Positions 1 through 39,898 of a stretch of 39,898 bases of DNA are shown piece by piece (position 1 is the first letter of the stretch; every line of letters begins with the position of its first letter). Under the pieces are notes generated by a model. That model was given only the letters and a program-made list of their open reading frames with translations, had not been told where the DNA came from and searched no databases. The stretch comes from a virus: the IMG/VR virus record IMGVR_UViG_3300044826_000111, positions 1 through 39,898 of that record, one strand, 5' to 3'. Both the position numbers and the translations under genes were made by a program.

Positions 1-127
1 CTGTTTAGGAGGATTAAATGCTTCCATTTCATCAAGGAGATCCTCTTTGTACGCTGCCCATAATTTTGCTGTTTCAAGTGTAGAAAAGGTTTGACATATT
101 GTTATTCTATTTCTAGAAATCTTAACA
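1..127. repeat. Terminal direct repeat, left copy (circular join)
   Basis: These 127 bases are identical to the last 127 bases of the window (39772-39898). A reading frame continues smoothly across the join. The simplest reading is a circular assembly with a k-mer-sized overlap rather than a biological terminal repeat: 127 is the usual largest k-mer of common assemblers. The unit genome is then 39,771 bp. Confidence 0.95.
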
Positions 128-162
128 CCAAATCTACCCTTACGTTCTCTAATTGTTGCCAA
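1..162 (-). CDS. Integrase-like DNA-binding protein, N-terminal part (continues at 39771-39397)
   Basis: This is the first third of a gene cut by the contig ends. It starts at TTG 162, with an AAGGAG Shine-Dalgarno 8 nt upstream (171-176), and overlaps the helicase stop by 14 nt. The opening MATIRERKGRFGVKISR, followed by QTFSTLETAKLWA, is typical of the small three-stranded-sheet arm-binding domain at the start of phage tyrosine recombinases. Joined to the right-hand end, the protein is 178 residues, far shorter than a 350-400 residue integrase. It should bind DNA, but I see no catalytic domain (see the 39397-39898 entry). Confidence 0.75.
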   Translation of the reverse strand, partial: MATIRERKGRFGVKISRNRITICQTFSTLETAKLWAAYKEDLLDEMEAFNPPKQ

Positions 163-1477
163 AATATTTACTCCTTAATCTATTTTTCCATAAAAGAAAC
201 CCAGCTTCTAAATATCTAATCGGATTAAAATAAATAATGTTTAATCTATCAAGTTCTGCTAACTGTGCACTTGTAGCCTCTAGCTGCTCTATATATGGCT
301 TTTCAAAATCAAAGATAGAAACTTCTTCGATTTCTGTCTCTAAGTTATCTACATCTAGAGAAACAAGAGTCTTTGTAAGTCGAGTCAGGGTTATTCCATT
401 TTCATAATCCCTAAACAGATCCAAGTCTTGCTTACCAAATACATTAAAAGTGCAGATGTTGTGTACATTATCGGTGAGCTCATAGATAGAGCAAATGGTC
501 TTACCTGGATGATTTCTAAGGCCTCTTCCAATCATTTGACAATACAAAGGCTTAGATTTTGTAGGCCTAGCGATAATCATGGCTTCAATGCTGGATTCAT
601 CAAATCCTTCTGTGAGCAACTGGCAATTAGTTATGATATCAATAGTGCCATCTTTAAATTCTTTTAGGATGGCTTTCCTAACAGGATACTCAAGTCCACC
701 ATGAATAGATTTGGCTTTATAGCCCAGATCCTGAAAGGTTTTTGCTAAAGATTGTGCATGGATAACAGAGACACAGAAAACTATAGTTTTTTTATTTATG
801 CAATTTTCTAAATAACATTTAGTCACAAGTGCGTTTCTCGATGGATTATCTAATTCCTTAAGGGAAATTGGCATAAAGTCCCCACTCGACAGCTTCCTAT
901 TCTCAAACTTCTGACCCGTTTTTATGCGAAAACATTCCGCATCACAAAGATGACCTTCTTGAATCAACTCAGCAACATTTTTCTCGTACGTTAATTTACC
1001 AAATATCTCAAGCAGGCTTTTTTGATCATGCCTCTCAGGAGTAGCTGTGACACCTAATATCTTAATATCTGGGCATGCTTTAGAAAATCGTTTGATAAAT
1101 GCTTTATAAGAATGACTTTGAGAATGATGCGCTTCATCTATAACAATCAAGTCTAGGTTCTTGCTTATCAAATACTCTATAGTGGTATCGAAATTTAAAC
1201 TTGCTGCAGTGACAATATAATGGTCGGCGTCTTTCCATGTATTGCCTTTTCTAGCATAAACATTGTCAATAAAATCAACGCTAGACTCTTCAACTTGCTC
1301 AAGTAATTCACGAGAAGGAACAACTATCAGTGAGCTTTTAACGTACTGTGATATGTAGGACAAGAAAATAAAGGTCTTTCCTCCGCCTGTAGGTATCTGA
1401 ATAAGCTGACGGTTATTTTTGTTAAAATGATCCTTGATCTTAAGGACGCATTCCTCTTGATAATTTCTGAGCTTCAA
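149..1477 (-). CDS. SF2 DEAH-box helicase (type III restriction Res-like)
   Basis: ATP-dependent superfamily 2 helicase of about 442 residues. Visible motifs: an N-terminal RNYQ Q-like motif, Walker A PTGGGKT (residues 29-35 from the start chosen here), DEAHH for motif II, TATPER for motif III, and a C-terminal QMIGRGLRN motif VI. Such helicases in phages act in replication, recombination or DNA repair. The frame extends to a GTG at 1522, but that codon has no ribosome-binding site and lies upstream of the predicted -10. TTG 1477 has AGGTGAA at 1481-1487, so I take it as the start. It is the first gene of the leftward operon that wraps the join, and it overlaps the integrase-like gene by 14 nt. 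Confidence 0.9.
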   Translation of the reverse strand: MKLRNYQEECVLKIKDHFNKNNRQLIQIPTGGGKTFIFLSYISQYVKSSLIVVPSRELLEQVEESSVDFIDNVYARKGNTWKDADHYIVTAASLNFDTTIEYLISKNLDLIVIDEAHHSQSHSYKAFIKRFSKACPDIKILGVTATPERHDQKSLLEIFGKLTYEKNVAELIQEGHLCDAECFRIKTGQKFENRKLSSGDFMPISLKELDNPSRNALVTKCYLENCINKKTIVFCVSVIHAQSLAKTFQDLGYKAKSIHGGLEYPVRKAILKEFKDGTIDIITNCQLLTEGFDESSIEAMIIARPTKSKPLYCQMIGRGLRNHPGKTICSIYELTDNVHNICTFNVFGKQDLDLFRDYENGITLTRLTKTLVSLDVDNLETEIEEVSIFDFEKPYIEQLEATSAQLAELDRLNIIYFNPIRYLEAGFLLWKNRLRSKYFGNN

Positions 1478-1505
1478 CACTTCACCTGTGGTATAATTGT
1501 GTATA

Positions 1506-1535
1506 ACTATAAACACCAACACGCATTAACCACAA
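1506..1535 (-). promoter_or_regulatory. Leftward promoter for the helicase operon
   Basis: On the minus strand TTGTGG (1535-1530) is followed after 18 nt by TATAGT (1511-1506). Transcription would start near 1499, giving a short leader with AGGTGAA before the TTG start at 1477. The -35 is weak. No exact copy of the 14-bp operator lies here, although related GTATAA/TTATAC half-sites are present at 1490-1511. Confidence 0.45.
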
Positions 1536-1543
1536 GATGTAAT

Positions 1544-1572
1544 TTGTTTTTTCTTGTGTAAATCTATAAGAT
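1544..1572 (+). promoter_or_regulatory. Possible rightward promoter for the virion operon
   Basis: TTGTTT (1544-1549), a 17-nt spacer and TAAGAT (1567-1572) lie just ahead of the rightward block that starts at 1618. The hexamers match consensus only in part. The region is the divergent control region between the helicase operon and the structural operon. Confidence 0.35.
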
Positions 1573-1575
1573 GGT

Positions 1576-1589
1576 ATTTACTAGTAAAT
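1576..1589. promoter_or_regulatory. 14-bp perfect palindrome in the virion-operon leader
   Basis: ATTTACTAGTAAAT is its own reverse complement. It lies just after the candidate -10 box and 28 nt before the first start codon of the virion operon, where an operator would sit. It differs from the GTATAA-type operator found elsewhere in the genome, so it would need a different regulator. Function is inferred from position only. Confidence 0.4.
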
Positions 1590-1617
1590 TACAGTAACAC
1601 CAACCCCAAGGAGCCAT

Positions 1618-1707
1618 ATGCTTAATCAAGCCACAGGCATGCCGAAGCCAGGTCAACCATCACTTCCAAAACCTAAAGGCGCTCCAGGCGCATCACGAGG
1701 CCGCTAA
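1618..1707 (+). CDS. Pro/Gly-rich 29-residue peptide
   Basis: First gene of the virion operon. ATG 1618 follows a good AAGGAG at 1609-1613. The 29 residues hold six prolines and five glycines and end in a basic ASRGR tail. Its stop overlaps the next start (TAATG). No family is recognised. The strong ribosome-binding site and the tight junction support real coding; function is unknown. Confidence 0.6.
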   Translation: MLNQATGMPKPGQPSLPKPKGAPGASRGR

Positions 1708-1895
1708 TGAGCTTTAACTTTCACGATCAGGGCTTTATAGCCTCAGACTCATATTCACGCAACCTAGACCGCCGTGTTGCTATGGATGAGCATCCATATG
1801 GCTATGAGGGTGAAGTTCCTCCTGCTGGCTACCAGAATACCGCTATGGTTAAGCATTATGAAAATGCTAAAGAGAAGAAGCAGAGGGATCTATGA
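1707..1895 (+). CDS. Hypothetical 62-residue virion-operon protein
   Basis: Small hydrophilic protein, rich in Tyr, Asp and Glu, with no membrane segment or recognisable motif. It is coupled to the preceding peptide by a TAATG overlap. It lies ahead of the scaffold and capsid genes, where portal-adjacent podoviruses often carry small unknown structural or assembly proteins. Confidence 0.65.
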   Translation: MSFNFHDQGFIASDSYSRNLDRRVAMDEHPYGYEGEVPPAGYQNTAMVKHYENAKEKKQRDL

Positions 1896-1899
1896 AGCA

Positions 1900-2166
1900 A
1901 TGGCATATAACAAACATGAAGGCTATTACGAAGATGATCCTTGCTATTGTTCTAGTCCAGGGTTTTTCAATGATGGCTCAAAAGTTTGTTGGAATTGCGG
2001 TAGGAGTAATCTTATGAAGCCCAAAGGCGACTACGCGACTATAGAGAACTTCAAGACTAAGCCTAAGCTTGGCAATGACCCACACTTACACGGCAAGACT
2101 TCCGTGGATAACGCAGGTGGGGCAAACCCTCCTAGCATAAATCCTTCAAAAAAGAAGAAGAGGTAA
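1900..2166 (+). CDS. Hypothetical 88-residue protein with a Cys cluster
   Basis: It begins MAYNKHEGYYEDDP and carries CYC near residue 16 and CWNCG near residue 31, an arrangement that could bind one zinc ion. It ends in a strongly basic KKKKR tail. The frame is open further upstream (to 1774), but that part is antisense-free shadow of the previous gene. An AGAGGG stands at 1882-1887. A second ATG at 1892, in another frame, gives only a 41-residue hydrophobic peptide. Confidence 0.6.
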   Translation: MAYNKHEGYYEDDPCYCSSPGFFNDGSKVCWNCGRSNLMKPKGDYATIENFKTKPKLGNDPHLHGKTSVDNAGGANPPSINPSKKKKR

Positions 2167-2168
2167 TT

Positions 2169-2396
2169 ATGAAAGAAATGAAATCAGCTCACTACGAGCA
2201 TGGTACAGATAAGCCAATGAAACGCTCATCAGCTGGTCGTCCAGTAGGTCTATATGGCTGCGATGATTTTAAGTCAGATTCTATGGATCAGGCTTATGGC
2301 CAAGCAGGTATGGAAGGATGCAAGAAAGATATGGGTAAAATCCATTCTCAGCACCTTCATTCATATTCAGATGACTGCTCAGCAATGAAAGGATAA
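2169..2396 (+). CDS. Hypothetical 75-residue protein
   Basis: A His-, Lys-, Gly- and Met-rich small protein (MKEMKSAHYEHG at the start, four histidines near the end). It starts 2 nt after the preceding stop and ends 2 nt before the next start. It has no membrane segment and no recognised domain. The tight spacing places it in the virion operon. Confidence 0.65.
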   Translation: MKEMKSAHYEHGTDKPMKRSSAGRPVGLYGCDDFKSDSMDQAYGQAGMEGCKKDMGKIHSQHLHSYSDDCSAMKG

Positions 2397-2398
2397 AC

Positions 2399-2803
2399 AT
2401 GACTGAAGAACTTGGTCCGGTCAGAGACCAGATGGCACAAGATTGCTGGGATATTGCATATGGTATTGCAAAAGACCGAAGCCATGATCCTAAGCCTTTT
2501 TACATCCTATACTCAGCTAAGGTAGACCCTAAGCTATCAGGAGCTGATGCGTGGGGTAAACGTGTAGCTGGTGGCATACGACAGTCATTTAGGCTCTCAT
2601 ATGACAGACCGCCCTTTGTTCTAGGCATGTTAGTGTGGTACGTAGAAGGTCCTAAGGGTTTATTCCAATTTATCCCCGAGCTTTCTAGTCCACCAGATAT
2701 CCCTATTGATCCATCGTTACTATCAAGAGATAGTTGCGATACATCACTAGGTTTAGCTGAAAAAGCAAAAGAAATGAGTAAGTCAATGCCGCTAATTAGT
2801 TAG
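2399..2803 (+). CDS. Hypothetical 134-residue protein upstream of the scaffold
   Basis: A globular-looking protein with aromatic and proline-rich stretches (SYDRPPFVLGMLVWYVEG near residues 76-93) and a Ser-rich, hydrophilic tail. I do not recognise the family. Its position immediately ahead of scaffold and capsid makes a head-assembly role plausible. A 59-nt gap to the scaffold follows, with a short GAGT/ACTC hairpin around 2840-2853. Confidence 0.65.
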   Translation: MTEELGPVRDQMAQDCWDIAYGIAKDRSHDPKPFYILYSAKVDPKLSGADAWGKRVAGGIRQSFRLSYDRPPFVLGMLVWYVEGPKGLFQFIPELSSPPDIPIDPSLLSRDSCDTSLGLAEKAKEMSKSMPLIS

Positions 2804-2862
2804 TGGCGCATAGCAAACTATTAACGGGCGTAAACCGAGTGTCGCCGACTCTTTAGGAAACT

Positions 2863-3621
2863 ATGACAATATACGATCAAGACTACATGTCAGAACTAGA
2901 CATGCAGCAACAGAATATGCAGGGCGTAACAGATCCCGCCGCCGGGGGTCAGGTAGCTACTCCTCAAGAAGCCGAAGTTCCTAAAGAAGAAGTTGTTCAG
3001 GACGTTGAACCTGTGCAGCCAGATTCTGATAAAGAGTATAACTTCCGAGCATTACGAGAGGAACTAGCACAAATTAAAGAAGATCGGGATCGCCTACGTG
3101 GTGACTTCGAAGATCTTCGCCGCAATCAAGTGCAACGTCAACCTGAGCCGCCTCGTAAGCGAGCAATAGATGATATCAACTCTGATGATCTCATCACAGG
3201 GGCACAATTAAAAGCAGCCATGGCAGAGCGTGAAGCTGAGTACCAACTCATGCTTGGAGAGCTTCAGGTAAAAGCGCAGAACCCCGACTACGACGAGGTA
3301 ACAGCTAAGTATGGCGTACCTCTTATTGAAAAAGAACCTGATCTTGCGCAAGGATTTTTAGCTTCCAATAACAAAGCTGCTTACCTATATAAGATAGGCA
3401 AGCTAGCGATGAATGCGGAACGAAGAGCAGAACCTGTTATGCAAGCTCCGCCACAGCAGTCTTCACAAACTGCTCAGCGTATAGTAGAAAACTCTAGAAA
3501 GCCCGGAACCTTATCCAACTCAGTTGGCGGCTCTGGTAACCTATCTAAAGCTGACTATTATGCAACGATGTCGGAAGCAGAATTCCAGGCCTTCATGAAT
3601 AAAAATCTGGAGCAGATCTAA
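2863..3621 (+). CDS. Scaffolding protein
   Basis: 252 residues, acidic at the N-terminus, then a long charged helix with coiled-coil character (about residues 58-95, rich in Glu, Arg and Leu), an unstructured Pro/Gln/Ser linker, and a C-terminal helix with EAEFQAFMNKNLEQI. This composition, and its place directly before the major capsid gene, are typical of phage capsid scaffolds, which direct coat assembly inside the procapsid and then leave. There is an AGGAAA ribosome-binding site. The assignment rests on composition and synteny, not on a conserved motif. Confidence 0.8.
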   Translation: MTIYDQDYMSELDMQQQNMQGVTDPAAGGQVATPQEAEVPKEEVVQDVEPVQPDSDKEYNFRALREELAQIKEDRDRLRGDFEDLRRNQVQRQPEPPRKRAIDDINSDDLITGAQLKAAMAEREAEYQLMLGELQVKAQNPDYDEVTAKYGVPLIEKEPDLAQGFLASNNKAAYLYKIGKLAMNAERRAEPVMQAPPQQSSQTAQRIVENSRKPGTLSNSVGGSGNLSKADYYATMSEAEFQAFMNKNLEQI

Positions 3622-3635
3622 CTTAAGAGTAGATC

Positions 3636-4820
3636 ATGGCAATTACAACATTAACGCAACTTCCTCCAGAAGTGCGTACCTATTTCGATAGAATGTTGCT
3701 AACACTTGCTCGCCCCTACTTCATTTACGACCTTTTCGCCCAAAAGAGACAAATTCCTCTCAATTCCGGCGATCAGATGGTATTTGCACGTTATGCGACA
3801 TTGTCAGCAGCAACTATCCCATTAACCGACGGACAAACTCCAGCCGGTTCTCAGTTATCACGTACAGACTTTAAAGCAGCAATCAGCTGGTACGGTGACT
3901 ACGTTACAATTTCCGACCAAGTACAATTCGTTGTACAAGACCGTGTATTGAACGAAGCTACCAAAGTGCTATCTCTACAACTTGGTTTAACTATCGATAC
4001 TCTTATTAGAGATATGATGGTTTCTACAGCATCTGTAGTAGCATGTACTCACGGCGTTAACGGCACAGTGCCTACTGAAATCACAGATACTGATATTCAG
4101 ACAGCAATTGTAGCTCTACGCCAAGGCAACGCACGGCTTATGACCAACCCGATGCCAGGTGAGAACAAGTTTGGTACAGCACCTGTACGTAGCTCATATT
4201 GGGGCTTTATGAGTGTAGACCTACAACAAGATCTAGAGAATGTAAGTTCCTTCATCTCTGTTGCTAACTACCCTAACCCAATGAACGCGCTTGAGGCCGA
4301 GTGGGGCTCAACACGTAACGTAAGATGGCTCCTAAACACTAACGGTTTTAGTGGTGGTGCGTCTGTAGGTGGTACATCTAGCCCAATTTACTCAAGCTTC
4401 ATCCTAGGCCAAGAGGCATATGGTGTTGTGAGACTTGGTGCTAAAGAAGCCGAGTTCATCGTGAAGCCATTAGGCGCTTCCGGTACTGCCGATCCGTTAA
4501 ATCAGCGTGGAACTGTTGGATACAAATATCCGTTTGCGACAAGGATAAACTTTAATGTCCTTATAAAATCCGAAGTAATTGACTTGAAAGCCCTACAGGG
4601 TGACAAGGCGCAAGCCGAAGATGAATATCTTCTTGCAGCGTGAACGACTAAGTCTTTGGACACCGAAAGGTGATGCGATAGTCTGAACACGGCGAATGAA
4701 TAAAGGCCGTGAGGTTGATCCGAAGAGGTTGGCCCGCCTAGATGTTTGTAGTCTAGGTCATAAAAGTAACAGAAATGATTGAATGACAACTGGATCACAC
4801 GCTTAATCTCAACAGTATAA
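3636..4820 (+). CDS. Major capsid protein (N4-gp56 family), split by a group I intron
   Basis: Coat subunit of the phage head. Exon 1 is 3636-4546 and exon 2 is 4778-4820. The first exon shows the N4-gp56-like pattern: YFDRMLLTLARPY at the N-terminus, a G-x-Q-M-V-F-A-R-Y strand, a DY(V)TISDQV loop, and GYKYPFATRI near the end. Read straight through, the frame stops after an unrelated Lys/Asp/Glu-rich tail (335 residues). Removing 4547-4777 restores ATRILNDNWITRLISTV and a 317-residue protein, a plausible ending for this family. GGAAGG for the next gene follows the exon 2 stop at once. Confidence 0.92.
4547..4777 (+). ncRNA. Group I self-splicing intron (231 nt) in the capsid gene
   Basis: P1 pairs exon AAGGAU (4541-4546) with GUCCUU (4557-4562), leaving the required U-G pair at the 5' splice site. 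P10 pairs AAU (4554-4556) with exon 2 AUU (4778-4780). P3 is GACUU (4581-4585) with AAGUC (4650-4654). P7 is GACUA (4646-4650) with UAGUC (4679-4683). P8 is CACC-GAAA-GGTG (4661-4672). P9 is CACGGC/GCCGTG (4688-4711), and a further stem is CCTAGA/TCTAGG (4737-4757). The intron ends in the terminal G at 4777. It carries no endonuclease gene. Confidence 0.9.
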
Positions 4821-4830
4821 GGAAGGTATT

Positions 4831-5601
4831 ATGGCTATTTATAGAACAGGTACATTTACCTTAACTTCTACTGCTGCTGCACAGACACTTAACCTAGGTT
4901 TTGTTCCTTCATATTTCACTATGCAGGATATCACTTTGGCTAGTACGTCTGGTCGGGGTGCTGAGGTTATATGGGATGCTGGTATGGCAGCTCTTGCTAC
5001 TCCTATCACCATTGCGCGATCAGTAGCAGCAGGCTCTATTACACAGAGTACGTTAACAACAACAGGTATTAGCGCTTTTCAAAGTACTGATGCTGATTTG
5101 TTCACACCTCAACAAGCACCTTATACAACTGTATCAGGTAACAAGGCTTATATCCTTGAAGGCACTAACCTAGTAATTACTGGAGTAAGCCAAGCGGCAC
5201 AAGCCGTTATTACAGCTACTCATAGTTTTACATCATCTGACTGGGGTGTAACTGTTGTATCGTTCCATGGAATTCCTGGAATGACGCAGTTAAATAATTT
5301 GTACGGAACTGTTGTAAGTTCAACTTCTACAACAAGTTTTACCGTAAATATTAACACCACTAACTTTACTGCTTATAGCAGTTCAGGGAAGACAGCTGGT
5401 GTGAACACAGGTTTTGCTAACGTGATTACTGGAGCTCCGGTGAACACGCTGTATAGCAACCAATTGTTGCCTACAGCAGAAGCTAACCTAGGTTATATCG
5501 GTATTACCATGGGTACAGGTATTTGGGCATTGGCTAACGTAGCTAACAGCGATGTTTGGTCTTACCAAGCATGGGCTCAAAGTCCAGTTACAGGTCCGTA
5601 A
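4831..5601 (+). CDS. Virion protein with an FCCH-like beta domain
   Basis: 256 residues, Thr-, Ser- and Ala-rich and beta-predicted, starting MAIYRTGTFTLT after a GGAAGG ribosome-binding site that follows the capsid stop by 1 nt. Residues about 122-190 contain a GMTQLNN loop with a TSFTVNINTTNF(T)AY strand, the pattern of the FCCH-like domain (named from ubiquitin-activating E1) often annotated in phage virion proteins. It is probably a head decoration or neck-associated protein. The exact role is inferred from position between capsid and adaptor. Confidence 0.7.
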   Translation: MAIYRTGTFTLTSTAAAQTLNLGFVPSYFTMQDITLASTSGRGAEVIWDAGMAALATPITIARSVAAGSITQSTLTTTGISAFQSTDADLFTPQQAPYTTVSGNKAYILEGTNLVITGVSQAAQAVITATHSFTSSDWGVTVVSFHGIPGMTQLNNLYGTVVSSTSTTSFTVNINTTNFTAYSSSGKTAGVNTGFANVITGAPVNTLYSNQLLPTAEANLGYIGITMGTGIWALANVANSDVWSYQAWAQSPVTGP

Positions 5602-5627
5602 TAATAATAGTACTTAAAACGTACAAA

Positions 5628-5643
5628 CCGGGGGCAACCCCGG
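5628..5643 (+). other. Intercistronic GC hairpin with GCAA tetraloop
   Basis: CCGGGG-GCAA-CCCCGG forms a perfect 6-bp GC stem closed by a GNRA tetraloop between the stop at 5601 and the GTG start at 5661. No run of U follows, so it is not a standard intrinsic terminator. It could stabilise or mark the end of the abundant capsid message, or cause partial termination. Confidence 0.55.
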
Positions 5644-5660
5644 GGATATTTGAGGTTTAA

Positions 5661-6032
5661 GTGGCAAGAAACTTAGCTGGAGCAACATTACCTGCCGGAA
5701 ATGGCGGCGTGACCTATCCATCGCCTGATGAATGGCCTATCACAGTCCATGCCGTAACAGGCATCACTAATGGTAGAAATCCTACAGTAACAGCTCCAGG
5801 CCATGGAATCACTTTATCTTCACAGCAATCAACGCCACAAGTTGATTTTAGCCAAGTCAAGGGCATGCACCAGATCAACGGTCAATTCGCTTACGTCACA
5901 AGTGTGATAAGTTCAAGCCAGTTTACCATTGCTTTGGACACGTCTAACTATTCAGCCTATATAAGCGGGGGCTTTATTAACGTGCTGGTAAGTCCAGCGC
6001 CGATAGATCCGCTAACAAACACTTACCCATAG
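5661..6032 (+). CDS. Small virion protein with an FCCH-like domain
   Basis: 123 residues starting at GTG 5661, with GAGG 8-11 nt upstream. It repeats the FCCH-like pattern of the preceding gene: VTAPGHGI, then VKGMHQINGQFAYV, then SSQFTIALDTSNYSAYISGG. This suggests the two neighbours share a duplicated or shuffled beta domain. It is probably a minor virion protein at the head or neck. Confidence 0.65.
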   Translation: MARNLAGATLPAGNGGVTYPSPDEWPITVHAVTGITNGRNPTVTAPGHGITLSSQQSTPQVDFSQVKGMHQINGQFAYVTSVISSSQFTIALDTSNYSAYISGGFINVLVSPAPIDPLTNTYP

Positions 6033-6040
6033 GAGGCATT

Positions 6041-6454
6041 ATGCCAAGAGGTATTCCAAATCATAAAAAGCTAAACAATCAATCACAAGAAGTAGTTAAC
6101 AAAAACTTCCTCGAAGAATATCCAGATACATTGCCTGTAGAAAACCAAATCTACATGACTACTGAAATGCCAAAAGAAGAACGTGTAGTTTTCGTAAACA
6201 ACAGAGACCCAGGTTGTGCTTTGTACTTTCACTATAGCTCTAAAACACATCCACTCAAGCAATACACACTTATGCATGGCTTAGAGTATGACCTACCTGT
6301 TGAAGTGATTAAGCATCTTGAAGGACAGAATGACTATGACCGTTATTCATGCCATTCTAGATTGTATTCATCACGTACAAACTATGAAGGAAACCCAGAG
6401 AATTATGTGTCTGGATATAAGTCATATTTCCAATGCAGGTCTGTCAGAAAGTAA
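6041..6454 (+). CDS. Conserved hypothetical virion-cluster protein
   Basis: 137 residues, hydrophilic, starting MPRGIPNHKK after GGAGG. The middle reads as a compact beta domain (ERVVFVNNRDPGCALYFHY, then LMHGLEYDLPVEVIKHLEG), and the C-terminus is basic with Tyr and Arg. It sits between the FCCH-like proteins and the head-tail adaptor. No function can be assigned from sequence alone. Confidence 0.65.
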   Translation: MPRGIPNHKKLNNQSQEVVNKNFLEEYPDTLPVENQIYMTTEMPKEERVVFVNNRDPGCALYFHYSSKTHPLKQYTLMHGLEYDLPVEVIKHLEGQNDYDRYSCHSRLYSSRTNYEGNPENYVSGYKSYFQCRSVRK

Positions 6455-6475
6455 TAATTTTAAGGATAAAGCAAC

Positions 6476-7384
6476 ATGTCAATACCTGCTTCAAGCTGGA
6501 CAGCCAATGATATACTAAATAAAGTGCGTAATATTACGGCTACGCCCATTAGTAGTACAGGCTCTAGCGCGCTTAGTAATAATCAGATTTATGATTATAT
6601 AAACAAATATTACGCGTTTCAGATGCCTTTCGAGCTGAAGGAGCAGGTAAATCTTCAGCCTTATAACTTCACAACAGTGGCAAATCAGGATGTTTATACT
6701 GTCTCGACAGCATTTCAGACTGATGAGCCTATGTGTTATGCAAACGGTTATCCACTTGTCTTTTACCAAGATAGAGATGTATTTTACCAAGACTGGCCAC
6801 AGCAATATACCCAAGATCAAGTAGCATCTGCTGGTGGGGTATCTGCAACGTTTACAGGTACCACACAAGCGTCACCTATAATACAAGGTACTTACTATAT
6901 CACTGATGGAACACAAGTCGCATTTGACAAAAGCGATGGGATTATTTATCAAACTATTGCTGGTGTGGATACTGCTGTAGGTACGTTAAATTACCTATCA
7001 GGTGCCTTCAGCGTTACATTTAACACAATACCGACAGCCGGTTTGTTGATTTATGATAACTACCAAGCCTATCAGCCAGCAAGACCGCAAGGCGTGTTAT
7101 TCTATAATTCAAGGCTAACCTTCCGCCCAATCCCCGATCAGGTATATCAGATCACACTTCAGGGATTCGTTACCCAGGTTCAGTTTGCCGCAACGACAGA
7201 TACGCCAGTATACACAGAATGGGGCGAACTTATTGCCATGGGGGCAGCGCTAGATATCTTCATGGATAGAGGTGATCTTGGTGCATATAACAACTATTAT
7301 CCATTATTAAAGCGTTATGAAAACATCGCGTTAGCAAGATATGTTCAACAATTTAGTGATGCCCAGAGTGTACCCAGGTTCTAA
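6476..7384 (+). CDS. Head-tail adaptor / connector protein
   Basis: 302 residues. The N-terminal part (WTANDILNKVRNITAT, then IYDYINKYYAFQMPFEL) is helical and like podovirus gp4-type or tail-tubular-A-type adaptors that dock below the portal. A beta-rich insertion follows (about 120-190). The C-terminal half (QARPQGVLFYNSRLTFRPIP-like strands, then GAALDIFMDRGDLGAY) is again helical. Its place upstream of the stabilisation protein supports a neck function: linking portal to tail after packaging. Confidence 0.7.
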   Translation: MSIPASSWTANDILNKVRNITATPISSTGSSALSNNQIYDYINKYYAFQMPFELKEQVNLQPYNFTTVANQDVYTVSTAFQTDEPMCYANGYPLVFYQDRDVFYQDWPQQYTQDQVASAGGVSATFTGTTQASPIIQGTYYITDGTQVAFDKSDGIIYQTIAGVDTAVGTLNYLSGAFSVTFNTIPTAGLLIYDNYQAYQPARPQGVLFYNSRLTFRPIPDQVYQITLQGFVTQVQFAATTDTPVYTEWGELIAMGAALDIFMDRGDLGAYNNYYPLLKRYENIALARYVQQFSDAQSVPRF

Positions 7385-7385
7385 A

Positions 7386-7895
7386 ATGAAATGTTTACAA
7401 TGTGAGAAAGAAATATTAGATCCGAAATTTCAGAAATATTGTTCTGTTCTTTGTAGAATATACTATAATTCTAAAGAAGTGGCTTCTGGATGTAGGGAAT
7501 GGACTTCAGTAAAATCTAAAGGATACGGAAAAATTTTCATAAATGGAAGAAGCCCAATTGTACATAGACTTTTATGGGAAATAACTCATAACTGCAAACT
7601 TCCTAAGGAAATGAAAGTTTGTCATAAATGTGATAATCGAGCTTGTATAAACATGGATCATCTTTTCTTAGGCACACAAAGTGAAAATATGCTGGATTGC
7701 GTGCGAAAAGGACGAAATCAAGATGTTTCGGGAGAGAAAAATGGTTATGCTAAGCTAAATTGGGAAAAAGTATATGAAATAAGAGAAAAATATAAAAACG
7801 GCATTCCCAAACAGGAAATAGCAAATCAATATGGAGTAACCTATATGACAATAACGCATATAACACGCAACAAAACCTGGAGACAATCACCATGA
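7386..7895 (+). CDS. HNH homing endonuclease with C-terminal HTH
   Basis: 169 residues from ATG 7386. The frame also opens at ATG 7341 inside the adaptor gene, but residue 16 of that form is this start. Order: CxxC (MKCLQCEK) and CSVLC, the HNH core with HRLLWEITHNCKLP, VCHKCDNRACINMDHLFLGT (HNH_3 type), then a DNA-binding tail WEKVYEIREKYKNGIPKQEI with an HTH-like ANQYGVTYMTITHI. It cuts DNA to promote its own spread. It sits freestanding between two structural genes and overlaps the next start (ATGA), so the insertion broke neither neighbour. Confidence 0.88.
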   Translation: MKCLQCEKEILDPKFQKYCSVLCRIYYNSKEVASGCREWTSVKSKGYGKIFINGRSPIVHRLLWEITHNCKLPKEMKVCHKCDNRACINMDHLFLGTQSENMLDCVRKGRNQDVSGEKNGYAKLNWEKVYEIREKYKNGIPKQEIANQYGVTYMTITHITRNKTWRQSP

Positions 7896-8266
7896 GTTTT
7901 CTTCCAAATATTCCTCAACCAAGTGATAACATCTCAGTATCACAAGGCAACATATTGACGAACTTCCAATATCTTGGTGCTACCACGGGTAATATTGCTT
8001 TAGGATATTATAAATTACCCAATGGATTAATAATTCAATGGGGTCAGACAACTATTTCCTCTGCCACGTCAAGAGTTATTTCTTTTTCACAAACTTATTC
8101 TACTTCAGTATTTTCAATACAAGTTACCAGAATTGCCGCAAGACCATCTACAAATACGCCAAATGGCAACTATATTCAAGATACAAGCATTACTAATAGT
8201 GGATTTAGAATTGTAAATGATGATGGAATATCTTCAGGATTTTATTGGTTTGCTATAGGATTATAA
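7892..8266 (+). CDS. Small tail-fibre-type protein (gp53-like C-terminal domain)
   Basis: 124 residues. The N-terminal MSFLPNIPQPSDNISVSQ stretch is a short anchor found at the start of several phage virion proteins. From residue 48 the sequence GYYKLPNGLIIQWGQT, then FSQTYSTSVFSIQV and a final GFYWFAIGL, matches the fibre-tip domain called gp53-like or putative tail fibre C-terminal domain. It is likely a trimeric receptor-contact or neck fibre. Its start overlaps the HNH stop. Confidence 0.75.
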   Translation: MSFLPNIPQPSDNISVSQGNILTNFQYLGATTGNIALGYYKLPNGLIIQWGQTTISSATSRVISFSQTYSTSVFSIQVTRIAARPSTNTPNGNYIQDTSITNSGFRIVNDDGISSGFYWFAIGL

Positions 8267-10678
8267 ATGAACCCAGACAGCAGTTATCAGCCTTTTTTGA
8301 TCGGACAAGACGGTAAAAGCAAGACAGGTTATTTCACCTATTTTGATTCATGGGTAAAGCCTGAAGATGCTTTTGATACCCTGCAAAATGCTTATATTTA
8401 TAGAGGTTCCCTATATCAGCGTAGTGGGCTATCGCTTTTCCCCTCAGCCTCATCTCCAGGCGCGCTTGTTTATCAAAATAATGAAATAGTTGCTACAGGT
8501 AATGGCGGAAGCACTTATTCAGGAATACTTGCAGACTTCCCCTTAATTGGCACAGTAACTATCACAGCAAAGACTGCCTCTGGAATACGCACTTCTACAG
8601 CTACTTTTGGAGCCGGAAATCGTTCATGGAGTAGTGGAGGCGCATCTTTAGCTACGGCAGCACCTGGAAGTACAATTAACTTCACTACTGGTGTTTGGTC
8701 TATTAATACAAGTGCTACAGTAGCAAATACACTACCAATCACCATACAGTACAATTATGTCCCTACATTAGGGACAACACCAGTCAACAACCCCATAATG
8801 GGCATAAAGACTTTTCTAAATGAGATTAATGACACAAACGTTCTCATTGTGCTTGATACTCGTAGAGCATCTTATTGGGATACAGGTACAAAATCATTTG
8901 TTCCAATAGCAAGCTTTCAGCAGTATTTCTATCAATTCCCTAACCCTAATGCTCTTGTAACTACACCGACAGTAACGCTTCAATGGACAAATATTGCGCC
9001 TTATTCTGTTACGGTAAAGACATTTACATCAGCTGGTGTTGTAATAGATACGGTAACAGATGTTCCAACAACTAGTGCAGCAGGAACTTTGACAGCTTCA
9101 GGTAATATTTCTGGCGGAGCGATTAATTATACTAACGGAACTATCAGCGTCACATTTACCGTAGCTCCGGCAGTACAAACGCTGGTGCAAATTACCGCAT
9201 CCGTTCAAGGTGATTACTTCTCTGGCAATAACACTAACTTTTTCAATTCCGTTAACTGGTCACCTGCTGAGACTGCTGGTTATTTATATCTTACCAATAA
9301 CGTCGACTTCATCACTCGATTTGATGGAACAAGGCTATCAAGACCCGCATTTGCTACTATCGGTACAGGTGCCAACGTACAAGTCACATTGATAGCTCCG
9401 TCAACTGTGCTTTTGCCTTACATCAATAGCATCTCAAAAGCACTAGATGTAAAAGTTTATAAGAATAGGTTATTATTTTTTAGACCTACACTTACAACAG
9501 ATTTTGAGCCACATTCTCAAGGTGTATTCTACAGTGCGCTTAACCAACCATTAAATTTTGTATCTGATATAGCAGGTAATGGTGGAGACCTAGAATTACC
9601 TACTGGCGACTGGATTATGTCTACACAGCTTTTGCGAGATGGCATAGTGTTGTTTATGAACAATAGCACATGGTTCTTTCGATTTACAGCTAACCCATTT
9701 GATCCATTCCGAGCTGACCAACTCAATAGCTCCAAATCTACAAACGCACCTTATGGTAGTGCTGTTTATGACGTCACTGCGACGTCCATGGGTGCTAAAG
9801 GTCTAATTGAATGTGATGGTGTGGGAGTTCAGCGTTACGATCTTAATATAGTGGATGCCTTTGAACAAATTAACCAAACCTTTTTTGGTCAATGTTTTGC
9901 TCAAAGGTATGATTCACTCAACCATACTTGGATGCTTTATCCAACATATGGTTCTGGACTTACCACATCTGACTCTGCGCTAATATATAACTTCCAAGAA
10001 CTAACATGGGCTATATTTAATTTCAATCTTGGAAACCTAATATCCACCCCTACAATTAGAAATACCCTGTCTTGTTTAGGATTAGGATTCACCACAGACG
10101 ATATTAACTGGTCAGATTTTGCTGCTGGATCAGGATCAGATGTCCAAGGTTTATCTTGGGAACAATATCCATATCCATGGAATTACAATCTTGTCCAAGA
10201 CTTGGCACCTTCTCTTTTAGCAGGTGATCAAAATGGATTTGTGTATTTCTGTAACGATGGACCTACCGATAACCCAGGGCCTAATGGATCGGGTAACAAT
10301 GGCATCCAGACAATTATTCAGACAAAGAGACTTAATCCTTTTGCACAACTTGGAACAAAGGCCAGATTTGGGTATCTAGACATATATTATGAAGTAAATG
10401 CTGCTATTACTATTACTATGAAGTTTAACTCAAATAATAGTGGAAATGCAGTCCAGACATACAGCTTTAATATGGATGGACCTACCAATGAAACTTGGGC
10501 GTGGAAGAGATTTTATATAAATTGTGTGGCTGAATTTATCCAGGTTGAAATAACTAGTGAAGTGCAGGGAACCCAGGATGACACACCAGTATATAATACC
10601 AATGGCGTCTTTAAAATCCTCGGCATGATCCTATGGGCATCCCCTGCGGGAAGAATCGCACCCGGAAGCTTTATATGA
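8267..10678 (+). CDS. Tail stabilisation protein (P22 gp10-like)
   Basis: 803 residues, beginning MNPDSSYQPFLIGQDGKSK and carrying the hallmark DSWVKPEDAFDTLQNAYIYRG near residues 28-48 that I associate with phage stabilisation or tail-hub proteins. Two inserted Ig-like beta repeats follow (about residues 80-165 and 225-310, each with a TVTI/ITVTF-type ending). A long beta-propeller-like region comes next, with the C-terminal ILGMILWASPAG. It is expected to close the neck below the adaptor. Its stop overlaps the next ATG. Confidence 0.8.
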   Translation: MNPDSSYQPFLIGQDGKSKTGYFTYFDSWVKPEDAFDTLQNAYIYRGSLYQRSGLSLFPSASSPGALVYQNNEIVATGNGGSTYSGILADFPLIGTVTITAKTASGIRTSTATFGAGNRSWSSGGASLATAAPGSTINFTTGVWSINTSATVANTLPITIQYNYVPTLGTTPVNNPIMGIKTFLNEINDTNVLIVLDTRRASYWDTGTKSFVPIASFQQYFYQFPNPNALVTTPTVTLQWTNIAPYSVTVKTFTSAGVVIDTVTDVPTTSAAGTLTASGNISGGAINYTNGTISVTFTVAPAVQTLVQITASVQGDYFSGNNTNFFNSVNWSPAETAGYLYLTNNVDFITRFDGTRLSRPAFATIGTGANVQVTLIAPSTVLLPYINSISKALDVKVYKNRLLFFRPTLTTDFEPHSQGVFYSALNQPLNFVSDIAGNGGDLELPTGDWIMSTQLLRDGIVLFMNNSTWFFRFTANPFDPFRADQLNSSKSTNAPYGSAVYDVTATSMGAKGLIECDGVGVQRYDLNIVDAFEQINQTFFGQCFAQRYDSLNHTWMLYPTYGSGLTTSDSALIYNFQELTWAIFNFNLGNLISTPTIRNTLSCLGLGFTTDDINWSDFAAGSGSDVQGLSWEQYPYPWNYNLVQDLAPSLLAGDQNGFVYFCNDGPTDNPGPNGSGNNGIQTIIQTKRLNPFAQLGTKARFGYLDIYYEVNAAITITMKFNSNNSGNAVQTYSFNMDGPTNETWAWKRFYINCVAEFIQVEITSEVQGTQDDTPVYNTNGVFKILGMILWASPAGRIAPGSFI

Positions 10679-11130
10679 CTTTCCCTGATTTTACTTTACC
10701 ATATCTCCCACCGAATACAATAGTGCCTTCACCTGCTGATGAAGATCTATTTATACCATATTTTAATAGGCTTTATGAAGAAATAGCATTAGTAATGAAC
10801 CAGAAGGATTTTCGGTTTTTTACCATACCTATAGGCACAGTAGCCGTTCCTATACCAAATATCGCAAACTCTGGAGCCTTTATAATCTGCGTAAGCGGCA
10901 CCCAAGATGGCATGCCAGCTGTAACGTATTCCATGATTAAAACTAACTCAACAGCCGCTGGTACAGCTTCACAGATACAAGTGCAACCCGGAACAACAAT
11001 AGGTACTGATACTACTTGGAATGGTGTTAACTTGCTGATAAGCTCAACTGCTAGTAATTTCACTATTGTTCATGATGCTGCGGCGGGGACCATAGGAAAC
11101 TTTAACGTAAAATTTATTGGAACAATGTGA
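10675..11130 (+). CDS. Hypothetical 151-residue virion protein
   Basis: Start ATG 10675 overlaps the stabilisation-protein stop (ATGA) with GGAAG upstream. The open frame reaches back to 10633 but without a ribosome-binding site. The N-terminus FPDFTLPYLPPNT is followed by a helix with EDLFIPYFNRLYEEIALVMN and then a beta-rich domain. Its position suggests a minor tail or neck protein. Confidence 0.65.
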   Translation: MTFPDFTLPYLPPNTIVPSPADEDLFIPYFNRLYEEIALVMNQKDFRFFTIPIGTVAVPIPNIANSGAFIICVSGTQDGMPAVTYSMIKTNSTAAGTASQIQVQPGTTIGTDTTWNGVNLLISSTASNFTIVHDAAAGTIGNFNVKFIGTM

Positions 11131-11136
11131 GGATAT

Positions 11137-11841
11137 ATGGGTAAAACATCACCATTAACAGGTACTGGTAAGAAAGCACAGAAAGCGGAATACAAAGCAC
11201 ATAAGTTTGCTGCTGAAGAATATGTAAATGAAGCAAAACATGATCGTAGTGGCAAGCGTTCCGCTAAACATGATATAAGACAAATTGCAAAAGGTAAGCA
11301 TTTGCCAGAGACTGATATTGGTAAGCTCACTAAGCAGTATCAAAAAGCCTATGAAGGCACTAAAGGTATGTTTGAAGATCAAACTAATGAAGCCTTACAT
11401 CAGTTTCAAACACGTATAGCACCTAGCGTAGCTCAGCAATTTGGAGGTAGTGAAGTAGGAACTTCATCTGCATTGAGACAGGCTCTTGCTTCGTCGGGTG
11501 CAGACTTACAGCGTAGTTTGGCATCTGATTTTGCAAACTTGCGTCATGGGATCGCTTCCGGCACAGTAAATCAATCTAATCAAAACACGCTTTCTGGACT
11601 TAACGCACGGCTTCAGGCTAACCAAAGCACATTGGGTCAGCCTATAAGTCCTATTGGCGGCGGATTACAACCTTCATATAATACTTCCCAAAATAAAGGT
11701 CCGAATGGATACCAACAACTTGCAGGAAGCGTTATACAAGGCGGATTAACAGCATTAGGTACAATGTATGGCGGTCCTGCTGGAGGTATGGCAGCAAACC
11801 AAGTATCTCAATGGGGAACAAATCAACTCGGTTTAAGTTAA
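11137..11841 (+). CDS. Internal / DNA-ejection protein, small
   Basis: 234 residues. The N-terminal 60 are highly basic and helical (KKAQKAEYKAHKFAAEEY). An Ala/Gln/Ser-rich helix follows (FQTRIAPSVAQQFGG, then SALRQALASSGADLQ), and the C-terminus is Gly-rich with GLTALGTMYGGPAGGMAA, likely membrane-active. Together with the next two genes it has the composition and position of the three podovirus ejection proteins that leave the head with the DNA. Confidence 0.65.
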   Translation: MGKTSPLTGTGKKAQKAEYKAHKFAAEEYVNEAKHDRSGKRSAKHDIRQIAKGKHLPETDIGKLTKQYQKAYEGTKGMFEDQTNEALHQFQTRIAPSVAQQFGGSEVGTSSALRQALASSGADLQRSLASDFANLRHGIASGTVNQSNQNTLSGLNARLQANQSTLGQPISPIGGGLQPSYNTSQNKGPNGYQQLAGSVIQGGLTALGTMYGGPAGGMAANQVSQWGTNQLGLS

Positions 11842-11850
11842 GGATAATAT

Positions 11851-13251
11851 ATGCCAAGAGCACATGGAGTTATTGCAGCAATGGCTGGCGAAGGTATTGT
11901 AAACCTTGCAAACCAGTTTGCTGAAAGAAAAAAAGAAGAAAGAGAACGTTCACGCGTTAAAGACTTACTTAGCCGACTTGAATCAGCATCTGATGCAGAG
12001 AAGGTAAGTATTTATGGTCAACTTGATCCAAAATTAGCACTTGGATTTGAAATTGCTAATGAAAAGAATAAGGTAAAGCGTGAGGGGCAACAAATTGTTT
12101 CTGATGCATATCAAGAAGCTGGATTGGGGCAAGCCCCTCAAACTGAAGCTATTGAACCACCTGGATTAGGTGGAGAACAAGGCAAAGTGGTTCAACCTTT
12201 AAATCAAGGTGATGCAACTAAAACTCAGACTGGTTTTTCACCTAATGCACCCAATCGAGCCGCTCAGAATGCTACAGCTTTGCGACAAAATGCCCCATTT
12301 TCACAAGACTTTATGGGTCAATCTTTTGCTCAAGTTCCTCAAGGAACTGCAGGCTCTACTCAGCAGCAACAACAACTTACACCTAGACAACGCGCTCAAG
12401 CTATCAGGGCCAGAGCTGGTCAGGTGGCCGCGATTAATCCTGCTGCTGCACAAGGATTATTGCAGGAAGCTAAGGCTATTGAGCGGGAAGCTGAACACAA
12501 AGAGAATCTCAATAGGGATGTTTATGTAAGTGAAAGAGACTATGCTACTAAACTTACAGATAACTTTAGACAGAAGCAATCCAACCTAAGAAATACACTA
12601 CCTATTAAAGAGCAAGCTTTTCAACTTGCCGAACAAGCATTAGCTTCAGGTGAAGTAGGTGCATTTAGTGGTGCTAATTTGGCCAGAAGAACCGGCATGA
12701 ATGAATTTGAAAGTGCATCTGGAGCGGGTTTAAATCTTGCGGCAAAAGAATTCTTAATAGGAAACCTATCACAAGTTAGTGCTAAAGCACAAAACAGGTG
12801 GTTAGAGCAAATAATGTCTTCTGCATTTCCTAGAGTTGGACAATCAAATGAAGCTAATCAGACAGTATTAGAAGGTGTTCGTGCAGCAAAAGATCTTGCT
12901 AATATGGAATTGCAGATTGGTTCCACTTTAGAACAAGAAGATTTAAATAAATTAGGCTATGTAGACAAGGATATAGAATATCGTGTCCAAAAAGCTATGG
13001 AGCCTGAATCCAAGAAAATTCTAGATCGACTTTCTTATAGAACTAAAGTACTTTCAGAATCTGAAAAAAGCAGCAAACAATTGCTTGCCATGACCAACAA
13101 AAAAGTGCCACAAGGCACTTATCTTACACGTAAGATGTTCAATGTTTTTAAAAGAAAACTTAAAACTAATGAAGCGGCCATAGAGCGCGCAAAAATCCTA
13201 GGATATAAAATACCTACAAATAAAGATGTAAAGGATTGGATAGATGAATAG
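11851..13251 (+). CDS. Internal / DNA-ejection protein, middle
   Basis: 466 residues, nearly all helical. It starts MPRAHGVIAAMAGEGIV, has a strongly charged segment (AERKKEERERSRVK), a Gln/Ala-rich linker with runs of Gln near residues 170-180, and a long C-terminal helical region rich in Lys and Glu. No catalytic motif is visible. It overlaps the next gene by 8 nt. An ejection or internal core protein is the best reading. Confidence 0.65.
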   Translation: MPRAHGVIAAMAGEGIVNLANQFAERKKEERERSRVKDLLSRLESASDAEKVSIYGQLDPKLALGFEIANEKNKVKREGQQIVSDAYQEAGLGQAPQTEAIEPPGLGGEQGKVVQPLNQGDATKTQTGFSPNAPNRAAQNATALRQNAPFSQDFMGQSFAQVPQGTAGSTQQQQQLTPRQRAQAIRARAGQVAAINPAAAQGLLQEAKAIEREAEHKENLNRDVYVSERDYATKLTDNFRQKQSNLRNTLPIKEQAFQLAEQALASGEVGAFSGANLARRTGMNEFESASGAGLNLAAKEFLIGNLSQVSAKAQNRWLEQIMSSAFPRVGQSNEANQTVLEGVRAAKDLANMELQIGSTLEQEDLNKLGYVDKDIEYRVQKAMEPESKKILDRLSYRTKVLSESEKSSKQLLAMTNKKVPQGTYLTRKMFNVFKRKLKTNEAAIERAKILGYKIPTNKDVKDWIDE

Positions 13252-14665
13252 TCAATCTAAGTATGCTCCTTCAGAAGATGAATTAGCTTTTGCAGAGGCA
13301 AGCACTCCAACTACTCCAGAAGCTTTACATAAAAATACTTCAAAGTTTTCACCTAATGAAGAAGAGCTGGCATTTGCAAAAGACTCAGAGGACTTTGTAG
13401 ATAACGAAAAGTCAAACTTCCATAAGATTAAGTCATATGCTTCTGCTGGATTAAAGGGTATTTTAAAGGGCACTAATGCTTTGGTTTCTTCAGTAGGCGT
13501 ACAAAAGATAGATTCAGACTTTAATAAACAAGCTGAGTTAGAAGACTTTGAACAGGGTTTAGATGAACTACTTCCTACTGATGAAGGTGTTGCCGAAAGA
13601 TATATAGAACGAGGTGGCAAAAACGTACCAGCTACTTTTGGTGCAATAGCATCTGGATCTCCTGCATTGCTAACTGCTGGGGGAGCAGCTGTCGGTACTG
13701 CTTTAGGTCAGACAGCAGAAGAAATAGGATTACCAGAACCCATACCTACTATATTAGATGTACTTCCAGGTGGGTTATCCGGACTTGCTAGAGGTAAAAT
13801 AATCCCTAAAAATGCAGAACAAAAAAGCATGCTAGCATTAGGAACCAAATTCGGGTTAAAAGAAAAAGATTTAGCTCCAGGTTTAGCGGCTCCAGAAGGT
13901 TTACGTAAATATTTAGCTAAATTTGCCTGGAAAGGTGAAAGTGTACAAGAGAGAATAAAGCAATCAAAAGCAGCTTTAGGCACCATTTACGAAGGTCTTA
14001 AAAAATCTCCAGAAGCTTTAAAATCTTTAGATCCAAAATACATTCCTGAATTTGCAAGAGAAATGAAATTGGTTTTAAAAGAATTACATCCATCTCTGAG
14101 AGAAAAAGTTTTAAAGCCTTTAAGTGAACTGAAAAAAAGCAAAGGTACAGGCGAAGATTTTATTAGATTCTATCAACATGCTAATCAAGAAGTAGCCGAT
14201 CCAACTAAAATAGGAAACTTGCAGGCATTAATAAGAGAGACTTTAACAAAAGTAGACCCTGCATTAGGTGAAGAATTTGGATTAGCCAATAAACTTTATA
14301 CAAATGTAAATAGAACTGGACATGCTCTTAAAGAGCCAGCTATCGACATGCTACTATTGACTAAAGCTGGAGGAGCTTTATACGGATTGTATACTGGGGA
14401 TTACACACTAATGGCTGCAAGCATGGGAAGTATAGCTGCCAGACGCATGGCAACATCATTTTTAATAGATCCTAAACTACAAAATCTTCATGCTAAATTT
14501 GTGACCGCGTTAAACAACGGGAGAAATTATCTTGCAGTAAAGACTTTGCAGGAATTTAGAACAGCTGTAAAAGATGAATCCCCTGAGTTTTATGAGCAAA
14601 CAAAAGATATCGATGTTGACCAATTAATCAGAGCAAAGAAAGGTCAAGAAGATGAAAAAAAGTAA
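13244..14665 (+). CDS. Internal / DNA-ejection protein, large
   Basis: 473 residues. Two imperfect copies of a 15-residue motif open the protein (KYAPSEDELAFAEAS and KFSPNEEELAFAKDS). An Ala/Gly-rich hydrophobic stretch follows near residues 128-150 (GAIASGSPALLTAGGAAVG), then a long helical body. A second weakly hydrophobic patch (AGGALYGLYTGDYTLMAAS) lies near residue 375. The repeats may bind portal or DNA, and the hydrophobic segments fit entry into the host membrane. No lytic transglycosylase or peptidase motif is visible. Confidence 0.65.
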   Translation: MNSQSKYAPSEDELAFAEASTPTTPEALHKNTSKFSPNEEELAFAKDSEDFVDNEKSNFHKIKSYASAGLKGILKGTNALVSSVGVQKIDSDFNKQAELEDFEQGLDELLPTDEGVAERYIERGGKNVPATFGAIASGSPALLTAGGAAVGTALGQTAEEIGLPEPIPTILDVLPGGLSGLARGKIIPKNAEQKSMLALGTKFGLKEKDLAPGLAAPEGLRKYLAKFAWKGESVQERIKQSKAALGTIYEGLKKSPEALKSLDPKYIPEFAREMKLVLKELHPSLREKVLKPLSELKKSKGTGEDFIRFYQHANQEVADPTKIGNLQALIRETLTKVDPALGEEFGLANKLYTNVNRTGHALKEPAIDMLLLTKAGGALYGLYTGDYTLMAASMGSIAARRMATSFLIDPKLQNLHAKFVTALNNGRNYLAVKTLQEFRTAVKDESPEFYEQTKDIDVDQLIRAKKGQEDEKK

Positions 14666-14710
14666 AAATACTATAAACGCCATTATTGTTTCTCCTTAGT
14701 TATATAACGA

Positions 14711-14724
14711 GTATAACTTTATAC
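14711..14724. promoter_or_regulatory. Operator-like inverted repeat, variant copy
   Basis: GTATAACTTTATAC differs by one base from the 14-bp repeat found at 23561, 24228 and 27391. It lies in the 168-nt gap between the ejection genes and the fibre cassette. On the minus strand a good promoter spans it (TTGACT, 18 nt, TATACT), which would point antisense into the ejection gene. On the plus strand the hexamers are weak (TTAGTT, 18 nt, TATACC). Confidence 0.6.
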
Positions 14725-14833
14725 CTACTTATAAGTCAAGTACCCTGTTATTTCCAACATCCAGTTAATATCATAGTAAAGAAATGCCAGCACGTTATAA
14801 GATGCAGTTAACACAAAAAATTTGCGAGGACAT

Positions 14834-15622
14834 ATGCCATTTAACTCTGGAGTAGGCGGGAACAAGGTTGTACCATTTTTCGGAGGCGGGTGCGTGCCAA
14901 ACCCCTGTAATTGTATCATAGCACAGGTTGCACCTTCTACAAACAACACAGAAAGCCCTATCGGCACAATATACGTCAACACAGCGACGTCGACACTATA
15001 TATATGCGTAGCAAACACAGGCCCTGCTGGAAGCGTAACATGGGAACAAATTGGTCTTTCTACTGGTACGGTAGCAACCCTTACAGGTGGTTCTGGCGGT
15101 GCAATTGCCCCAAGTGCTGGTAACATTACTCTAGCTGGTACAGCAAACCAAATCACCACAACAGGCTCAGGAAGTACGATCACATGGTCACTACCTGCGG
15201 CTCTTACAGCCCCAGGCTCTGTAACAGCTACAACAACATTAACAGCAACTCTCGGAGATATCACAGCTACTAACGGTAACTTTGTTTCTAGTGCTGCTGG
15301 TAAAGGATTCTCAGCTGTTGTCACAACTGCATCAGGCGCAGCAAGTGGACCAGTAGTATGTAATGGTCGAGTAGGTTCATGTAGCTTTACAAGCCCATCA
15401 GTAGCAGCTGGAGCTTCTGTAACATTCACAATTACCAACTCAGCAATTACTGGATCATCAACTGTTGTCCTGTATAGTTTTAGAGGTGTAACAGCAAGTT
15501 CAGCCCTATCAATACTTAGCGTAACAAATAGTGCCGGATCATCAGCTATCGTAATGACAAACGGTACAGGCGCGACAACTTCGACAGCTACAATTACTTT
15601 TGACTTTATAGTCCTTAACTAA
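14834..15622 (+). CDS. Tail-fibre protein 1
   Basis: 262 residues from ATG 14834, with GCGAGGA just upstream. The open frame reaches TTG 14822 without need. The N-terminus is Gly/Cys-rich (GGGCVPNPCNC). Next comes a collar with IGTIYVNTATSTLYICVAN, then a repeating NITLAG...ITTTGSGSTITW prism-like segment, and a Ser/Thr/Ala-rich beta domain at the C-terminus. It is the first of six fibre or fibre-associated genes and probably joins them to the tail. Confidence 0.75.
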   Translation: MPFNSGVGGNKVVPFFGGGCVPNPCNCIIAQVAPSTNNTESPIGTIYVNTATSTLYICVANTGPAGSVTWEQIGLSTGTVATLTGGSGGAIAPSAGNITLAGTANQITTTGSGSTITWSLPAALTAPGSVTATTTLTATLGDITATNGNFVSSAAGKGFSAVVTTASGAASGPVVCNGRVGSCSFTSPSVAAGASVTFTITNSAITGSSTVVLYSFRGVTASSALSILSVTNSAGSSAIVMTNGTGATTSTATITFDFIVLN

Positions 15623-15630
15623 GAGGCAAT

Positions 15631-15981
15631 ATGTCTAACGTAAAATCTAGATTACTGCCAGAGCCAATAAGAACGGTAAATAGTGCCTCATTTGATGGCA
15701 CTACTTTCTTGCCTTTCAAAAATGCGGCCGCAGCAAATTCCCCCATTACCAACCCATCGAGATGCTTAATCATAGTAAATGATTCAGGCGTTAAAGCATT
15801 TATCTCTTGGGATGGAAGCAATGACAACATTGTGATACCAGCTGGCGGATCGTTTATCTTTGATGAGCAAAGTAATGCTGTGCCTAACTGTGACTATGTT
15901 ACCGCCGCAGCAACACAGTTTTATGCTCGTGGTGCAGCATCTACAGGCTTAGTGTACTTATCAACCTTTTACGCAGCTTAA
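15631..15981 (+). CDS. Fibre-associated structural protein
   Basis: 116 residues, beta-rich, without the repeats of its neighbours. It has VNSASFDGTTFLPFKNAAA near the start, a SRCLIIVNDSG strand and a final GLVYLSTFYAA. It starts 8 nt after fibre gene 1 and ends 8 nt before fibre gene 2. It is probably a small virion or fibre-collar protein; I do not recognise a named family. Confidence 0.65.
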   Translation: MSNVKSRLLPEPIRTVNSASFDGTTFLPFKNAAAANSPITNPSRCLIIVNDSGVKAFISWDGSNDNIVIPAGGSFIFDEQSNAVPNCDYVTAAATQFYARGAASTGLVYLSTFYAA

Positions 15982-15989
15982 GGAGCATT

Positions 15990-16481
15990 ATGTCACAGCT
16001 TTTCACAGCAGTAACAGGTAATGTCCCAAGTAATGTGCCTATAAATTTTATCACAAACTCAGGTACTGCAACATCATCTAGCAACAATATTAACGTTGTT
16101 GGTTCGGGTGGTGTCTCTACATCAGGTTCAGGTAATACTGTCACTATCACTGCTACAGCTTCAATCATACCATGGACGGATGAAGCTGTAAGTTTTACGG
16201 CAGTTGTTAATAACGGATACTTTGTTACTTCTGAAGGTCAAACAGCCACACTTCCGGCTGCACCTACACAAGGACAAGTAGTTATTATAGAATGCGATAC
16301 TTCAAGCCCAGTAACTATACAAGCCAATACTGGCCAAAATATTAGATTAGGCGCCCAATTATCCTCAATCAACGGGTCTGCTGTGAGTAATAGTTTAGGT
16401 GATTCTGTATATCTCGTTTATAGAAGTGCTAGTTCCACATGGTTCAGCATTTCTACCGAGGGAACTTGGACAATCTTTTAA
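15990..16481 (+). CDS. Tail-fibre paralogue 2
   Basis: 163 residues. A repeat segment (INVVGSGGVSTSGSGNTVTI) is followed by a C-terminal domain shared with the genes at 17193 and 18446: aromatic start (IPWTDEAVSFTAVVNNGYF), LPAAPTQGQ, QANTGQNIRLG, and a final strand WFSISTEGTW. The shared domain is probably a trimer-forming or receptor-contact module. Confidence 0.7.
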   Translation: MSQLFTAVTGNVPSNVPINFITNSGTATSSSNNINVVGSGGVSTSGSGNTVTITATASIIPWTDEAVSFTAVVNNGYFVTSEGQTATLPAAPTQGQVVIIECDTSSPVTIQANTGQNIRLGAQLSSINGSAVSNSLGDSVYLVYRSASSTWFSISTEGTWTIF

Positions 16482-16494
16482 ATAAAGGCATCTT

Positions 16495-17184
16495 ATGGGC
16501 GTTCCTGCAAATGCAATTGATATCACACAAGCTGGCTTAGTCAAATTTGACGGCACAAGCGTTTTCACAGGTGTGACTGTTACAAATCACGGCACATTAG
16601 TCGGAGCTGCGTCTAATGGCATTACTAGCGTTGGGCCGAGTGTAACTACTGGAGCTGTGTTGAAGTCTGGTGGAGCATCAGCAGACCCAGCATATAGTTC
16701 ATCTTTTACTCTGTCTGCTTCGGATGTTATGACAAACACAGCACAGCCTGGGTGTCAGTCTTTCGTTAATACAGCACAGACAAACGTTACTGGTGATGGA
16801 ACAAGTTTCGATGTAATTTTTGATGGAATATCAGACCAACAGGGCAGTGACTATAACACTACGACAGGCAAATATACCTGTGCGGTATCTGGTTATTATT
16901 TTGTTGCTTATTCTGTCACTTTTACGGGTATTACTTCTGCAATGACCGATGGTCAAGCTAAGATACTGTCATCTGCCGGAACAATCACTAGAAAGAACTT
17001 TAGCGCTGCTGCTTCTAAAACCGCATCTAACGAAATGTCAATTAGCGACTCTGTGATTACTTTTCGCAACGCTGGTGAAACCATATACATCAACATCAAT
17101 ATTGATAATGGCGCAAAAGTTGCTAGCACTAAAGACGACTTTTTTGGCCCATTTTGCTACTTCAGCGTATTTAAGTTAGCATAA
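16495..17184 (+). CDS. Tail-fibre paralogue 3 with a C1q-like domain
   Basis: 229 residues. The N-terminal 45 (MGVPANAIDITQAGLVKFDG, then TGVTVTNH and AASNGITS) match the N-termini of the genes at 18446 and 19045 and are probably the virion anchor. From about residue 82 a C1q/TNF-like jelly roll is visible: NVTGDGTSFDVIFDG, TTTGKYTCAVSGYYFVAYSV and a final FCYFSVFKLA. C1q-like domains form trimers, fitting a fibre tip. Confidence 0.78.
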   Translation: MGVPANAIDITQAGLVKFDGTSVFTGVTVTNHGTLVGAASNGITSVGPSVTTGAVLKSGGASADPAYSSSFTLSASDVMTNTAQPGCQSFVNTAQTNVTGDGTSFDVIFDGISDQQGSDYNTTTGKYTCAVSGYYFVAYSVTFTGITSAMTDGQAKILSSAGTITRKNFSAAASKTASNEMSISDSVITFRNAGETIYININIDNGAKVASTKDDFFGPFCYFSVFKLA

Positions 17185-17192
17185 GGATTTAA

Positions 17193-17882
17193 ATGCCAGG
17201 TTTCGAAGACCAAGTACTTTGGTGCGCAAACCAAAACTTCAGTGACCCCACTGGCTCTGCATTCCACCATCTAGGCGAATTTACGGCCGCTGGAGATATT
17301 GCAATCGGTACAGGTGGCGTATCTCCCGCACAACAAATAGCTGTGGGTCACTTAGTAGGTACCGGCGGTATCACAATAGGCTACAGCACACCAAACATCA
17401 CCATTGATGGCTCGGGAGCTGGATCTTCTCTTACTGTACATACAGATGGCTCAGATGCTGTAGAGTCCGCAGGAGCTATATCGATAGTAGGCGCTGGTGG
17501 CATTACTACTAGTGGCTCAGGTAGCACAATAACTATCACTGGTTCCGGTGGTGGGGGACTCGCTTGGTCGACTATATCAGCATCGCAAACTCTGGCTGTA
17601 AACAATGGCTACTTCTGTACAGGTGGAGGTGCGCTTTCGCTTGCTCTACCTGCTGTAGCTGCCGTTGGTGACACGATCGAGATTTATCTGGATGGTTCGA
17701 CAGGCTTCACCATTACTCAAGCTGCTGGGCAGTCTATTAAGTTTGGCGCACAGGTAAGCACAGCAGGTGTTGGTGGAAGCATTTCATCTACTGGCCAAGG
17801 AGACGGCATAACGATGGTGTGCAGGACTGCCAACTTGAGATTTTTAATTACTGCCTGTATGGGCAACTTGACCTTCGTATGA
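17193..17882 (+). CDS. Tail-fibre paralogue 4
   Basis: 229 residues. N-terminal FEDQVLWCANQNFS is unlike its neighbours. The centre carries glycine-rich repeats (ISIVGAGGITTSGSGSTITI), and residues about 125-229 are the shared C-terminal domain (GLAWSTISASQTLAVNNGYF, then LPAVAAVGDTIEIYLDG, QAAGQSIKFGAQ and the ending MGNLTFV). The HNH gene follows directly. Confidence 0.7.
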   Translation: MPGFEDQVLWCANQNFSDPTGSAFHHLGEFTAAGDIAIGTGGVSPAQQIAVGHLVGTGGITIGYSTPNITIDGSGAGSSLTVHTDGSDAVESAGAISIVGAGGITTSGSGSTITITGSGGGGLAWSTISASQTLAVNNGYFCTGGGALSLALPAVAAVGDTIEIYLDGSTGFTITQAAGQSIKFGAQVSTAGVGGSISSTGQGDGITMVCRTANLRFLITACMGNLTFV

Positions 17883-17927
17883 TAAAATGATATTGTATCC
17901 ACAAACAACTAAAATACGAGGTAGTTT

Positions 17928-18428
17928 GTGGAAAAAATATGCAAAAGATGTGGAGTATCTAAAAAAATACAGAAGTTTAAAACTGACAAACGTCGTGATG
18001 ATGGTCGCTCAGCTTGCTGTAGAGAATGCTATGAAACAAAACAACTTGAAGTGTGGAAACGAACTCCAGAACAAATAGAAGCGCAACGGTCAAAACTTCA
18101 AGGCCGAAAATATAGTTTAGAACATCGTTTGGCGATTTCTAAAGGGCAAAAAATAGCTGTAAAAGAAGGCCGACATCATTGGAAGAGAAATGACTTTGAA
18201 AATGAAGATCAAGATAGATGTCATATAGCTTACAAGATTTGGAAGGAAAAACTTTTAGAGCGATGTGGTGGAAAATGTGAGACTTGCGGAAAAACCGAAA
18301 GATTACATGCTCATCACATAGAATGTTTTTATAAACGTCCCGAACTTAGGTTCGAGATAAATAACGGAAAAATCCTATGCATATCGTGTCATATGCGATT
18401 ACATAGGAGTAAAAAAATGCCCTCATAA
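17928..18428 (+). CDS. HNH endonuclease with zinc-finger and NUMOD-like middle
   Basis: 166 residues from GTG 17928, preceded by GAGG. An N-terminal KICKRCGV...CRECYE four-Cys site is followed by a basic segment GRKYSLEHRLAISKGQK of NUMOD3 type, and then the HNH core CGGKCETCGKTERLHAHHIE with a final ILCISCHMRLH. It is a freestanding mobile nuclease gene inserted between two fibre paralogues. It appears to have removed or altered the start of the next gene (see 18446). Confidence 0.88.
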   Translation: MEKICKRCGVSKKIQKFKTDKRRDDGRSACCRECYETKQLEVWKRTPEQIEAQRSKLQGRKYSLEHRLAISKGQKIAVKEGRHHWKRNDFENEDQDRCHIAYKIWKEKLLERCGGKCETCGKTERLHAHHIECFYKRPELRFEINNGKILCISCHMRLHRSKKMPS

Positions 18429-18445
18429 TAGGGCTGGAGGCTTTT

Positions 18446-19045
18446 ATCGCAACAAATAATGCAGTAAATATTTCAAGTGCGGGTTTGGTTCGCTACGATG
18501 GAGCAGGAAGTTTCACTGGCGTCACTGTTACAAACCACAATGTACTTATTGGCGCAGCATCTAACGGCATTACCTCTTTGGCTTTGACTAATGGCCAGCT
18601 GGCTATTGGCTCAACAGGAGCAGATCCGAGCGCTGCTACTCTTACAGCTGGTACTGGTGTAAGCATTACAAACGGCGCAGGCAGCATAACCATATCTGCT
18701 GGTACTGGTGGCCTTACTTGGAGTGTTATCACTGCTGACCAGACTGTAGTTGTAGGAAACGGCTACATATGCAACAAGGGTTCAGTGTTAACCTTAACAT
18801 TACCAGCTAGCCCATCTGTAGGCGACTTCTTCGCTGTTACTGGTATTAACACAGCTTTAGGATGGAAGATAGGCCAGCCAGCTACACAGCAGATCTTCAT
18901 GGGTACAAGCTCGACAACGGTAGGAACAGGTGGTTCTTTAGCTAGTATCAATATACGAGATACCCTATCACTTGTTTGCGTGGTGGCAGGTACAGCCGCT
19001 GTTTGGCAAGTAATTTCATCTATGGGCAACGTAACGGTGGTATAA
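18446..19045 (+). CDS. Tail-fibre paralogue 5, apparently starting at ATC
   Basis: Alignment with the paralogues at 16495 and 19045 places the first residue at 18446, where the codon is ATC rather than ATG: ATNNAVNISSAGLVRYDG follows it. A strong GGAGG (18436-18440) stands 5 nt upstream. The next possible start (TTG 18485) would lose 13 conserved residues and has no ribosome-binding site. The body has the virion anchor (TGVTVTNHNVLIGAASNG), a glycine repeat, then the shared C-terminal domain ending MGNVTVV. About 199 residues. Either a very rare ATC start, a start lost to the HNH insertion, or a sequencing error. Confidence 0.7.
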   Translation: MATNNAVNISSAGLVRYDGAGSFTGVTVTNHNVLIGAASNGITSLALTNGQLAIGSTGADPSAATLTAGTGVSITNGAGSITISAGTGGLTWSVITADQTVVVGNGYICNKGSVLTLTLPASPSVGDFFAVTGINTALGWKIGQPATQQIFMGTSSTTVGTGGSLASINIRDTLSLVCVVAGTAAVWQVISSMGNVTVV

Positions 19046-19641
19046 TGGCAACGCAAAATAGCATAAATCTAAAATCCTCAGGAATAGTGACTTATGATGC
19101 AGCGGGCACTTTTACGGCAAGCACAGTTACAAACCATGGTGTTGTAACGGCTCAAGCTAATAACTTAGTGACCTCTGTCGCCCCAGGTACTAGTGGTAAT
19201 GTTCTTACTAGCAATGGTACTGACTGGACTAGCGCTGCTTCAACATCTGGAGCAAAATATAGCACTGGCTTTGGAATGTCGACAACTTTCTCTCCGTTAG
19301 ATGCAACTACTTATTTTGTGGGTTTTGCACAGACCACACTTGCCACTACTTGTGGTCAAATCCCTATCCCTGTAGCTGGAACTATAAATACTTGCTATGT
19401 AGTAATTAGATGTACAGCAGGAACGGCCGAAACATCTACAATTTCATTAAGATTAAACAATACAACTGATTTTACCATTTCATCGGCAGTAAATTTAAGT
19501 GCAGCACAAACTTCATGGGGAACAACATCCCTTGGAATAACTGTTGCAGCAGGAGATTTTGTACAAGTTAAATGGGTAACCCCGACATGGGCAACCAATC
19601 CGCTCACAACTCAAATATCCTGCGGTTTTATAGTATCATGA
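19045..19641 (+). CDS. Tail-fibre paralogue 6
   Basis: 198 residues from ATG 19045, overlapping the previous stop (TAATG). It has the shared anchor (INLKSSGIVTYDAAG, then TVTNHGVVTAQANN), a short SGNVLTSNGTDW linker typical of fibre necks, and a C-terminal beta sandwich of a different kind from its neighbours (TAETSTISLRLNNTTDFTIS, QVKWVTPTWA). It is the last gene of the virion operon. Confidence 0.72.
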   Translation: MATQNSINLKSSGIVTYDAAGTFTASTVTNHGVVTAQANNLVTSVAPGTSGNVLTSNGTDWTSAASTSGAKYSTGFGMSTTFSPLDATTYFVGFAQTTLATTCGQIPIPVAGTINTCYVVIRCTAGTAETSTISLRLNNTTDFTISSAVNLSAAQTSWGTTSLGITVAAGDFVQVKWVTPTWATNPLTTQISCGFIVS

Positions 19642-19659
19642 GTTAATTAAGCTATAGAC

Positions 19660-19694
19660 ACCACCCCTATTGCGATAAAGCAACCAGGGGAGGT
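19660..19694. terminator. Hairpin between convergent operons
   Basis: A two-part stem: ACC-A-CCCCT (19660-19668) pairs with AGGGG-A-GGT (19686-19694), and inside it TTGC-GATAAA-GCAA forms a second hairpin. It lies 18 nt after the last fibre gene and 19 nt before the end of the converging leftward operon, the usual place for a bidirectional terminator. Neither side has a strong U-run, so it may be only part of a terminator. Confidence 0.5.
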
Positions 19695-19713
19695 TCTGTG
19701 CGTTTAAACACCA

Positions 19714-19899
19714 TTACGCATCAAGACCATAAAGCCTAAACGCGTTCTTTGGGTTAGGCTTACACCTCGTACCCTGAGCCCATCGCCTAAGCTTGTCATC
19801 ACGTCTAAAGCACTCCCGGCATTCGCCATTGCAGAACTTGTCACAGGAGTACTTGGTGTTAAACTTATTCTTGCATTGCACGCACGTTTTCTCAAACAT
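19714..19899 (-). CDS. Four-Cys zinc-ribbon peptide (61 residues)
   Basis: MFEKTCVQCKNKF starts the protein, and the second half of the site is CNGECREC, giving a CxxC...CxxxCxxC cluster that should bind zinc. The tail is basic (RRDDKLRRW). AGGTG precedes the start. It is the last gene of the leftward replication operon. It probably binds nucleic acid or protein; no specific role can be given. Confidence 0.7.
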   Translation of the reverse strand: MFEKTCVQCKNKFNTKYSCDKFCNGECRECFRRDDKLRRWAQGTRCKPNPKNAFRLYGLDA

Positions 19900-19908
19900 A
19901 ACACCTCG

Positions 19909-20217
19909 TTAAAAAGGGCAATCATCATCAGAAACTGACATTTCCATAGGCATCTCAGCCTTAGGCATAGTAGCAATAGCCTCAAGCACAGCCTTAGTGA
20001 ACGCGTCTTTCTTGCTACGCTCCATGAACACATAAGCGAAGAATTGGTCTGTGCCATCATCAGCCTTGTACTTGCGTGAGGGGAAGTTAATCCAGCGCTT
20101 ACCGTCTTTTTCCATCACTGTGCAGTTACGGAATGTGACGCCCCATTGCTCGACTTCGATGTCAAGACTAGCGGCTACGATGCCTTTGTTTAGCAGTTTA
20201 AAGTTGTGTATGATCAT
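19909..20217 (-). CDS. SpoVG-like conserved phage protein
   Basis: 102 residues: KLLNKGIVAASLDIEVEQWG, then FRNCTVMEKDGKRWINFPSR and a helix KKDAFTKAVLEAI. The order of strands, the GKRWINFPSR turn and the C-terminal helix resemble the SpoVG fold, a small DNA- or RNA-binding protein. The tail ends DDDCPF; acidic DDxxPF tips are typical of single-stranded DNA-binding proteins that recruit partners. It may therefore serve as the phage ssDNA-binding factor. That is inference. Confidence 0.6.
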   Translation of the reverse strand: MIIHNFKLLNKGIVAASLDIEVEQWGVTFRNCTVMEKDGKRWINFPSRKYKADDGTDQFFAYVFMERSKKDAFTKAVLEAIATMPKAEMPMEMSVSDDDCPF

Positions 20218-20437
20218 CGAACATCTCCTGGCATATAGCGCAACTATGTTGTTTAATTTTATCTACGGCATTAGTTACATCACTATACTCTAAATTTGCA
20301 CGTAAAATCCAGGATATTACCTGCGGTAATAAATCGCTAATGTTAATCTTATTTTTTTTACAATATTGTTCTACTTGTAAAGCAGTTACAACATTTTCTA
20401 GAGACATATCGTCTAAAATTGAAAGTTCCAATCCCAT
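20198..20437 (-). CDS. Hypothetical 79-residue protein of the replication operon
   Basis: Mostly helical (ENVVTALQVEQYCKKNKINI, then LLPQVISWILRANLEYSD), ending with HSCAICQEMFDDH, where CxxC plus two histidines could hold a metal. It overlaps the downstream gene by 20 nt and lies one base after the initiator stop. No known family is recognised. Confidence 0.65.
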   Translation of the reverse strand: MGLELSILDDMSLENVVTALQVEQYCKKNKINISDLLPQVISWILRANLEYSDVTNAVDKIKQHSCAICQEMFDDHTQL

Positions 20438-20438
20438 C

Positions 20439-21374
20439 TTAATACCTTATTGTTGATTTATATTTTTCCATAAGTTGTGTAGCAAAAGTTTCTGGCTTCT
20501 GTCGTAGCGGAATATCTACCGTTGAGCTACCTAGATTGAAGCTTACAAAGTTAGTGGTAATCTTAAGATCTCCCCAGCCATGAGCAGCCTTAAAGTCCTC
20601 AGCAAATTTAGCGCATTCTACGGCATCATCGCTTCTAACAAAGGCATTTCTCTTAAGAAGTGCGTTCATGTAACCGCCAAAGTTTGTACGAGGAAGGCGG
20701 CAAGCATCACGGTGAACTTCCATTAGCCTTTCAAAAGAATAGGTCTTAGCCCAATAGCAAAGCGTGCCCTCATTTTCATTTGGCATAAGGTCTTTGAGGC
20801 AATTAAAGACTTCAATCTGCTGAGCATCGAGTTTAAACTTCTTTGTAGGCTGTTCCGGTGTCTTTGTTTTGAAGGAAGCCCTTTTGGGCAGAACAATGTC
20901 TTTAATCCCCTTTGGGGTTTCTGATCTGGGTTTTCTATGTTGCGAAGAATTTACATCCCCCTTGTGAGGATTTACACCCCCCCCGAATTTGTTTTCTAAT
21001 TTATCTAATTCTTTGTCACGCTTTTCGTCTTTAGCAAGTAAAACACAGAGAGCAGCCTTGTCAATATAAAAATATCTAAATGAATTACCTGGATCTATAT
21101 AATATCTTATTACTTGTTCATAGATTAATTTCTTGATACAGATCTGTTGACGGTATCGGCTTAGATTTGTCCTCTCTGTCATGTCTCTATTGGAAATGAA
21201 GAACCAGCCATCTAAGTCGTTTTTGTTCACAAGTTTCTTTTGCTGTTCATAAAAGTCGTACTTATCCAAAAGCTCACTTAAAAATATTGCTGTATCATTG
21301 CCAAGAAGTTTGGCGATAGATCTGTTGCCGGTGAAATAATTCGACCCATTAACTAACTGATGAAGCGATTGCAT
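20439..21374 (-). CDS. Replication-initiation-like protein
   Basis: 311 residues. The N-terminus (IAKLLGNDTAIFLSELLDKY, then FFISNRDMTERTNLSRYRQQ) is a winged-helix domain like those in phage O-type or DnaD-related initiators: it would read DNA through the SRYRQQICIKKLI helix. A flexible Lys/Pro-rich linker spans about residues 125-180. A helical C-terminal domain follows (QQIEVFNCLKDLMPNENEG). It is the first gene of a leftward operon and probably recruits a host helicase, as the phage has no recognised DNA polymerase. Confidence 0.65.
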   Translation of the reverse strand: MQSLHQLVNGSNYFTGNRSIAKLLGNDTAIFLSELLDKYDFYEQQKKLVNKNDLDGWFFISNRDMTERTNLSRYRQQICIKKLIYEQVIRYYIDPGNSFRYFYIDKAALCVLLAKDEKRDKELDKLENKFGGGVNPHKGDVNSSQHRKPRSETPKGIKDIVLPKRASFKTKTPEQPTKKFKLDAQQIEVFNCLKDLMPNENEGTLCYWAKTYSFERLMEVHRDACRLPRTNFGGYMNALLKRNAFVRSDDAVECAKFAEDFKAAHGWGDLKITTNFVSFNLGSSTVDIPLRQKPETFATQLMEKYKSTIRY

Positions 21375-21454
21375 GAAAATTTGTTCTCCACGTGATCATA
21401 AGGTTGATTGAAAAACCTGTTTGTGTAATGATCTCGTGTATCACATTCAGGTGC

Positions 21455-21493
21455 AGCGCTCCTTATTCCCGTCCAAAAGATTAAGGGGGCGCT
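21455..21493. other. Long imperfect hairpin in the initiator leader
   Basis: AGCGC-T-CCTTA (21455-21465) pairs with TAAGG-GG-GCGCT (21482-21493) around a 16-nt loop. It lies in the 206-nt divergent gap between the initiator and the 21.6-kb gene. Possible roles are a leader RNA structure, part of a replication origin, or an operator. Position is the only evidence. Confidence 0.35.
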
Positions 21494-21550
21494 GGTTCTT
21501 ATAAGATAGTATTAACTAGACTTTCTTCTCTACTAAAAAAAATCCAATAT

Positions 21551-21580
21551 GGTACACCTTACAAGTAAAAAAGGTGTACC
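21551..21580. promoter_or_regulatory. Inverted repeat ending at the start codon and containing the SD
   Basis: GGTACACCTT (21551-21560) and AAGGTGTACC (21571-21580) are perfect reverse complements, and the next base is the A of ATG 21581. The only ribosome-binding site, AAGGTG, lies in the 3' arm. In RNA the stem would hide it. The same 7-nt arm, 16-nt gap, 7-nt arm layout stands before the portal gene (34507-34536). It may be a translational switch or a two-half-site operator. Confidence 0.75.
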
Positions 21581-22069
21581 ATGGATCTCCAAATTTTAAC
21601 CACAATTTTCTGCTTTATTTCCTTAGTCCTTGGCTTCACAGCACTTAACGCACTATCTAACCTTAAGCGCAAGGTAAATGCGCATTTAGACAGAACAGAC
21701 TTACACTCCGAAAAGCTCCAGACAATCCTCAGCATACTTCAGCAAATTGAGGCTAAACAGGATCTCATGTTTAACAATGCGCCGCCGGTTCCTGGTGAAA
21801 CTGCACCATCACAAGAACCACTTTATGAATACAAAGAGTATGGCATAAAAGTCCCTGCACGTAATATTCATAAAGACAGTTCTGGCACTCACTGGGTCAT
21901 TGAAGAGGCAAAGAGACTGCAAGAACAACAAGAAGTTCTTCCATCTTCTTTGACTTATCAAAAAACATTTGTTCCTGAAGGAACCACACCTATTTTTCTA
22001 CCTCAAACTAAAAAAAAGCGTAAGGACGCGGGTGTTAAGCGCGGCCCTTACAAAAAAGCTACGATTTAG
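21581..22069 (+). CDS. Single-pass membrane protein with coiled coil and basic tail
   Basis: 162 residues. An N-terminal membrane segment (LQILTTIFCFISLVLGFTAL, residues 3-22) is followed by a short helix with coiled-coil character (residues 30-65), a Pro-rich linker, and a strongly basic C-terminus (KKKRKDAGVKRGPYKK). It is a lone rightward gene inside a leftward region, with its own inverted-repeat control, and it overlaps the ERF gene tail-to-tail by 11 nt. A spanin, superinfection-exclusion or DNA-anchoring role is possible; none is proven. Confidence 0.75.
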   Translation: MDLQILTTIFCFISLVLGFTALNALSNLKRKVNAHLDRTDLHSEKLQTILSILQQIEAKQDLMFNNAPPVPGETAPSQEPLYEYKEYGIKVPARNIHKDSSGTHWVIEEAKRLQEQQEVLPSSLTYQKTFVPEGTTPIFLPQTKKKRKDAGVKRGPYKKATI

Positions 22070-22703
22070 AAGGCTTAGCAAGCTTAGTTTTCATAAACTC
22101 ATCTATTTTCTCTTTAAGTCTACCAAGCTTTTCCGGATTAGCTATAGCCGACTTAATGACAGCTTCAACAGTATATCCTGTGGATGCCGCAAATTCAGCC
22201 AGAAACGGGGCTAGATGCGCTTTATCAATATGGGTGTCTACCTTGGCAAGGGCAATAACAAAAGAGTCCATTGATGGAGGTTCTGTTGGCTTTACCTCAA
22301 CCTTAGGTTTACGCTCCATTGCTTCCTCACCATCATCATCAAACTGAGATATGCTTAACATTGAAGAATAAGCATAACGTCTGTAGTAGGTGATGGCTTT
22401 ACCAACAGATTGAGCGTCTGGCTTGTCAGTGACTATAGGGATGAGTCCTTTAATCCATTGCCCAGACTTATGCAACAGGATAGTGGACAGAAATAGCTGT
22501 CCATCAATCATTTCTGTAGGCTGAACTACACTCAGTCCATTCTCTTTTAGCGCTTCCTTAGCGCAAGTAATAACGCTATGTATATCGGCGTATTTGCTTT
22601 TATAAAATGGATTAGTGGAATCCGTTACAGCACCTTGTATAGCACCTTGTGCAGCACTTAGTGCGGTCGCCAGTTCGTTGATTTCTTCACTTTGCATGTT
22701 CAT
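22059..22703 (-). CDS. erf: ERF-family single-strand annealing protein
   Basis: 214 residues. The ERF signature is clear: NELATALSAAQGAIQ, NPFYKSKYADIHSVI, ALKENGLSVVQPTE, then GKAITYYRRYAYSSMLSISQ and a following DDDGEEA. ERF proteins form rings on single-stranded DNA and anneal homologous strands during phage recombination and genome circularisation. The C-terminal third is a separate helical domain with a basic tail. The start ATG 22703 has AAGGA upstream. It works with the exonuclease at 23581 and the RusA resolvase at 24849. Confidence 0.92.
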   Translation of the reverse strand: MNMQSEEINELATALSAAQGAIQGAVTDSTNPFYKSKYADIHSVITCAKEALKENGLSVVQPTEMIDGQLFLSTILLHKSGQWIKGLIPIVTDKPDAQSVGKAITYYRRYAYSSMLSISQFDDDGEEAMERKPKVEVKPTEPPSMDSFVIALAKVDTHIDKAHLAPFLAEFAASTGYTVEAVIKSAIANPEKLGRLKEKIDEFMKTKLAKPSKS

Positions 22704-22930
22704 AAATTGTCCTTGTTTACTTCGTTTATAAATTTAGTTACTGTCTTAAGTTGCTCACAGCACCTACGCACTTTCTCATTGAGCGTTATATTGTCTCCAT
22801 TTGACACGATTATCAAAGAGATAGCAGAGGTGAGCATCATGACAACCTCAGATATTGGCTTGCCATCACACTCAAGCTTTAGTATTAAAGCCTCTGCTTG
22901 CTCAATAGAGCGTATAAGTTCTTTGTTCAT
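22700..22930 (-). CDS. Hypothetical 76-residue helical protein
   Basis: MNKELIRSIEQAEALILKLE opens a mainly helical protein with SEVVMMLTSAISLIIVSNGD and a charged C-terminus. I take ATG 22930, which overlaps the stop of the upstream 23-residue gene (TAATG), over the GTG at 22954. Its stop overlaps the ERF start by 4 nt, so it is probably co-translated with ERF. Function unknown. Confidence 0.65.
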   Translation of the reverse strand: MNKELIRSIEQAEALILKLECDGKPISEVVMMLTSAISLIIVSNGDNITLNEKVRRCCEQLKTVTKFINEVNKDNL

Positions 22931-23001
22931 TAGCCCTTCATATCGTCTGGCCACTCTTCGCCAAGATCAGCTTCCGGTGGCATATAAATAAATCCGTGCA
23001 T
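22930..23001 (-). CDS. 23-residue peptide with a strong ribosome-binding site
   Basis: MHGFIYMPPEADLGEEWPDD starts at ATG 23001, 5 nt after GGAGGTGA, one of the best Shine-Dalgarno sites in the window. The stop overlaps the next start. The peptide is acidic. It may be a functional micro-protein or a leader that feeds ribosomes into the next gene. Confidence 0.6.
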   Translation of the reverse strand: MHGFIYMPPEADLGEEWPDDMKG

Positions 23002-23025
23002 CTTAATCACCTCCAAGTTTCAAGT

Positions 23026-23220
23026 TTAAGCTATATTTGACATAGATTCAACTTGATATTGGTACATCTGTCGCCAGAACTTTGCTTGTGCTGACTCATA
23101 AGCAAGATCAATCTTAGTCATAAGTAGCTCATGACCAAGGTTTTCCGCTTGTTCTTTCCAGGGATCATACATTAGAATTGCATGATAATCTGGTTCATTG
23201 GTATATTTCGCAGTGTTCAT
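23026..23220 (-). CDS. Hypothetical 64-residue protein
   Basis: Start ATG 23220 lies 8 nt from AAGGA; an in-frame ATG at 23229 sits too close to it. The sequence is helical and aromatic (MYDPWKEQAENLGHELL, then KFWRQMYQYQVESM). It belongs to the leftward recombination operon, between the peptide gene and the 23.3-kb gene. No family is recognised. Confidence 0.6.
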   Translation of the reverse strand: MNTAKYTNEPDYHAILMYDPWKEQAENLGHELLMTKIDLAYESAQAKFWRQMYQYQVESMSNIA

Positions 23221-23291
23221 AAAGTTCATCCTTTTTTGAGTTATAATGCATTACAAGTGCATGGTTATTTAGTTACATTTTCATTCCTTGG

Positions 23292-23326
23292 GGACTCAAG
23301 TAGCCTATAATACTTGAGTCCTTTTT
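23292..23326 (+). terminator. Intrinsic terminator reading rightward
   Basis: GGACTCAAGTA (23292-23302) and TACTTGAGTCC (23311-23321) form a perfect 11-bp stem with an 8-nt loop, followed at once by TTTTT on the plus strand. It faces rightward, though the genes here run leftward. It probably blocks read-through from the rightward gene at 21581 into the early control region. Confidence 0.75.
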
Positions 23327-23535
23327 CATTCATCAAAGTCAAAAGAATCGATATAATCTTCAGCAAGAAAGCATATAAGCTCGTGTGCTCTTTTGGAGTC
23401 TGCTCCAAATTTATAGCAGTCATACGGCACTGGGTTATCTTTAAGCTCGACCCTATATAATCGGCAAAGGTCTTCAAGTTCAAGTGCCGCTTCGTGAGCA
23501 TTTAGCTCTTTTGGGTTGTAGTCATCATCGTCCAT
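23326..23535 (-). CDS. Hypothetical acidic 69-residue protein
   Basis: MDDDDYNPKELNAHEAALEL at the start, and an equally acidic end (DYIDSFDFDE), around a helix (EDLCRLYRVEL) and a Cys/Tyr-containing loop. It has AGGTG upstream and lies 25 nt from the operator-bearing promoter at 23560, so it begins its own leftward transcript. Acidic phage proteins of this size are often inhibitors or DNA mimics, but nothing here proves it. Confidence 0.65.
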   Translation of the reverse strand: MDDDDYNPKELNAHEAALELEDLCRLYRVELKDNPVPYDCYKFGADSKRAHELICFLAEDYIDSFDFDE

Positions 23536-23559
23536 AACTCACCTTTTGTGTATAGCCTG

Positions 23560-23588
23560 AGTATAACATTATACATCACATTAATCAA
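23560..23588 (-). promoter_or_regulatory. Leftward promoter with embedded operator (site at 23561-23574)
   Basis: On the minus strand TTGATT (23588-23583), a 17-nt spacer and TATACT (23565-23560). The exact 14-bp repeat GTATAACATTATAC (23561-23574) covers the -10 box and half the spacer. A protein bound there would block RNA polymerase. It drives the genes from 23535 leftward and lies within the 3' end region of the exonuclease gene. Confidence 0.8.
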
Positions 23589-24186
23589 GCACTTTTGCAT
23601 TATTTAATTCTTCCCAATACTTATGTGCCTCTGAGATACAGTCTGAGAGGATATTTTCATCAAATGTAAACTCGTAAACAACAGGATCTAGCGGCGTATA
23701 TATGACGCGACCGATGTTAGAATTAGCATCTTGGCGTATTTTCTTTTGGTGCCTTAAATTGATCCACATCATATTGTCAGATACACTTATGCCGTTTACA
23801 TCAAGTAAATACCAATAAAAGTGAGCTTGCATCTCCCAGACCTTCTTGTTTGGTAAAGCGGAGCACTTCCAATCTATTAAGTTGAACTTATTCAGCAAGC
23901 CATCGCATTCGCCTGTTATCTTAAGATCATGGCAATATAGCCTTGGTATCTGACGTATATTCATGCCAGGACAAGCCCATCGCTTATAGCTATCAAAGTA
24001 AGCCTGCGCACGATCTGTTTCGAGCACCGGGAACTCGCCGGCACAGTCATCTACAATAGCTTTATGTACATTTGTGCCTATCTTGGCTTTAGCTTCTAGC
24101 ACTTCCGGGTCTATATCTCCGAAGTTATAAAACCTTTTCAGTATGTCACTAACCCTCACACAGCCTTTTAGATCAACATCTTGCAT
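23581..24186 (-). CDS. PD-(D/E)XK exonuclease (RecB/Cas4-like)
   Basis: 201 residues. Nuclease elements in order: GTNVHKA (His 41), ITGECDGL (Glu 93 to Asp 95), LIDWKCS (Asp 105 and Lys 107) and WEMQAHFYWYL (Gln 120). This is the RecB-type PD-(D/E)XK pattern of phage exonucleases. It should resect double-stranded DNA ends to feed the ERF annealing protein. It is the first gene leftward from the central divergent promoters, with AGGTG upstream of ATG 24186. Confidence 0.85.
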   Translation of the reverse strand: MQDVDLKGCVRVSDILKRFYNFGDIDPEVLEAKAKIGTNVHKAIVDDCAGEFPVLETDRAQAYFDSYKRWACPGMNIRQIPRLYCHDLKITGECDGLLNKFNLIDWKCSALPNKKVWEMQAHFYWYLLDVNGISVSDNMMWINLRHQKKIRQDANSNIGRVIYTPLDPVVYEFTFDENILSDCISEAHKYWEELNNAKVLD

Positions 24187-24213
24187 ATTTCACCTTTTTT
24201 TGTTGTTACTTGC

Positions 24214-24247
24214 TTGACTATATCTAGGTATAACATTATACTCAAGG
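24214..24247. promoter_or_regulatory. Overlapping divergent promoters with shared operator (24228-24241)
   Basis: Rightward: TTGACT (24214-24219), 17 nt, TATACT (24237-24242). Leftward on the minus strand: TTGAGT, 17 nt, TATAGT, using the same DNA. The exact repeat GTATAACATTATAC at 24228-24241 overlaps the rightward -10 and the leftward spacer, so one bound protein could shut both directions. The Cro-like gene starts 24 nt further on. This is the natural early control switch of the phage. Confidence 0.85.
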
Positions 24248-24264
24248 GAAAACATCGGAGGCAT

Positions 24265-24570
24265 ATGAATCTACGCGAATGGTTAGACGAGGAAATAATG
24301 GAAATTCGTGAGTTTGCAAAGAGGATAGGCGTTAGCAGATTGACGATATACAACTGGCTGTATAAGTCTACGAAACCATTACGAATAACGCAGTTGATAG
24401 TACAAAGGGAAACAGACGGTAAAGTAACACTTGAATCATGGGAGACATTAAATGACAAAAAACAATCTGATAAGCGTTTACGAGGCACAAAAGATAATGA
24501 ATTGCGGAGCACACAACGTGTGGTTGTTGATAAGAAGATTAAGCCTAAAAGCAGTCAAAAGAGGCGGTAA
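24265..24570 (+). CDS. Cro-like helix-turn-helix regulator
   Basis: 101 residues from ATG 24265, with GGAGG at 24257-24261. Residues 13-38 form the helix-turn-helix: REFAKRIGVSRLTIYNWLYK, followed by RITQLIVQRETDGKVTLES, the usual ending of Cro/CI-type domains. The remaining tail is very basic, of low complexity, and read in another frame over the next gene for 119 nt. It lies directly beside a GTATAA operator, and I infer that it binds the repeats at 14711, 23561, 24228, 27391 and 29476. No separate CI-type repressor with a cleavage domain is visible. Confidence 0.82.
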   Translation: MNLREWLDEEIMEIREFAKRIGVSRLTIYNWLYKSTKPLRITQLIVQRETDGKVTLESWETLNDKKQSDKRLRGTKDNELRSTQRVVVDKKIKPKSSQKRR

Positions 24571-24856
24571 ATGGCATACATGCGAAGAATGGATTGAAGA
24601 ATACTACGAGAATAGACGCTCTAAAGAGCATCACAGTATCTTTAATGGACGTAAGGTGTTCAATGAGAATGAACTAAGTGTGCAGACAGTGGCGGCGGAG
24701 CTTGGTACTACAGTGCAGGCAGTACATTATCATTTAACCGCAGGCAATCTTAAATCGATACAGAAAGGATCATATCATGTGATCTTACGCTCTGATCTAG
24801 AAGAGTTTAAGGCTAAGAAAGAATTTTATGTGAAGGACAAAGCAAATAATGCTTGA
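24452..24856 (+). CDS. Two-domain HTH / excisionase-like DNA-binding protein
   Basis: 134 residues. Two similar DNA-binding units: ISVYEAQKIMNCGAHNVWLL with AVKRGGKWHT, then SVQTVAAELGTTVQAVHYHL with SIQKGSYHVILRSDLEEF. Each resembles the helix-turn-helix and wing of MerR/excisionase (HTH_17) proteins. GGGAGA precedes ATG 24452. It could be a second regulator, or an excisionase partner of the integrase-like protein at 39397. It overlaps the Cro-like gene in a different frame and RusA by 8 nt. Confidence 0.75.
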   Translation: MTKNNLISVYEAQKIMNCGAHNVWLLIRRLSLKAVKRGGKWHTCEEWIEEYYENRRSKEHHSIFNGRKVFNENELSVQTVAAELGTTVQAVHYHLTAGNLKSIQKGSYHVILRSDLEEFKAKKEFYVKDKANNA

Positions 24857-25307
24857 TGAGATGACAATAAAAGAGTATCAAGATGTGTATAGGTTGCGCA
24901 TGTTTATATTTGAAATTCACTCAGTACCAAAACCCCAGAAGCAGACACTGCAAGGTGTTTCGTTCTCTGGGCGTAAGCAATTCTATGATCCATCTAGTAT
25001 GAACAAGAAGCAAATACAATGGCAAGTGCAGCCTCATGCCCCAAAGGAGCTCCTCCAAGGCCCAATCGAGATGCACTTGACCTTCTACATGCCTATACCT
25101 AAACAAATTCGAGCAACAGAGCGCCATGCGATGATTAACAATGTGGTAAAGCATTACAAGCGCCCTGACATTGACAACCTGGCTTATGTTGTGACTAATG
25201 CGCTTAAGGGAGTTGTGTATCGAGATGATAGCCAAATATGTGTTATGAGGCTTGAAAAGCGTTATGGTGAAGAGCCTAAGACTGTAATCATGGTGAAGGA
25301 AGTATGA
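24849..25307 (+). CDS. rusA: RusA-family Holliday junction resolvase
   Basis: 152 residues. The RusA core is intact: KRPDIDNLAYVVTNALKG (Asp 107, Asp 109, Asn 110, Lys 120) and VVYRDDSQI (Asp 126, Asp 127), with VPKPQKQ near the start. RusA dimers cut four-way junctions and branched DNA left by recombination or packaging. It belongs with ERF and the exonuclease. It overlaps both neighbours by a few bases. Confidence 0.92.
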   Translation: MLDEMTIKEYQDVYRLRMFIFEIHSVPKPQKQTLQGVSFSGRKQFYDPSSMNKKQIQWQVQPHAPKELLQGPIEMHLTFYMPIPKQIRATERHAMINNVVKHYKRPDIDNLAYVVTNALKGVVYRDDSQICVMRLEKRYGEEPKTVIMVKEV

Positions 25308-25486
25308 GATTTATTTATGAGCATGATGAGGAAGAGGACTTTGTAGAAATACATCTCAATGAGAAAGAGCTTAATCATATGTTGAAGGATGAGACATCTC
25401 AGCTACAAATTGATTTACCCGCTTGCCTGCATACTCGTAGATCGACTAATGTACTTGTCAGAAGAACAATTATTAACAAATCTTAG
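25304..25486 (+). CDS. Hypothetical 60-residue acidic protein
   Basis: Overlaps the RusA stop (ATGA) after GAAGGAAG. The N-terminal half is strongly acidic (HDEEEDFVEIHLNEKELNH) and the C-terminal half is basic (RRSTNVLVRRT). It meets the converging HNH gene tail-to-tail with a 4-nt overlap, so its last residues may have changed when that gene was inserted. Function unknown. Confidence 0.6.
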   Translation: MRFIYEHDEEEDFVEIHLNEKELNHMLKDETSQLQIDLPACLHTRRSTNVLVRRTIINKS

Positions 25487-26025
25487 TGACAAATATGTTT
25501 ATGATGAGCAAGTGAATGACACATTGGGCACAAAACTTTAAGGTTTTCTAGAGAATTATTATGTCTATTACCATCAACATGATGTACTCCAAGTATATCT
25601 GGAACAGTGTTATATCCACATTCTACACAACTATTTATAAGCCCTTTTTTGATCATAGCTTTTCTTACTGTTGTGAAAACTGGTTTAAATTCTTTATGAT
25701 TTCCTTTTCCAGTGCACGACTTAGAGCAGAATTTTCTGTTTCTCGAAGGAGAATCATAAAATGCTTTTTCGCAATATTGGCAAGTATGTTTTACACTTCC
25801 TCTACCAACCAACGATTTGTAATAGCATTTTCTAGAGCAATATTTAGCTTTATTGGATCTGCTAGAAATATGTTCAAATATCTTGTTGCAAAATTCACAA
25901 GGTCTTATGATTTTAACTCTTACAAACAACGCACCACAACTTCTAGAGCAGTACTTGGCAGTATTTGTTCTATATTTTTTAACAAAGAATATTTTTTTAC
26001 AATTAAGACAACTTAAGGAGACCAT
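25483..26025 (-). CDS. HNH endonuclease with zinc-finger repeats, antisense insertion
   Basis: 180 residues. Three treble-clef-like zinc sites are repeated: CLNCKKIFF...[14 protein letters not shown]...CSRKC and CQYCEKAFY...CSKSC. The HNH core follows ([36 protein letters not shown]). It is transcribed against all genes around it. Its start codon abuts that of the rightward gene at 26026, the two forming CATATG. A+T content is visibly higher than in the neighbours, as expected of a mobile gene. Confidence 0.88.
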
Positions 26026-26166
26026 ATGCCACTCAAAAAAGGTAAATCAGAAAAAACTATCAGCAGTAATATATCGGAATTGCGACATTCTGGTCACCCA
26101 GAAAAGCAATCAATTGCTATAGCTATGTCTAAAGCAGGAAAAGGCAAAAAGAAAAAGGCTAAATAA
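26026..26166 (+). CDS. Small basic conserved phage protein (46 residues)
   Basis: [20 protein letters not shown], then a helix with [21 protein letters not shown] recognise this pattern from short phage proteins (DUF6496-like) of unknown function. GGAGA precedes ATG 26026. The stop overlaps the next ATG. It would bind nucleic acid by its charge; no role is proven. Confidence 0.72.
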
Positions 26167-26375
26167 TGAGTGAGTTTATTGTTAAGACTGCTAAAGACTG
26201 GAAGCACTCAGAGACTGATCTGCCAGAAGTGGGTAAGACTGTTGAAGTGCTATGTACTATGATAACGAGAGCCTCACTAGTGGGCACTGATCCTAAACAG
26301 CTATGGCAGCAGGAGCAGGGCATGGATGAAGCACAAACAGAAGTTAAGCTATGGAGAGAATTAGATGATTCGTGA
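26166..26375 (+). CDS. Hypothetical 69-residue protein, weakly DUF551-like
   Basis: KDWKHSETDLPEVGKTVEVL near the start and a terminal VKLWRELDD recall the DUF551 pattern (W...LPE...V...W..L) seen in the 36.5-39.3 kb family, but with a divergent middle. It overlaps both neighbours (TAATG and an 11-nt overlap). Function unknown. Confidence 0.6.
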   Translation: MSEFIVKTAKDWKHSETDLPEVGKTVEVLCTMITRASLVGTDPKQLWQQEQGMDEAQTEVKLWRELDDS

Positions 26376-26559
26376 TGACTTTTTACAGTGGAAGATTGAG
26401 CAACCAGCATTTACAAATGATGAAGTGTATTTTAGGGATAAGTTTGGTGTGACTATAACGCCATTCTGTAAGTGCTTGTTTAATGAGCTCATGGATATGC
26501 AAAAGAAGCTAGGTGATCTACAGGCCGCTGTAAACTACCTACGCCAAGAGATAGAGTAG
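26365..26559 (+). CDS. Hypothetical 64-residue protein
   Basis: Mixed composition with a C-terminal helix of coiled-coil character (LFNELMDMQKKLGDLQAAVN). It is the last gene of the rightward early operon, ending 4 nt before the terminator stem at 26563. No known domain is visible. Confidence 0.62.
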   Translation: MIRDDFLQWKIEQPAFTNDEVYFRDKFGVTITPFCKCLFNELMDMQKKLGDLQAAVNYLRQEIE

Positions 26560-26562
26560 CAT

Positions 26563-26592
26563 GGGGCCGGATTATCTTCCGGCGCCCTTTTT
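26563..26592 (+). terminator. Intrinsic terminator of the rightward early operon
   Basis: GGGGCCGG (26563-26570) and CCGGCGCCC (26579-26587) form a GC-rich stem with one bulged G and an 8-nt loop, followed by TTTTT (26588-26592). It ends the operon that starts at 24242. It overlaps the 3' end of the converging gene at 26572. Confidence 0.8.
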
Positions 26593-26751
26593 CTTATTAT
26601 CAGCAGTGCGCTTCAGCTTGCTGACATAGTCTTTACCGCTAGAGGCTAGGACAAGGGCTGTCTGCTTGATGGCATGGCGCTTGTCTTTTAGGTTATTGAT
26701 GTCGCGGATGTCTTGTTTATATGCTTCGAGAGCTTCTTCCCATGTCGTCAT
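26572..26751 (-). CDS. Small basic helical protein (59 residues)
   Basis: MTTWEEALEAYKQDIRDINN starts a helical, Lys-rich protein ending KRTADNKKKGAGR. ATG 26751 is preceded by GGAAATATT, as in the gene at 26766. It is the last of three leftward genes. Its 3' end overlaps the opposing terminator, an economical arrangement. Function unknown. Confidence 0.65.
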   Translation of the reverse strand: MTTWEEALEAYKQDIRDINNLKDKRHAIKQTALVLASSGKDYVSKLKRTADNKKKGAGR

Positions 26752-26765
26752 AATATTTCCTATTA

Positions 26766-26969
26766 TTAAGATAATTTATTTATTATCATTTTATATAATT
26801 CTTCAGAAACTAACGATGCATAACTGGGATCTGTTACTTCGTCAACATACCAAATTGCTAGAGCATTGAACATTGCGTATGCTTCTTTTTTCGATACATT
26901 ATTTTCACTCATAATGTCGAAAAGTTCGCTTCCGATTTTGCTTAGCCAAACAACTCTTTCATTTGTCAT
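26766..26969 (-). CDS. Hypothetical 67-residue helical protein
   Basis: MTNERVVWLSKIGSELFDIM, then a helix KKEAYAMFNALAIWYVDEV. AGGAAAT stands 4 nt before the start. It is predicted soluble. It is the middle gene of a three-gene leftward unit driven from the operator promoter near 27391. Confidence 0.65.
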   Translation of the reverse strand: MTNERVVWLSKIGSELFDIMSENNVSKKEAYAMFNALAIWYVDEVTDPSYASLVSEELYKMIINKLS

Positions 26970-27015
26970 AATATTTCCTATTAGTTATTTGTTTGTCTCT
27001 AGAAAATGCCGATTT

Positions 27016-27300
27016 CTAATCATCTGGAGACTTTGGTAATGCACGTTTCTGCCAGCCAAAGCCATCATTGACAAAGGGGCACTTTTCCGTGGAGTTGTTA
27101 AGTTGATCACATATCCATTGTGCTAGCTCTTCTGGATAATCGTCACCATCATCTAAGTTGTCATCGGGAGCACATCGCCAGCCTGGAGAAATAGTTACCT
27201 TGTAGAAATCGTTTATATCGCCTGAACGTTGATAGATAACCCATTTTTGCTTTTCAATGCGCCATTCTTTTGTTTCGCGGTTGTATACTTTATATAGCAT
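27016..27300 (-). CDS. Hypothetical 94-residue protein
   Basis: Begins MLYKVYNRETKEWRIEKQKW with alternating charged and aromatic strands, then an acidic loop (PDDNLDDGDDYPEELAQW) and a final KRALPKSPDD. It is the first gene leftward from the 27391 operator. Its acidic loop is reminiscent of small phage regulatory proteins, but no function can be assigned. Confidence 0.65.
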   Translation of the reverse strand: MLYKVYNRETKEWRIEKQKWVIYQRSGDINDFYKVTISPGWRCAPDDNLDDGDDYPEELAQWICDQLNNSTEKCPFVNDGFGWQKRALPKSPDD

Positions 27301-27343
27301 TGTACATTCCTTTATGTTGTTGTTATCTTCACGCTACAACCTG

Positions 27344-27360
27344 CTCGAGTCGGGCTCGAG
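27344..27360. repeat. Pair of CTCGAG palindromes 5 nt apart
   Basis: CTCGAG occurs at 27344-27349 and again at 27355-27360, inside a CCTG...CAGG frame, in the leader of the leftward unit and just upstream of the terminase operon. The two copies could pair to form a GC-rich stem. A control element or a packaging-related site is possible; evidence is positional only. Confidence 0.35.
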
Positions 27361-27377
27361 ATGTCAGGGAGACTGTG

Positions 27378-27422
27378 TTGATGTGCTTGAGTATAACATT
27401 ATACATGATATAGTGCAAGCGA
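27378..27422. promoter_or_regulatory. Divergent promoters with operator (27391-27404), terminase operon
   Basis: The exact repeat GTATAACATTATAC lies at 27391-27404. Leftward: TTGCAC, 17 nt, TATACT, toward the gene at 27300. Rightward: TTGAGT (27387-27392), 16 nt, TATAGT (27409-27414), toward the terminase genes; an alternative rightward pair is TTGATG (27378-27383) with TATACA. The layout matches the switch at 24228, so terminase and early genes seem to share a regulator. Confidence 0.8.
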
Positions 27423-27485
27423 TATTTGTTGTGTGATAAATAACTGTAAGATAACATCAAGTTAATCAACGAGATAGAGGTAATT

Positions 27486-27956
27486 ATGGCAGCACCAAAG
27501 GGTAATCAGTATGCTAAGGGCAGTGTGAATAATGGCAGGCCTTTGATCTATGATGATGAGCGTATTGAAGAAGAGGCTGCTGCATTACTGGAATGGATCA
27601 AGGTTGATAGCGATGCCAAATTATATATAGGTTCTTTTGCAAGAGAACGTGGTTATGATAGGGCTCGTCTCTCAGAATTCGCCCGTGCAAATAATGTTTT
27701 TGCGCGCGCTTATGCTCTTGCTAAGATGTGGCAAGAGGAGAAATTCATTAGAAATGGACTCAATAGATCATGGGATGCTGGCTTTACAAGCAAGGTGATG
27801 GCTAGGGTTTGTGGCGATGAATGGAAGAACTCTTGGGATAAGGACACGGCTAATGAGAATATTGCTGCTTTAGCCACTGCTGTCATGAATTACGCAACTG
27901 CACAACCACAGGATAAGGGATGGCAGAAGCCAGAAGAGAAGCCCAAGAAAAAATAG
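27486..27956 (+). CDS. terS: Terminase small subunit
   Basis: 156 residues. The opening MAAPKGNQYAKGSVNNGRPL is widespread among phage small terminases. A helix-turn-helix-like region follows (IGSFARERGYDRARLSEFA), then a helix AYALAKMWQEEKF, and a basic end (KPEEKPKKK). The subunit recognises the packaging start site and recruits the large subunit. GAGG stands upstream of ATG 27486. It overlaps terL by 37 nt. Confidence 0.85.
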   Translation: MAAPKGNQYAKGSVNNGRPLIYDDERIEEEAAALLEWIKVDSDAKLYIGSFARERGYDRARLSEFARANNVFARAYALAKMWQEEKFIRNGLNRSWDAGFTSKVMARVCGDEWKNSWDKDTANENIAALATAVMNYATAQPQDKGWQKPEEKPKKK

Positions 27957-29254
27957 TCATACCTTATGGCTATGACCCAAGGTGGTATCAGCTACCATTA
28001 CTCACGGCTCTAGACCGCGGGTGTAAGCGCGCTATATGGTGTGTGCATCGTAGAGCAGGCAAAGACCTTACCTTATGGAACTGGATCGTTAAGCAGGCAT
28101 GGGCTAAGCCTCAGATATGCTATTACATATTCCCGACATATTCACAGGCGAAGAAGGTGATCTGGGATGGCATGACCAAGGATGGCAAGCGCTTCATTGA
28201 CTTTATCCCGCCACAGATCATTAAACAGAAGAATGGCTCAGAGCTTAAGATAAGGCTTACCAACGATTCACTCATACAGCTTATAGGCTCTGATGACATA
28301 GACAAGCTTGTGGGTACTAACCCTAGCATATGCGTGTTTAGCGAGTTTGCACTACAGAGGCCTGATGCTTGGAGCTTCCTTCGACCTATCTTAGCAGAGA
28401 ATGACGGTACTGCGATATTCCAATCAACACCTCGAGGCAAGAACCATTTCTGGGACTTAATCGAGATGGCCAAGGGCAATCCTAACTGGTTTGTTGAGAT
28501 ACTAGGCGTTAATGAGACAAAGGCTATCGACCAAAAGGCTATAGACAAGGAAGTAGAGGATGGCATGTCGCCTGATATGGTGGCTCAGGAGTTCTATTGT
28601 AGCTTCGATCTAGGCGTTGAAGGATCATACTATGCTAAGTACTTGCTTGAGGCTAAGAATGAGGAGCGTATCTGTTCCGTGCCTTGGGATAGGACTAAGC
28701 GTGTGCATACGGCCTGGGATCTGGGCTATAACGATAGCACCTGCATCATATGGTTTCAATGTCATGGACAGGTCATCAACATTATAGACTTTTATGAGGA
28801 TAACACTAAGGGTTTAGACTTCTACGCTAAGGTGCTCCGTGACAAGCCATATCAATATGACAAGCACTTCATCCCACACGATGGCAATCAGCATGATAAG
28901 CAGACAGGACTTACATACACGGCCAAGGCGCGTGAGTTTGGGCTTACAATGACTACATTGCCTCTTAACTCAATTGACGCTGGTATAGAGACAGCTAGGG
29001 GTATGTTTCACCGATGCTCATTCGATAACAAGAAGTGTGCTCAGCTACTGAAGTGCTTAGAAAACTATAGGAAAGCTTATGACGATAAGAATCGAGTCTA
29101 TAAAGAACGCCCTGTGCACGATTGGAGCTCACATGCCTCAGATGCTTTCCGCTATCTTTGCACTGCGGTCAAGAACAACCTTGACCAAGGCACAGGACCC
29201 GGCGATGACTGGGTTGACGGCATGCTTAACAAATACCAACCAAGGTTTACATAA
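27920..29254 (+). CDS. terL: Terminase large subunit
   Basis: 444 residues. ATPase: adenine-binding WYQ (residues 22-24), Walker A HRRAGKDLT (43-51), Walker B CVFSE (138-142) and coupling STPRG (169-173). Nuclease: AWDLGYND (265-272, Asp 267), and a terminal HDWSSHASDAFRYL (Asp 408) of RNase H type. It pumps DNA into the procapsid through the portal and cuts concatemers. The motifs are complete. Confidence 0.95.
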   Translation: MAEARREAQEKIVIPYGYDPRWYQLPLLTALDRGCKRAIWCVHRRAGKDLTLWNWIVKQAWAKPQICYYIFPTYSQAKKVIWDGMTKDGKRFIDFIPPQIIKQKNGSELKIRLTNDSLIQLIGSDDIDKLVGTNPSICVFSEFALQRPDAWSFLRPILAENDGTAIFQSTPRGKNHFWDLIEMAKGNPNWFVEILGVNETKAIDQKAIDKEVEDGMSPDMVAQEFYCSFDLGVEGSYYAKYLLEAKNEERICSVPWDRTKRVHTAWDLGYNDSTCIIWFQCHGQVINIIDFYEDNTKGLDFYAKVLRDKPYQYDKHFIPHDGNQHDKQTGLTYTAKAREFGLTMTTLPLNSIDAGIETARGMFHRCSFDNKKCAQLLKCLENYRKAYDDKNRVYKERPVHDWSSHASDAFRYLCTAVKNNLDQGTGPGDDWVDGMLNKYQPRFT

Positions 29255-29264
29255 GGAGACAACC

Positions 29265-29465
29265 ATGGCTATACAAGACGCGATACTACACTTTGCAACA
29301 GCTCATAGCTCATTGCTATCAGCTCTTGAGAAGCTAGCTCTACATGAAGTGATTGCATTACTTAGAGGCTTGTACCCTAATGATCCTGCAATGATAGCTA
29401 TCATCCAAAAGATTAGCGACGAAGTACTTAAGCTCCAAGGCATCCAGCCAGATCAAAGCGCTTGA
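29265..29465 (+). CDS. Hypothetical 66-residue protein after terL
   Basis: MAIQDAILHFATAHSSLLSA, then EKLALHEVIALLRGLYPND: entirely helical and Leu/Ala-rich. AAGGAG lies 8 nt upstream of ATG 29265. It probably ends the terminase transcript, since a new promoter starts next to its stop. Function unknown. Confidence 0.65.
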   Translation: MAIQDAILHFATAHSSLLSALEKLALHEVIALLRGLYPNDPAMIAIIQKISDEVLKLQGIQPDQSA

Positions 29466-29490
29466 TTATTATCAGATATAATGTTATACT
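29462..29490 (+). promoter_or_regulatory. Promoter of the micro-gene operon, with operator variant (29476-29489)
   Basis: TTGATT (29462-29467), a 17-nt spacer and TATACT (29485-29490) make a strong promoter. ATATAATGTTATAC (29476-29489) is the reverse complement of the operator with one change. The operator again covers the -10. It starts the operon of tiny genes running to the portal. Confidence 0.8.
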
Positions 29491-29509
29491 CCGGTAAAAT
29501 GGAGTATAA
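29484..29509. promoter_or_regulatory. Perfect inverted repeat holding the SD of the first micro-gene
   Basis: TTATACTCC (29484-29492) and GGAGTATAA (29501-29509) are perfect reverse complements, 8 nt apart. GGAG in the right arm is the ribosome-binding site for ATG 29512. The left arm contains the -10 box. Only read-through RNA from the terminase operon would contain both arms and hide the site; RNA from the local promoter would not. Confidence 0.65.
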
Positions 29510-29511
29510 CG

Positions 29512-29679
29512 ATGCGCACTATCCTAGTGATAACATTCTTTGTAATATGGATTAACTTCGCCCTCACCTTAGCAGACTCATATCAGCTTGACCAAATTCA
29601 GGAAACGGTAGACTGTATATATGATGCTCAAAGCTTCTATTGCCACAGACAAATTGAATTAAGTGAGATGGACACATGA
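29512..29679 (+). CDS. 55-residue protein with a signal-like N-terminus
   Basis: MRTILVITFFVIWINFALTL is a signal peptide or membrane anchor, followed by ADSYQL, a possible processing site, and a short polar domain with two cysteines (VDCIYD, YCHRQ) that could form a disulfide in the periplasm. First gene of the micro-gene operon. Its stop overlaps the next start (ATGA). Confidence 0.65.
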   Translation: MRTILVITFFVIWINFALTLADSYQLDQIQETVDCIYDAQSFYCHRQIELSEMDT

Positions 29680-29810
29680 CACACACAGTAACCACACCGA
29701 TACCCCCAAGAACACCATCACTCGTGCCCTGCTGGCCGATGCCTAGCACGATAACTACAAGTACGCCCCCTAACCAATACTTCCCGCAAGGGCCAATCTA
29801 TAGGGCTTGA
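29676..29810 (+). CDS. Proline-rich peptide A (44 residues)
   Basis: MTHTVTTPIPP opens a peptide with eleven prolines in 44 residues, many Thr and Ser, and no hydrophobic helix. It shares MTxT at the start and a proline at position 8 with the peptides at 30596, 31697 and 32379. It overlaps the gene before by 4 nt and is followed after 1 nt by a 27-residue membrane peptide. No family is known to me. Confidence 0.6.
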   Translation: MTHTVTTPIPPRTPSLVPCWPMPSTITTSTPPNQYFPQGPIYRA

Positions 29811-29811
29811 T

Positions 29812-29895
29812 ATGAACTGGTGGTTAATAAACGATATCGCAAAAACAATTGCCATTATGTTAGCTTTATTTTTAGCATGGAAAGCAGCTAAATGA
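29812..29895 (+). CDS. 27-residue single-pass membrane peptide
   Basis: MNWWLINDIAKTIAIMLALF with LAWKAAK is one hydrophobic helix with an aromatic belt at the start and two lysines at the end. It starts 1 nt after a stop and overlaps the following start (ATGA). Size and shape fit tiny phage membrane proteins, including pinholin-like or host-targeting peptides; none is proven. Confidence 0.55.
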   Translation: MNWWLINDIAKTIAIMLALFLAWKAAK

Positions 29896-30230
29896 CATTT
29901 CAAGAAAAGATAGATGAATACAACAAACTATTAGATTTAAAGAATAATTTAGGCATGCCAATGAAACAACAAGACCTCGAGCTATTTAAATTCAATGAAC
30001 TATTCGCTGAGATAGTCACTGTGAAGAAGCTATTGGGTGAAAAGGGATATAGTGCCGTGCCGCCTATCCATCCTATCCAGGGTAAGCTTGAGGATGTGCT
30101 TAAGCTTCTCGATGAATACCACAACACCAAATCATTACAACCCTTATGCATGCCCAAGCTATACGAGAATATCCTCTATTTTATGGCTGGCATACTTACA
30201 TATAACCTTTTCTCATGGATTTTACGATGA
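29892..30230 (+). CDS. 112-residue protein with C-terminal membrane anchor
   Basis: A charged helical region (KIDEYNKLLDLKNNLG, then LFAEIVTVKKLLG and EDVLKLLDEYHN) precedes a C-terminal hydrophobic segment (LYFMAGILTYNLFSWILR). A tail-anchored topology with the helices in the cytoplasm is likely. Coupled to both neighbours by ATGA overlaps. Confidence 0.65.
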   Translation: MTFQEKIDEYNKLLDLKNNLGMPMKQQDLELFKFNELFAEIVTVKKLLGEKGYSAVPPIHPIQGKLEDVLKLLDEYHNTKSLQPLCMPKLYENILYFMAGILTYNLFSWILR

Positions 30231-30421
30231 ATGAAATGCAATTTTTACAATCTAGAGTAGACCGTCTAGAAAAGCAATTTGATATTGTGGAAAATCTTTT
30301 GAAAAATATTGATCCATTAATGAAGATTCAACAAAGAGCTCTTACTGATTTAGCACAACAGATTGCATCTACACCTGGTTGTATTGAACTATTAATGAAG
30401 CATAAATATGACACCACATGA
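30227..30421 (+). CDS. 64-residue coiled-coil protein
   Basis: MNEMQFLQSRVDRLEKQFDI shows a leucine/valine heptad pattern, continuing through VENLLKNIDPLMKIQQRALT. ATG 30227 overlaps the preceding stop; the frame upstream belongs to the membrane gene. It probably oligomerises. Function unknown. Confidence 0.62.
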   Translation: MNEMQFLQSRVDRLEKQFDIVENLLKNIDPLMKIQQRALTDLAQQIASTPGCIELLMKHKYDTT

Positions 30422-30599
30422 CATCGAGCTTAAGCGTTACAATGACATCATGTTTCGCATCAGCCAGATCGAGGCATTACTCTTCGAGGTGTTGGATGGT
30501 AAGTGTGATAACGTTGATGATAATATGACATTAAGCTTAGTATACCTAAAGGACATCAAGGATAAGTTTAGGCGTTACGCTAACCAGGATGAAATATGA
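30408..30599 (+). CDS. Hypothetical 63-residue helical protein
   Basis: Helical: DIELKRYNDIMFRISQIEAL, then DNMTLSLVYLKDIKDKFRRY. It overlaps the preceding gene by 14 nt and the next by 4 nt. With the coiled-coil gene just before, it may form a pair; that is only a guess from context. Confidence 0.6.
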   Translation: MTPHDIELKRYNDIMFRISQIEALLFEVLDGKCDNVDDNMTLSLVYLKDIKDKFRRYANQDEI

Positions 30600-30718
30600 C
30601 AGCAACAGTTAAAGTACCCAAAAACATCCCAATAGCCCCACTATGGTTCGAGACTATCCAGCTAGTAGGCCCACCAGTCCCCGGCCCGCAATACCCAACA
30701 GGAAGCAGAGGTACATAA
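30596..30718 (+). CDS. Proline-rich peptide B (40 residues)
   Basis: MTATVKVPKNIPIAP starts a peptide with eight prolines, including GPPVPGPQYP near the end. It shares the MTxT start and Pro 8 with peptides A, C and D. It overlaps the stop before it (ATGA) and the start of a membrane protein after it (TAATG). Confidence 0.6.
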   Translation: MTATVKVPKNIPIAPLWFETIQLVGPPVPGPQYPTGSRGT

Positions 30719-30885
30719 TGCCTGAGCTATGGTGGCCTATATGGGTTGTAATTATACTTATGTCGCCTGCGTGGCTCCCGATTGTGTTTGCATTGATACT
30801 TGCTGCAATACTTTTACCTTTCATTTTGATAGGTCTTTTAGTAACGTGCATATATGCACTATATGAAGCTATAACGGATCATTAA
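30718..30885 (+). CDS. 55-residue two-helix membrane protein
   Basis: WWPIWVVIILMSPAWLPIVF and LILAAILLPFILIGLLVTC are two hydrophobic stretches with a short link, ending in a polar YEAITDH. This is a holin-like outline, but many phage membrane proteins look the same and no endolysin lies nearby. It follows proline-rich peptide B directly. Confidence 0.65.
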   Translation: MPELWWPIWVVIILMSPAWLPIVFALILAAILLPFILIGLLVTCIYALYEAITDH

Positions 30886-30898
30886 CCAAAGGCTCTAT

Positions 30899-31045
30899 AT
30901 GGAAGTGAATGGTATTCAGATAGGATTACACGCTGTCAAAGCTTCAGAAGTACAGAGCACCTTCGTAGCCTACTGGAATGGCCGCAAGTGGGTGCATGGC
31001 GCTATGAAGTACGCAATAAACATCCACACTTGGATTAAGTTATGA
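30899..31045 (+). CDS. Hypothetical 48-residue protein
   Basis: MEVNGIQIGLHAVKASEVQS, then AYWNGRKWVHGAMKY, an alternating beta pattern with a WNGRKW turn. AAAGG stands upstream. Its stop overlaps the next start. No family is recognised. Confidence 0.58.
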   Translation: MEVNGIQIGLHAVKASEVQSTFVAYWNGRKWVHGAMKYAINIHTWIKL

Positions 31046-31119
31046 AAGATGAACTTCTCTTCATGTCGCCCTTTATCATAATCGTATTAATCGTATTTCT
31101 ATGGAACGCATGCTCATGA
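31042..31119 (+). CDS. 25-residue membrane peptide
   Basis: A polar MKDELLFMS start, then a hydrophobic helix (PFIIIVLIVFLWNACS). Overlaps both neighbours by 4 nt. One of several one-helix peptides in this operon. Confidence 0.52.
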   Translation: MKDELLFMSPFIIIVLIVFLWNACS

Positions 31120-31388
31120 TTAAAAAGACAGTGCCGTGCCATGAACTCCCATGGGTTAATTTCAATGATGGAATTCCTCTTGGTGTCAGGTTACTTATTA
31201 GACAAGGTAAATTCTACACATTTGGCATAGTAGAGATGCCATCCATAGGTGAGCCTGGTAAATATCAACCTATGTTTTTGTTTGTACATACTGAGCATGA
31301 CAATAAGTGCCATGATGTAACATTAGAAGATCGTTATGCATGGTCATACATTGACCTAAGAGAAAAAACGGAGTATGTGTTTGAATGA
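31116..31388 (+). CDS. Hypothetical 90-residue protein
   Basis: Start ATG 31116 overlaps the preceding stop; an in-frame ATG at 31101 is less likely. Beta-rich with WVNFNDGIPLGVRLLIRQGK and a C-terminal AWSYIDLREKTEYVFE. The PLG...LL...W pattern faintly recalls DUF551, but I do not assign it. Confidence 0.6.
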   Translation: MIKKTVPCHELPWVNFNDGIPLGVRLLIRQGKFYTFGIVEMPSIGEPGKYQPMFLFVHTEHDNKCHDVTLEDRYAWSYIDLREKTEYVFE

Positions 31389-31489
31389 AATGCGACAACT
31401 GCGAAGAAAAGTCTAGTGATCTTTGGGTTGCCCTAAACTTAGTGTTATGTAATAAATGCTACTTTGAACTTAAGGAGCTATTGAAATGA
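31385..31489 (+). CDS. 34-residue zinc-ribbon peptide
   Basis: CDNC at residues 3-6 and CNKC at residues 22-25 give a complete four-Cys zinc site in a very short chain (MKCDNCEEKSSD...LCNKCYFEL). Overlaps both neighbours by 4-5 nt. AAGGAG near its end serves the next gene. Confidence 0.6.
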   Translation: MKCDNCEEKSSDLWVALNLVLCNKCYFELKELLK

Positions 31490-31710
31490 CAAAAACTAAA
31501 ACATCTCATGAAGTACATAATTGTTCCTGTAATTGCCATATAGAATGCACAGCGGATTCACTAGGTCGAATGAAAATAATCGATTGGCAAGTAAATGGGA
31601 TTGAAATACCAGTTAATTTTTGCCCATTCTGTGGAAGAAAGGCATTAGAATTTGCAATGTATTCTGAAATCCTAGATAACCCTTATGAGGTCGAACATGA
31701 CAAAAACTAA
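31486..31710 (+). CDS. 74-residue zinc-ribbon protein
   Basis: Cys pairs at CSCNC and at VNFCPFCGRKA. The VNFCPFCGxK ending is shared with the leftward gene at 37468, so the two are probably paralogues. AAGGAG precedes ATG 31486. It probably binds zinc; partner unknown. Confidence 0.65.
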   Translation: MTKTKTSHEVHNCSCNCHIECTADSLGRMKIIDWQVNGIEIPVNFCPFCGRKALEFAMYSEILDNPYEVEHDKN

Positions 31711-31822
31711 CTACATCCCACGACCACCACTACCCTGGTCCAACCCTTACCCTTGGTGGAAGGTGCAGACTGTGTTCGTATACCCACCAATGACAATCAT
31801 CTCGCCCAAGGGTGGCCTATGA
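31697..31822 (+). CDS. Proline-rich peptide C (41 residues)
   Basis: MTKTNYIPRPPLPWSNPYPW: nine prolines and four tryptophans in 41 residues. MTxT and Pro 8 match peptides A, B and D. It overlaps the zinc-ribbon gene by 14 nt and the following membrane peptide by 4 nt. Confidence 0.6.
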   Translation: MTKTNYIPRPPLPWSNPYPWWKVQTVFVYPPMTIISPKGGL

Positions 31823-31884
31823 GTAACATAGGTATAGTTATGATTATATTTGTATTGTTTGTTTTTTGGAGGCTAGAATGCTAG
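31819..31884 (+). CDS. 21-residue membrane peptide
   Basis: MSNIGIVMIIFVLFVFWRLEC is one hydrophobic helix with a short charged end. It overlaps peptide C by 4 nt and the next gene by 7 nt. A GGAGG inside it serves the next start, so it may also act as a translational spacer. Confidence 0.5.
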   Translation: MSNIGIVMIIFVLFVFWRLEC

Positions 31885-31970
31885 TTACAGGCCTATGTGC
31901 CATCGCTCTAGTGCTGTTATGTATTGGTGCTTTAATGCTCGTGTACTATAATGCGAATAACAACTCCTAG
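31878..31970 (+). CDS. 30-residue membrane peptide
   Basis: LCAIALVLLCIGALMLVYY forms a hydrophobic helix after a three-residue start; the tail is polar (NANNNS). GGAGG (31868-31872) with a 5-nt spacer gives it a strong ribosome-binding site, which favours real expression. Confidence 0.6.
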   Translation: MLVTGLCAIALVLLCIGALMLVYYNANNNS

Positions 31971-31979
31971 GAGGTAGTT

Positions 31980-32276
31980 ATGTCCGCTCCACTTAGTGTT
32001 AGTGCAAATCCTTCAACAGCAGTCTCTGATAGCTGCAACTGTGCATCATGTTGCCCTGTAAGTTGCTGTATGCCTGTACGTGGACGTAGAATAGGTAAAG
32101 CTCATCCTCACAAGCCTGAGCCTGCACAAGTACGCCAAGAGCGTGCTGGTAGTGACATAGAGATACACTCCGAGACTACGCTCAAGGTTCATGGTGCATC
32201 ACAGCCAGTCCTTAATCCGGATGGCACATGGGAAGTAATGATTGATGGCAAAAAATATACCACTACAAACAAATGA
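31980..32276 (+). CDS. Cysteine-rich 98-residue protein
   Basis: A cluster of six cysteines within residues 19-31 (CNCASCCPVSCC) is followed by a basic stretch (GRRIGKAHPHK) and a C-terminal beta domain (PVLNPDGTWEVMIDGKKYTT). GGAGG precedes ATG 31980. A metal site at the N-terminus is likely. No family is recognised. Confidence 0.65.
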   Translation: MSAPLSVSANPSTAVSDSCNCASCCPVSCCMPVRGRRIGKAHPHKPEPAQVRQERAGSDIEIHSETTLKVHGASQPVLNPDGTWEVMIDGKKYTTTNK

Positions 32277-32386
32277 GTGAATTCATAGGCATACTGATAG
32301 GCAGCATGATAGGCACGATGATAGGCGTGCTTGTCATCACATGGATATGGATTAATTGCGATTACCTTAAGGGCGATGATGACTAA
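32273..32386 (+). CDS. 37-residue glycine-zipper membrane peptide
   Basis: FIGILIGSMIGTMIGVLVIT has regularly spaced glycines (IG-x2-IG-x2-IG), a packing motif for helix-helix contact in membranes, and ends in an acidic GDDD. Overlaps both neighbours. It may oligomerise in the membrane. Confidence 0.58.
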   Translation: MSEFIGILIGSMIGTMIGVLVITWIWINCDYLKGDDD

Positions 32387-32498
32387 AACCGTAACCACAC
32401 CAATGGTTCCAGCCTCCAACCGTGGCAGTGTGCCGTTGCAATTCCCTAACCCTTATGGTGGCCCAGTGCGTATACCATACCCAAACCCGGCTAAATGA
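32379..32498 (+). CDS. Proline-rich peptide D (39 residues)
   Basis: MTKTVTTPMVPASN, then QFPNPYGGPV and RIPYPNPAK: nine prolines. The first eight residues differ from peptide A only at position 3. It overlaps the glycine-zipper gene by 8 nt and the DUF551-like gene by 4 nt. Confidence 0.6.
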   Translation: MTKTVTTPMVPASNRGSVPLQFPNPYGGPVRIPYPNPAK

Positions 32499-32710
32499 TG
32501 AAGTGGTATTCTTGTGATGATAAATCTATTACGCCTCCATTAAATAAGGATTTGCTATTAGCTCATATGGCCTCCCATTGTCCAGATGTAGATTTGGCCA
32601 GATGGAATGGAAAATTCTGGTACGATCCACAAGATACTAATTATTATTACAGAGATCATGAAGTTCAATATTGGGCAAAGTGGCCTGAACATCCTAACCC
32701 GGGTAGATAA
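32495..32710 (+). CDS. DUF551-like protein, rightward copy
   Basis: 71 residues: KWYSCDDKSITPPLNKDLLL at the start, WNGKFWYD in the middle and VQYWAKWPEHP at the end. This is the W...P...W...W..LP-type frame of the family at 36545-39285, on the other strand. It overlaps the next start by one base. Confidence 0.62.
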   Translation: MMKWYSCDDKSITPPLNKDLLLAHMASHCPDVDLARWNGKFWYDPQDTNYYYRDHEVQYWAKWPEHPNPGR

Positions 32711-32940
32711 TGGATGAAGATTATCTAAGCCATAAGCTGTATGTTGAGCAACAAGCCCTATATGATCAATGGAAGGAAACACACGAAGCTTGGAAAAAGG
32801 CTAAAGCTCACGCTAAATGGGCTAAAAAGAACCAAACAAGCAAAGACTATGAGGCCATAAATGACGGTGGTTCTATCTTTGGCAAGACAAAGAATCAAAT
32901 AGACAAGTTTTTTAATAAACTACCAGGGGCCAAATCTTAG
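32710..32940 (+). CDS. Small charged protein with KLPG tail (76 residues)
   Basis: A long charged helix (KETHEAWKKAKAHAKWAKKN) leads to GGSIFGKTKNQIDKFFNKLP-G at the C-terminus. The next gene ends with a close copy of this C-terminal motif. The stop directly abuts the next ATG. Function unknown. Confidence 0.62.
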   Translation: MDEDYLSHKLYVEQQALYDQWKETHEAWKKAKAHAKWAKKNQTSKDYEAINDGGSIFGKTKNQIDKFFNKLPGAKS

Positions 32941-33192
32941 ATGTTTTTACTTGCAGGGTTCATATTAGGGGCACTCACACCTTCAATTATGCACTGGATA
33001 TCTGATGTGCAAAGTGAAAAATATCGAAAAATATTAGATAAAGCTGGTCAAGATCATTTGGATTGGTCAAAAAAGCATCAAAAGGTAAATCATGTAGAGT
33101 CTGTATTTCCCGGCGGTAATTACCTTGGAATGACAAAACAACAGTTAGACGAACAATTTGATAAACTACCAGGACAAAATGACAAAGCGTGA
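32941..33192 (+). CDS. Membrane-anchored paralogue with KLPG tail (83 residues)
   Basis: An N-terminal membrane segment (FLLAGFILGALTPSIMHWI) replaces the soluble start of its neighbour. The helix and the GGNYLGMTKQQLDEQFDKLP-G tail follow. The two genes look like a duplication with an added anchor. The shared form is G-x-TK-x-Q-(I/L)-D-x3-F-(N/D)-KLPG. Confidence 0.62.
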   Translation: MFLLAGFILGALTPSIMHWISDVQSEKYRKILDKAGQDHLDWSKKHQKVNHVESVFPGGNYLGMTKQQLDEQFDKLPGQNDKA

Positions 33193-33421
33193 ACGATTAG
33201 AGGACTTAGGCAAGCTCGCTGTGATGCTTAAAAACCTAACAGAAAACGACATATTCGAAGATTGTCAAAGCAAACATGCTTACGAAACATGGCTAAATCG
33301 TCATATCCAACGTGATGAAGATGACCTTGCTGGCTTATATGATCTACATTGCAAATTACGTCATCTACACTTACAAATTGAAGAATGCTGGTGTCTAGCG
33401 GAGGGTGAAATTGACGATTAA
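33179..33421 (+). CDS. Hypothetical 80-residue helical protein
   Basis: Start ATG 33179 overlaps the preceding gene by 14 nt. Helical and charged: RERLEDLGKLAVMLKNLTEN, then DLHCKLRHLHLQIEECWCL. GGAGG near its end serves the next gene. No family is recognised. Confidence 0.62.
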   Translation: MTKRERLEDLGKLAVMLKNLTENDIFEDCQSKHAYETWLNRHIQRDEDDLAGLYDLHCKLRHLHLQIEECWCLAEGEIDD

Positions 33422-33578
33422 CACAGATTACGCCCAGCTAAAAGCTTATGGCCAATTACATCCACGAGATACCAAGCCTACAGAGCTTCCGCCCTTCGAA
33501 CAATGGCCTGCACTAGTTAAAAAGAACACACAAAGACCTAATTGGCACTCAAGACTTAAAGCAAAGGCTAAATTATGA
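33411..33578 (+). CDS. 55-residue protein starting at TTG
   Basis: TTG 33411 has GGAGG 6 nt upstream (33400-33404), so a TTG start is well supported; no ATG lies in frame near it. The peptide is soluble and mixed (TINTDYAQLKAYGQLHPRD) with a basic end (RLKAKAKL). It overlaps the stop before it and the start after it. Confidence 0.6.
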   Translation: MTINTDYAQLKAYGQLHPRDTKPTELPPFEQWPALVKKNTQRPNWHSRLKAKAKL

Positions 33579-33691
33579 TGTACAAAATACTATTCATATG
33601 TTTAATGTGTAGCTGTTGCACGCCAATTGAGCGTGAGATCACGGAAGAAGTCATAGAAGAGATTGTTGAGTATGAATGTGGTAAGAAGTAA
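33575..33691 (+). CDS. 38-residue Cys-rich membrane or lipoprotein peptide
   Basis: MMYKILFICLMCSCCTPIER resembles a short lipoprotein signal ending in cysteines; the rest is acidic (EITEEVIEEIVEYE). Such tiny lipoproteins can be Rz1-type spanins, yet no Rz partner is recognised. It overlaps the next gene by 20 nt. Confidence 0.52.
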   Translation: MMYKILFICLMCSCCTPIEREITEEVIEEIVEYECGKK

Positions 33692-34088
33692 ATTAATACA
33701 TTTCTCTAGTCTAACAGATGACTGGAAAACTCCTGATTCTATTTACCAAAAGTTGCATGCGGAATTTGAGTTTAATTTTGACCCATGCCCTTTTCAATCC
33801 CTAATAGATGGATTATCCTTAGAATGGGGTACTAAAAATTTTGTAAATCCCCCTTATTCTAAACTTGCTTTATGGATTAAAAAGGCTTATATTGAGTTTA
33901 CCAAAGGAAAGTTAGTTGTCATGTTAATACCTTCTCGCACTGACACTAAAGCTTGGCATGATTACATTATGAAAGCTCATGAAATTAGATTTATCAAAGG
34001 TAGATTGAAATTTAGTGGCGCTAAACATAACGCTCCATTTCCGAGTTGTGTAGTTATATTTAAACCAGAAAATATGGCCAAATCGTGA
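33672..34088 (+). CDS. Dam-like phage N6-adenine methyltransferase
   Basis: 138 residues from ATG 33672. The phage Dam pattern is visible: DDWKTPDSIYQKL, FNFDPCPF (37-41), WGTKNFVNPPYS with the NPPY motif (59-62), VMLIPSRTDTKAWHDYI and APFPSCVVIF. NPPY places the target adenine. It probably modifies phage DNA against host restriction. It is shorter than host Dam, as is normal in this family. Confidence 0.88.
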   Translation: MNVVRSKLIHFSSLTDDWKTPDSIYQKLHAEFEFNFDPCPFQSLIDGLSLEWGTKNFVNPPYSKLALWIKKAYIEFTKGKLVVMLIPSRTDTKAWHDYIMKAHEIRFIKGRLKFSGAKHNAPFPSCVVIFKPENMAKS

Positions 34089-34324
34089 AGTATTTATTAA
34101 CCACATTATACTGCCTAATGCTAGCCTCTTGCAGTAAGCCAGAGCATCGCATAGTCCATGAAATACACTATGTCCCATCCTATGGAGCATTAGCCCCCAT
34201 TGTTGAGCCTATTGAGCGTTTAAACCCCAATATGCCTAGCCAAGCAATAGAAAATCACAGACAATACCCACCACGCCGTCATGAGAAGAACTCAACGAGC
34301 GGCAAATATAACCGAGGAATCTAA
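34085..34324 (+). CDS. Lipoprotein (79 residues)
   Basis: MKYLLTTLYCLMLASCSKPE: a clear signal peptide with the lipobox LASC, so Cys 16 would be lipidated. The mature part is Pro/His/Arg-rich and disordered. GTG 34085 overlaps the methyltransferase stop. A superinfection-exclusion or Rz1-like spanin role is possible. Confidence 0.7.
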   Translation: MKYLLTTLYCLMLASCSKPEHRIVHEIHYVPSYGALAPIVEPIERLNPNMPSQAIENHRQYPPRRHEKNSTSGKYNRGI

Positions 34325-34473
34325 TGGATCAGAGAATTAAGTCCGCCGCACGTAAGATCAAAGATAAGCTTAAGGGCACCATAAAAACCGAAGAGAAAGA
34401 GTTTAAAGGCTTGCTCAAGGAAGACAAAAAGCTTGACAAAGAACGTGATGCTCTAAAGAAGAAAGCACGCTAG
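34324..34473 (+). CDS. 49-residue lysine-rich helical protein
   Basis: MDQRIKSAARKIKDKLKGTI, with 17 lysines over 49 residues and a continuous charged helix. The start overlaps the preceding stop (TAATG). It is the last micro-gene before the portal. It may bind DNA or RNA by charge. Confidence 0.6.
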   Translation: MDQRIKSAARKIKDKLKGTIKTEEKEFKGLLKEDKKLDKERDALKKKAR

Positions 34474-34506
34474 TTAACATAATAATACAACGAATTTCGA
34501 CCATAT

Positions 34507-34536
34507 GCTACACTAAAATTTTACCCTAGGTGTAGC
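34507..34536. promoter_or_regulatory. Inverted repeat ending at the portal start codon and containing its SD
   Basis: GCTACAC (34507-34513) and GTGTAGC (34530-34536) are perfect reverse complements, 16 nt apart, and the next base is the A of ATG 34537. AGGTG in the right arm is the only ribosome-binding site. The geometry (7-16-7 then ATGG) and core (TACAC/GTGTA) equal those at 21551-21580. Confidence 0.75.
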
Positions 34537-36675
34537 ATGGCAAGTCCTATGTCCGATTACTCAGATGATGCTCGACAGTTCCTCAAGGAATATAAGTCCA
34601 AATCTAAATCTCAGTCATTAGAAGATCATCAGGACATTATCAAAGAGTTCGGCGAGAACTACGAGCGAGCCTACCAGCAACTCAACACCTACTATGCCGA
34701 AGCCTACCGCGACCTTAGTTACTCCCTAGGTAACCAATGGTCACTTGAAGAGATAGCATACCTTAACAACCAGAGACGCTCTAGTTTTACCTACAACATG
34801 GTTCGACGCATGGTTAACCTTGTAGAGGGTATACAGCGTGATGGCCGCCTTGCTACCAAGATAAGCCCTATTGAAGACTCATCCGAGATGACTGCCGAGC
34901 TCATGACGGATGTAATGCAATACATTATGACCTCAGGATCAGGTTATGACAAATTATCCCAGGCGTTTCGTGATAGTCTTGTTACGGGTATTTCGTGGAT
35001 ATGCCCATACCTTGACTATAGGGGGGACCCTGTCAATGGCGATGTTAAGTTTAACATCACAAATTGGAATGACAGCATATGGGATCCTTTCTTCTTCGAA
35101 AAAGACATGTCAGACTGCTCATTCTGGGCACGACGTAAGTATCTAGACCGTACTACAGTGATTTCATTGCTCCCCGACCAAGAAGATCGCATTAATGCAT
35201 TGCCTTATGGCAATAGAGATGATAAATTCACCTACATGTCCTTCGCCAGAAACTTCGGCATGCAAAAACTCCTCAACTATACCGAATACTGGCGCAGAAA
35301 GTGGGAAATAAGAGATGTACTTGTCGATATGGACTCTGGAGAGACTACAGAGTGGAAAGGACCAAAAGACAGACTCCAATTCATTCAAGCTCTACATCCT
35401 AATCTCAAAATTATTCGCAAGCCTGTGCGCACTGTTGAGCTGGGCATTATCGTAGAGGGAGAGCTGCTTTATTATGGAAAAGATCCTTACGGTCTTGACG
35501 ACTACCCTTGCGTTCCTATTTTCGGCGGTGATTATTCCCCTACTTATGATCTTTATACTTGGAAGCTCCAAGGAATTGTCCGATATATTCGCGATCCTCA
35601 GACTGAGCTTAATAAGCGTATTTCTCGCCATGTGGACCTATTGGATTCGCAACTAAACTCAGGGTGGATCGCAAAGACAGGCGCTGTAACCAATACATCA
35701 TCTTTATTCAAGTCGGGCAATGGACAGGTGGTGTTCATCCGTCCCGATGCGAATATGGAAGATGTACAGCGAATTATGCCGCCAGATATCCCACAAGGGC
35801 AAATGGCATTAACGGAGATGTTCAATGAGATTATCCCGAATATATTGGGTATTAATCCCGAAATGCTTGGGATGCCCGAGAATGAGAAGGTTGAAACCGC
35901 TGCCATCCTCGCCAAAATGCGACAATCTGCAGGTCTTATCTCCCTTCGCGGTGTATTTGATAACCTTGCTGAAAGTCAAAAAATACTCGGCCAGAAGGTT
36001 ATGAAGATGATGCAGGTGAACTATTCACCTGAGAAAATCAAGCTCATCACTAAGAAAGACGTAACTCCTGAATTTTATTCCAAGACCTTCTCACGTTATG
36101 ACGTGACAGTAGAAGAAGGCCTATTGACCAACACCCAGAAACAGACTGAGTTCATGCAGCTATTCACTATGAAGCAAGCTGGTATGCCAATACCTGATAG
36201 CCTACTAGTCAAGAAATCAAGCCTACACTGCCGTCAAGAGCTTGATGACATTCTTGATGCTCAAGCTAAACAAGAACAAGAAGCTATACAGCGTCAAATG
36301 GAAATGCAAGATCAGCAGATGGCAATCACTACACAGGGCATAGAAGCTAAAGCCAAGGCTGACCAAAGCCTTGCTATGGAGCGCATGAACAAGATTCACC
36401 TTGACGAGGCTATATCAGCTGAGCGTATACAGAAGGCACAAGAAGAGTCTTCCGCCCAGATGCTTAACTTCGCTAAGATGCTTAAAGAGATAGATGGACT
36501 AGACTTAGATCATATGCTACGTAAAGTGGAAGCATTACGTAACCTTACGGAGCTTGAGCTTGCTCACAAGCAGCATGATCATGAGGTAACAAAGCATCAG
36601 GATGATATGGCACTGCAGCATCGTCAGCTTGATGTTCAACAATATCAGGCTCAGGCAGCTCCGCCCAATGCATAA
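34537..36675 (+). CDS. Portal protein (P22-like)
   Basis: 712 residues. N-terminal YRDLSYSLGNQWSLEEIAYL and NMVRRMVNLVEGIQRDGR, then DPFFFEKDMSDCSFWARRKY, YGKDPYGLDDYPCVPIFGG, and a QTELNKRISRHVDLLDSQLN clip region match the P22 gp1-type portal family. The last 130 residues are a Gln/Met/Lys-rich helical barrel. Twelve copies form the ring through which terminase packages DNA and the tail attaches. The 3' end overlaps an antisense gene by 131 nt. Confidence 0.9.
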   Translation: MASPMSDYSDDARQFLKEYKSKSKSQSLEDHQDIIKEFGENYERAYQQLNTYYAEAYRDLSYSLGNQWSLEEIAYLNNQRRSSFTYNMVRRMVNLVEGIQRDGRLATKISPIEDSSEMTAELMTDVMQYIMTSGSGYDKLSQAFRDSLVTGISWICPYLDYRGDPVNGDVKFNITNWNDSIWDPFFFEKDMSDCSFWARRKYLDRTTVISLLPDQEDRINALPYGNRDDKFTYMSFARNFGMQKLLNYTEYWRRKWEIRDVLVDMDSGETTEWKGPKDRLQFIQALHPNLKIIRKPVRTVELGIIVEGELLYYGKDPYGLDDYPCVPIFGGDYSPTYDLYTWKLQGIVRYIRDPQTELNKRISRHVDLLDSQLNSGWIAKTGAVTNTSSLFKSGNGQVVFIRPDANMEDVQRIMPPDIPQGQMALTEMFNEIIPNILGINPEMLGMPENEKVETAAILAKMRQSAGLISLRGVFDNLAESQKILGQKVMKMMQVNYSPEKIKLITKKDVTPEFYSKTFSRYDVTVEEGLLTNTQKQTEFMQLFTMKQAGMPIPDSLLVKKSSLHCRQELDDILDAQAKQEQEAIQRQMEMQDQQMAITTQGIEAKAKADQSLAMERMNKIHLDEAISAERIQKAQEESSAQMLNFAKMLKEIDGLDLDHMLRKVEALRNLTELELAHKQHDHEVTKHQDDMALQHRQLDVQQYQAQAAPPNA

Positions 36676-36892
36676 TCGCAGTACTCCTTGAAAAGTGCAT
36701 AGGATGCTTACCTGGTTCTTGAATATGGTGGAAATACAGGGTGTTAACACCCTCTGTATTTTTATGATGATATAATGCTTTAACTTCATCACCACTTGCT
36801 GTTTTGACAAGGTAAGTCTTGCCTTGTTCAGGATTTTTTTCTCCAAATCTAGGATATCCCCACCATTCATTCCAATCATTCCATTCAGTCAT
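36545..36892 (-). CDS. DUF551-like protein reading into the portal gene
   Basis: 115 residues. It starts MTEWNDWNEWWGYPRFGE, contains the family ending IMHWAELPEP near residue 75, then continues with about 40 extra His/Ala/Pro-rich residues. These are read antisense to the portal 3' end. It also contains the portal terminator (36732-36763) within its coding part. The tail probably arose when a stop was lost and the frame ran on. Confidence 0.68.
   Translation of the reverse strand: MTEWNDWNEWWGYPRFGEKNPEQGKTYLVKTASGDEVKALYHHKNTEGVNTLYFHHIQEPGKHPMHFSRSTAIMHWAELPEPDIVEHQADDAAVPYHPDALLPHDHAACEQAQAP
36732..36763 (+). terminator. Intrinsic terminator of the portal operon
   Basis: AAATACA-GGGTG (36732-36743), loop TTAA, then CACCC-TC-TGTATTT (36748-36761) and further T residues. 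Stem of 12 pairs with one two-base bulge. It stops rightward transcripts 57 nt after the portal stop. On the minus strand no U-run follows, so it acts in one direction only. Confidence 0.82.
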
Positions 36893-37088
36893 GAGGCACC
36901 TCGGGTAACATCATCCAGTGACTAGGATGAGCATAGTGATGTGAAGTAAAGCACTCGGAAAACCATATCGACTCACCAACAACAGTCCTTACATACCTAC
37001 CCTTGAGTATGCCGTTTTCTTTGCTATAGATGAGGATATCGGTGTCATCAGGGGGTAGTGCGTCTCTTATGCTAATCCATTCAGTCAT
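36885..37088 (-). CDS. DUF551-like protein (67 residues)
   Basis: MTEWISIRDALPPDDTDILI at the start and PSHWMMLPEVPHD at the end; the classic DUF551 frame W(I)S-x-R/K-D-x-LP ... HW-x-x-LPE. It overlaps both neighbours by 8 nt. DUF551 is common in phages and of unknown function. Confidence 0.75.
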   Translation of the reverse strand: MTEWISIRDALPPDDTDILIYSKENGILKGRYVRTVVGESIWFSECFTSHHYAHPSHWMMLPEVPHD

Positions 37089-37293
37089 GAGGCACCTCAG
37101 GTAACTCCGCCCAGTGCGTAACTCTACCTATGCCTTTACCATCCCAGTAAAGGCGTTCATATTTCTCAATAGGATCATCTTTATATGAAGGTTTGCCATA
37201 GGTAATCACATCATAATATCCAAATTCAATAGGTAAACGATCTTTAACAGATACCCATTTTTTAGGAGGACTATCTTTTAGAGACATCATTAA
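37081..37293 (-). CDS. DUF551-like protein (70 residues)
   Basis: From ATG 37293 (MMSLKDSPPKKWVSVKDRLP) to VTHWAELPEVPHD at the end, the last residues being identical to the end of the next gene. The frame opens further back to 37353, but that part overlaps the gene before and has no ribosome-binding site. One of a local family. Confidence 0.7.
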   Translation of the reverse strand, partial: LMMSLKDSPPKKWVSVKDRLPIEFGYYDVITYGKPSYKDDPIEKYERLYWDGKGIGRVTHWAELPEVPHD

Positions 37294-37471
37294 ATCCACA
37301 TGTGCAAGTTTGATAAGTTCTATAATGTTTATGAAACTCTTGAGCATTCTCAAGTAATTTTGCTTGACTACACGTCATATCTATGCAATTAAGTATAATT
37401 GTTTTATCACCTTTTTTCATTATAGGAATATTAGGCCAAAATCTAAACTTACATTTACCTAATTCAGTCAT
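37271..37471 (-). CDS. Hypothetical 66-residue protein
   Basis: MTELGKCKFRFWPNIPIMKK, then NCIDMTCSQAKLLENAQEF and a terminal TCTCGFNDVSKR. Five cysteines could bind metal. It overlaps the DUF551 gene downstream by 23 nt. Function unknown. Confidence 0.6.
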   Translation of the reverse strand: MTELGKCKFRFWPNIPIMKKGDKTIILNCIDMTCSQAKLLENAQEFHKHYRTYQTCTCGFNDVSKR

Positions 37472-37686
37472 ACATTATATTCTCTATTAGACTTTAATCC
37501 ACAAAATGGGCAGAAATTGACTTCACAGGACGCCCAATCATCAATATAATCCTCCAAGCCATTCTGCCCTTGATACCAAATACTCATGATCATAGGGCCA
37601 TTTCCAGAACATTCGTTTGTTCCCGTTCCGCAGCAGTAATTAATTTTTTCGGTTTTAAATTCTCTTTTGCAACAATGTTCAGTCAT
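37468..37686 (-). CDS. Zinc-ribbon protein (72 residues)
   Basis: Nine cysteines: MTEHCCKREF, INYCCGTGTNEC and CEVNFCPFCGLK. The VNFCPFCGxK ending matches the rightward gene at 31486, so a copy of this family lies on each strand. It overlaps its neighbour by 4 nt. Confidence 0.65.
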   Translation of the reverse strand: MTEHCCKREFKTEKINYCCGTGTNECSGNGPMIMSIWYQGQNGLEDYIDDWASCEVNFCPFCGLKSNREYNV

Positions 37687-37706
37687 AACTCAACATTCTT
37701 CTTAGG

Positions 37707-37961
37707 TTAGGCCGGACATTGATAACATTTTCTTACAACATTCTTCAGTCTGTAATATTCTTCAAAATCAATACTTAAATCATGTGAATATGCCAACATG
37801 GTAATGTCAAATATACTTAAGCCATATCGATCTTGTAGCAGAACTGCGTCAAAACCTGATAACCGGGTTTTTGGCTGGTACTTTTTCCATACATCGCTAA
37901 GTAATGTACCGCCTCGTAAGATGATTTTAAGAGCTTCAGCTTCATTTATTCGATATTTCAT
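37707..37961 (-). CDS. Hypothetical 84-residue protein
   Basis: MKYRINEAEALKIILRGGTL, DVWKKYQPKTRLSGFDAVLL and a C-terminal KNVVRKCYQCPA. The RGGTL...W motif is helical; the Cys pair at the end is isolated. It overlaps the phosphoesterase gene by 4 nt. No family recognised. Confidence 0.62.
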   Translation of the reverse strand: MKYRINEAEALKIILRGGTLLSDVWKKYQPKTRLSGFDAVLLQDRYGLSIFDITMLAYSHDLSIDFEEYYRLKNVVRKCYQCPA

Positions 37962-38608
37962 AATTCAATCCTCACACCATCGTTAACCTTTACATAATCA
38001 CCATCTAGGATAGATGCATTGACAAATTGTCTTCTGTAGCCATCCATAATTTGACCGCCAGCTTGGCCTCCCTCTTCATGGATATGTCCCCATACACACA
38101 ACTTCAAGTTCTTATATTCAGTAGAACTCACAACATTTCTAAGACTAGAACTACCAACATGTGGATCTTCATCTTCTTTAGCACGACTAATTTTATCAAA
38201 CATACATTTCGGAGGCATGTGTGTAATTAATATATTAGTGTCCTTAGGTATCATGGCCCACTTCTTGGCAAGGCTATCATCACTATGCTTAGTAAAAGCC
38301 TTGCATCGAGGATTAATGCCGTGAAACCAAGCAGTCCACGGACTTCCCCATATCTTTAGGCCTTCAAACTCACAACCTGAATCCTCAAGATACGTGCAGT
38401 TCTTAAACTCAAATCCCTTAATAAACGTGTCATGGTTACCAGCAATAACCACCTTAAAACGATAATCCTGATTGCCAATCCACTCATCAAAGTAAATATA
38501 AGCCTCACGTGTAGAATGCCCAACAAGATCCCCAGCAACAATAAGCATGTCGCCGCCTTGTAGCGTGGGAAATTCTCCGTGAAGGTCACTTATGCAGTCA
38601 ATTTTCAT
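37958..38608 (-). CDS. Calcineurin-like metallophosphoesterase
   Basis: 216 residues. Metal-binding motifs in order: ISDLHGEF (Asp 8, His 10), VAGDLVG (Asp 27), VIAGNHDTF (Asn 58, His 59), ITHMPPK and VWGHIHEEGG. It belongs to the two-metal phosphoesterase superfamily, which hydrolyses phosphomonoesters or cyclic nucleotides. In a phage it could remove nucleotide alarm signals or act in nucleotide or DNA end processing; the substrate is unknown. Confidence 0.9.
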   Translation of the reverse strand: MKIDCISDLHGEFPTLQGGDMLIVAGDLVGHSTREAYIYFDEWIGNQDYRFKVVIAGNHDTFIKGFEFKNCTYLEDSGCEFEGLKIWGSPWTAWFHGINPRCKAFTKHSDDSLAKKWAMIPKDTNILITHMPPKCMFDKISRAKEDEDPHVGSSSLRNVVSSTEYKNLKLCVWGHIHEEGGQAGGQIMDGYRRQFVNASILDGDYVKVNDGVRIEL

Positions 38609-38789
38609 CTTTCACCTTAGGCAGTCTCTTAATTATTTTATCCAATATAATCTCAAGAGATTGGTTTCTATCAATCTGTGTCCTCATAGCCCACAATTCC
38701 TCAATAGACATATCTGTAACATCAATCAATTCTGTTTTAGTCGAAAACCAACCTTGCTTGACTATTTTCCTTATTAATATTCTATGCAT
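38598..38789 (-). CDS. Hypothetical 63-residue protein
   Basis: MHRILIRKIVKQGWFSTKTE, then a helix MSIEELWAMRTQIDRNQSLE and a basic end. It overlaps the phosphoesterase start by 11 nt, suggesting the two are translated together. No family recognised. Confidence 0.6.
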   Translation of the reverse strand: MHRILIRKIVKQGWFSTKTELIDVTDMSIEELWAMRTQIDRNQSLEIILDKIIKRLPKVKDEN

Positions 38790-38792
38790 ACA

Positions 38793-39044
38793 TTACTTAT
38801 CCTGAGGTAAAGTAGGCAAATACATCCAATGAGTGATACATTCAATATCCATGTAACTAAAAGCATCACCACAATAAGGCCCAGTACCATCATTACCCCA
38901 GAACATCCATTTACCATTAGGATATAATTCTGACTTAGGATAACGCATAGCAAAGCATATAGGGCTATCGCTTTGATAATCGCAACATACCATTACCCAG
39001 TCATATTCGGGTAATTCATCCTTAACGCTAATCCATTCAGTCAT
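38793..39044 (-). CDS. DUF551 protein (83 residues)
   Basis: From ATG 39044, 6 nt after AAGGAG: MTEWISVKDELPEYDWVMVC, a central KWMFWGNDG, and CITHWMYLPTLPQ at the end. This is the most typical DUF551 member here. The frame opens further back to 39143, but the ribosome-binding site decides the start. It overlaps the next gene by 8 nt. Confidence 0.78.
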   Translation of the reverse strand: MTEWISVKDELPEYDWVMVCCDYQSDSPICFAMRYPKSELYPNGKWMFWGNDGTGPYCGDAFSYMDIECITHWMYLPTLPQDK

Positions 39045-39285
39045 CATCTTCTCCTTTCCAGAACCATTTTCTATATTTAGTGAGTAAATGCCTTGGTTTT
39101 TTAGGAATTGGAGTCCAGTGAGTAACGTGCCATTCTTCTCCAAGATCAGTCAATGTATCTCCATTTTGAACCATCCATGTACCTTGGTCTAAAAACCCAA
39201 CGGAAAGATCCAAATGATTAGTTAGGATTACAACCTGCTGATCTTCTTTAGGCAGTTCTCTCTTAATATTCTTCCATTCACTCAT
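39037..39285 (-). CDS. DUF551-like protein (82 residues)
   Basis: MSEWKNIKRELPKEDQQVVI at the start, GTWMVQNGD in the middle, HVTHWTPIPKKP at residue 60, then a basic-aromatic tail (KYRKWFWKGEDDD). It has the family frame with an added tail. Its start overlaps the stop of the membrane peptide upstream (ATGA). Confidence 0.73.
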   Translation of the reverse strand: MSEWKNIKRELPKEDQQVVILTNHLDLSVGFLDQGTWMVQNGDTLTDLGEEWHVTHWTPIPKKPRHLLTKYRKWFWKGEDDD

Positions 39286-39395
39286 AAATAATACTCAATA
39301 AATCTAAGAATTACGGCTAATATAGATAAACCCATTGCCCACAATGACCAATTCCTGAGAGATCTGAGTTCTCTTTCTAAATCATCATTATTCAT
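39282..39395 (-). CDS. 37-residue membrane peptide
   Basis: MNNDDLERELRSLRNWSLWA, then a hydrophobic GLSILAVILRFIEYYL. AAGGAAAT stands upstream. A charged start and one helix suggest an inner-membrane peptide. It begins 2 nt after the integrase-like gene and overlaps the DUF551 gene. Confidence 0.62.
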   Translation of the reverse strand: MNNDDLERELRSLRNWSLWAMGLSILAVILRFIEYYL

Positions 39396-39396
39396 A

Positions 39397-39898
39397 TTAT
39401 TTCCTTAGGTTTTTAGATAATTCATTAACGCATTTTAGTGCAATATTATCAATGTCAACATTGTTCTCATTTAAATTTGAGTATACGGTGCTTAGTCTTT
39501 TTAGCTTATTTATAATGGTAATTGGCGATGGCATTGAATATTTCCCAGATTTTTCATTTCCTACACTTCCGCCAAATTTAACCTGAATTTTAGACATTTT
39601 CTTACAGTGTGCAATTAAATCATCATAAGAAATTTCATGCATATATTTTTGTAGAAATGCGTTAAAATCTATCTTTAAATTCTTAATGTCAGTCACGCTT
39701 CGAGTGCTTAAACCATCTTTAATAGCATTGTCTATTTTGAAGTTTATTGCGTCTTCAAGAGTGATCATTTCCTGTTTAGGAGGATTAAATGCTTCCATTT
39801 CATCAAGGAGATCCTCTTTGTACGCTGCCCATAATTTTGCTGTTTCAAGTGTAGAAAAGGTTTGACATATTGTTATTCTATTTCTAGAAATCTTAACA
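39397..39898 (-). CDS. Integrase-like protein, arm-binding and core-binding domains only
   Basis: The part of the gene that starts at 162, shown here up to the contig end. After the arm-binding domain comes EMITLEDAINFKIDNAIKDG, TDIKNLKIDFNAFLQKYMHE and NKLKRLSTVYSNLNENNVDI, the all-helical core-binding domain of tyrosine recombinases. The chain stops (NELSKNLRK) where the catalytic domain with its R-H-x-x-R-H-Y residues should start. 178 residues in all. It may be a decayed integrase or a DNA-binding relic put to other use. Confidence 0.72.
   Translation of the reverse strand, partial: VKISRNRITICQTFSTLETAKLWAAYKEDLLDEMEAFNPPKQEMITLEDAINFKIDNAIKDGLSTRSVTDIKNLKIDFNAFLQKYMHEISYDDLIAHCKKMSKIQVKFGGSVGNEKSGKYSMPSPITIINKLKRLSTVYSNLNENNVDIDNIALKCVNELSKNLRK
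39772..39898. repeat. Terminal direct repeat, right copy
   Basis: Identical to 1-127. Together they show that the contig closes into a circle; one copy should be removed before counting genes. Confidence 0.95.

Follow-up and report, generated by a model that had tools for sequence, protein, structure and literature searches.

The window analysed here, a 39.9-kb IMG/VR virus record (G000 in comparisons) that, like its relatives, comes from an uncultured tailed phage, carries a 14-bp repeat at five places spread over about 15 kb. It raises the question of whether these copies are operators of a single regulon and, if so, which protein reads them. The sequence-only reading that drew attention to the repeat had placed it correctly, with a sequence match at all five positions. 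GTATAACATTATAC is exact at 23561-23574, 24228-24241 and 27391-27404, and the copies at 14711-14724 (GTATAACTTTATAC) and, on the minus strand, 29476-29489 (GTATAACATTATAT) each carry a single change. Read as a 14-bp palindrome, GTATAANNTTATAC or GTATAA-NN-TTATAC, the repeat is exact at 14711, 23561, 24228 and 27391 and has one change at 29476, and every other place in the window differs from it by at least two changes. A second-order Markov model gives an expectation of about 0.006 exact palindrome copies in the window, and in 100 dinucleotide shuffles, scored over all 6-bp half-sites with spacers of 0-10, the maximum count was 2 compared with the 4 observed. All five sites are intergenic, and intergenic DNA makes up about 7% of the window by our hand-made gene list; the repeat is therefore not equally frequent inside genes, a check suggested together with the original observation. 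One motif at several separate transcription units constitutes a dispersed-operator regulon in the broad sense. An operator-like sequence at 1491-1514, upstream of a minus-strand helicase gene, is degenerate, and this potential sixth site near 1501 was left out of the count with its two mismatches.

Each of the five sites lies in a predicted promoter. Site A (24228-24241, plus strand) lies between divergent promoters at 24214-24245, of which the plus promoter (TTGACT-17-TATACT) leads to a 101-aa Cro/YdaS-like helix-turn-helix (HTH) protein, the proposed repressor (24265-24570, plus), and the minus promoter (TTGAGT-17-TATAGT) to a Cas4/PD-(D/E)XK-like exonuclease (23581-24186, minus). A second DNA-binding protein with HTH_17 matches (24452-24856, plus) is encoded in the regulator operon. 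Site B (23561-23574, minus) is in the minus promoter TTGATT-17-TATACT at 23560-23588, which heads an operon towards the gene for an ERF single-strand annealing protein (22059-22703, minus). Site E (27391-27404, minus) is again placed between divergent promoters (27387-27418), the plus one (TTGAGT-16-TATAGT) leading to the putative terminase genes at 27486-29254 (plus; small subunit 27486-27956, assigned by position only, and large subunit 27920-29254) and the minus one (TTGCAC-17-TATACT) to an ORF at 27016-27300. The leader between site E and this ORF contains a perfect inverted repeat, CTCGAGTCGGGCTCGAG, at 27346-27362, possibly a hairpin. Site C, ATATAATGTTATAC (29476-29489, plus), is in the plus promoter TTGATT-17-TATACT at 29462-29490, which heads the micro-gene operon starting at 29512. 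The exonuclease and recombination genes, the terminase and the micro-gene operon, which had been proposed as the units under the repeat, all do carry sites, and the two sites described as common to divergent promoters, 24228 and 27391, are so arranged.

Site D (14711-14724), which reads GTATAAAGTTATAC on the minus strand, lies within the minus promoter TTGACT-18-TATACT at 14710-14739. We rejected the idea that this promoter serves the tail-fibre gene (14822), since it faces leftwards into a very small ORF. This putative 19-aa hydrophobic micro-ORF, MAFIVFLLFFIFLTFLCSD (14624-14683, minus), has AAGGAG upstream and is antisense to the end of a structural gene (13244-14665). Site D has orthologues in relatives G020, G025 and G027, and small ORFs occupy the place of the micro-ORF in all three, encoding peptides that are not homologous; they lie just after 24984 in G020, just before 21387 in G027 and just before 10852 in G025. 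In all four genomes the ORF has a good ribosome-binding site and points away from the tail-fibre gene. It is hydrophobic in the window (19 aa) and in G020 (39 aa), has a hydrophobic N-terminus in G027 and is not hydrophobic in G025.

The position of the repeat within these promoters is uniform. At all five sites the 3' half overlaps the -10 element of a host-type promoter, in the arrangement outer half-NN-T(TATAC)T, so that all five share one register covering the spacer and the -10. The -35 elements are TTG-type, the spacers measure 16-18 bp, and several sites have the TGN of an extended -10. These promoters are predicted from sequence as host-type (sigma-70-like). The earlier claim that four sites sit in good promoters was right about the placement and low in its count, as all five do so. 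When promoters were scanned without regard to the operator, the intergenic matches to 10 of 12 consensus positions were those at 14710 and 24214, both of which carry a site; at 9 of 12 positions, four intergenic matches carry a site (23560, 24217 on the minus strand, 27387 and 29462) and five do not.

Relatives were retrieved through the portal protein (66-89% identity), and contigs G001, G019, G020, G025 and G027, five related uncultured phages with portals 76-89% identical, were read at full length. Two more contigs, G022 and G023, are 100% identical to G020 over this region and were left out as non-independent. The group is without a close relative in the phage records searched. A near-identity DNA search of an annotated phage collection gave zero matches to the window. 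Among viral contigs, the searches that worked were those with the portal and with an alignment of the regulator; single-sequence searches with the regulator or the exonuclease returned nothing, and a scan with the second HTH protein (24452) added no genomes. Homologues of the regulator are encoded in G019, G027, G020/G023 and G025 at 32-49% identity.

The window's palindrome at fewer than two changes is absent from these relatives, except for two sites in G025 with one change each. When the promoter of each genome's own regulator was used as the query within that genome, every relative proved to have its own operator version at orthologous promoters. Written as outer half/-10 half, the versions are GTATAA/TTATAC in G000, GTAAAA/TTATAC in G025, GGGTAA/TTACAC in G027, TGATAA/TTATAG in G020 and CTTAAA/TTACAC in both G019 and G001, with the spacer half only partly palindromic in G019 (3/6) and G020 (4/6). 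Of the orthologous places, A separates the regulator from the exonuclease; B lies downstream of the latter and ahead of the recombination operon; C comes after the terminase large subunit (downstream) and ahead of the micro-gene operon; and D separates a tail-fibre-type gene from the gene upstream of it, its promoter facing away from the fibre gene. Weaker E-like sites precede terminase genes in G019, G020 and G024. Five genomes have the regulator gene, and in each of them a site lies in that gene's own promoter. G025 has an extra copy at 20625, between promoter and start codon and outside any recognisable -10. In G020 several sites are double: the two operators of an inverted pair overlap, offset by about one helical turn (site A reads CTATAACATTGTGATAAGGTTATAG). 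Paired operators therefore exist in the group, though the window uses single ones; of the earlier description as a dispersed regulon rather than paired operators, the dispersal stands, and the lack of pairing applies to the window and not to G020.

After site B, three genomes share a conserved leader, TTAAGCCATAAC, followed by an A-rich stretch and a GGAG ribosome-binding site (about 930-965 in G019, 11452-11480 in G020 and about 33575-33605 in G027; looser in G025). This leader is kept although the downstream genes differ, and is absent from the window. In the more distant relatives G030 and G029, and in a contig from a Chlamydiia metagenome-assembled genome (MAG), the regulators are divergent and no clear series of operators is seen; G030 has two palindromes of a different type, CTAATATATTAG at 8011 and CTATACTATTAG at 8657, which are too few to use.

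The strongest evidence comes from the way in which the sites have diverged. Over the 12 specified bases of 18 sites, identity is 0.905 within a genome compared with 0.661 between genomes at the same place (p=5e-5, label permutation). Since similarity had been the initial route to several of the sites, the test was repeated on the best -35/-10 pair of each orthologous interval, chosen by hexamer match alone and blind to the operator. This blind choice recovered the same sites in 16 of 18 intervals, and for the outer (spacer) half alone, without any -10 base, identity was 0.77 within and 0.47 between genomes (p=5e-5). The flanks of the 18 sites upstream of the -35 and downstream of the -10 gave no within-genome effect. 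About 13 bp immediately upstream of the 14-mer also diverge in concert, and the true footprint may therefore exceed 14 bp. As sites are closer to others in their own genome than to their orthologues, they reflect more than inherited promoter sequence; such concerted divergence is the mark to be expected of operators read by one phage-specific protein per genome. Directly observed are the sites themselves, the register they keep in promoter-like sequences, the orthologous sites in relatives and the concerted divergence, and comparison with the relatives strongly supports a dispersed, promoter-embedded regulon.

We consider it likely that a single repressor, encoded by the phage, uses the repeats as its operators, and that this repressor is most likely the 101-aa protein at 24265-24570. 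This protein matches the profiles HTH_3 (E=0.0018, below the curated cut-off), HTH_26 (0.0095) and YdaS (0.016), as well as the repressor family phrog_35 (2.8e-7). In its structure model, residues 1-60 are predicted with confidence and contain helices at 3-10, 14-21, 25-33 and 40-49, and a long fifth helix (57-82) is mostly of low confidence. The model fits the folds of YdaS, the nearest match, CylR2 and P22 c2 with probabilities of 0.96-1.00 but E-values of 0.1 or weaker, and profiles and model together give an Xre/HTH_3 helix-turn-helix fold. It is the best candidate binder of all the sites, since its own promoter has a site in every genome with the gene and its recognition helix varies between genomes. 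In G000, G025 and G027, which have G as the first base of the outer half, residue 25, the first of this helix, is Arg; G020, with T as the first base, has Tyr, and G019, with mostly C, has Glu. This link between Arg25 and the outer G, which is based on few cases (five genomes), makes sense because the first residues of helix 3 in the 434 repressor reportedly read the outermost base pairs.

The same operators could instead be bound by the second HTH protein (24452-24856), or by a complex of both proteins. Although this protein is encoded in the regulator operon, matches HTH_17 and is conserved among the relatives, we think this reading unlikely: it looks like a tandem winged-HTH protein, a type that fits a short palindrome less well, and its conservation (40-66%) is higher than that of the regulator (37-49%), yet the operators differ clearly between genomes. 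Smaller still is the chance that the repeat is not an operator but an extended -10/spacer promoter element for RNA polymerase, or for a modified or phage polymerase. The single orientation and register relative to the -10 and the TGN at several sites would agree with such an element. However, the -35 and -10 sequences are of the ordinary host type, no known promoter element corresponds to the spacer half, and the site is palindromic. In the relatives both halves have changed in concert, and the -10 versions TATAGT and TACACT are no closer to consensus; moreover, the additional G025 copy lies outside a recognisable -10, and the gene list, for which part of the ORFs were scanned, leaves no large unassigned gene fit for an RNA polymerase. 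Phages do borrow host regulators, and the sites might bind one that the phage exploits, but this we regard as very improbable. Phages with portals 76-89% identical have clearly different operators, and a diverging, phage-encoded partner therefore fits better than a shared host protein.

If the 24265 protein is the repressor, a symmetric dimer would bind the palindrome over the spacer and -10 of strong host-type promoters and exclude RNA polymerase from them. Repression by polymerase block is the natural reading, because half of each site overlaps the -10. Activation through spacer distortion of the MerR type is unlikely, as the spacers already measure 16-18 bp; MerR-type promoters have spacers of 19-20 bp. 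From its position between the repressor's own promoter and that of the divergent exonuclease, site A would combine negative feedback with control of the exonuclease. The other sites would shut off the recombination operon, the terminase unit together with its divergent neighbour, and the micro-gene operon, and site D would do so for a small transcript antisense to a structural gene. As the repressor accumulates after infection, these operons would be silenced together. Promoter activity, the identity of the binding protein, repression and timing are all inferred here from sequence.

Dispersed phage regulons are known already; here the sites are few, symmetric and entirely promoter-embedded, in a group with no integrase detected. 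The P1 C1 repressor acts on 22 dispersed asymmetric 17-bp operators in a lysogeny system (PMC8546580). The window resembles P1 in the proposed action of one repressor on many operators dispersed over a phage genome, but its five sites are symmetric, 14 bp long and all located in promoters, and a search for an integrase in it gave none. Cluster A mycobacteriophages have 20-30 asymmetric 13-bp stoperators, mostly outside promoters, which block elongation and have one orientation relative to transcription, and the repressor acts in lysogeny; the motif differs between relatives in step with the repressor (PMC6550527). Dispersed sites and a motif that differs between related phages are features of our group as well, whereas the window's sites are palindromic, few and all in promoters, and so do not qualify as stoperators. 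In Cro/YdaS systems of the lambda type, a small Xre-type HTH protein at a divergent promoter is followed by a second DNA-binding protein (PMC9986795). The window's regulator shares this arrangement, being a small Xre-type HTH protein at a divergent promoter with a second DNA-binding protein next to it. Lambda-type operators are clustered at an immunity region opposite a CI-type gene; the window's divergent gene, by contrast, is an exonuclease, and its sites are spread out. The repressor of phiC31, a temperate phage of Streptomyces, is said to bind symmetric inverted repeats dispersed at early promoters, a likeness to the present sites, but it is reportedly larger, unrelated to the window's regulator and served by more sites.

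A tyrosine or serine recombinase (PF00589, PF00239) was absent from the window and six related contigs in a search whose positive controls worked, although the contigs are possibly incomplete; the integrase or resolvase of a temperate-phage immunity system was thus not found in this set. For this reason the circuit may time the lytic cycle instead of maintaining lysogeny. Judged by eye, a 133-aa protein at 39397-39798 (minus) looks like the core-binding N-terminal part of a tyrosine recombinase, but lacks a catalytic domain; it has no Pfam or PHROG match. As to the host, contig CAINFV010000232.1 (L062/L096), a portal relative at 59% binned into the Chlamydiia MAG, keeps the order of regulator-, exonuclease-, RusA- and terminase-like genes, and hints at a chlamydial host, or else at a binning artefact.

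The group offers a natural series of closely related repressor-operator pairs, in five versions with several sites each, in which specificity has changed while the circuit was kept, so that the change of a recognition code at many sites at once can be tested. It suggests control by one protein in an uncultured phage group. Possible, if somewhat short of probable, is a wider proposal: that in a lineage with no detectable lysogeny module, a 101-aa Cro-like master repressor governs the major host-type promoters through an "immunity-like" operator code that is particular to each species and has changed in concert at several operons, along with the recognition helix, Arg25 reading the outer G. If this is true, repressor-operator speciation would here be driven by something other than prophage immunity.

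Follow-up and report, generated by a model that had tools for sequence, protein, structure and literature searches.

Tyrosine recombinases with an arm-binding domain are the integrases of phages and ICEs, such as lambda Int and Tn1549 Int, and they have been classified as a group (PMC8138268). In lambda Int, the N-terminal domain has high affinity for arm-type sites, and the core site is bound less tightly by the core-binding and catalytic domains (PMC4880445). The presence of an integrase is used to mark a phage as temperate, and integrase fragments are read as decay. We analyzed IMG/VR virus record IMGVR_UViG_3300044826_000111 over its whole length of 39,898 nucleotides (hereafter the window), a circular phage contig that encodes a 178-residue protein with an N-terminal arm-binding (AP2-like) domain and a likely core-binding (SAM-like) domain, ending where a catalytic domain would begin. 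This protein is a variant of the known integrase architecture with stand-alone relatives. It resembles the arm-binding-domain integrases in carrying the two domains in the same order and at the same spacing, such that lambda Int aligns over both, but differs from them in lacking the catalytic domain and therefore cannot recombine DNA. A domain of related fold is also found in the T5 homing endonuclease F-TflVI, where the AP2 domain is C-terminal and follows an HNH nuclease, whereas the window protein shows no HNH motif, either as a Pfam HNH match or by eye. The account we favor, to which we give roughly an even chance, is that the gene is complete and encodes a stand-alone, catalytically empty pair of arm-binding and core-binding domains (AB-CB), acquired together with the adjoining helicase gene and serving in DNA binding.

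The gene lies on the minus strand across the circular join of the contig, whose two ends share the same 127 bases (bases 1-127 repeat 39772-39898), and reads from a TTG start at 162 to a stop at 39397 (Table 1). The initial annotation had proposed a joined frame with an intact start that is coupled to the helicase, and each part of this description holds: the 127-base repeat and the open frame through it establish the joined frame as real, a good ribosome-binding site (AAGGAG) precedes the TTG by approximately 9 nt, and the helicase stop overlaps the AB-CB start by 14 nt. The motif of the arm domain continues unbroken through the end overlap, which argues against an assembly fault. On the other side, a small hydrophobic frame begins one base past the AB-CB stop at a TAATATG junction, with its ribosome-binding site inside the final AB-CB codons, and an ATGA junction links this small frame to a DUF551 gene. 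These two junctions, together with the overlap with the helicase, place the AB-CB gene in a tight operon. No tRNA genes and no matches to Rfam families were found in the window.

Table 1. Positions of the AB-CB gene and of the features adjoining it in the window
Feature	Position	Strand	Remark
AB-CB gene (178 aa), main part, from the end of codon 12 to codon 178 and the stop	39397..39898	-	
AB-CB gene, first codons, from the TTG start	128..162	-	
Superfamily 2 (ResIII / DEAD / Helicase_C) helicase gene, 457 aa	149..1522	-	
Small open frame, ~37 aa, with one hydrophobic stretch	39282..39395	-	read directly from sequence
Rest of the variable accessory cassette between portal and helicase: DUF551 paralogues, PDC-S10-type metallophosphoesterase	36548..39285	-	

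The absence of a catalytic block elsewhere in the window, as originally noted, was borne out by a six-frame search that gave no match to Phage_integrase (PF00589), a family that the same search found in 14 of 14 control genomes; the serine resolvase family (PF00239) was likewise without a match in all six frames. As PF00589 is missing from every frame, no frameshift can restore a catalytic domain, and no relic of one lies behind the AB-CB stop or in another frame, the next frames being those of the small hydrophobic protein and DUF551. These observations bear on the possibility that the gene is a truncated integrase in the course of being lost, one that arrived horizontally, shed its 3' half and either has yet to acquire a function or no longer has one. 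We regard this as a doubtful explanation, in that the protein ends in frame at a domain boundary, at the point where we take lambda Int to pass into its catalytic domain, and the gene keeps a ribosome-binding site of its own, supplies that of the next frame from its last codons and leaves no catalytic remnant downstream. What speaks for such a truncation is that the gene has no close relatives in the collections searched, that it is AT-rich, foreign-looking and confined to one of 11 contigs, and that accessory cassettes contain much passing material.

The arm-binding domain emerged from profile comparisons, as ordinary sequence searches with the 178-residue protein (Pfam, PHROGs, NCBIfam, PADLOC, PDB, phages, plasmids and viral contigs) returned nothing usable. 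The lone lead from direct searches was a very weak tblastn match to an Acinetobacter integrase (E = 6), which served as the seed for collecting 15 full-length phage-type integrases, and a profile was built from their N-terminal halves. Against this profile the whole protein scored 34.2 bits, compared to 11.6 for the best of 999 shuffles, and hhalign aligned residues 1-111 to it with 95.8% probability. A second, slightly larger integrase profile, used to locate the signal along the protein, gave 23.7 bits for residues 1-50 alone, against 9.3 for the best of 999 shuffles. Single-sequence AlphaFold predicted a confident three-strand sheet and helix (beta-beta-beta-alpha) over residues 1-48, with pLDDT of 83-91 across residues 1-40 and nothing reliable further on. 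The first 20 residues include seven basic and one acidic residue, as expected for a DNA-binding sheet. We conclude that the arm-binding domain is confirmed at the level of sequence. Descent from an integrase is not proven by the first 50 residues alone, since AP2 domains of this kind are also present in phage HNH endonucleases; one such protein (T5 hegF) reached 17 bits with the integrase profile. The sole match of the protein in bacterial genomes, to what by its look is the flagellar protein FlgB, was dismissed as a chance match.

The residues beyond the arm domain likely form a core-binding (SAM-like) domain, an assignment drawn from predicted structure. Residues 51-178 alone scored 2.4 bits, a value reached by 28 of 999 shuffles and hence not significant. 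We modeled the protein with AlphaFold from an alignment of seven rows, comprising the query, five integrases and one arm-only phage protein; its identity to the aligned integrases is approximately 17-23%. The resulting model (mean pLDDT 76) contains helices at residues 59-73, 77-89, 103-115, 137-154 and 161-177, and its top 30 structural neighbors are all core-binding domains of integrases or related recombinases. The best match to a solved structure was 2kob (Z 11.4, rmsd 2.3, 97 residues). The core-binding domain of Tn1549 Int matched with Z 10.3, and lambda Int (1z1g) aligned over both domains (model residues 1-170 to Int 14-172, 147 residues, Z 9.6, rmsd 4.2). Helical matches under Z of approximately 13 can reflect common arrangements. 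Foldseek against the PDB gave no match at E <= 0.001 for either the single-sequence or the aligned model. Because the sequence signal is not significant and the alignment contained integrase rows, which may have drawn the model toward a core-binding fold, the core-binding half is the less secure of the two. The two-domain identity put forward in the initial annotation is thus upheld, for the arm domain by profile and single-sequence fold and for the core-binding domain by structure only, with integrase core-binding domains as the nearest structural neighbors of the joined protein (Z up to 11.4).

Comparison with related phages informs the origin of the gene. Ten close sister contigs have portal proteins 66-88% identical to that of the window, and those that were compared are largely colinear with it. 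All ten, several of which are fragments, lack the AB-CB gene, the helicase and any integrase, so that full-length relatives, which the initial annotation had looked to sister phages to provide, do not occur in them. Six sisters (G001, G002, G005, G006, G008 and G010) retain the region from the portal to the next conserved gene, and in them it holds different accessory genes, mostly on the minus strand. The AB-CB gene has a GC content of 31% (25% at third codon positions, GC3) and the helicase one of 36%, compared to 40.6% for the phage. The absence from the sisters and the AT-rich composition argue for gain of a cassette and not for loss of an ancestral integrase, and point to joint acquisition of the AB-CB gene and the helicase as part of an AT-rich accessory cassette.

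These comparisons also address the first of the two original suggestions, that the phage lost lysogeny and that the protein is what remains of the lineage's own integrase after deletion of its catalytic domain. Genes for Erf, an exonuclease, RusA and an O-like replication protein are present in this integrase-less phage, as is one for a repressor-like HTH protein (24259-24567, +; phrog_35, E 7e-8); this recombination and replication set, lambdoid-like in part, and the HTH repressor leave some room for a temperate ancestry. Three of 29 more distant records (28 that have terminases 37-51% identical to that of the window and one portal relative) contain integrases, which could be counted toward an integrase-bearing past, but these are of other types than the window protein. 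With ten sisters that carry neither an integrase nor the AB-CB gene or any relic, no catalytic remnant in the window, and a gene of foreign composition in a variable, AT-rich cassette, we judge a remnant of lost lysogeny to be very improbable.

The cassette itself contains further genes of interest. A metallophosphoesterase gene (37958-38608, -) matches the PADLOC phage-defense candidate PDC-S10 (189 bits, E 1.4e-56) and is possibly a defense gene in the same accessory cassette. Several DUF551 or DUF551-like genes lie near one another on the minus strand (37084-37353, 38796-39086, 39040-39285 and probably 36548-36892). Repeated DNA surrounds the starts of some DUF551 genes, and the sisters carry other sets at the same place.

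As for sites at which the protein could act, the phage was found to contain no array of arm-type repeats and no cluster of repeated sites, a search that the initial annotation had suggested for arm-type repeats. A short element, ATGACTGAAT, occurs in three copies (at 36883, 37079 and 37462), which were considered as arm sites and rejected; those at 36883 and 37079 coincide with the starts of DUF551-like genes. The best dif-like site in the phage agrees with E. coli dif at 18 of 28 positions, a value equal to that of shuffled sequences, though the dif site of the host may differ from that of E. coli. The suggestion that the protein helps a host recombinase, specifically one of Xer type that would integrate an integrase-less temperate phage, thus found no support. 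Phages that lack an integrase and use XerCD are known, which speaks for this proposal, but the dif comparison, weak as it is with the E. coli site, goes against it, and we consider it the most improbable of the explanations weighed here.

A role closer to home would be that of a regulator or architectural protein in phage replication and recombination, working with the helicase, the Erf annealing protein, the exonuclease and RusA. The 14-nt overlap with the helicase gene and the presence of Erf, exonuclease, RusA and O-like genes fit such a role; sisters with similar genomes do without both the AB-CB gene and the helicase, and a repeated site was not found in the phage. We hold this explanation to be unlikely. 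The remaining suggestion of the initial annotation, that the protein binds DNA and competes for sites, conflicts with none of our observations. As a stand-alone AB-CB protein, the favored account, it would recognize specific DNA sites by means of its basic arm-binding sheet, the core-binding domain would provide either a second DNA contact or a protein interface, and the protein would thereby occupy the integrase-type sites of another element, such as a prophage or satellite. Alternatively, it would act as a regulator by binding the DNA of the phage itself. The lack of a repeated-site cluster in the phage argues mildly against arm sites of its own and makes an outside target a slightly better guess; we therefore place competition with a foreign integrase slightly ahead of regulation of the phage's own DNA.

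Four leads say that stand-alone pieces of integrases recur. The best match in BFVD to our first, low-confidence model was A0A6J5P5D5, an uncharacterized 170-residue protein from an uncultured Caudovirales phage, at 34% identity over 168 columns (E 1.8e-5). Its length is close to the 178 residues of the window protein, with which it aligns nearly end to end, and identity along the whole length amounts to a signal in the sequences despite the poor model; a stand-alone protein of near-equal size in another phage also tells against truncation of an integrase in this window. An alignment of the window protein with seven integrases was too diverse for scanning viral contigs. A scan of these contigs with a degenerate motif mostly returned unrelated frames or full-length integrases; its arm-domain proteins comprised eight with a catalytic domain and two that stand alone. 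It added an 85-residue protein (L113, 1197-1451, +) to a 101-residue protein from a phage with a related terminase (L061, 1528-1830, +), both arm-only and without a catalytic domain. They are 48% identical to each other and constitute an unnamed small phage family; like the window protein they have a stand-alone domain of arm-binding type, but they lack the core-binding domain. The N-terminus of a full-length integrase matches PHROGs 9176 (139 aa), 10426 (193 aa) and 38348 (45 aa), short phage families that resemble the N-terminal part of integrases, as the window protein does, and a loose first look at the window against 9176 and 10426 gave no match at E <= 10. Among open-licence papers, we found none on integrases without a catalytic domain.

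A broader conjecture, which we think will probably not hold, is that integrase-less phages carry stand-alone grips, either arm and core or arm only, that sit on attachment sites belonging to resident prophages or satellites and keep a foreign integrase from assembling its complex, acting as dominant-negative anti-satellite or anti-prophage factors. If cleanly ended, grip-only proteins do recur in integrase-less phages, these domains would also act as independent DNA-binding proteins, and grip-only genes must then not be taken as a sign of lysogeny; should they block the recombination of another element, they would constitute a simple weapon between phages and satellites.

Two minor observations concern genomes encountered in this work. 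Near the arm-only gene of L113, a frame (2746-3366, +) resembles by eye a serine recombinase of resolvase type. Burkholderia phage BgVeeders33 (OK665841.1; L044) encodes a full-length tyrosine integrase from position 187 onwards, 336 residues from the matched start, that is unannotated in the deposited record.
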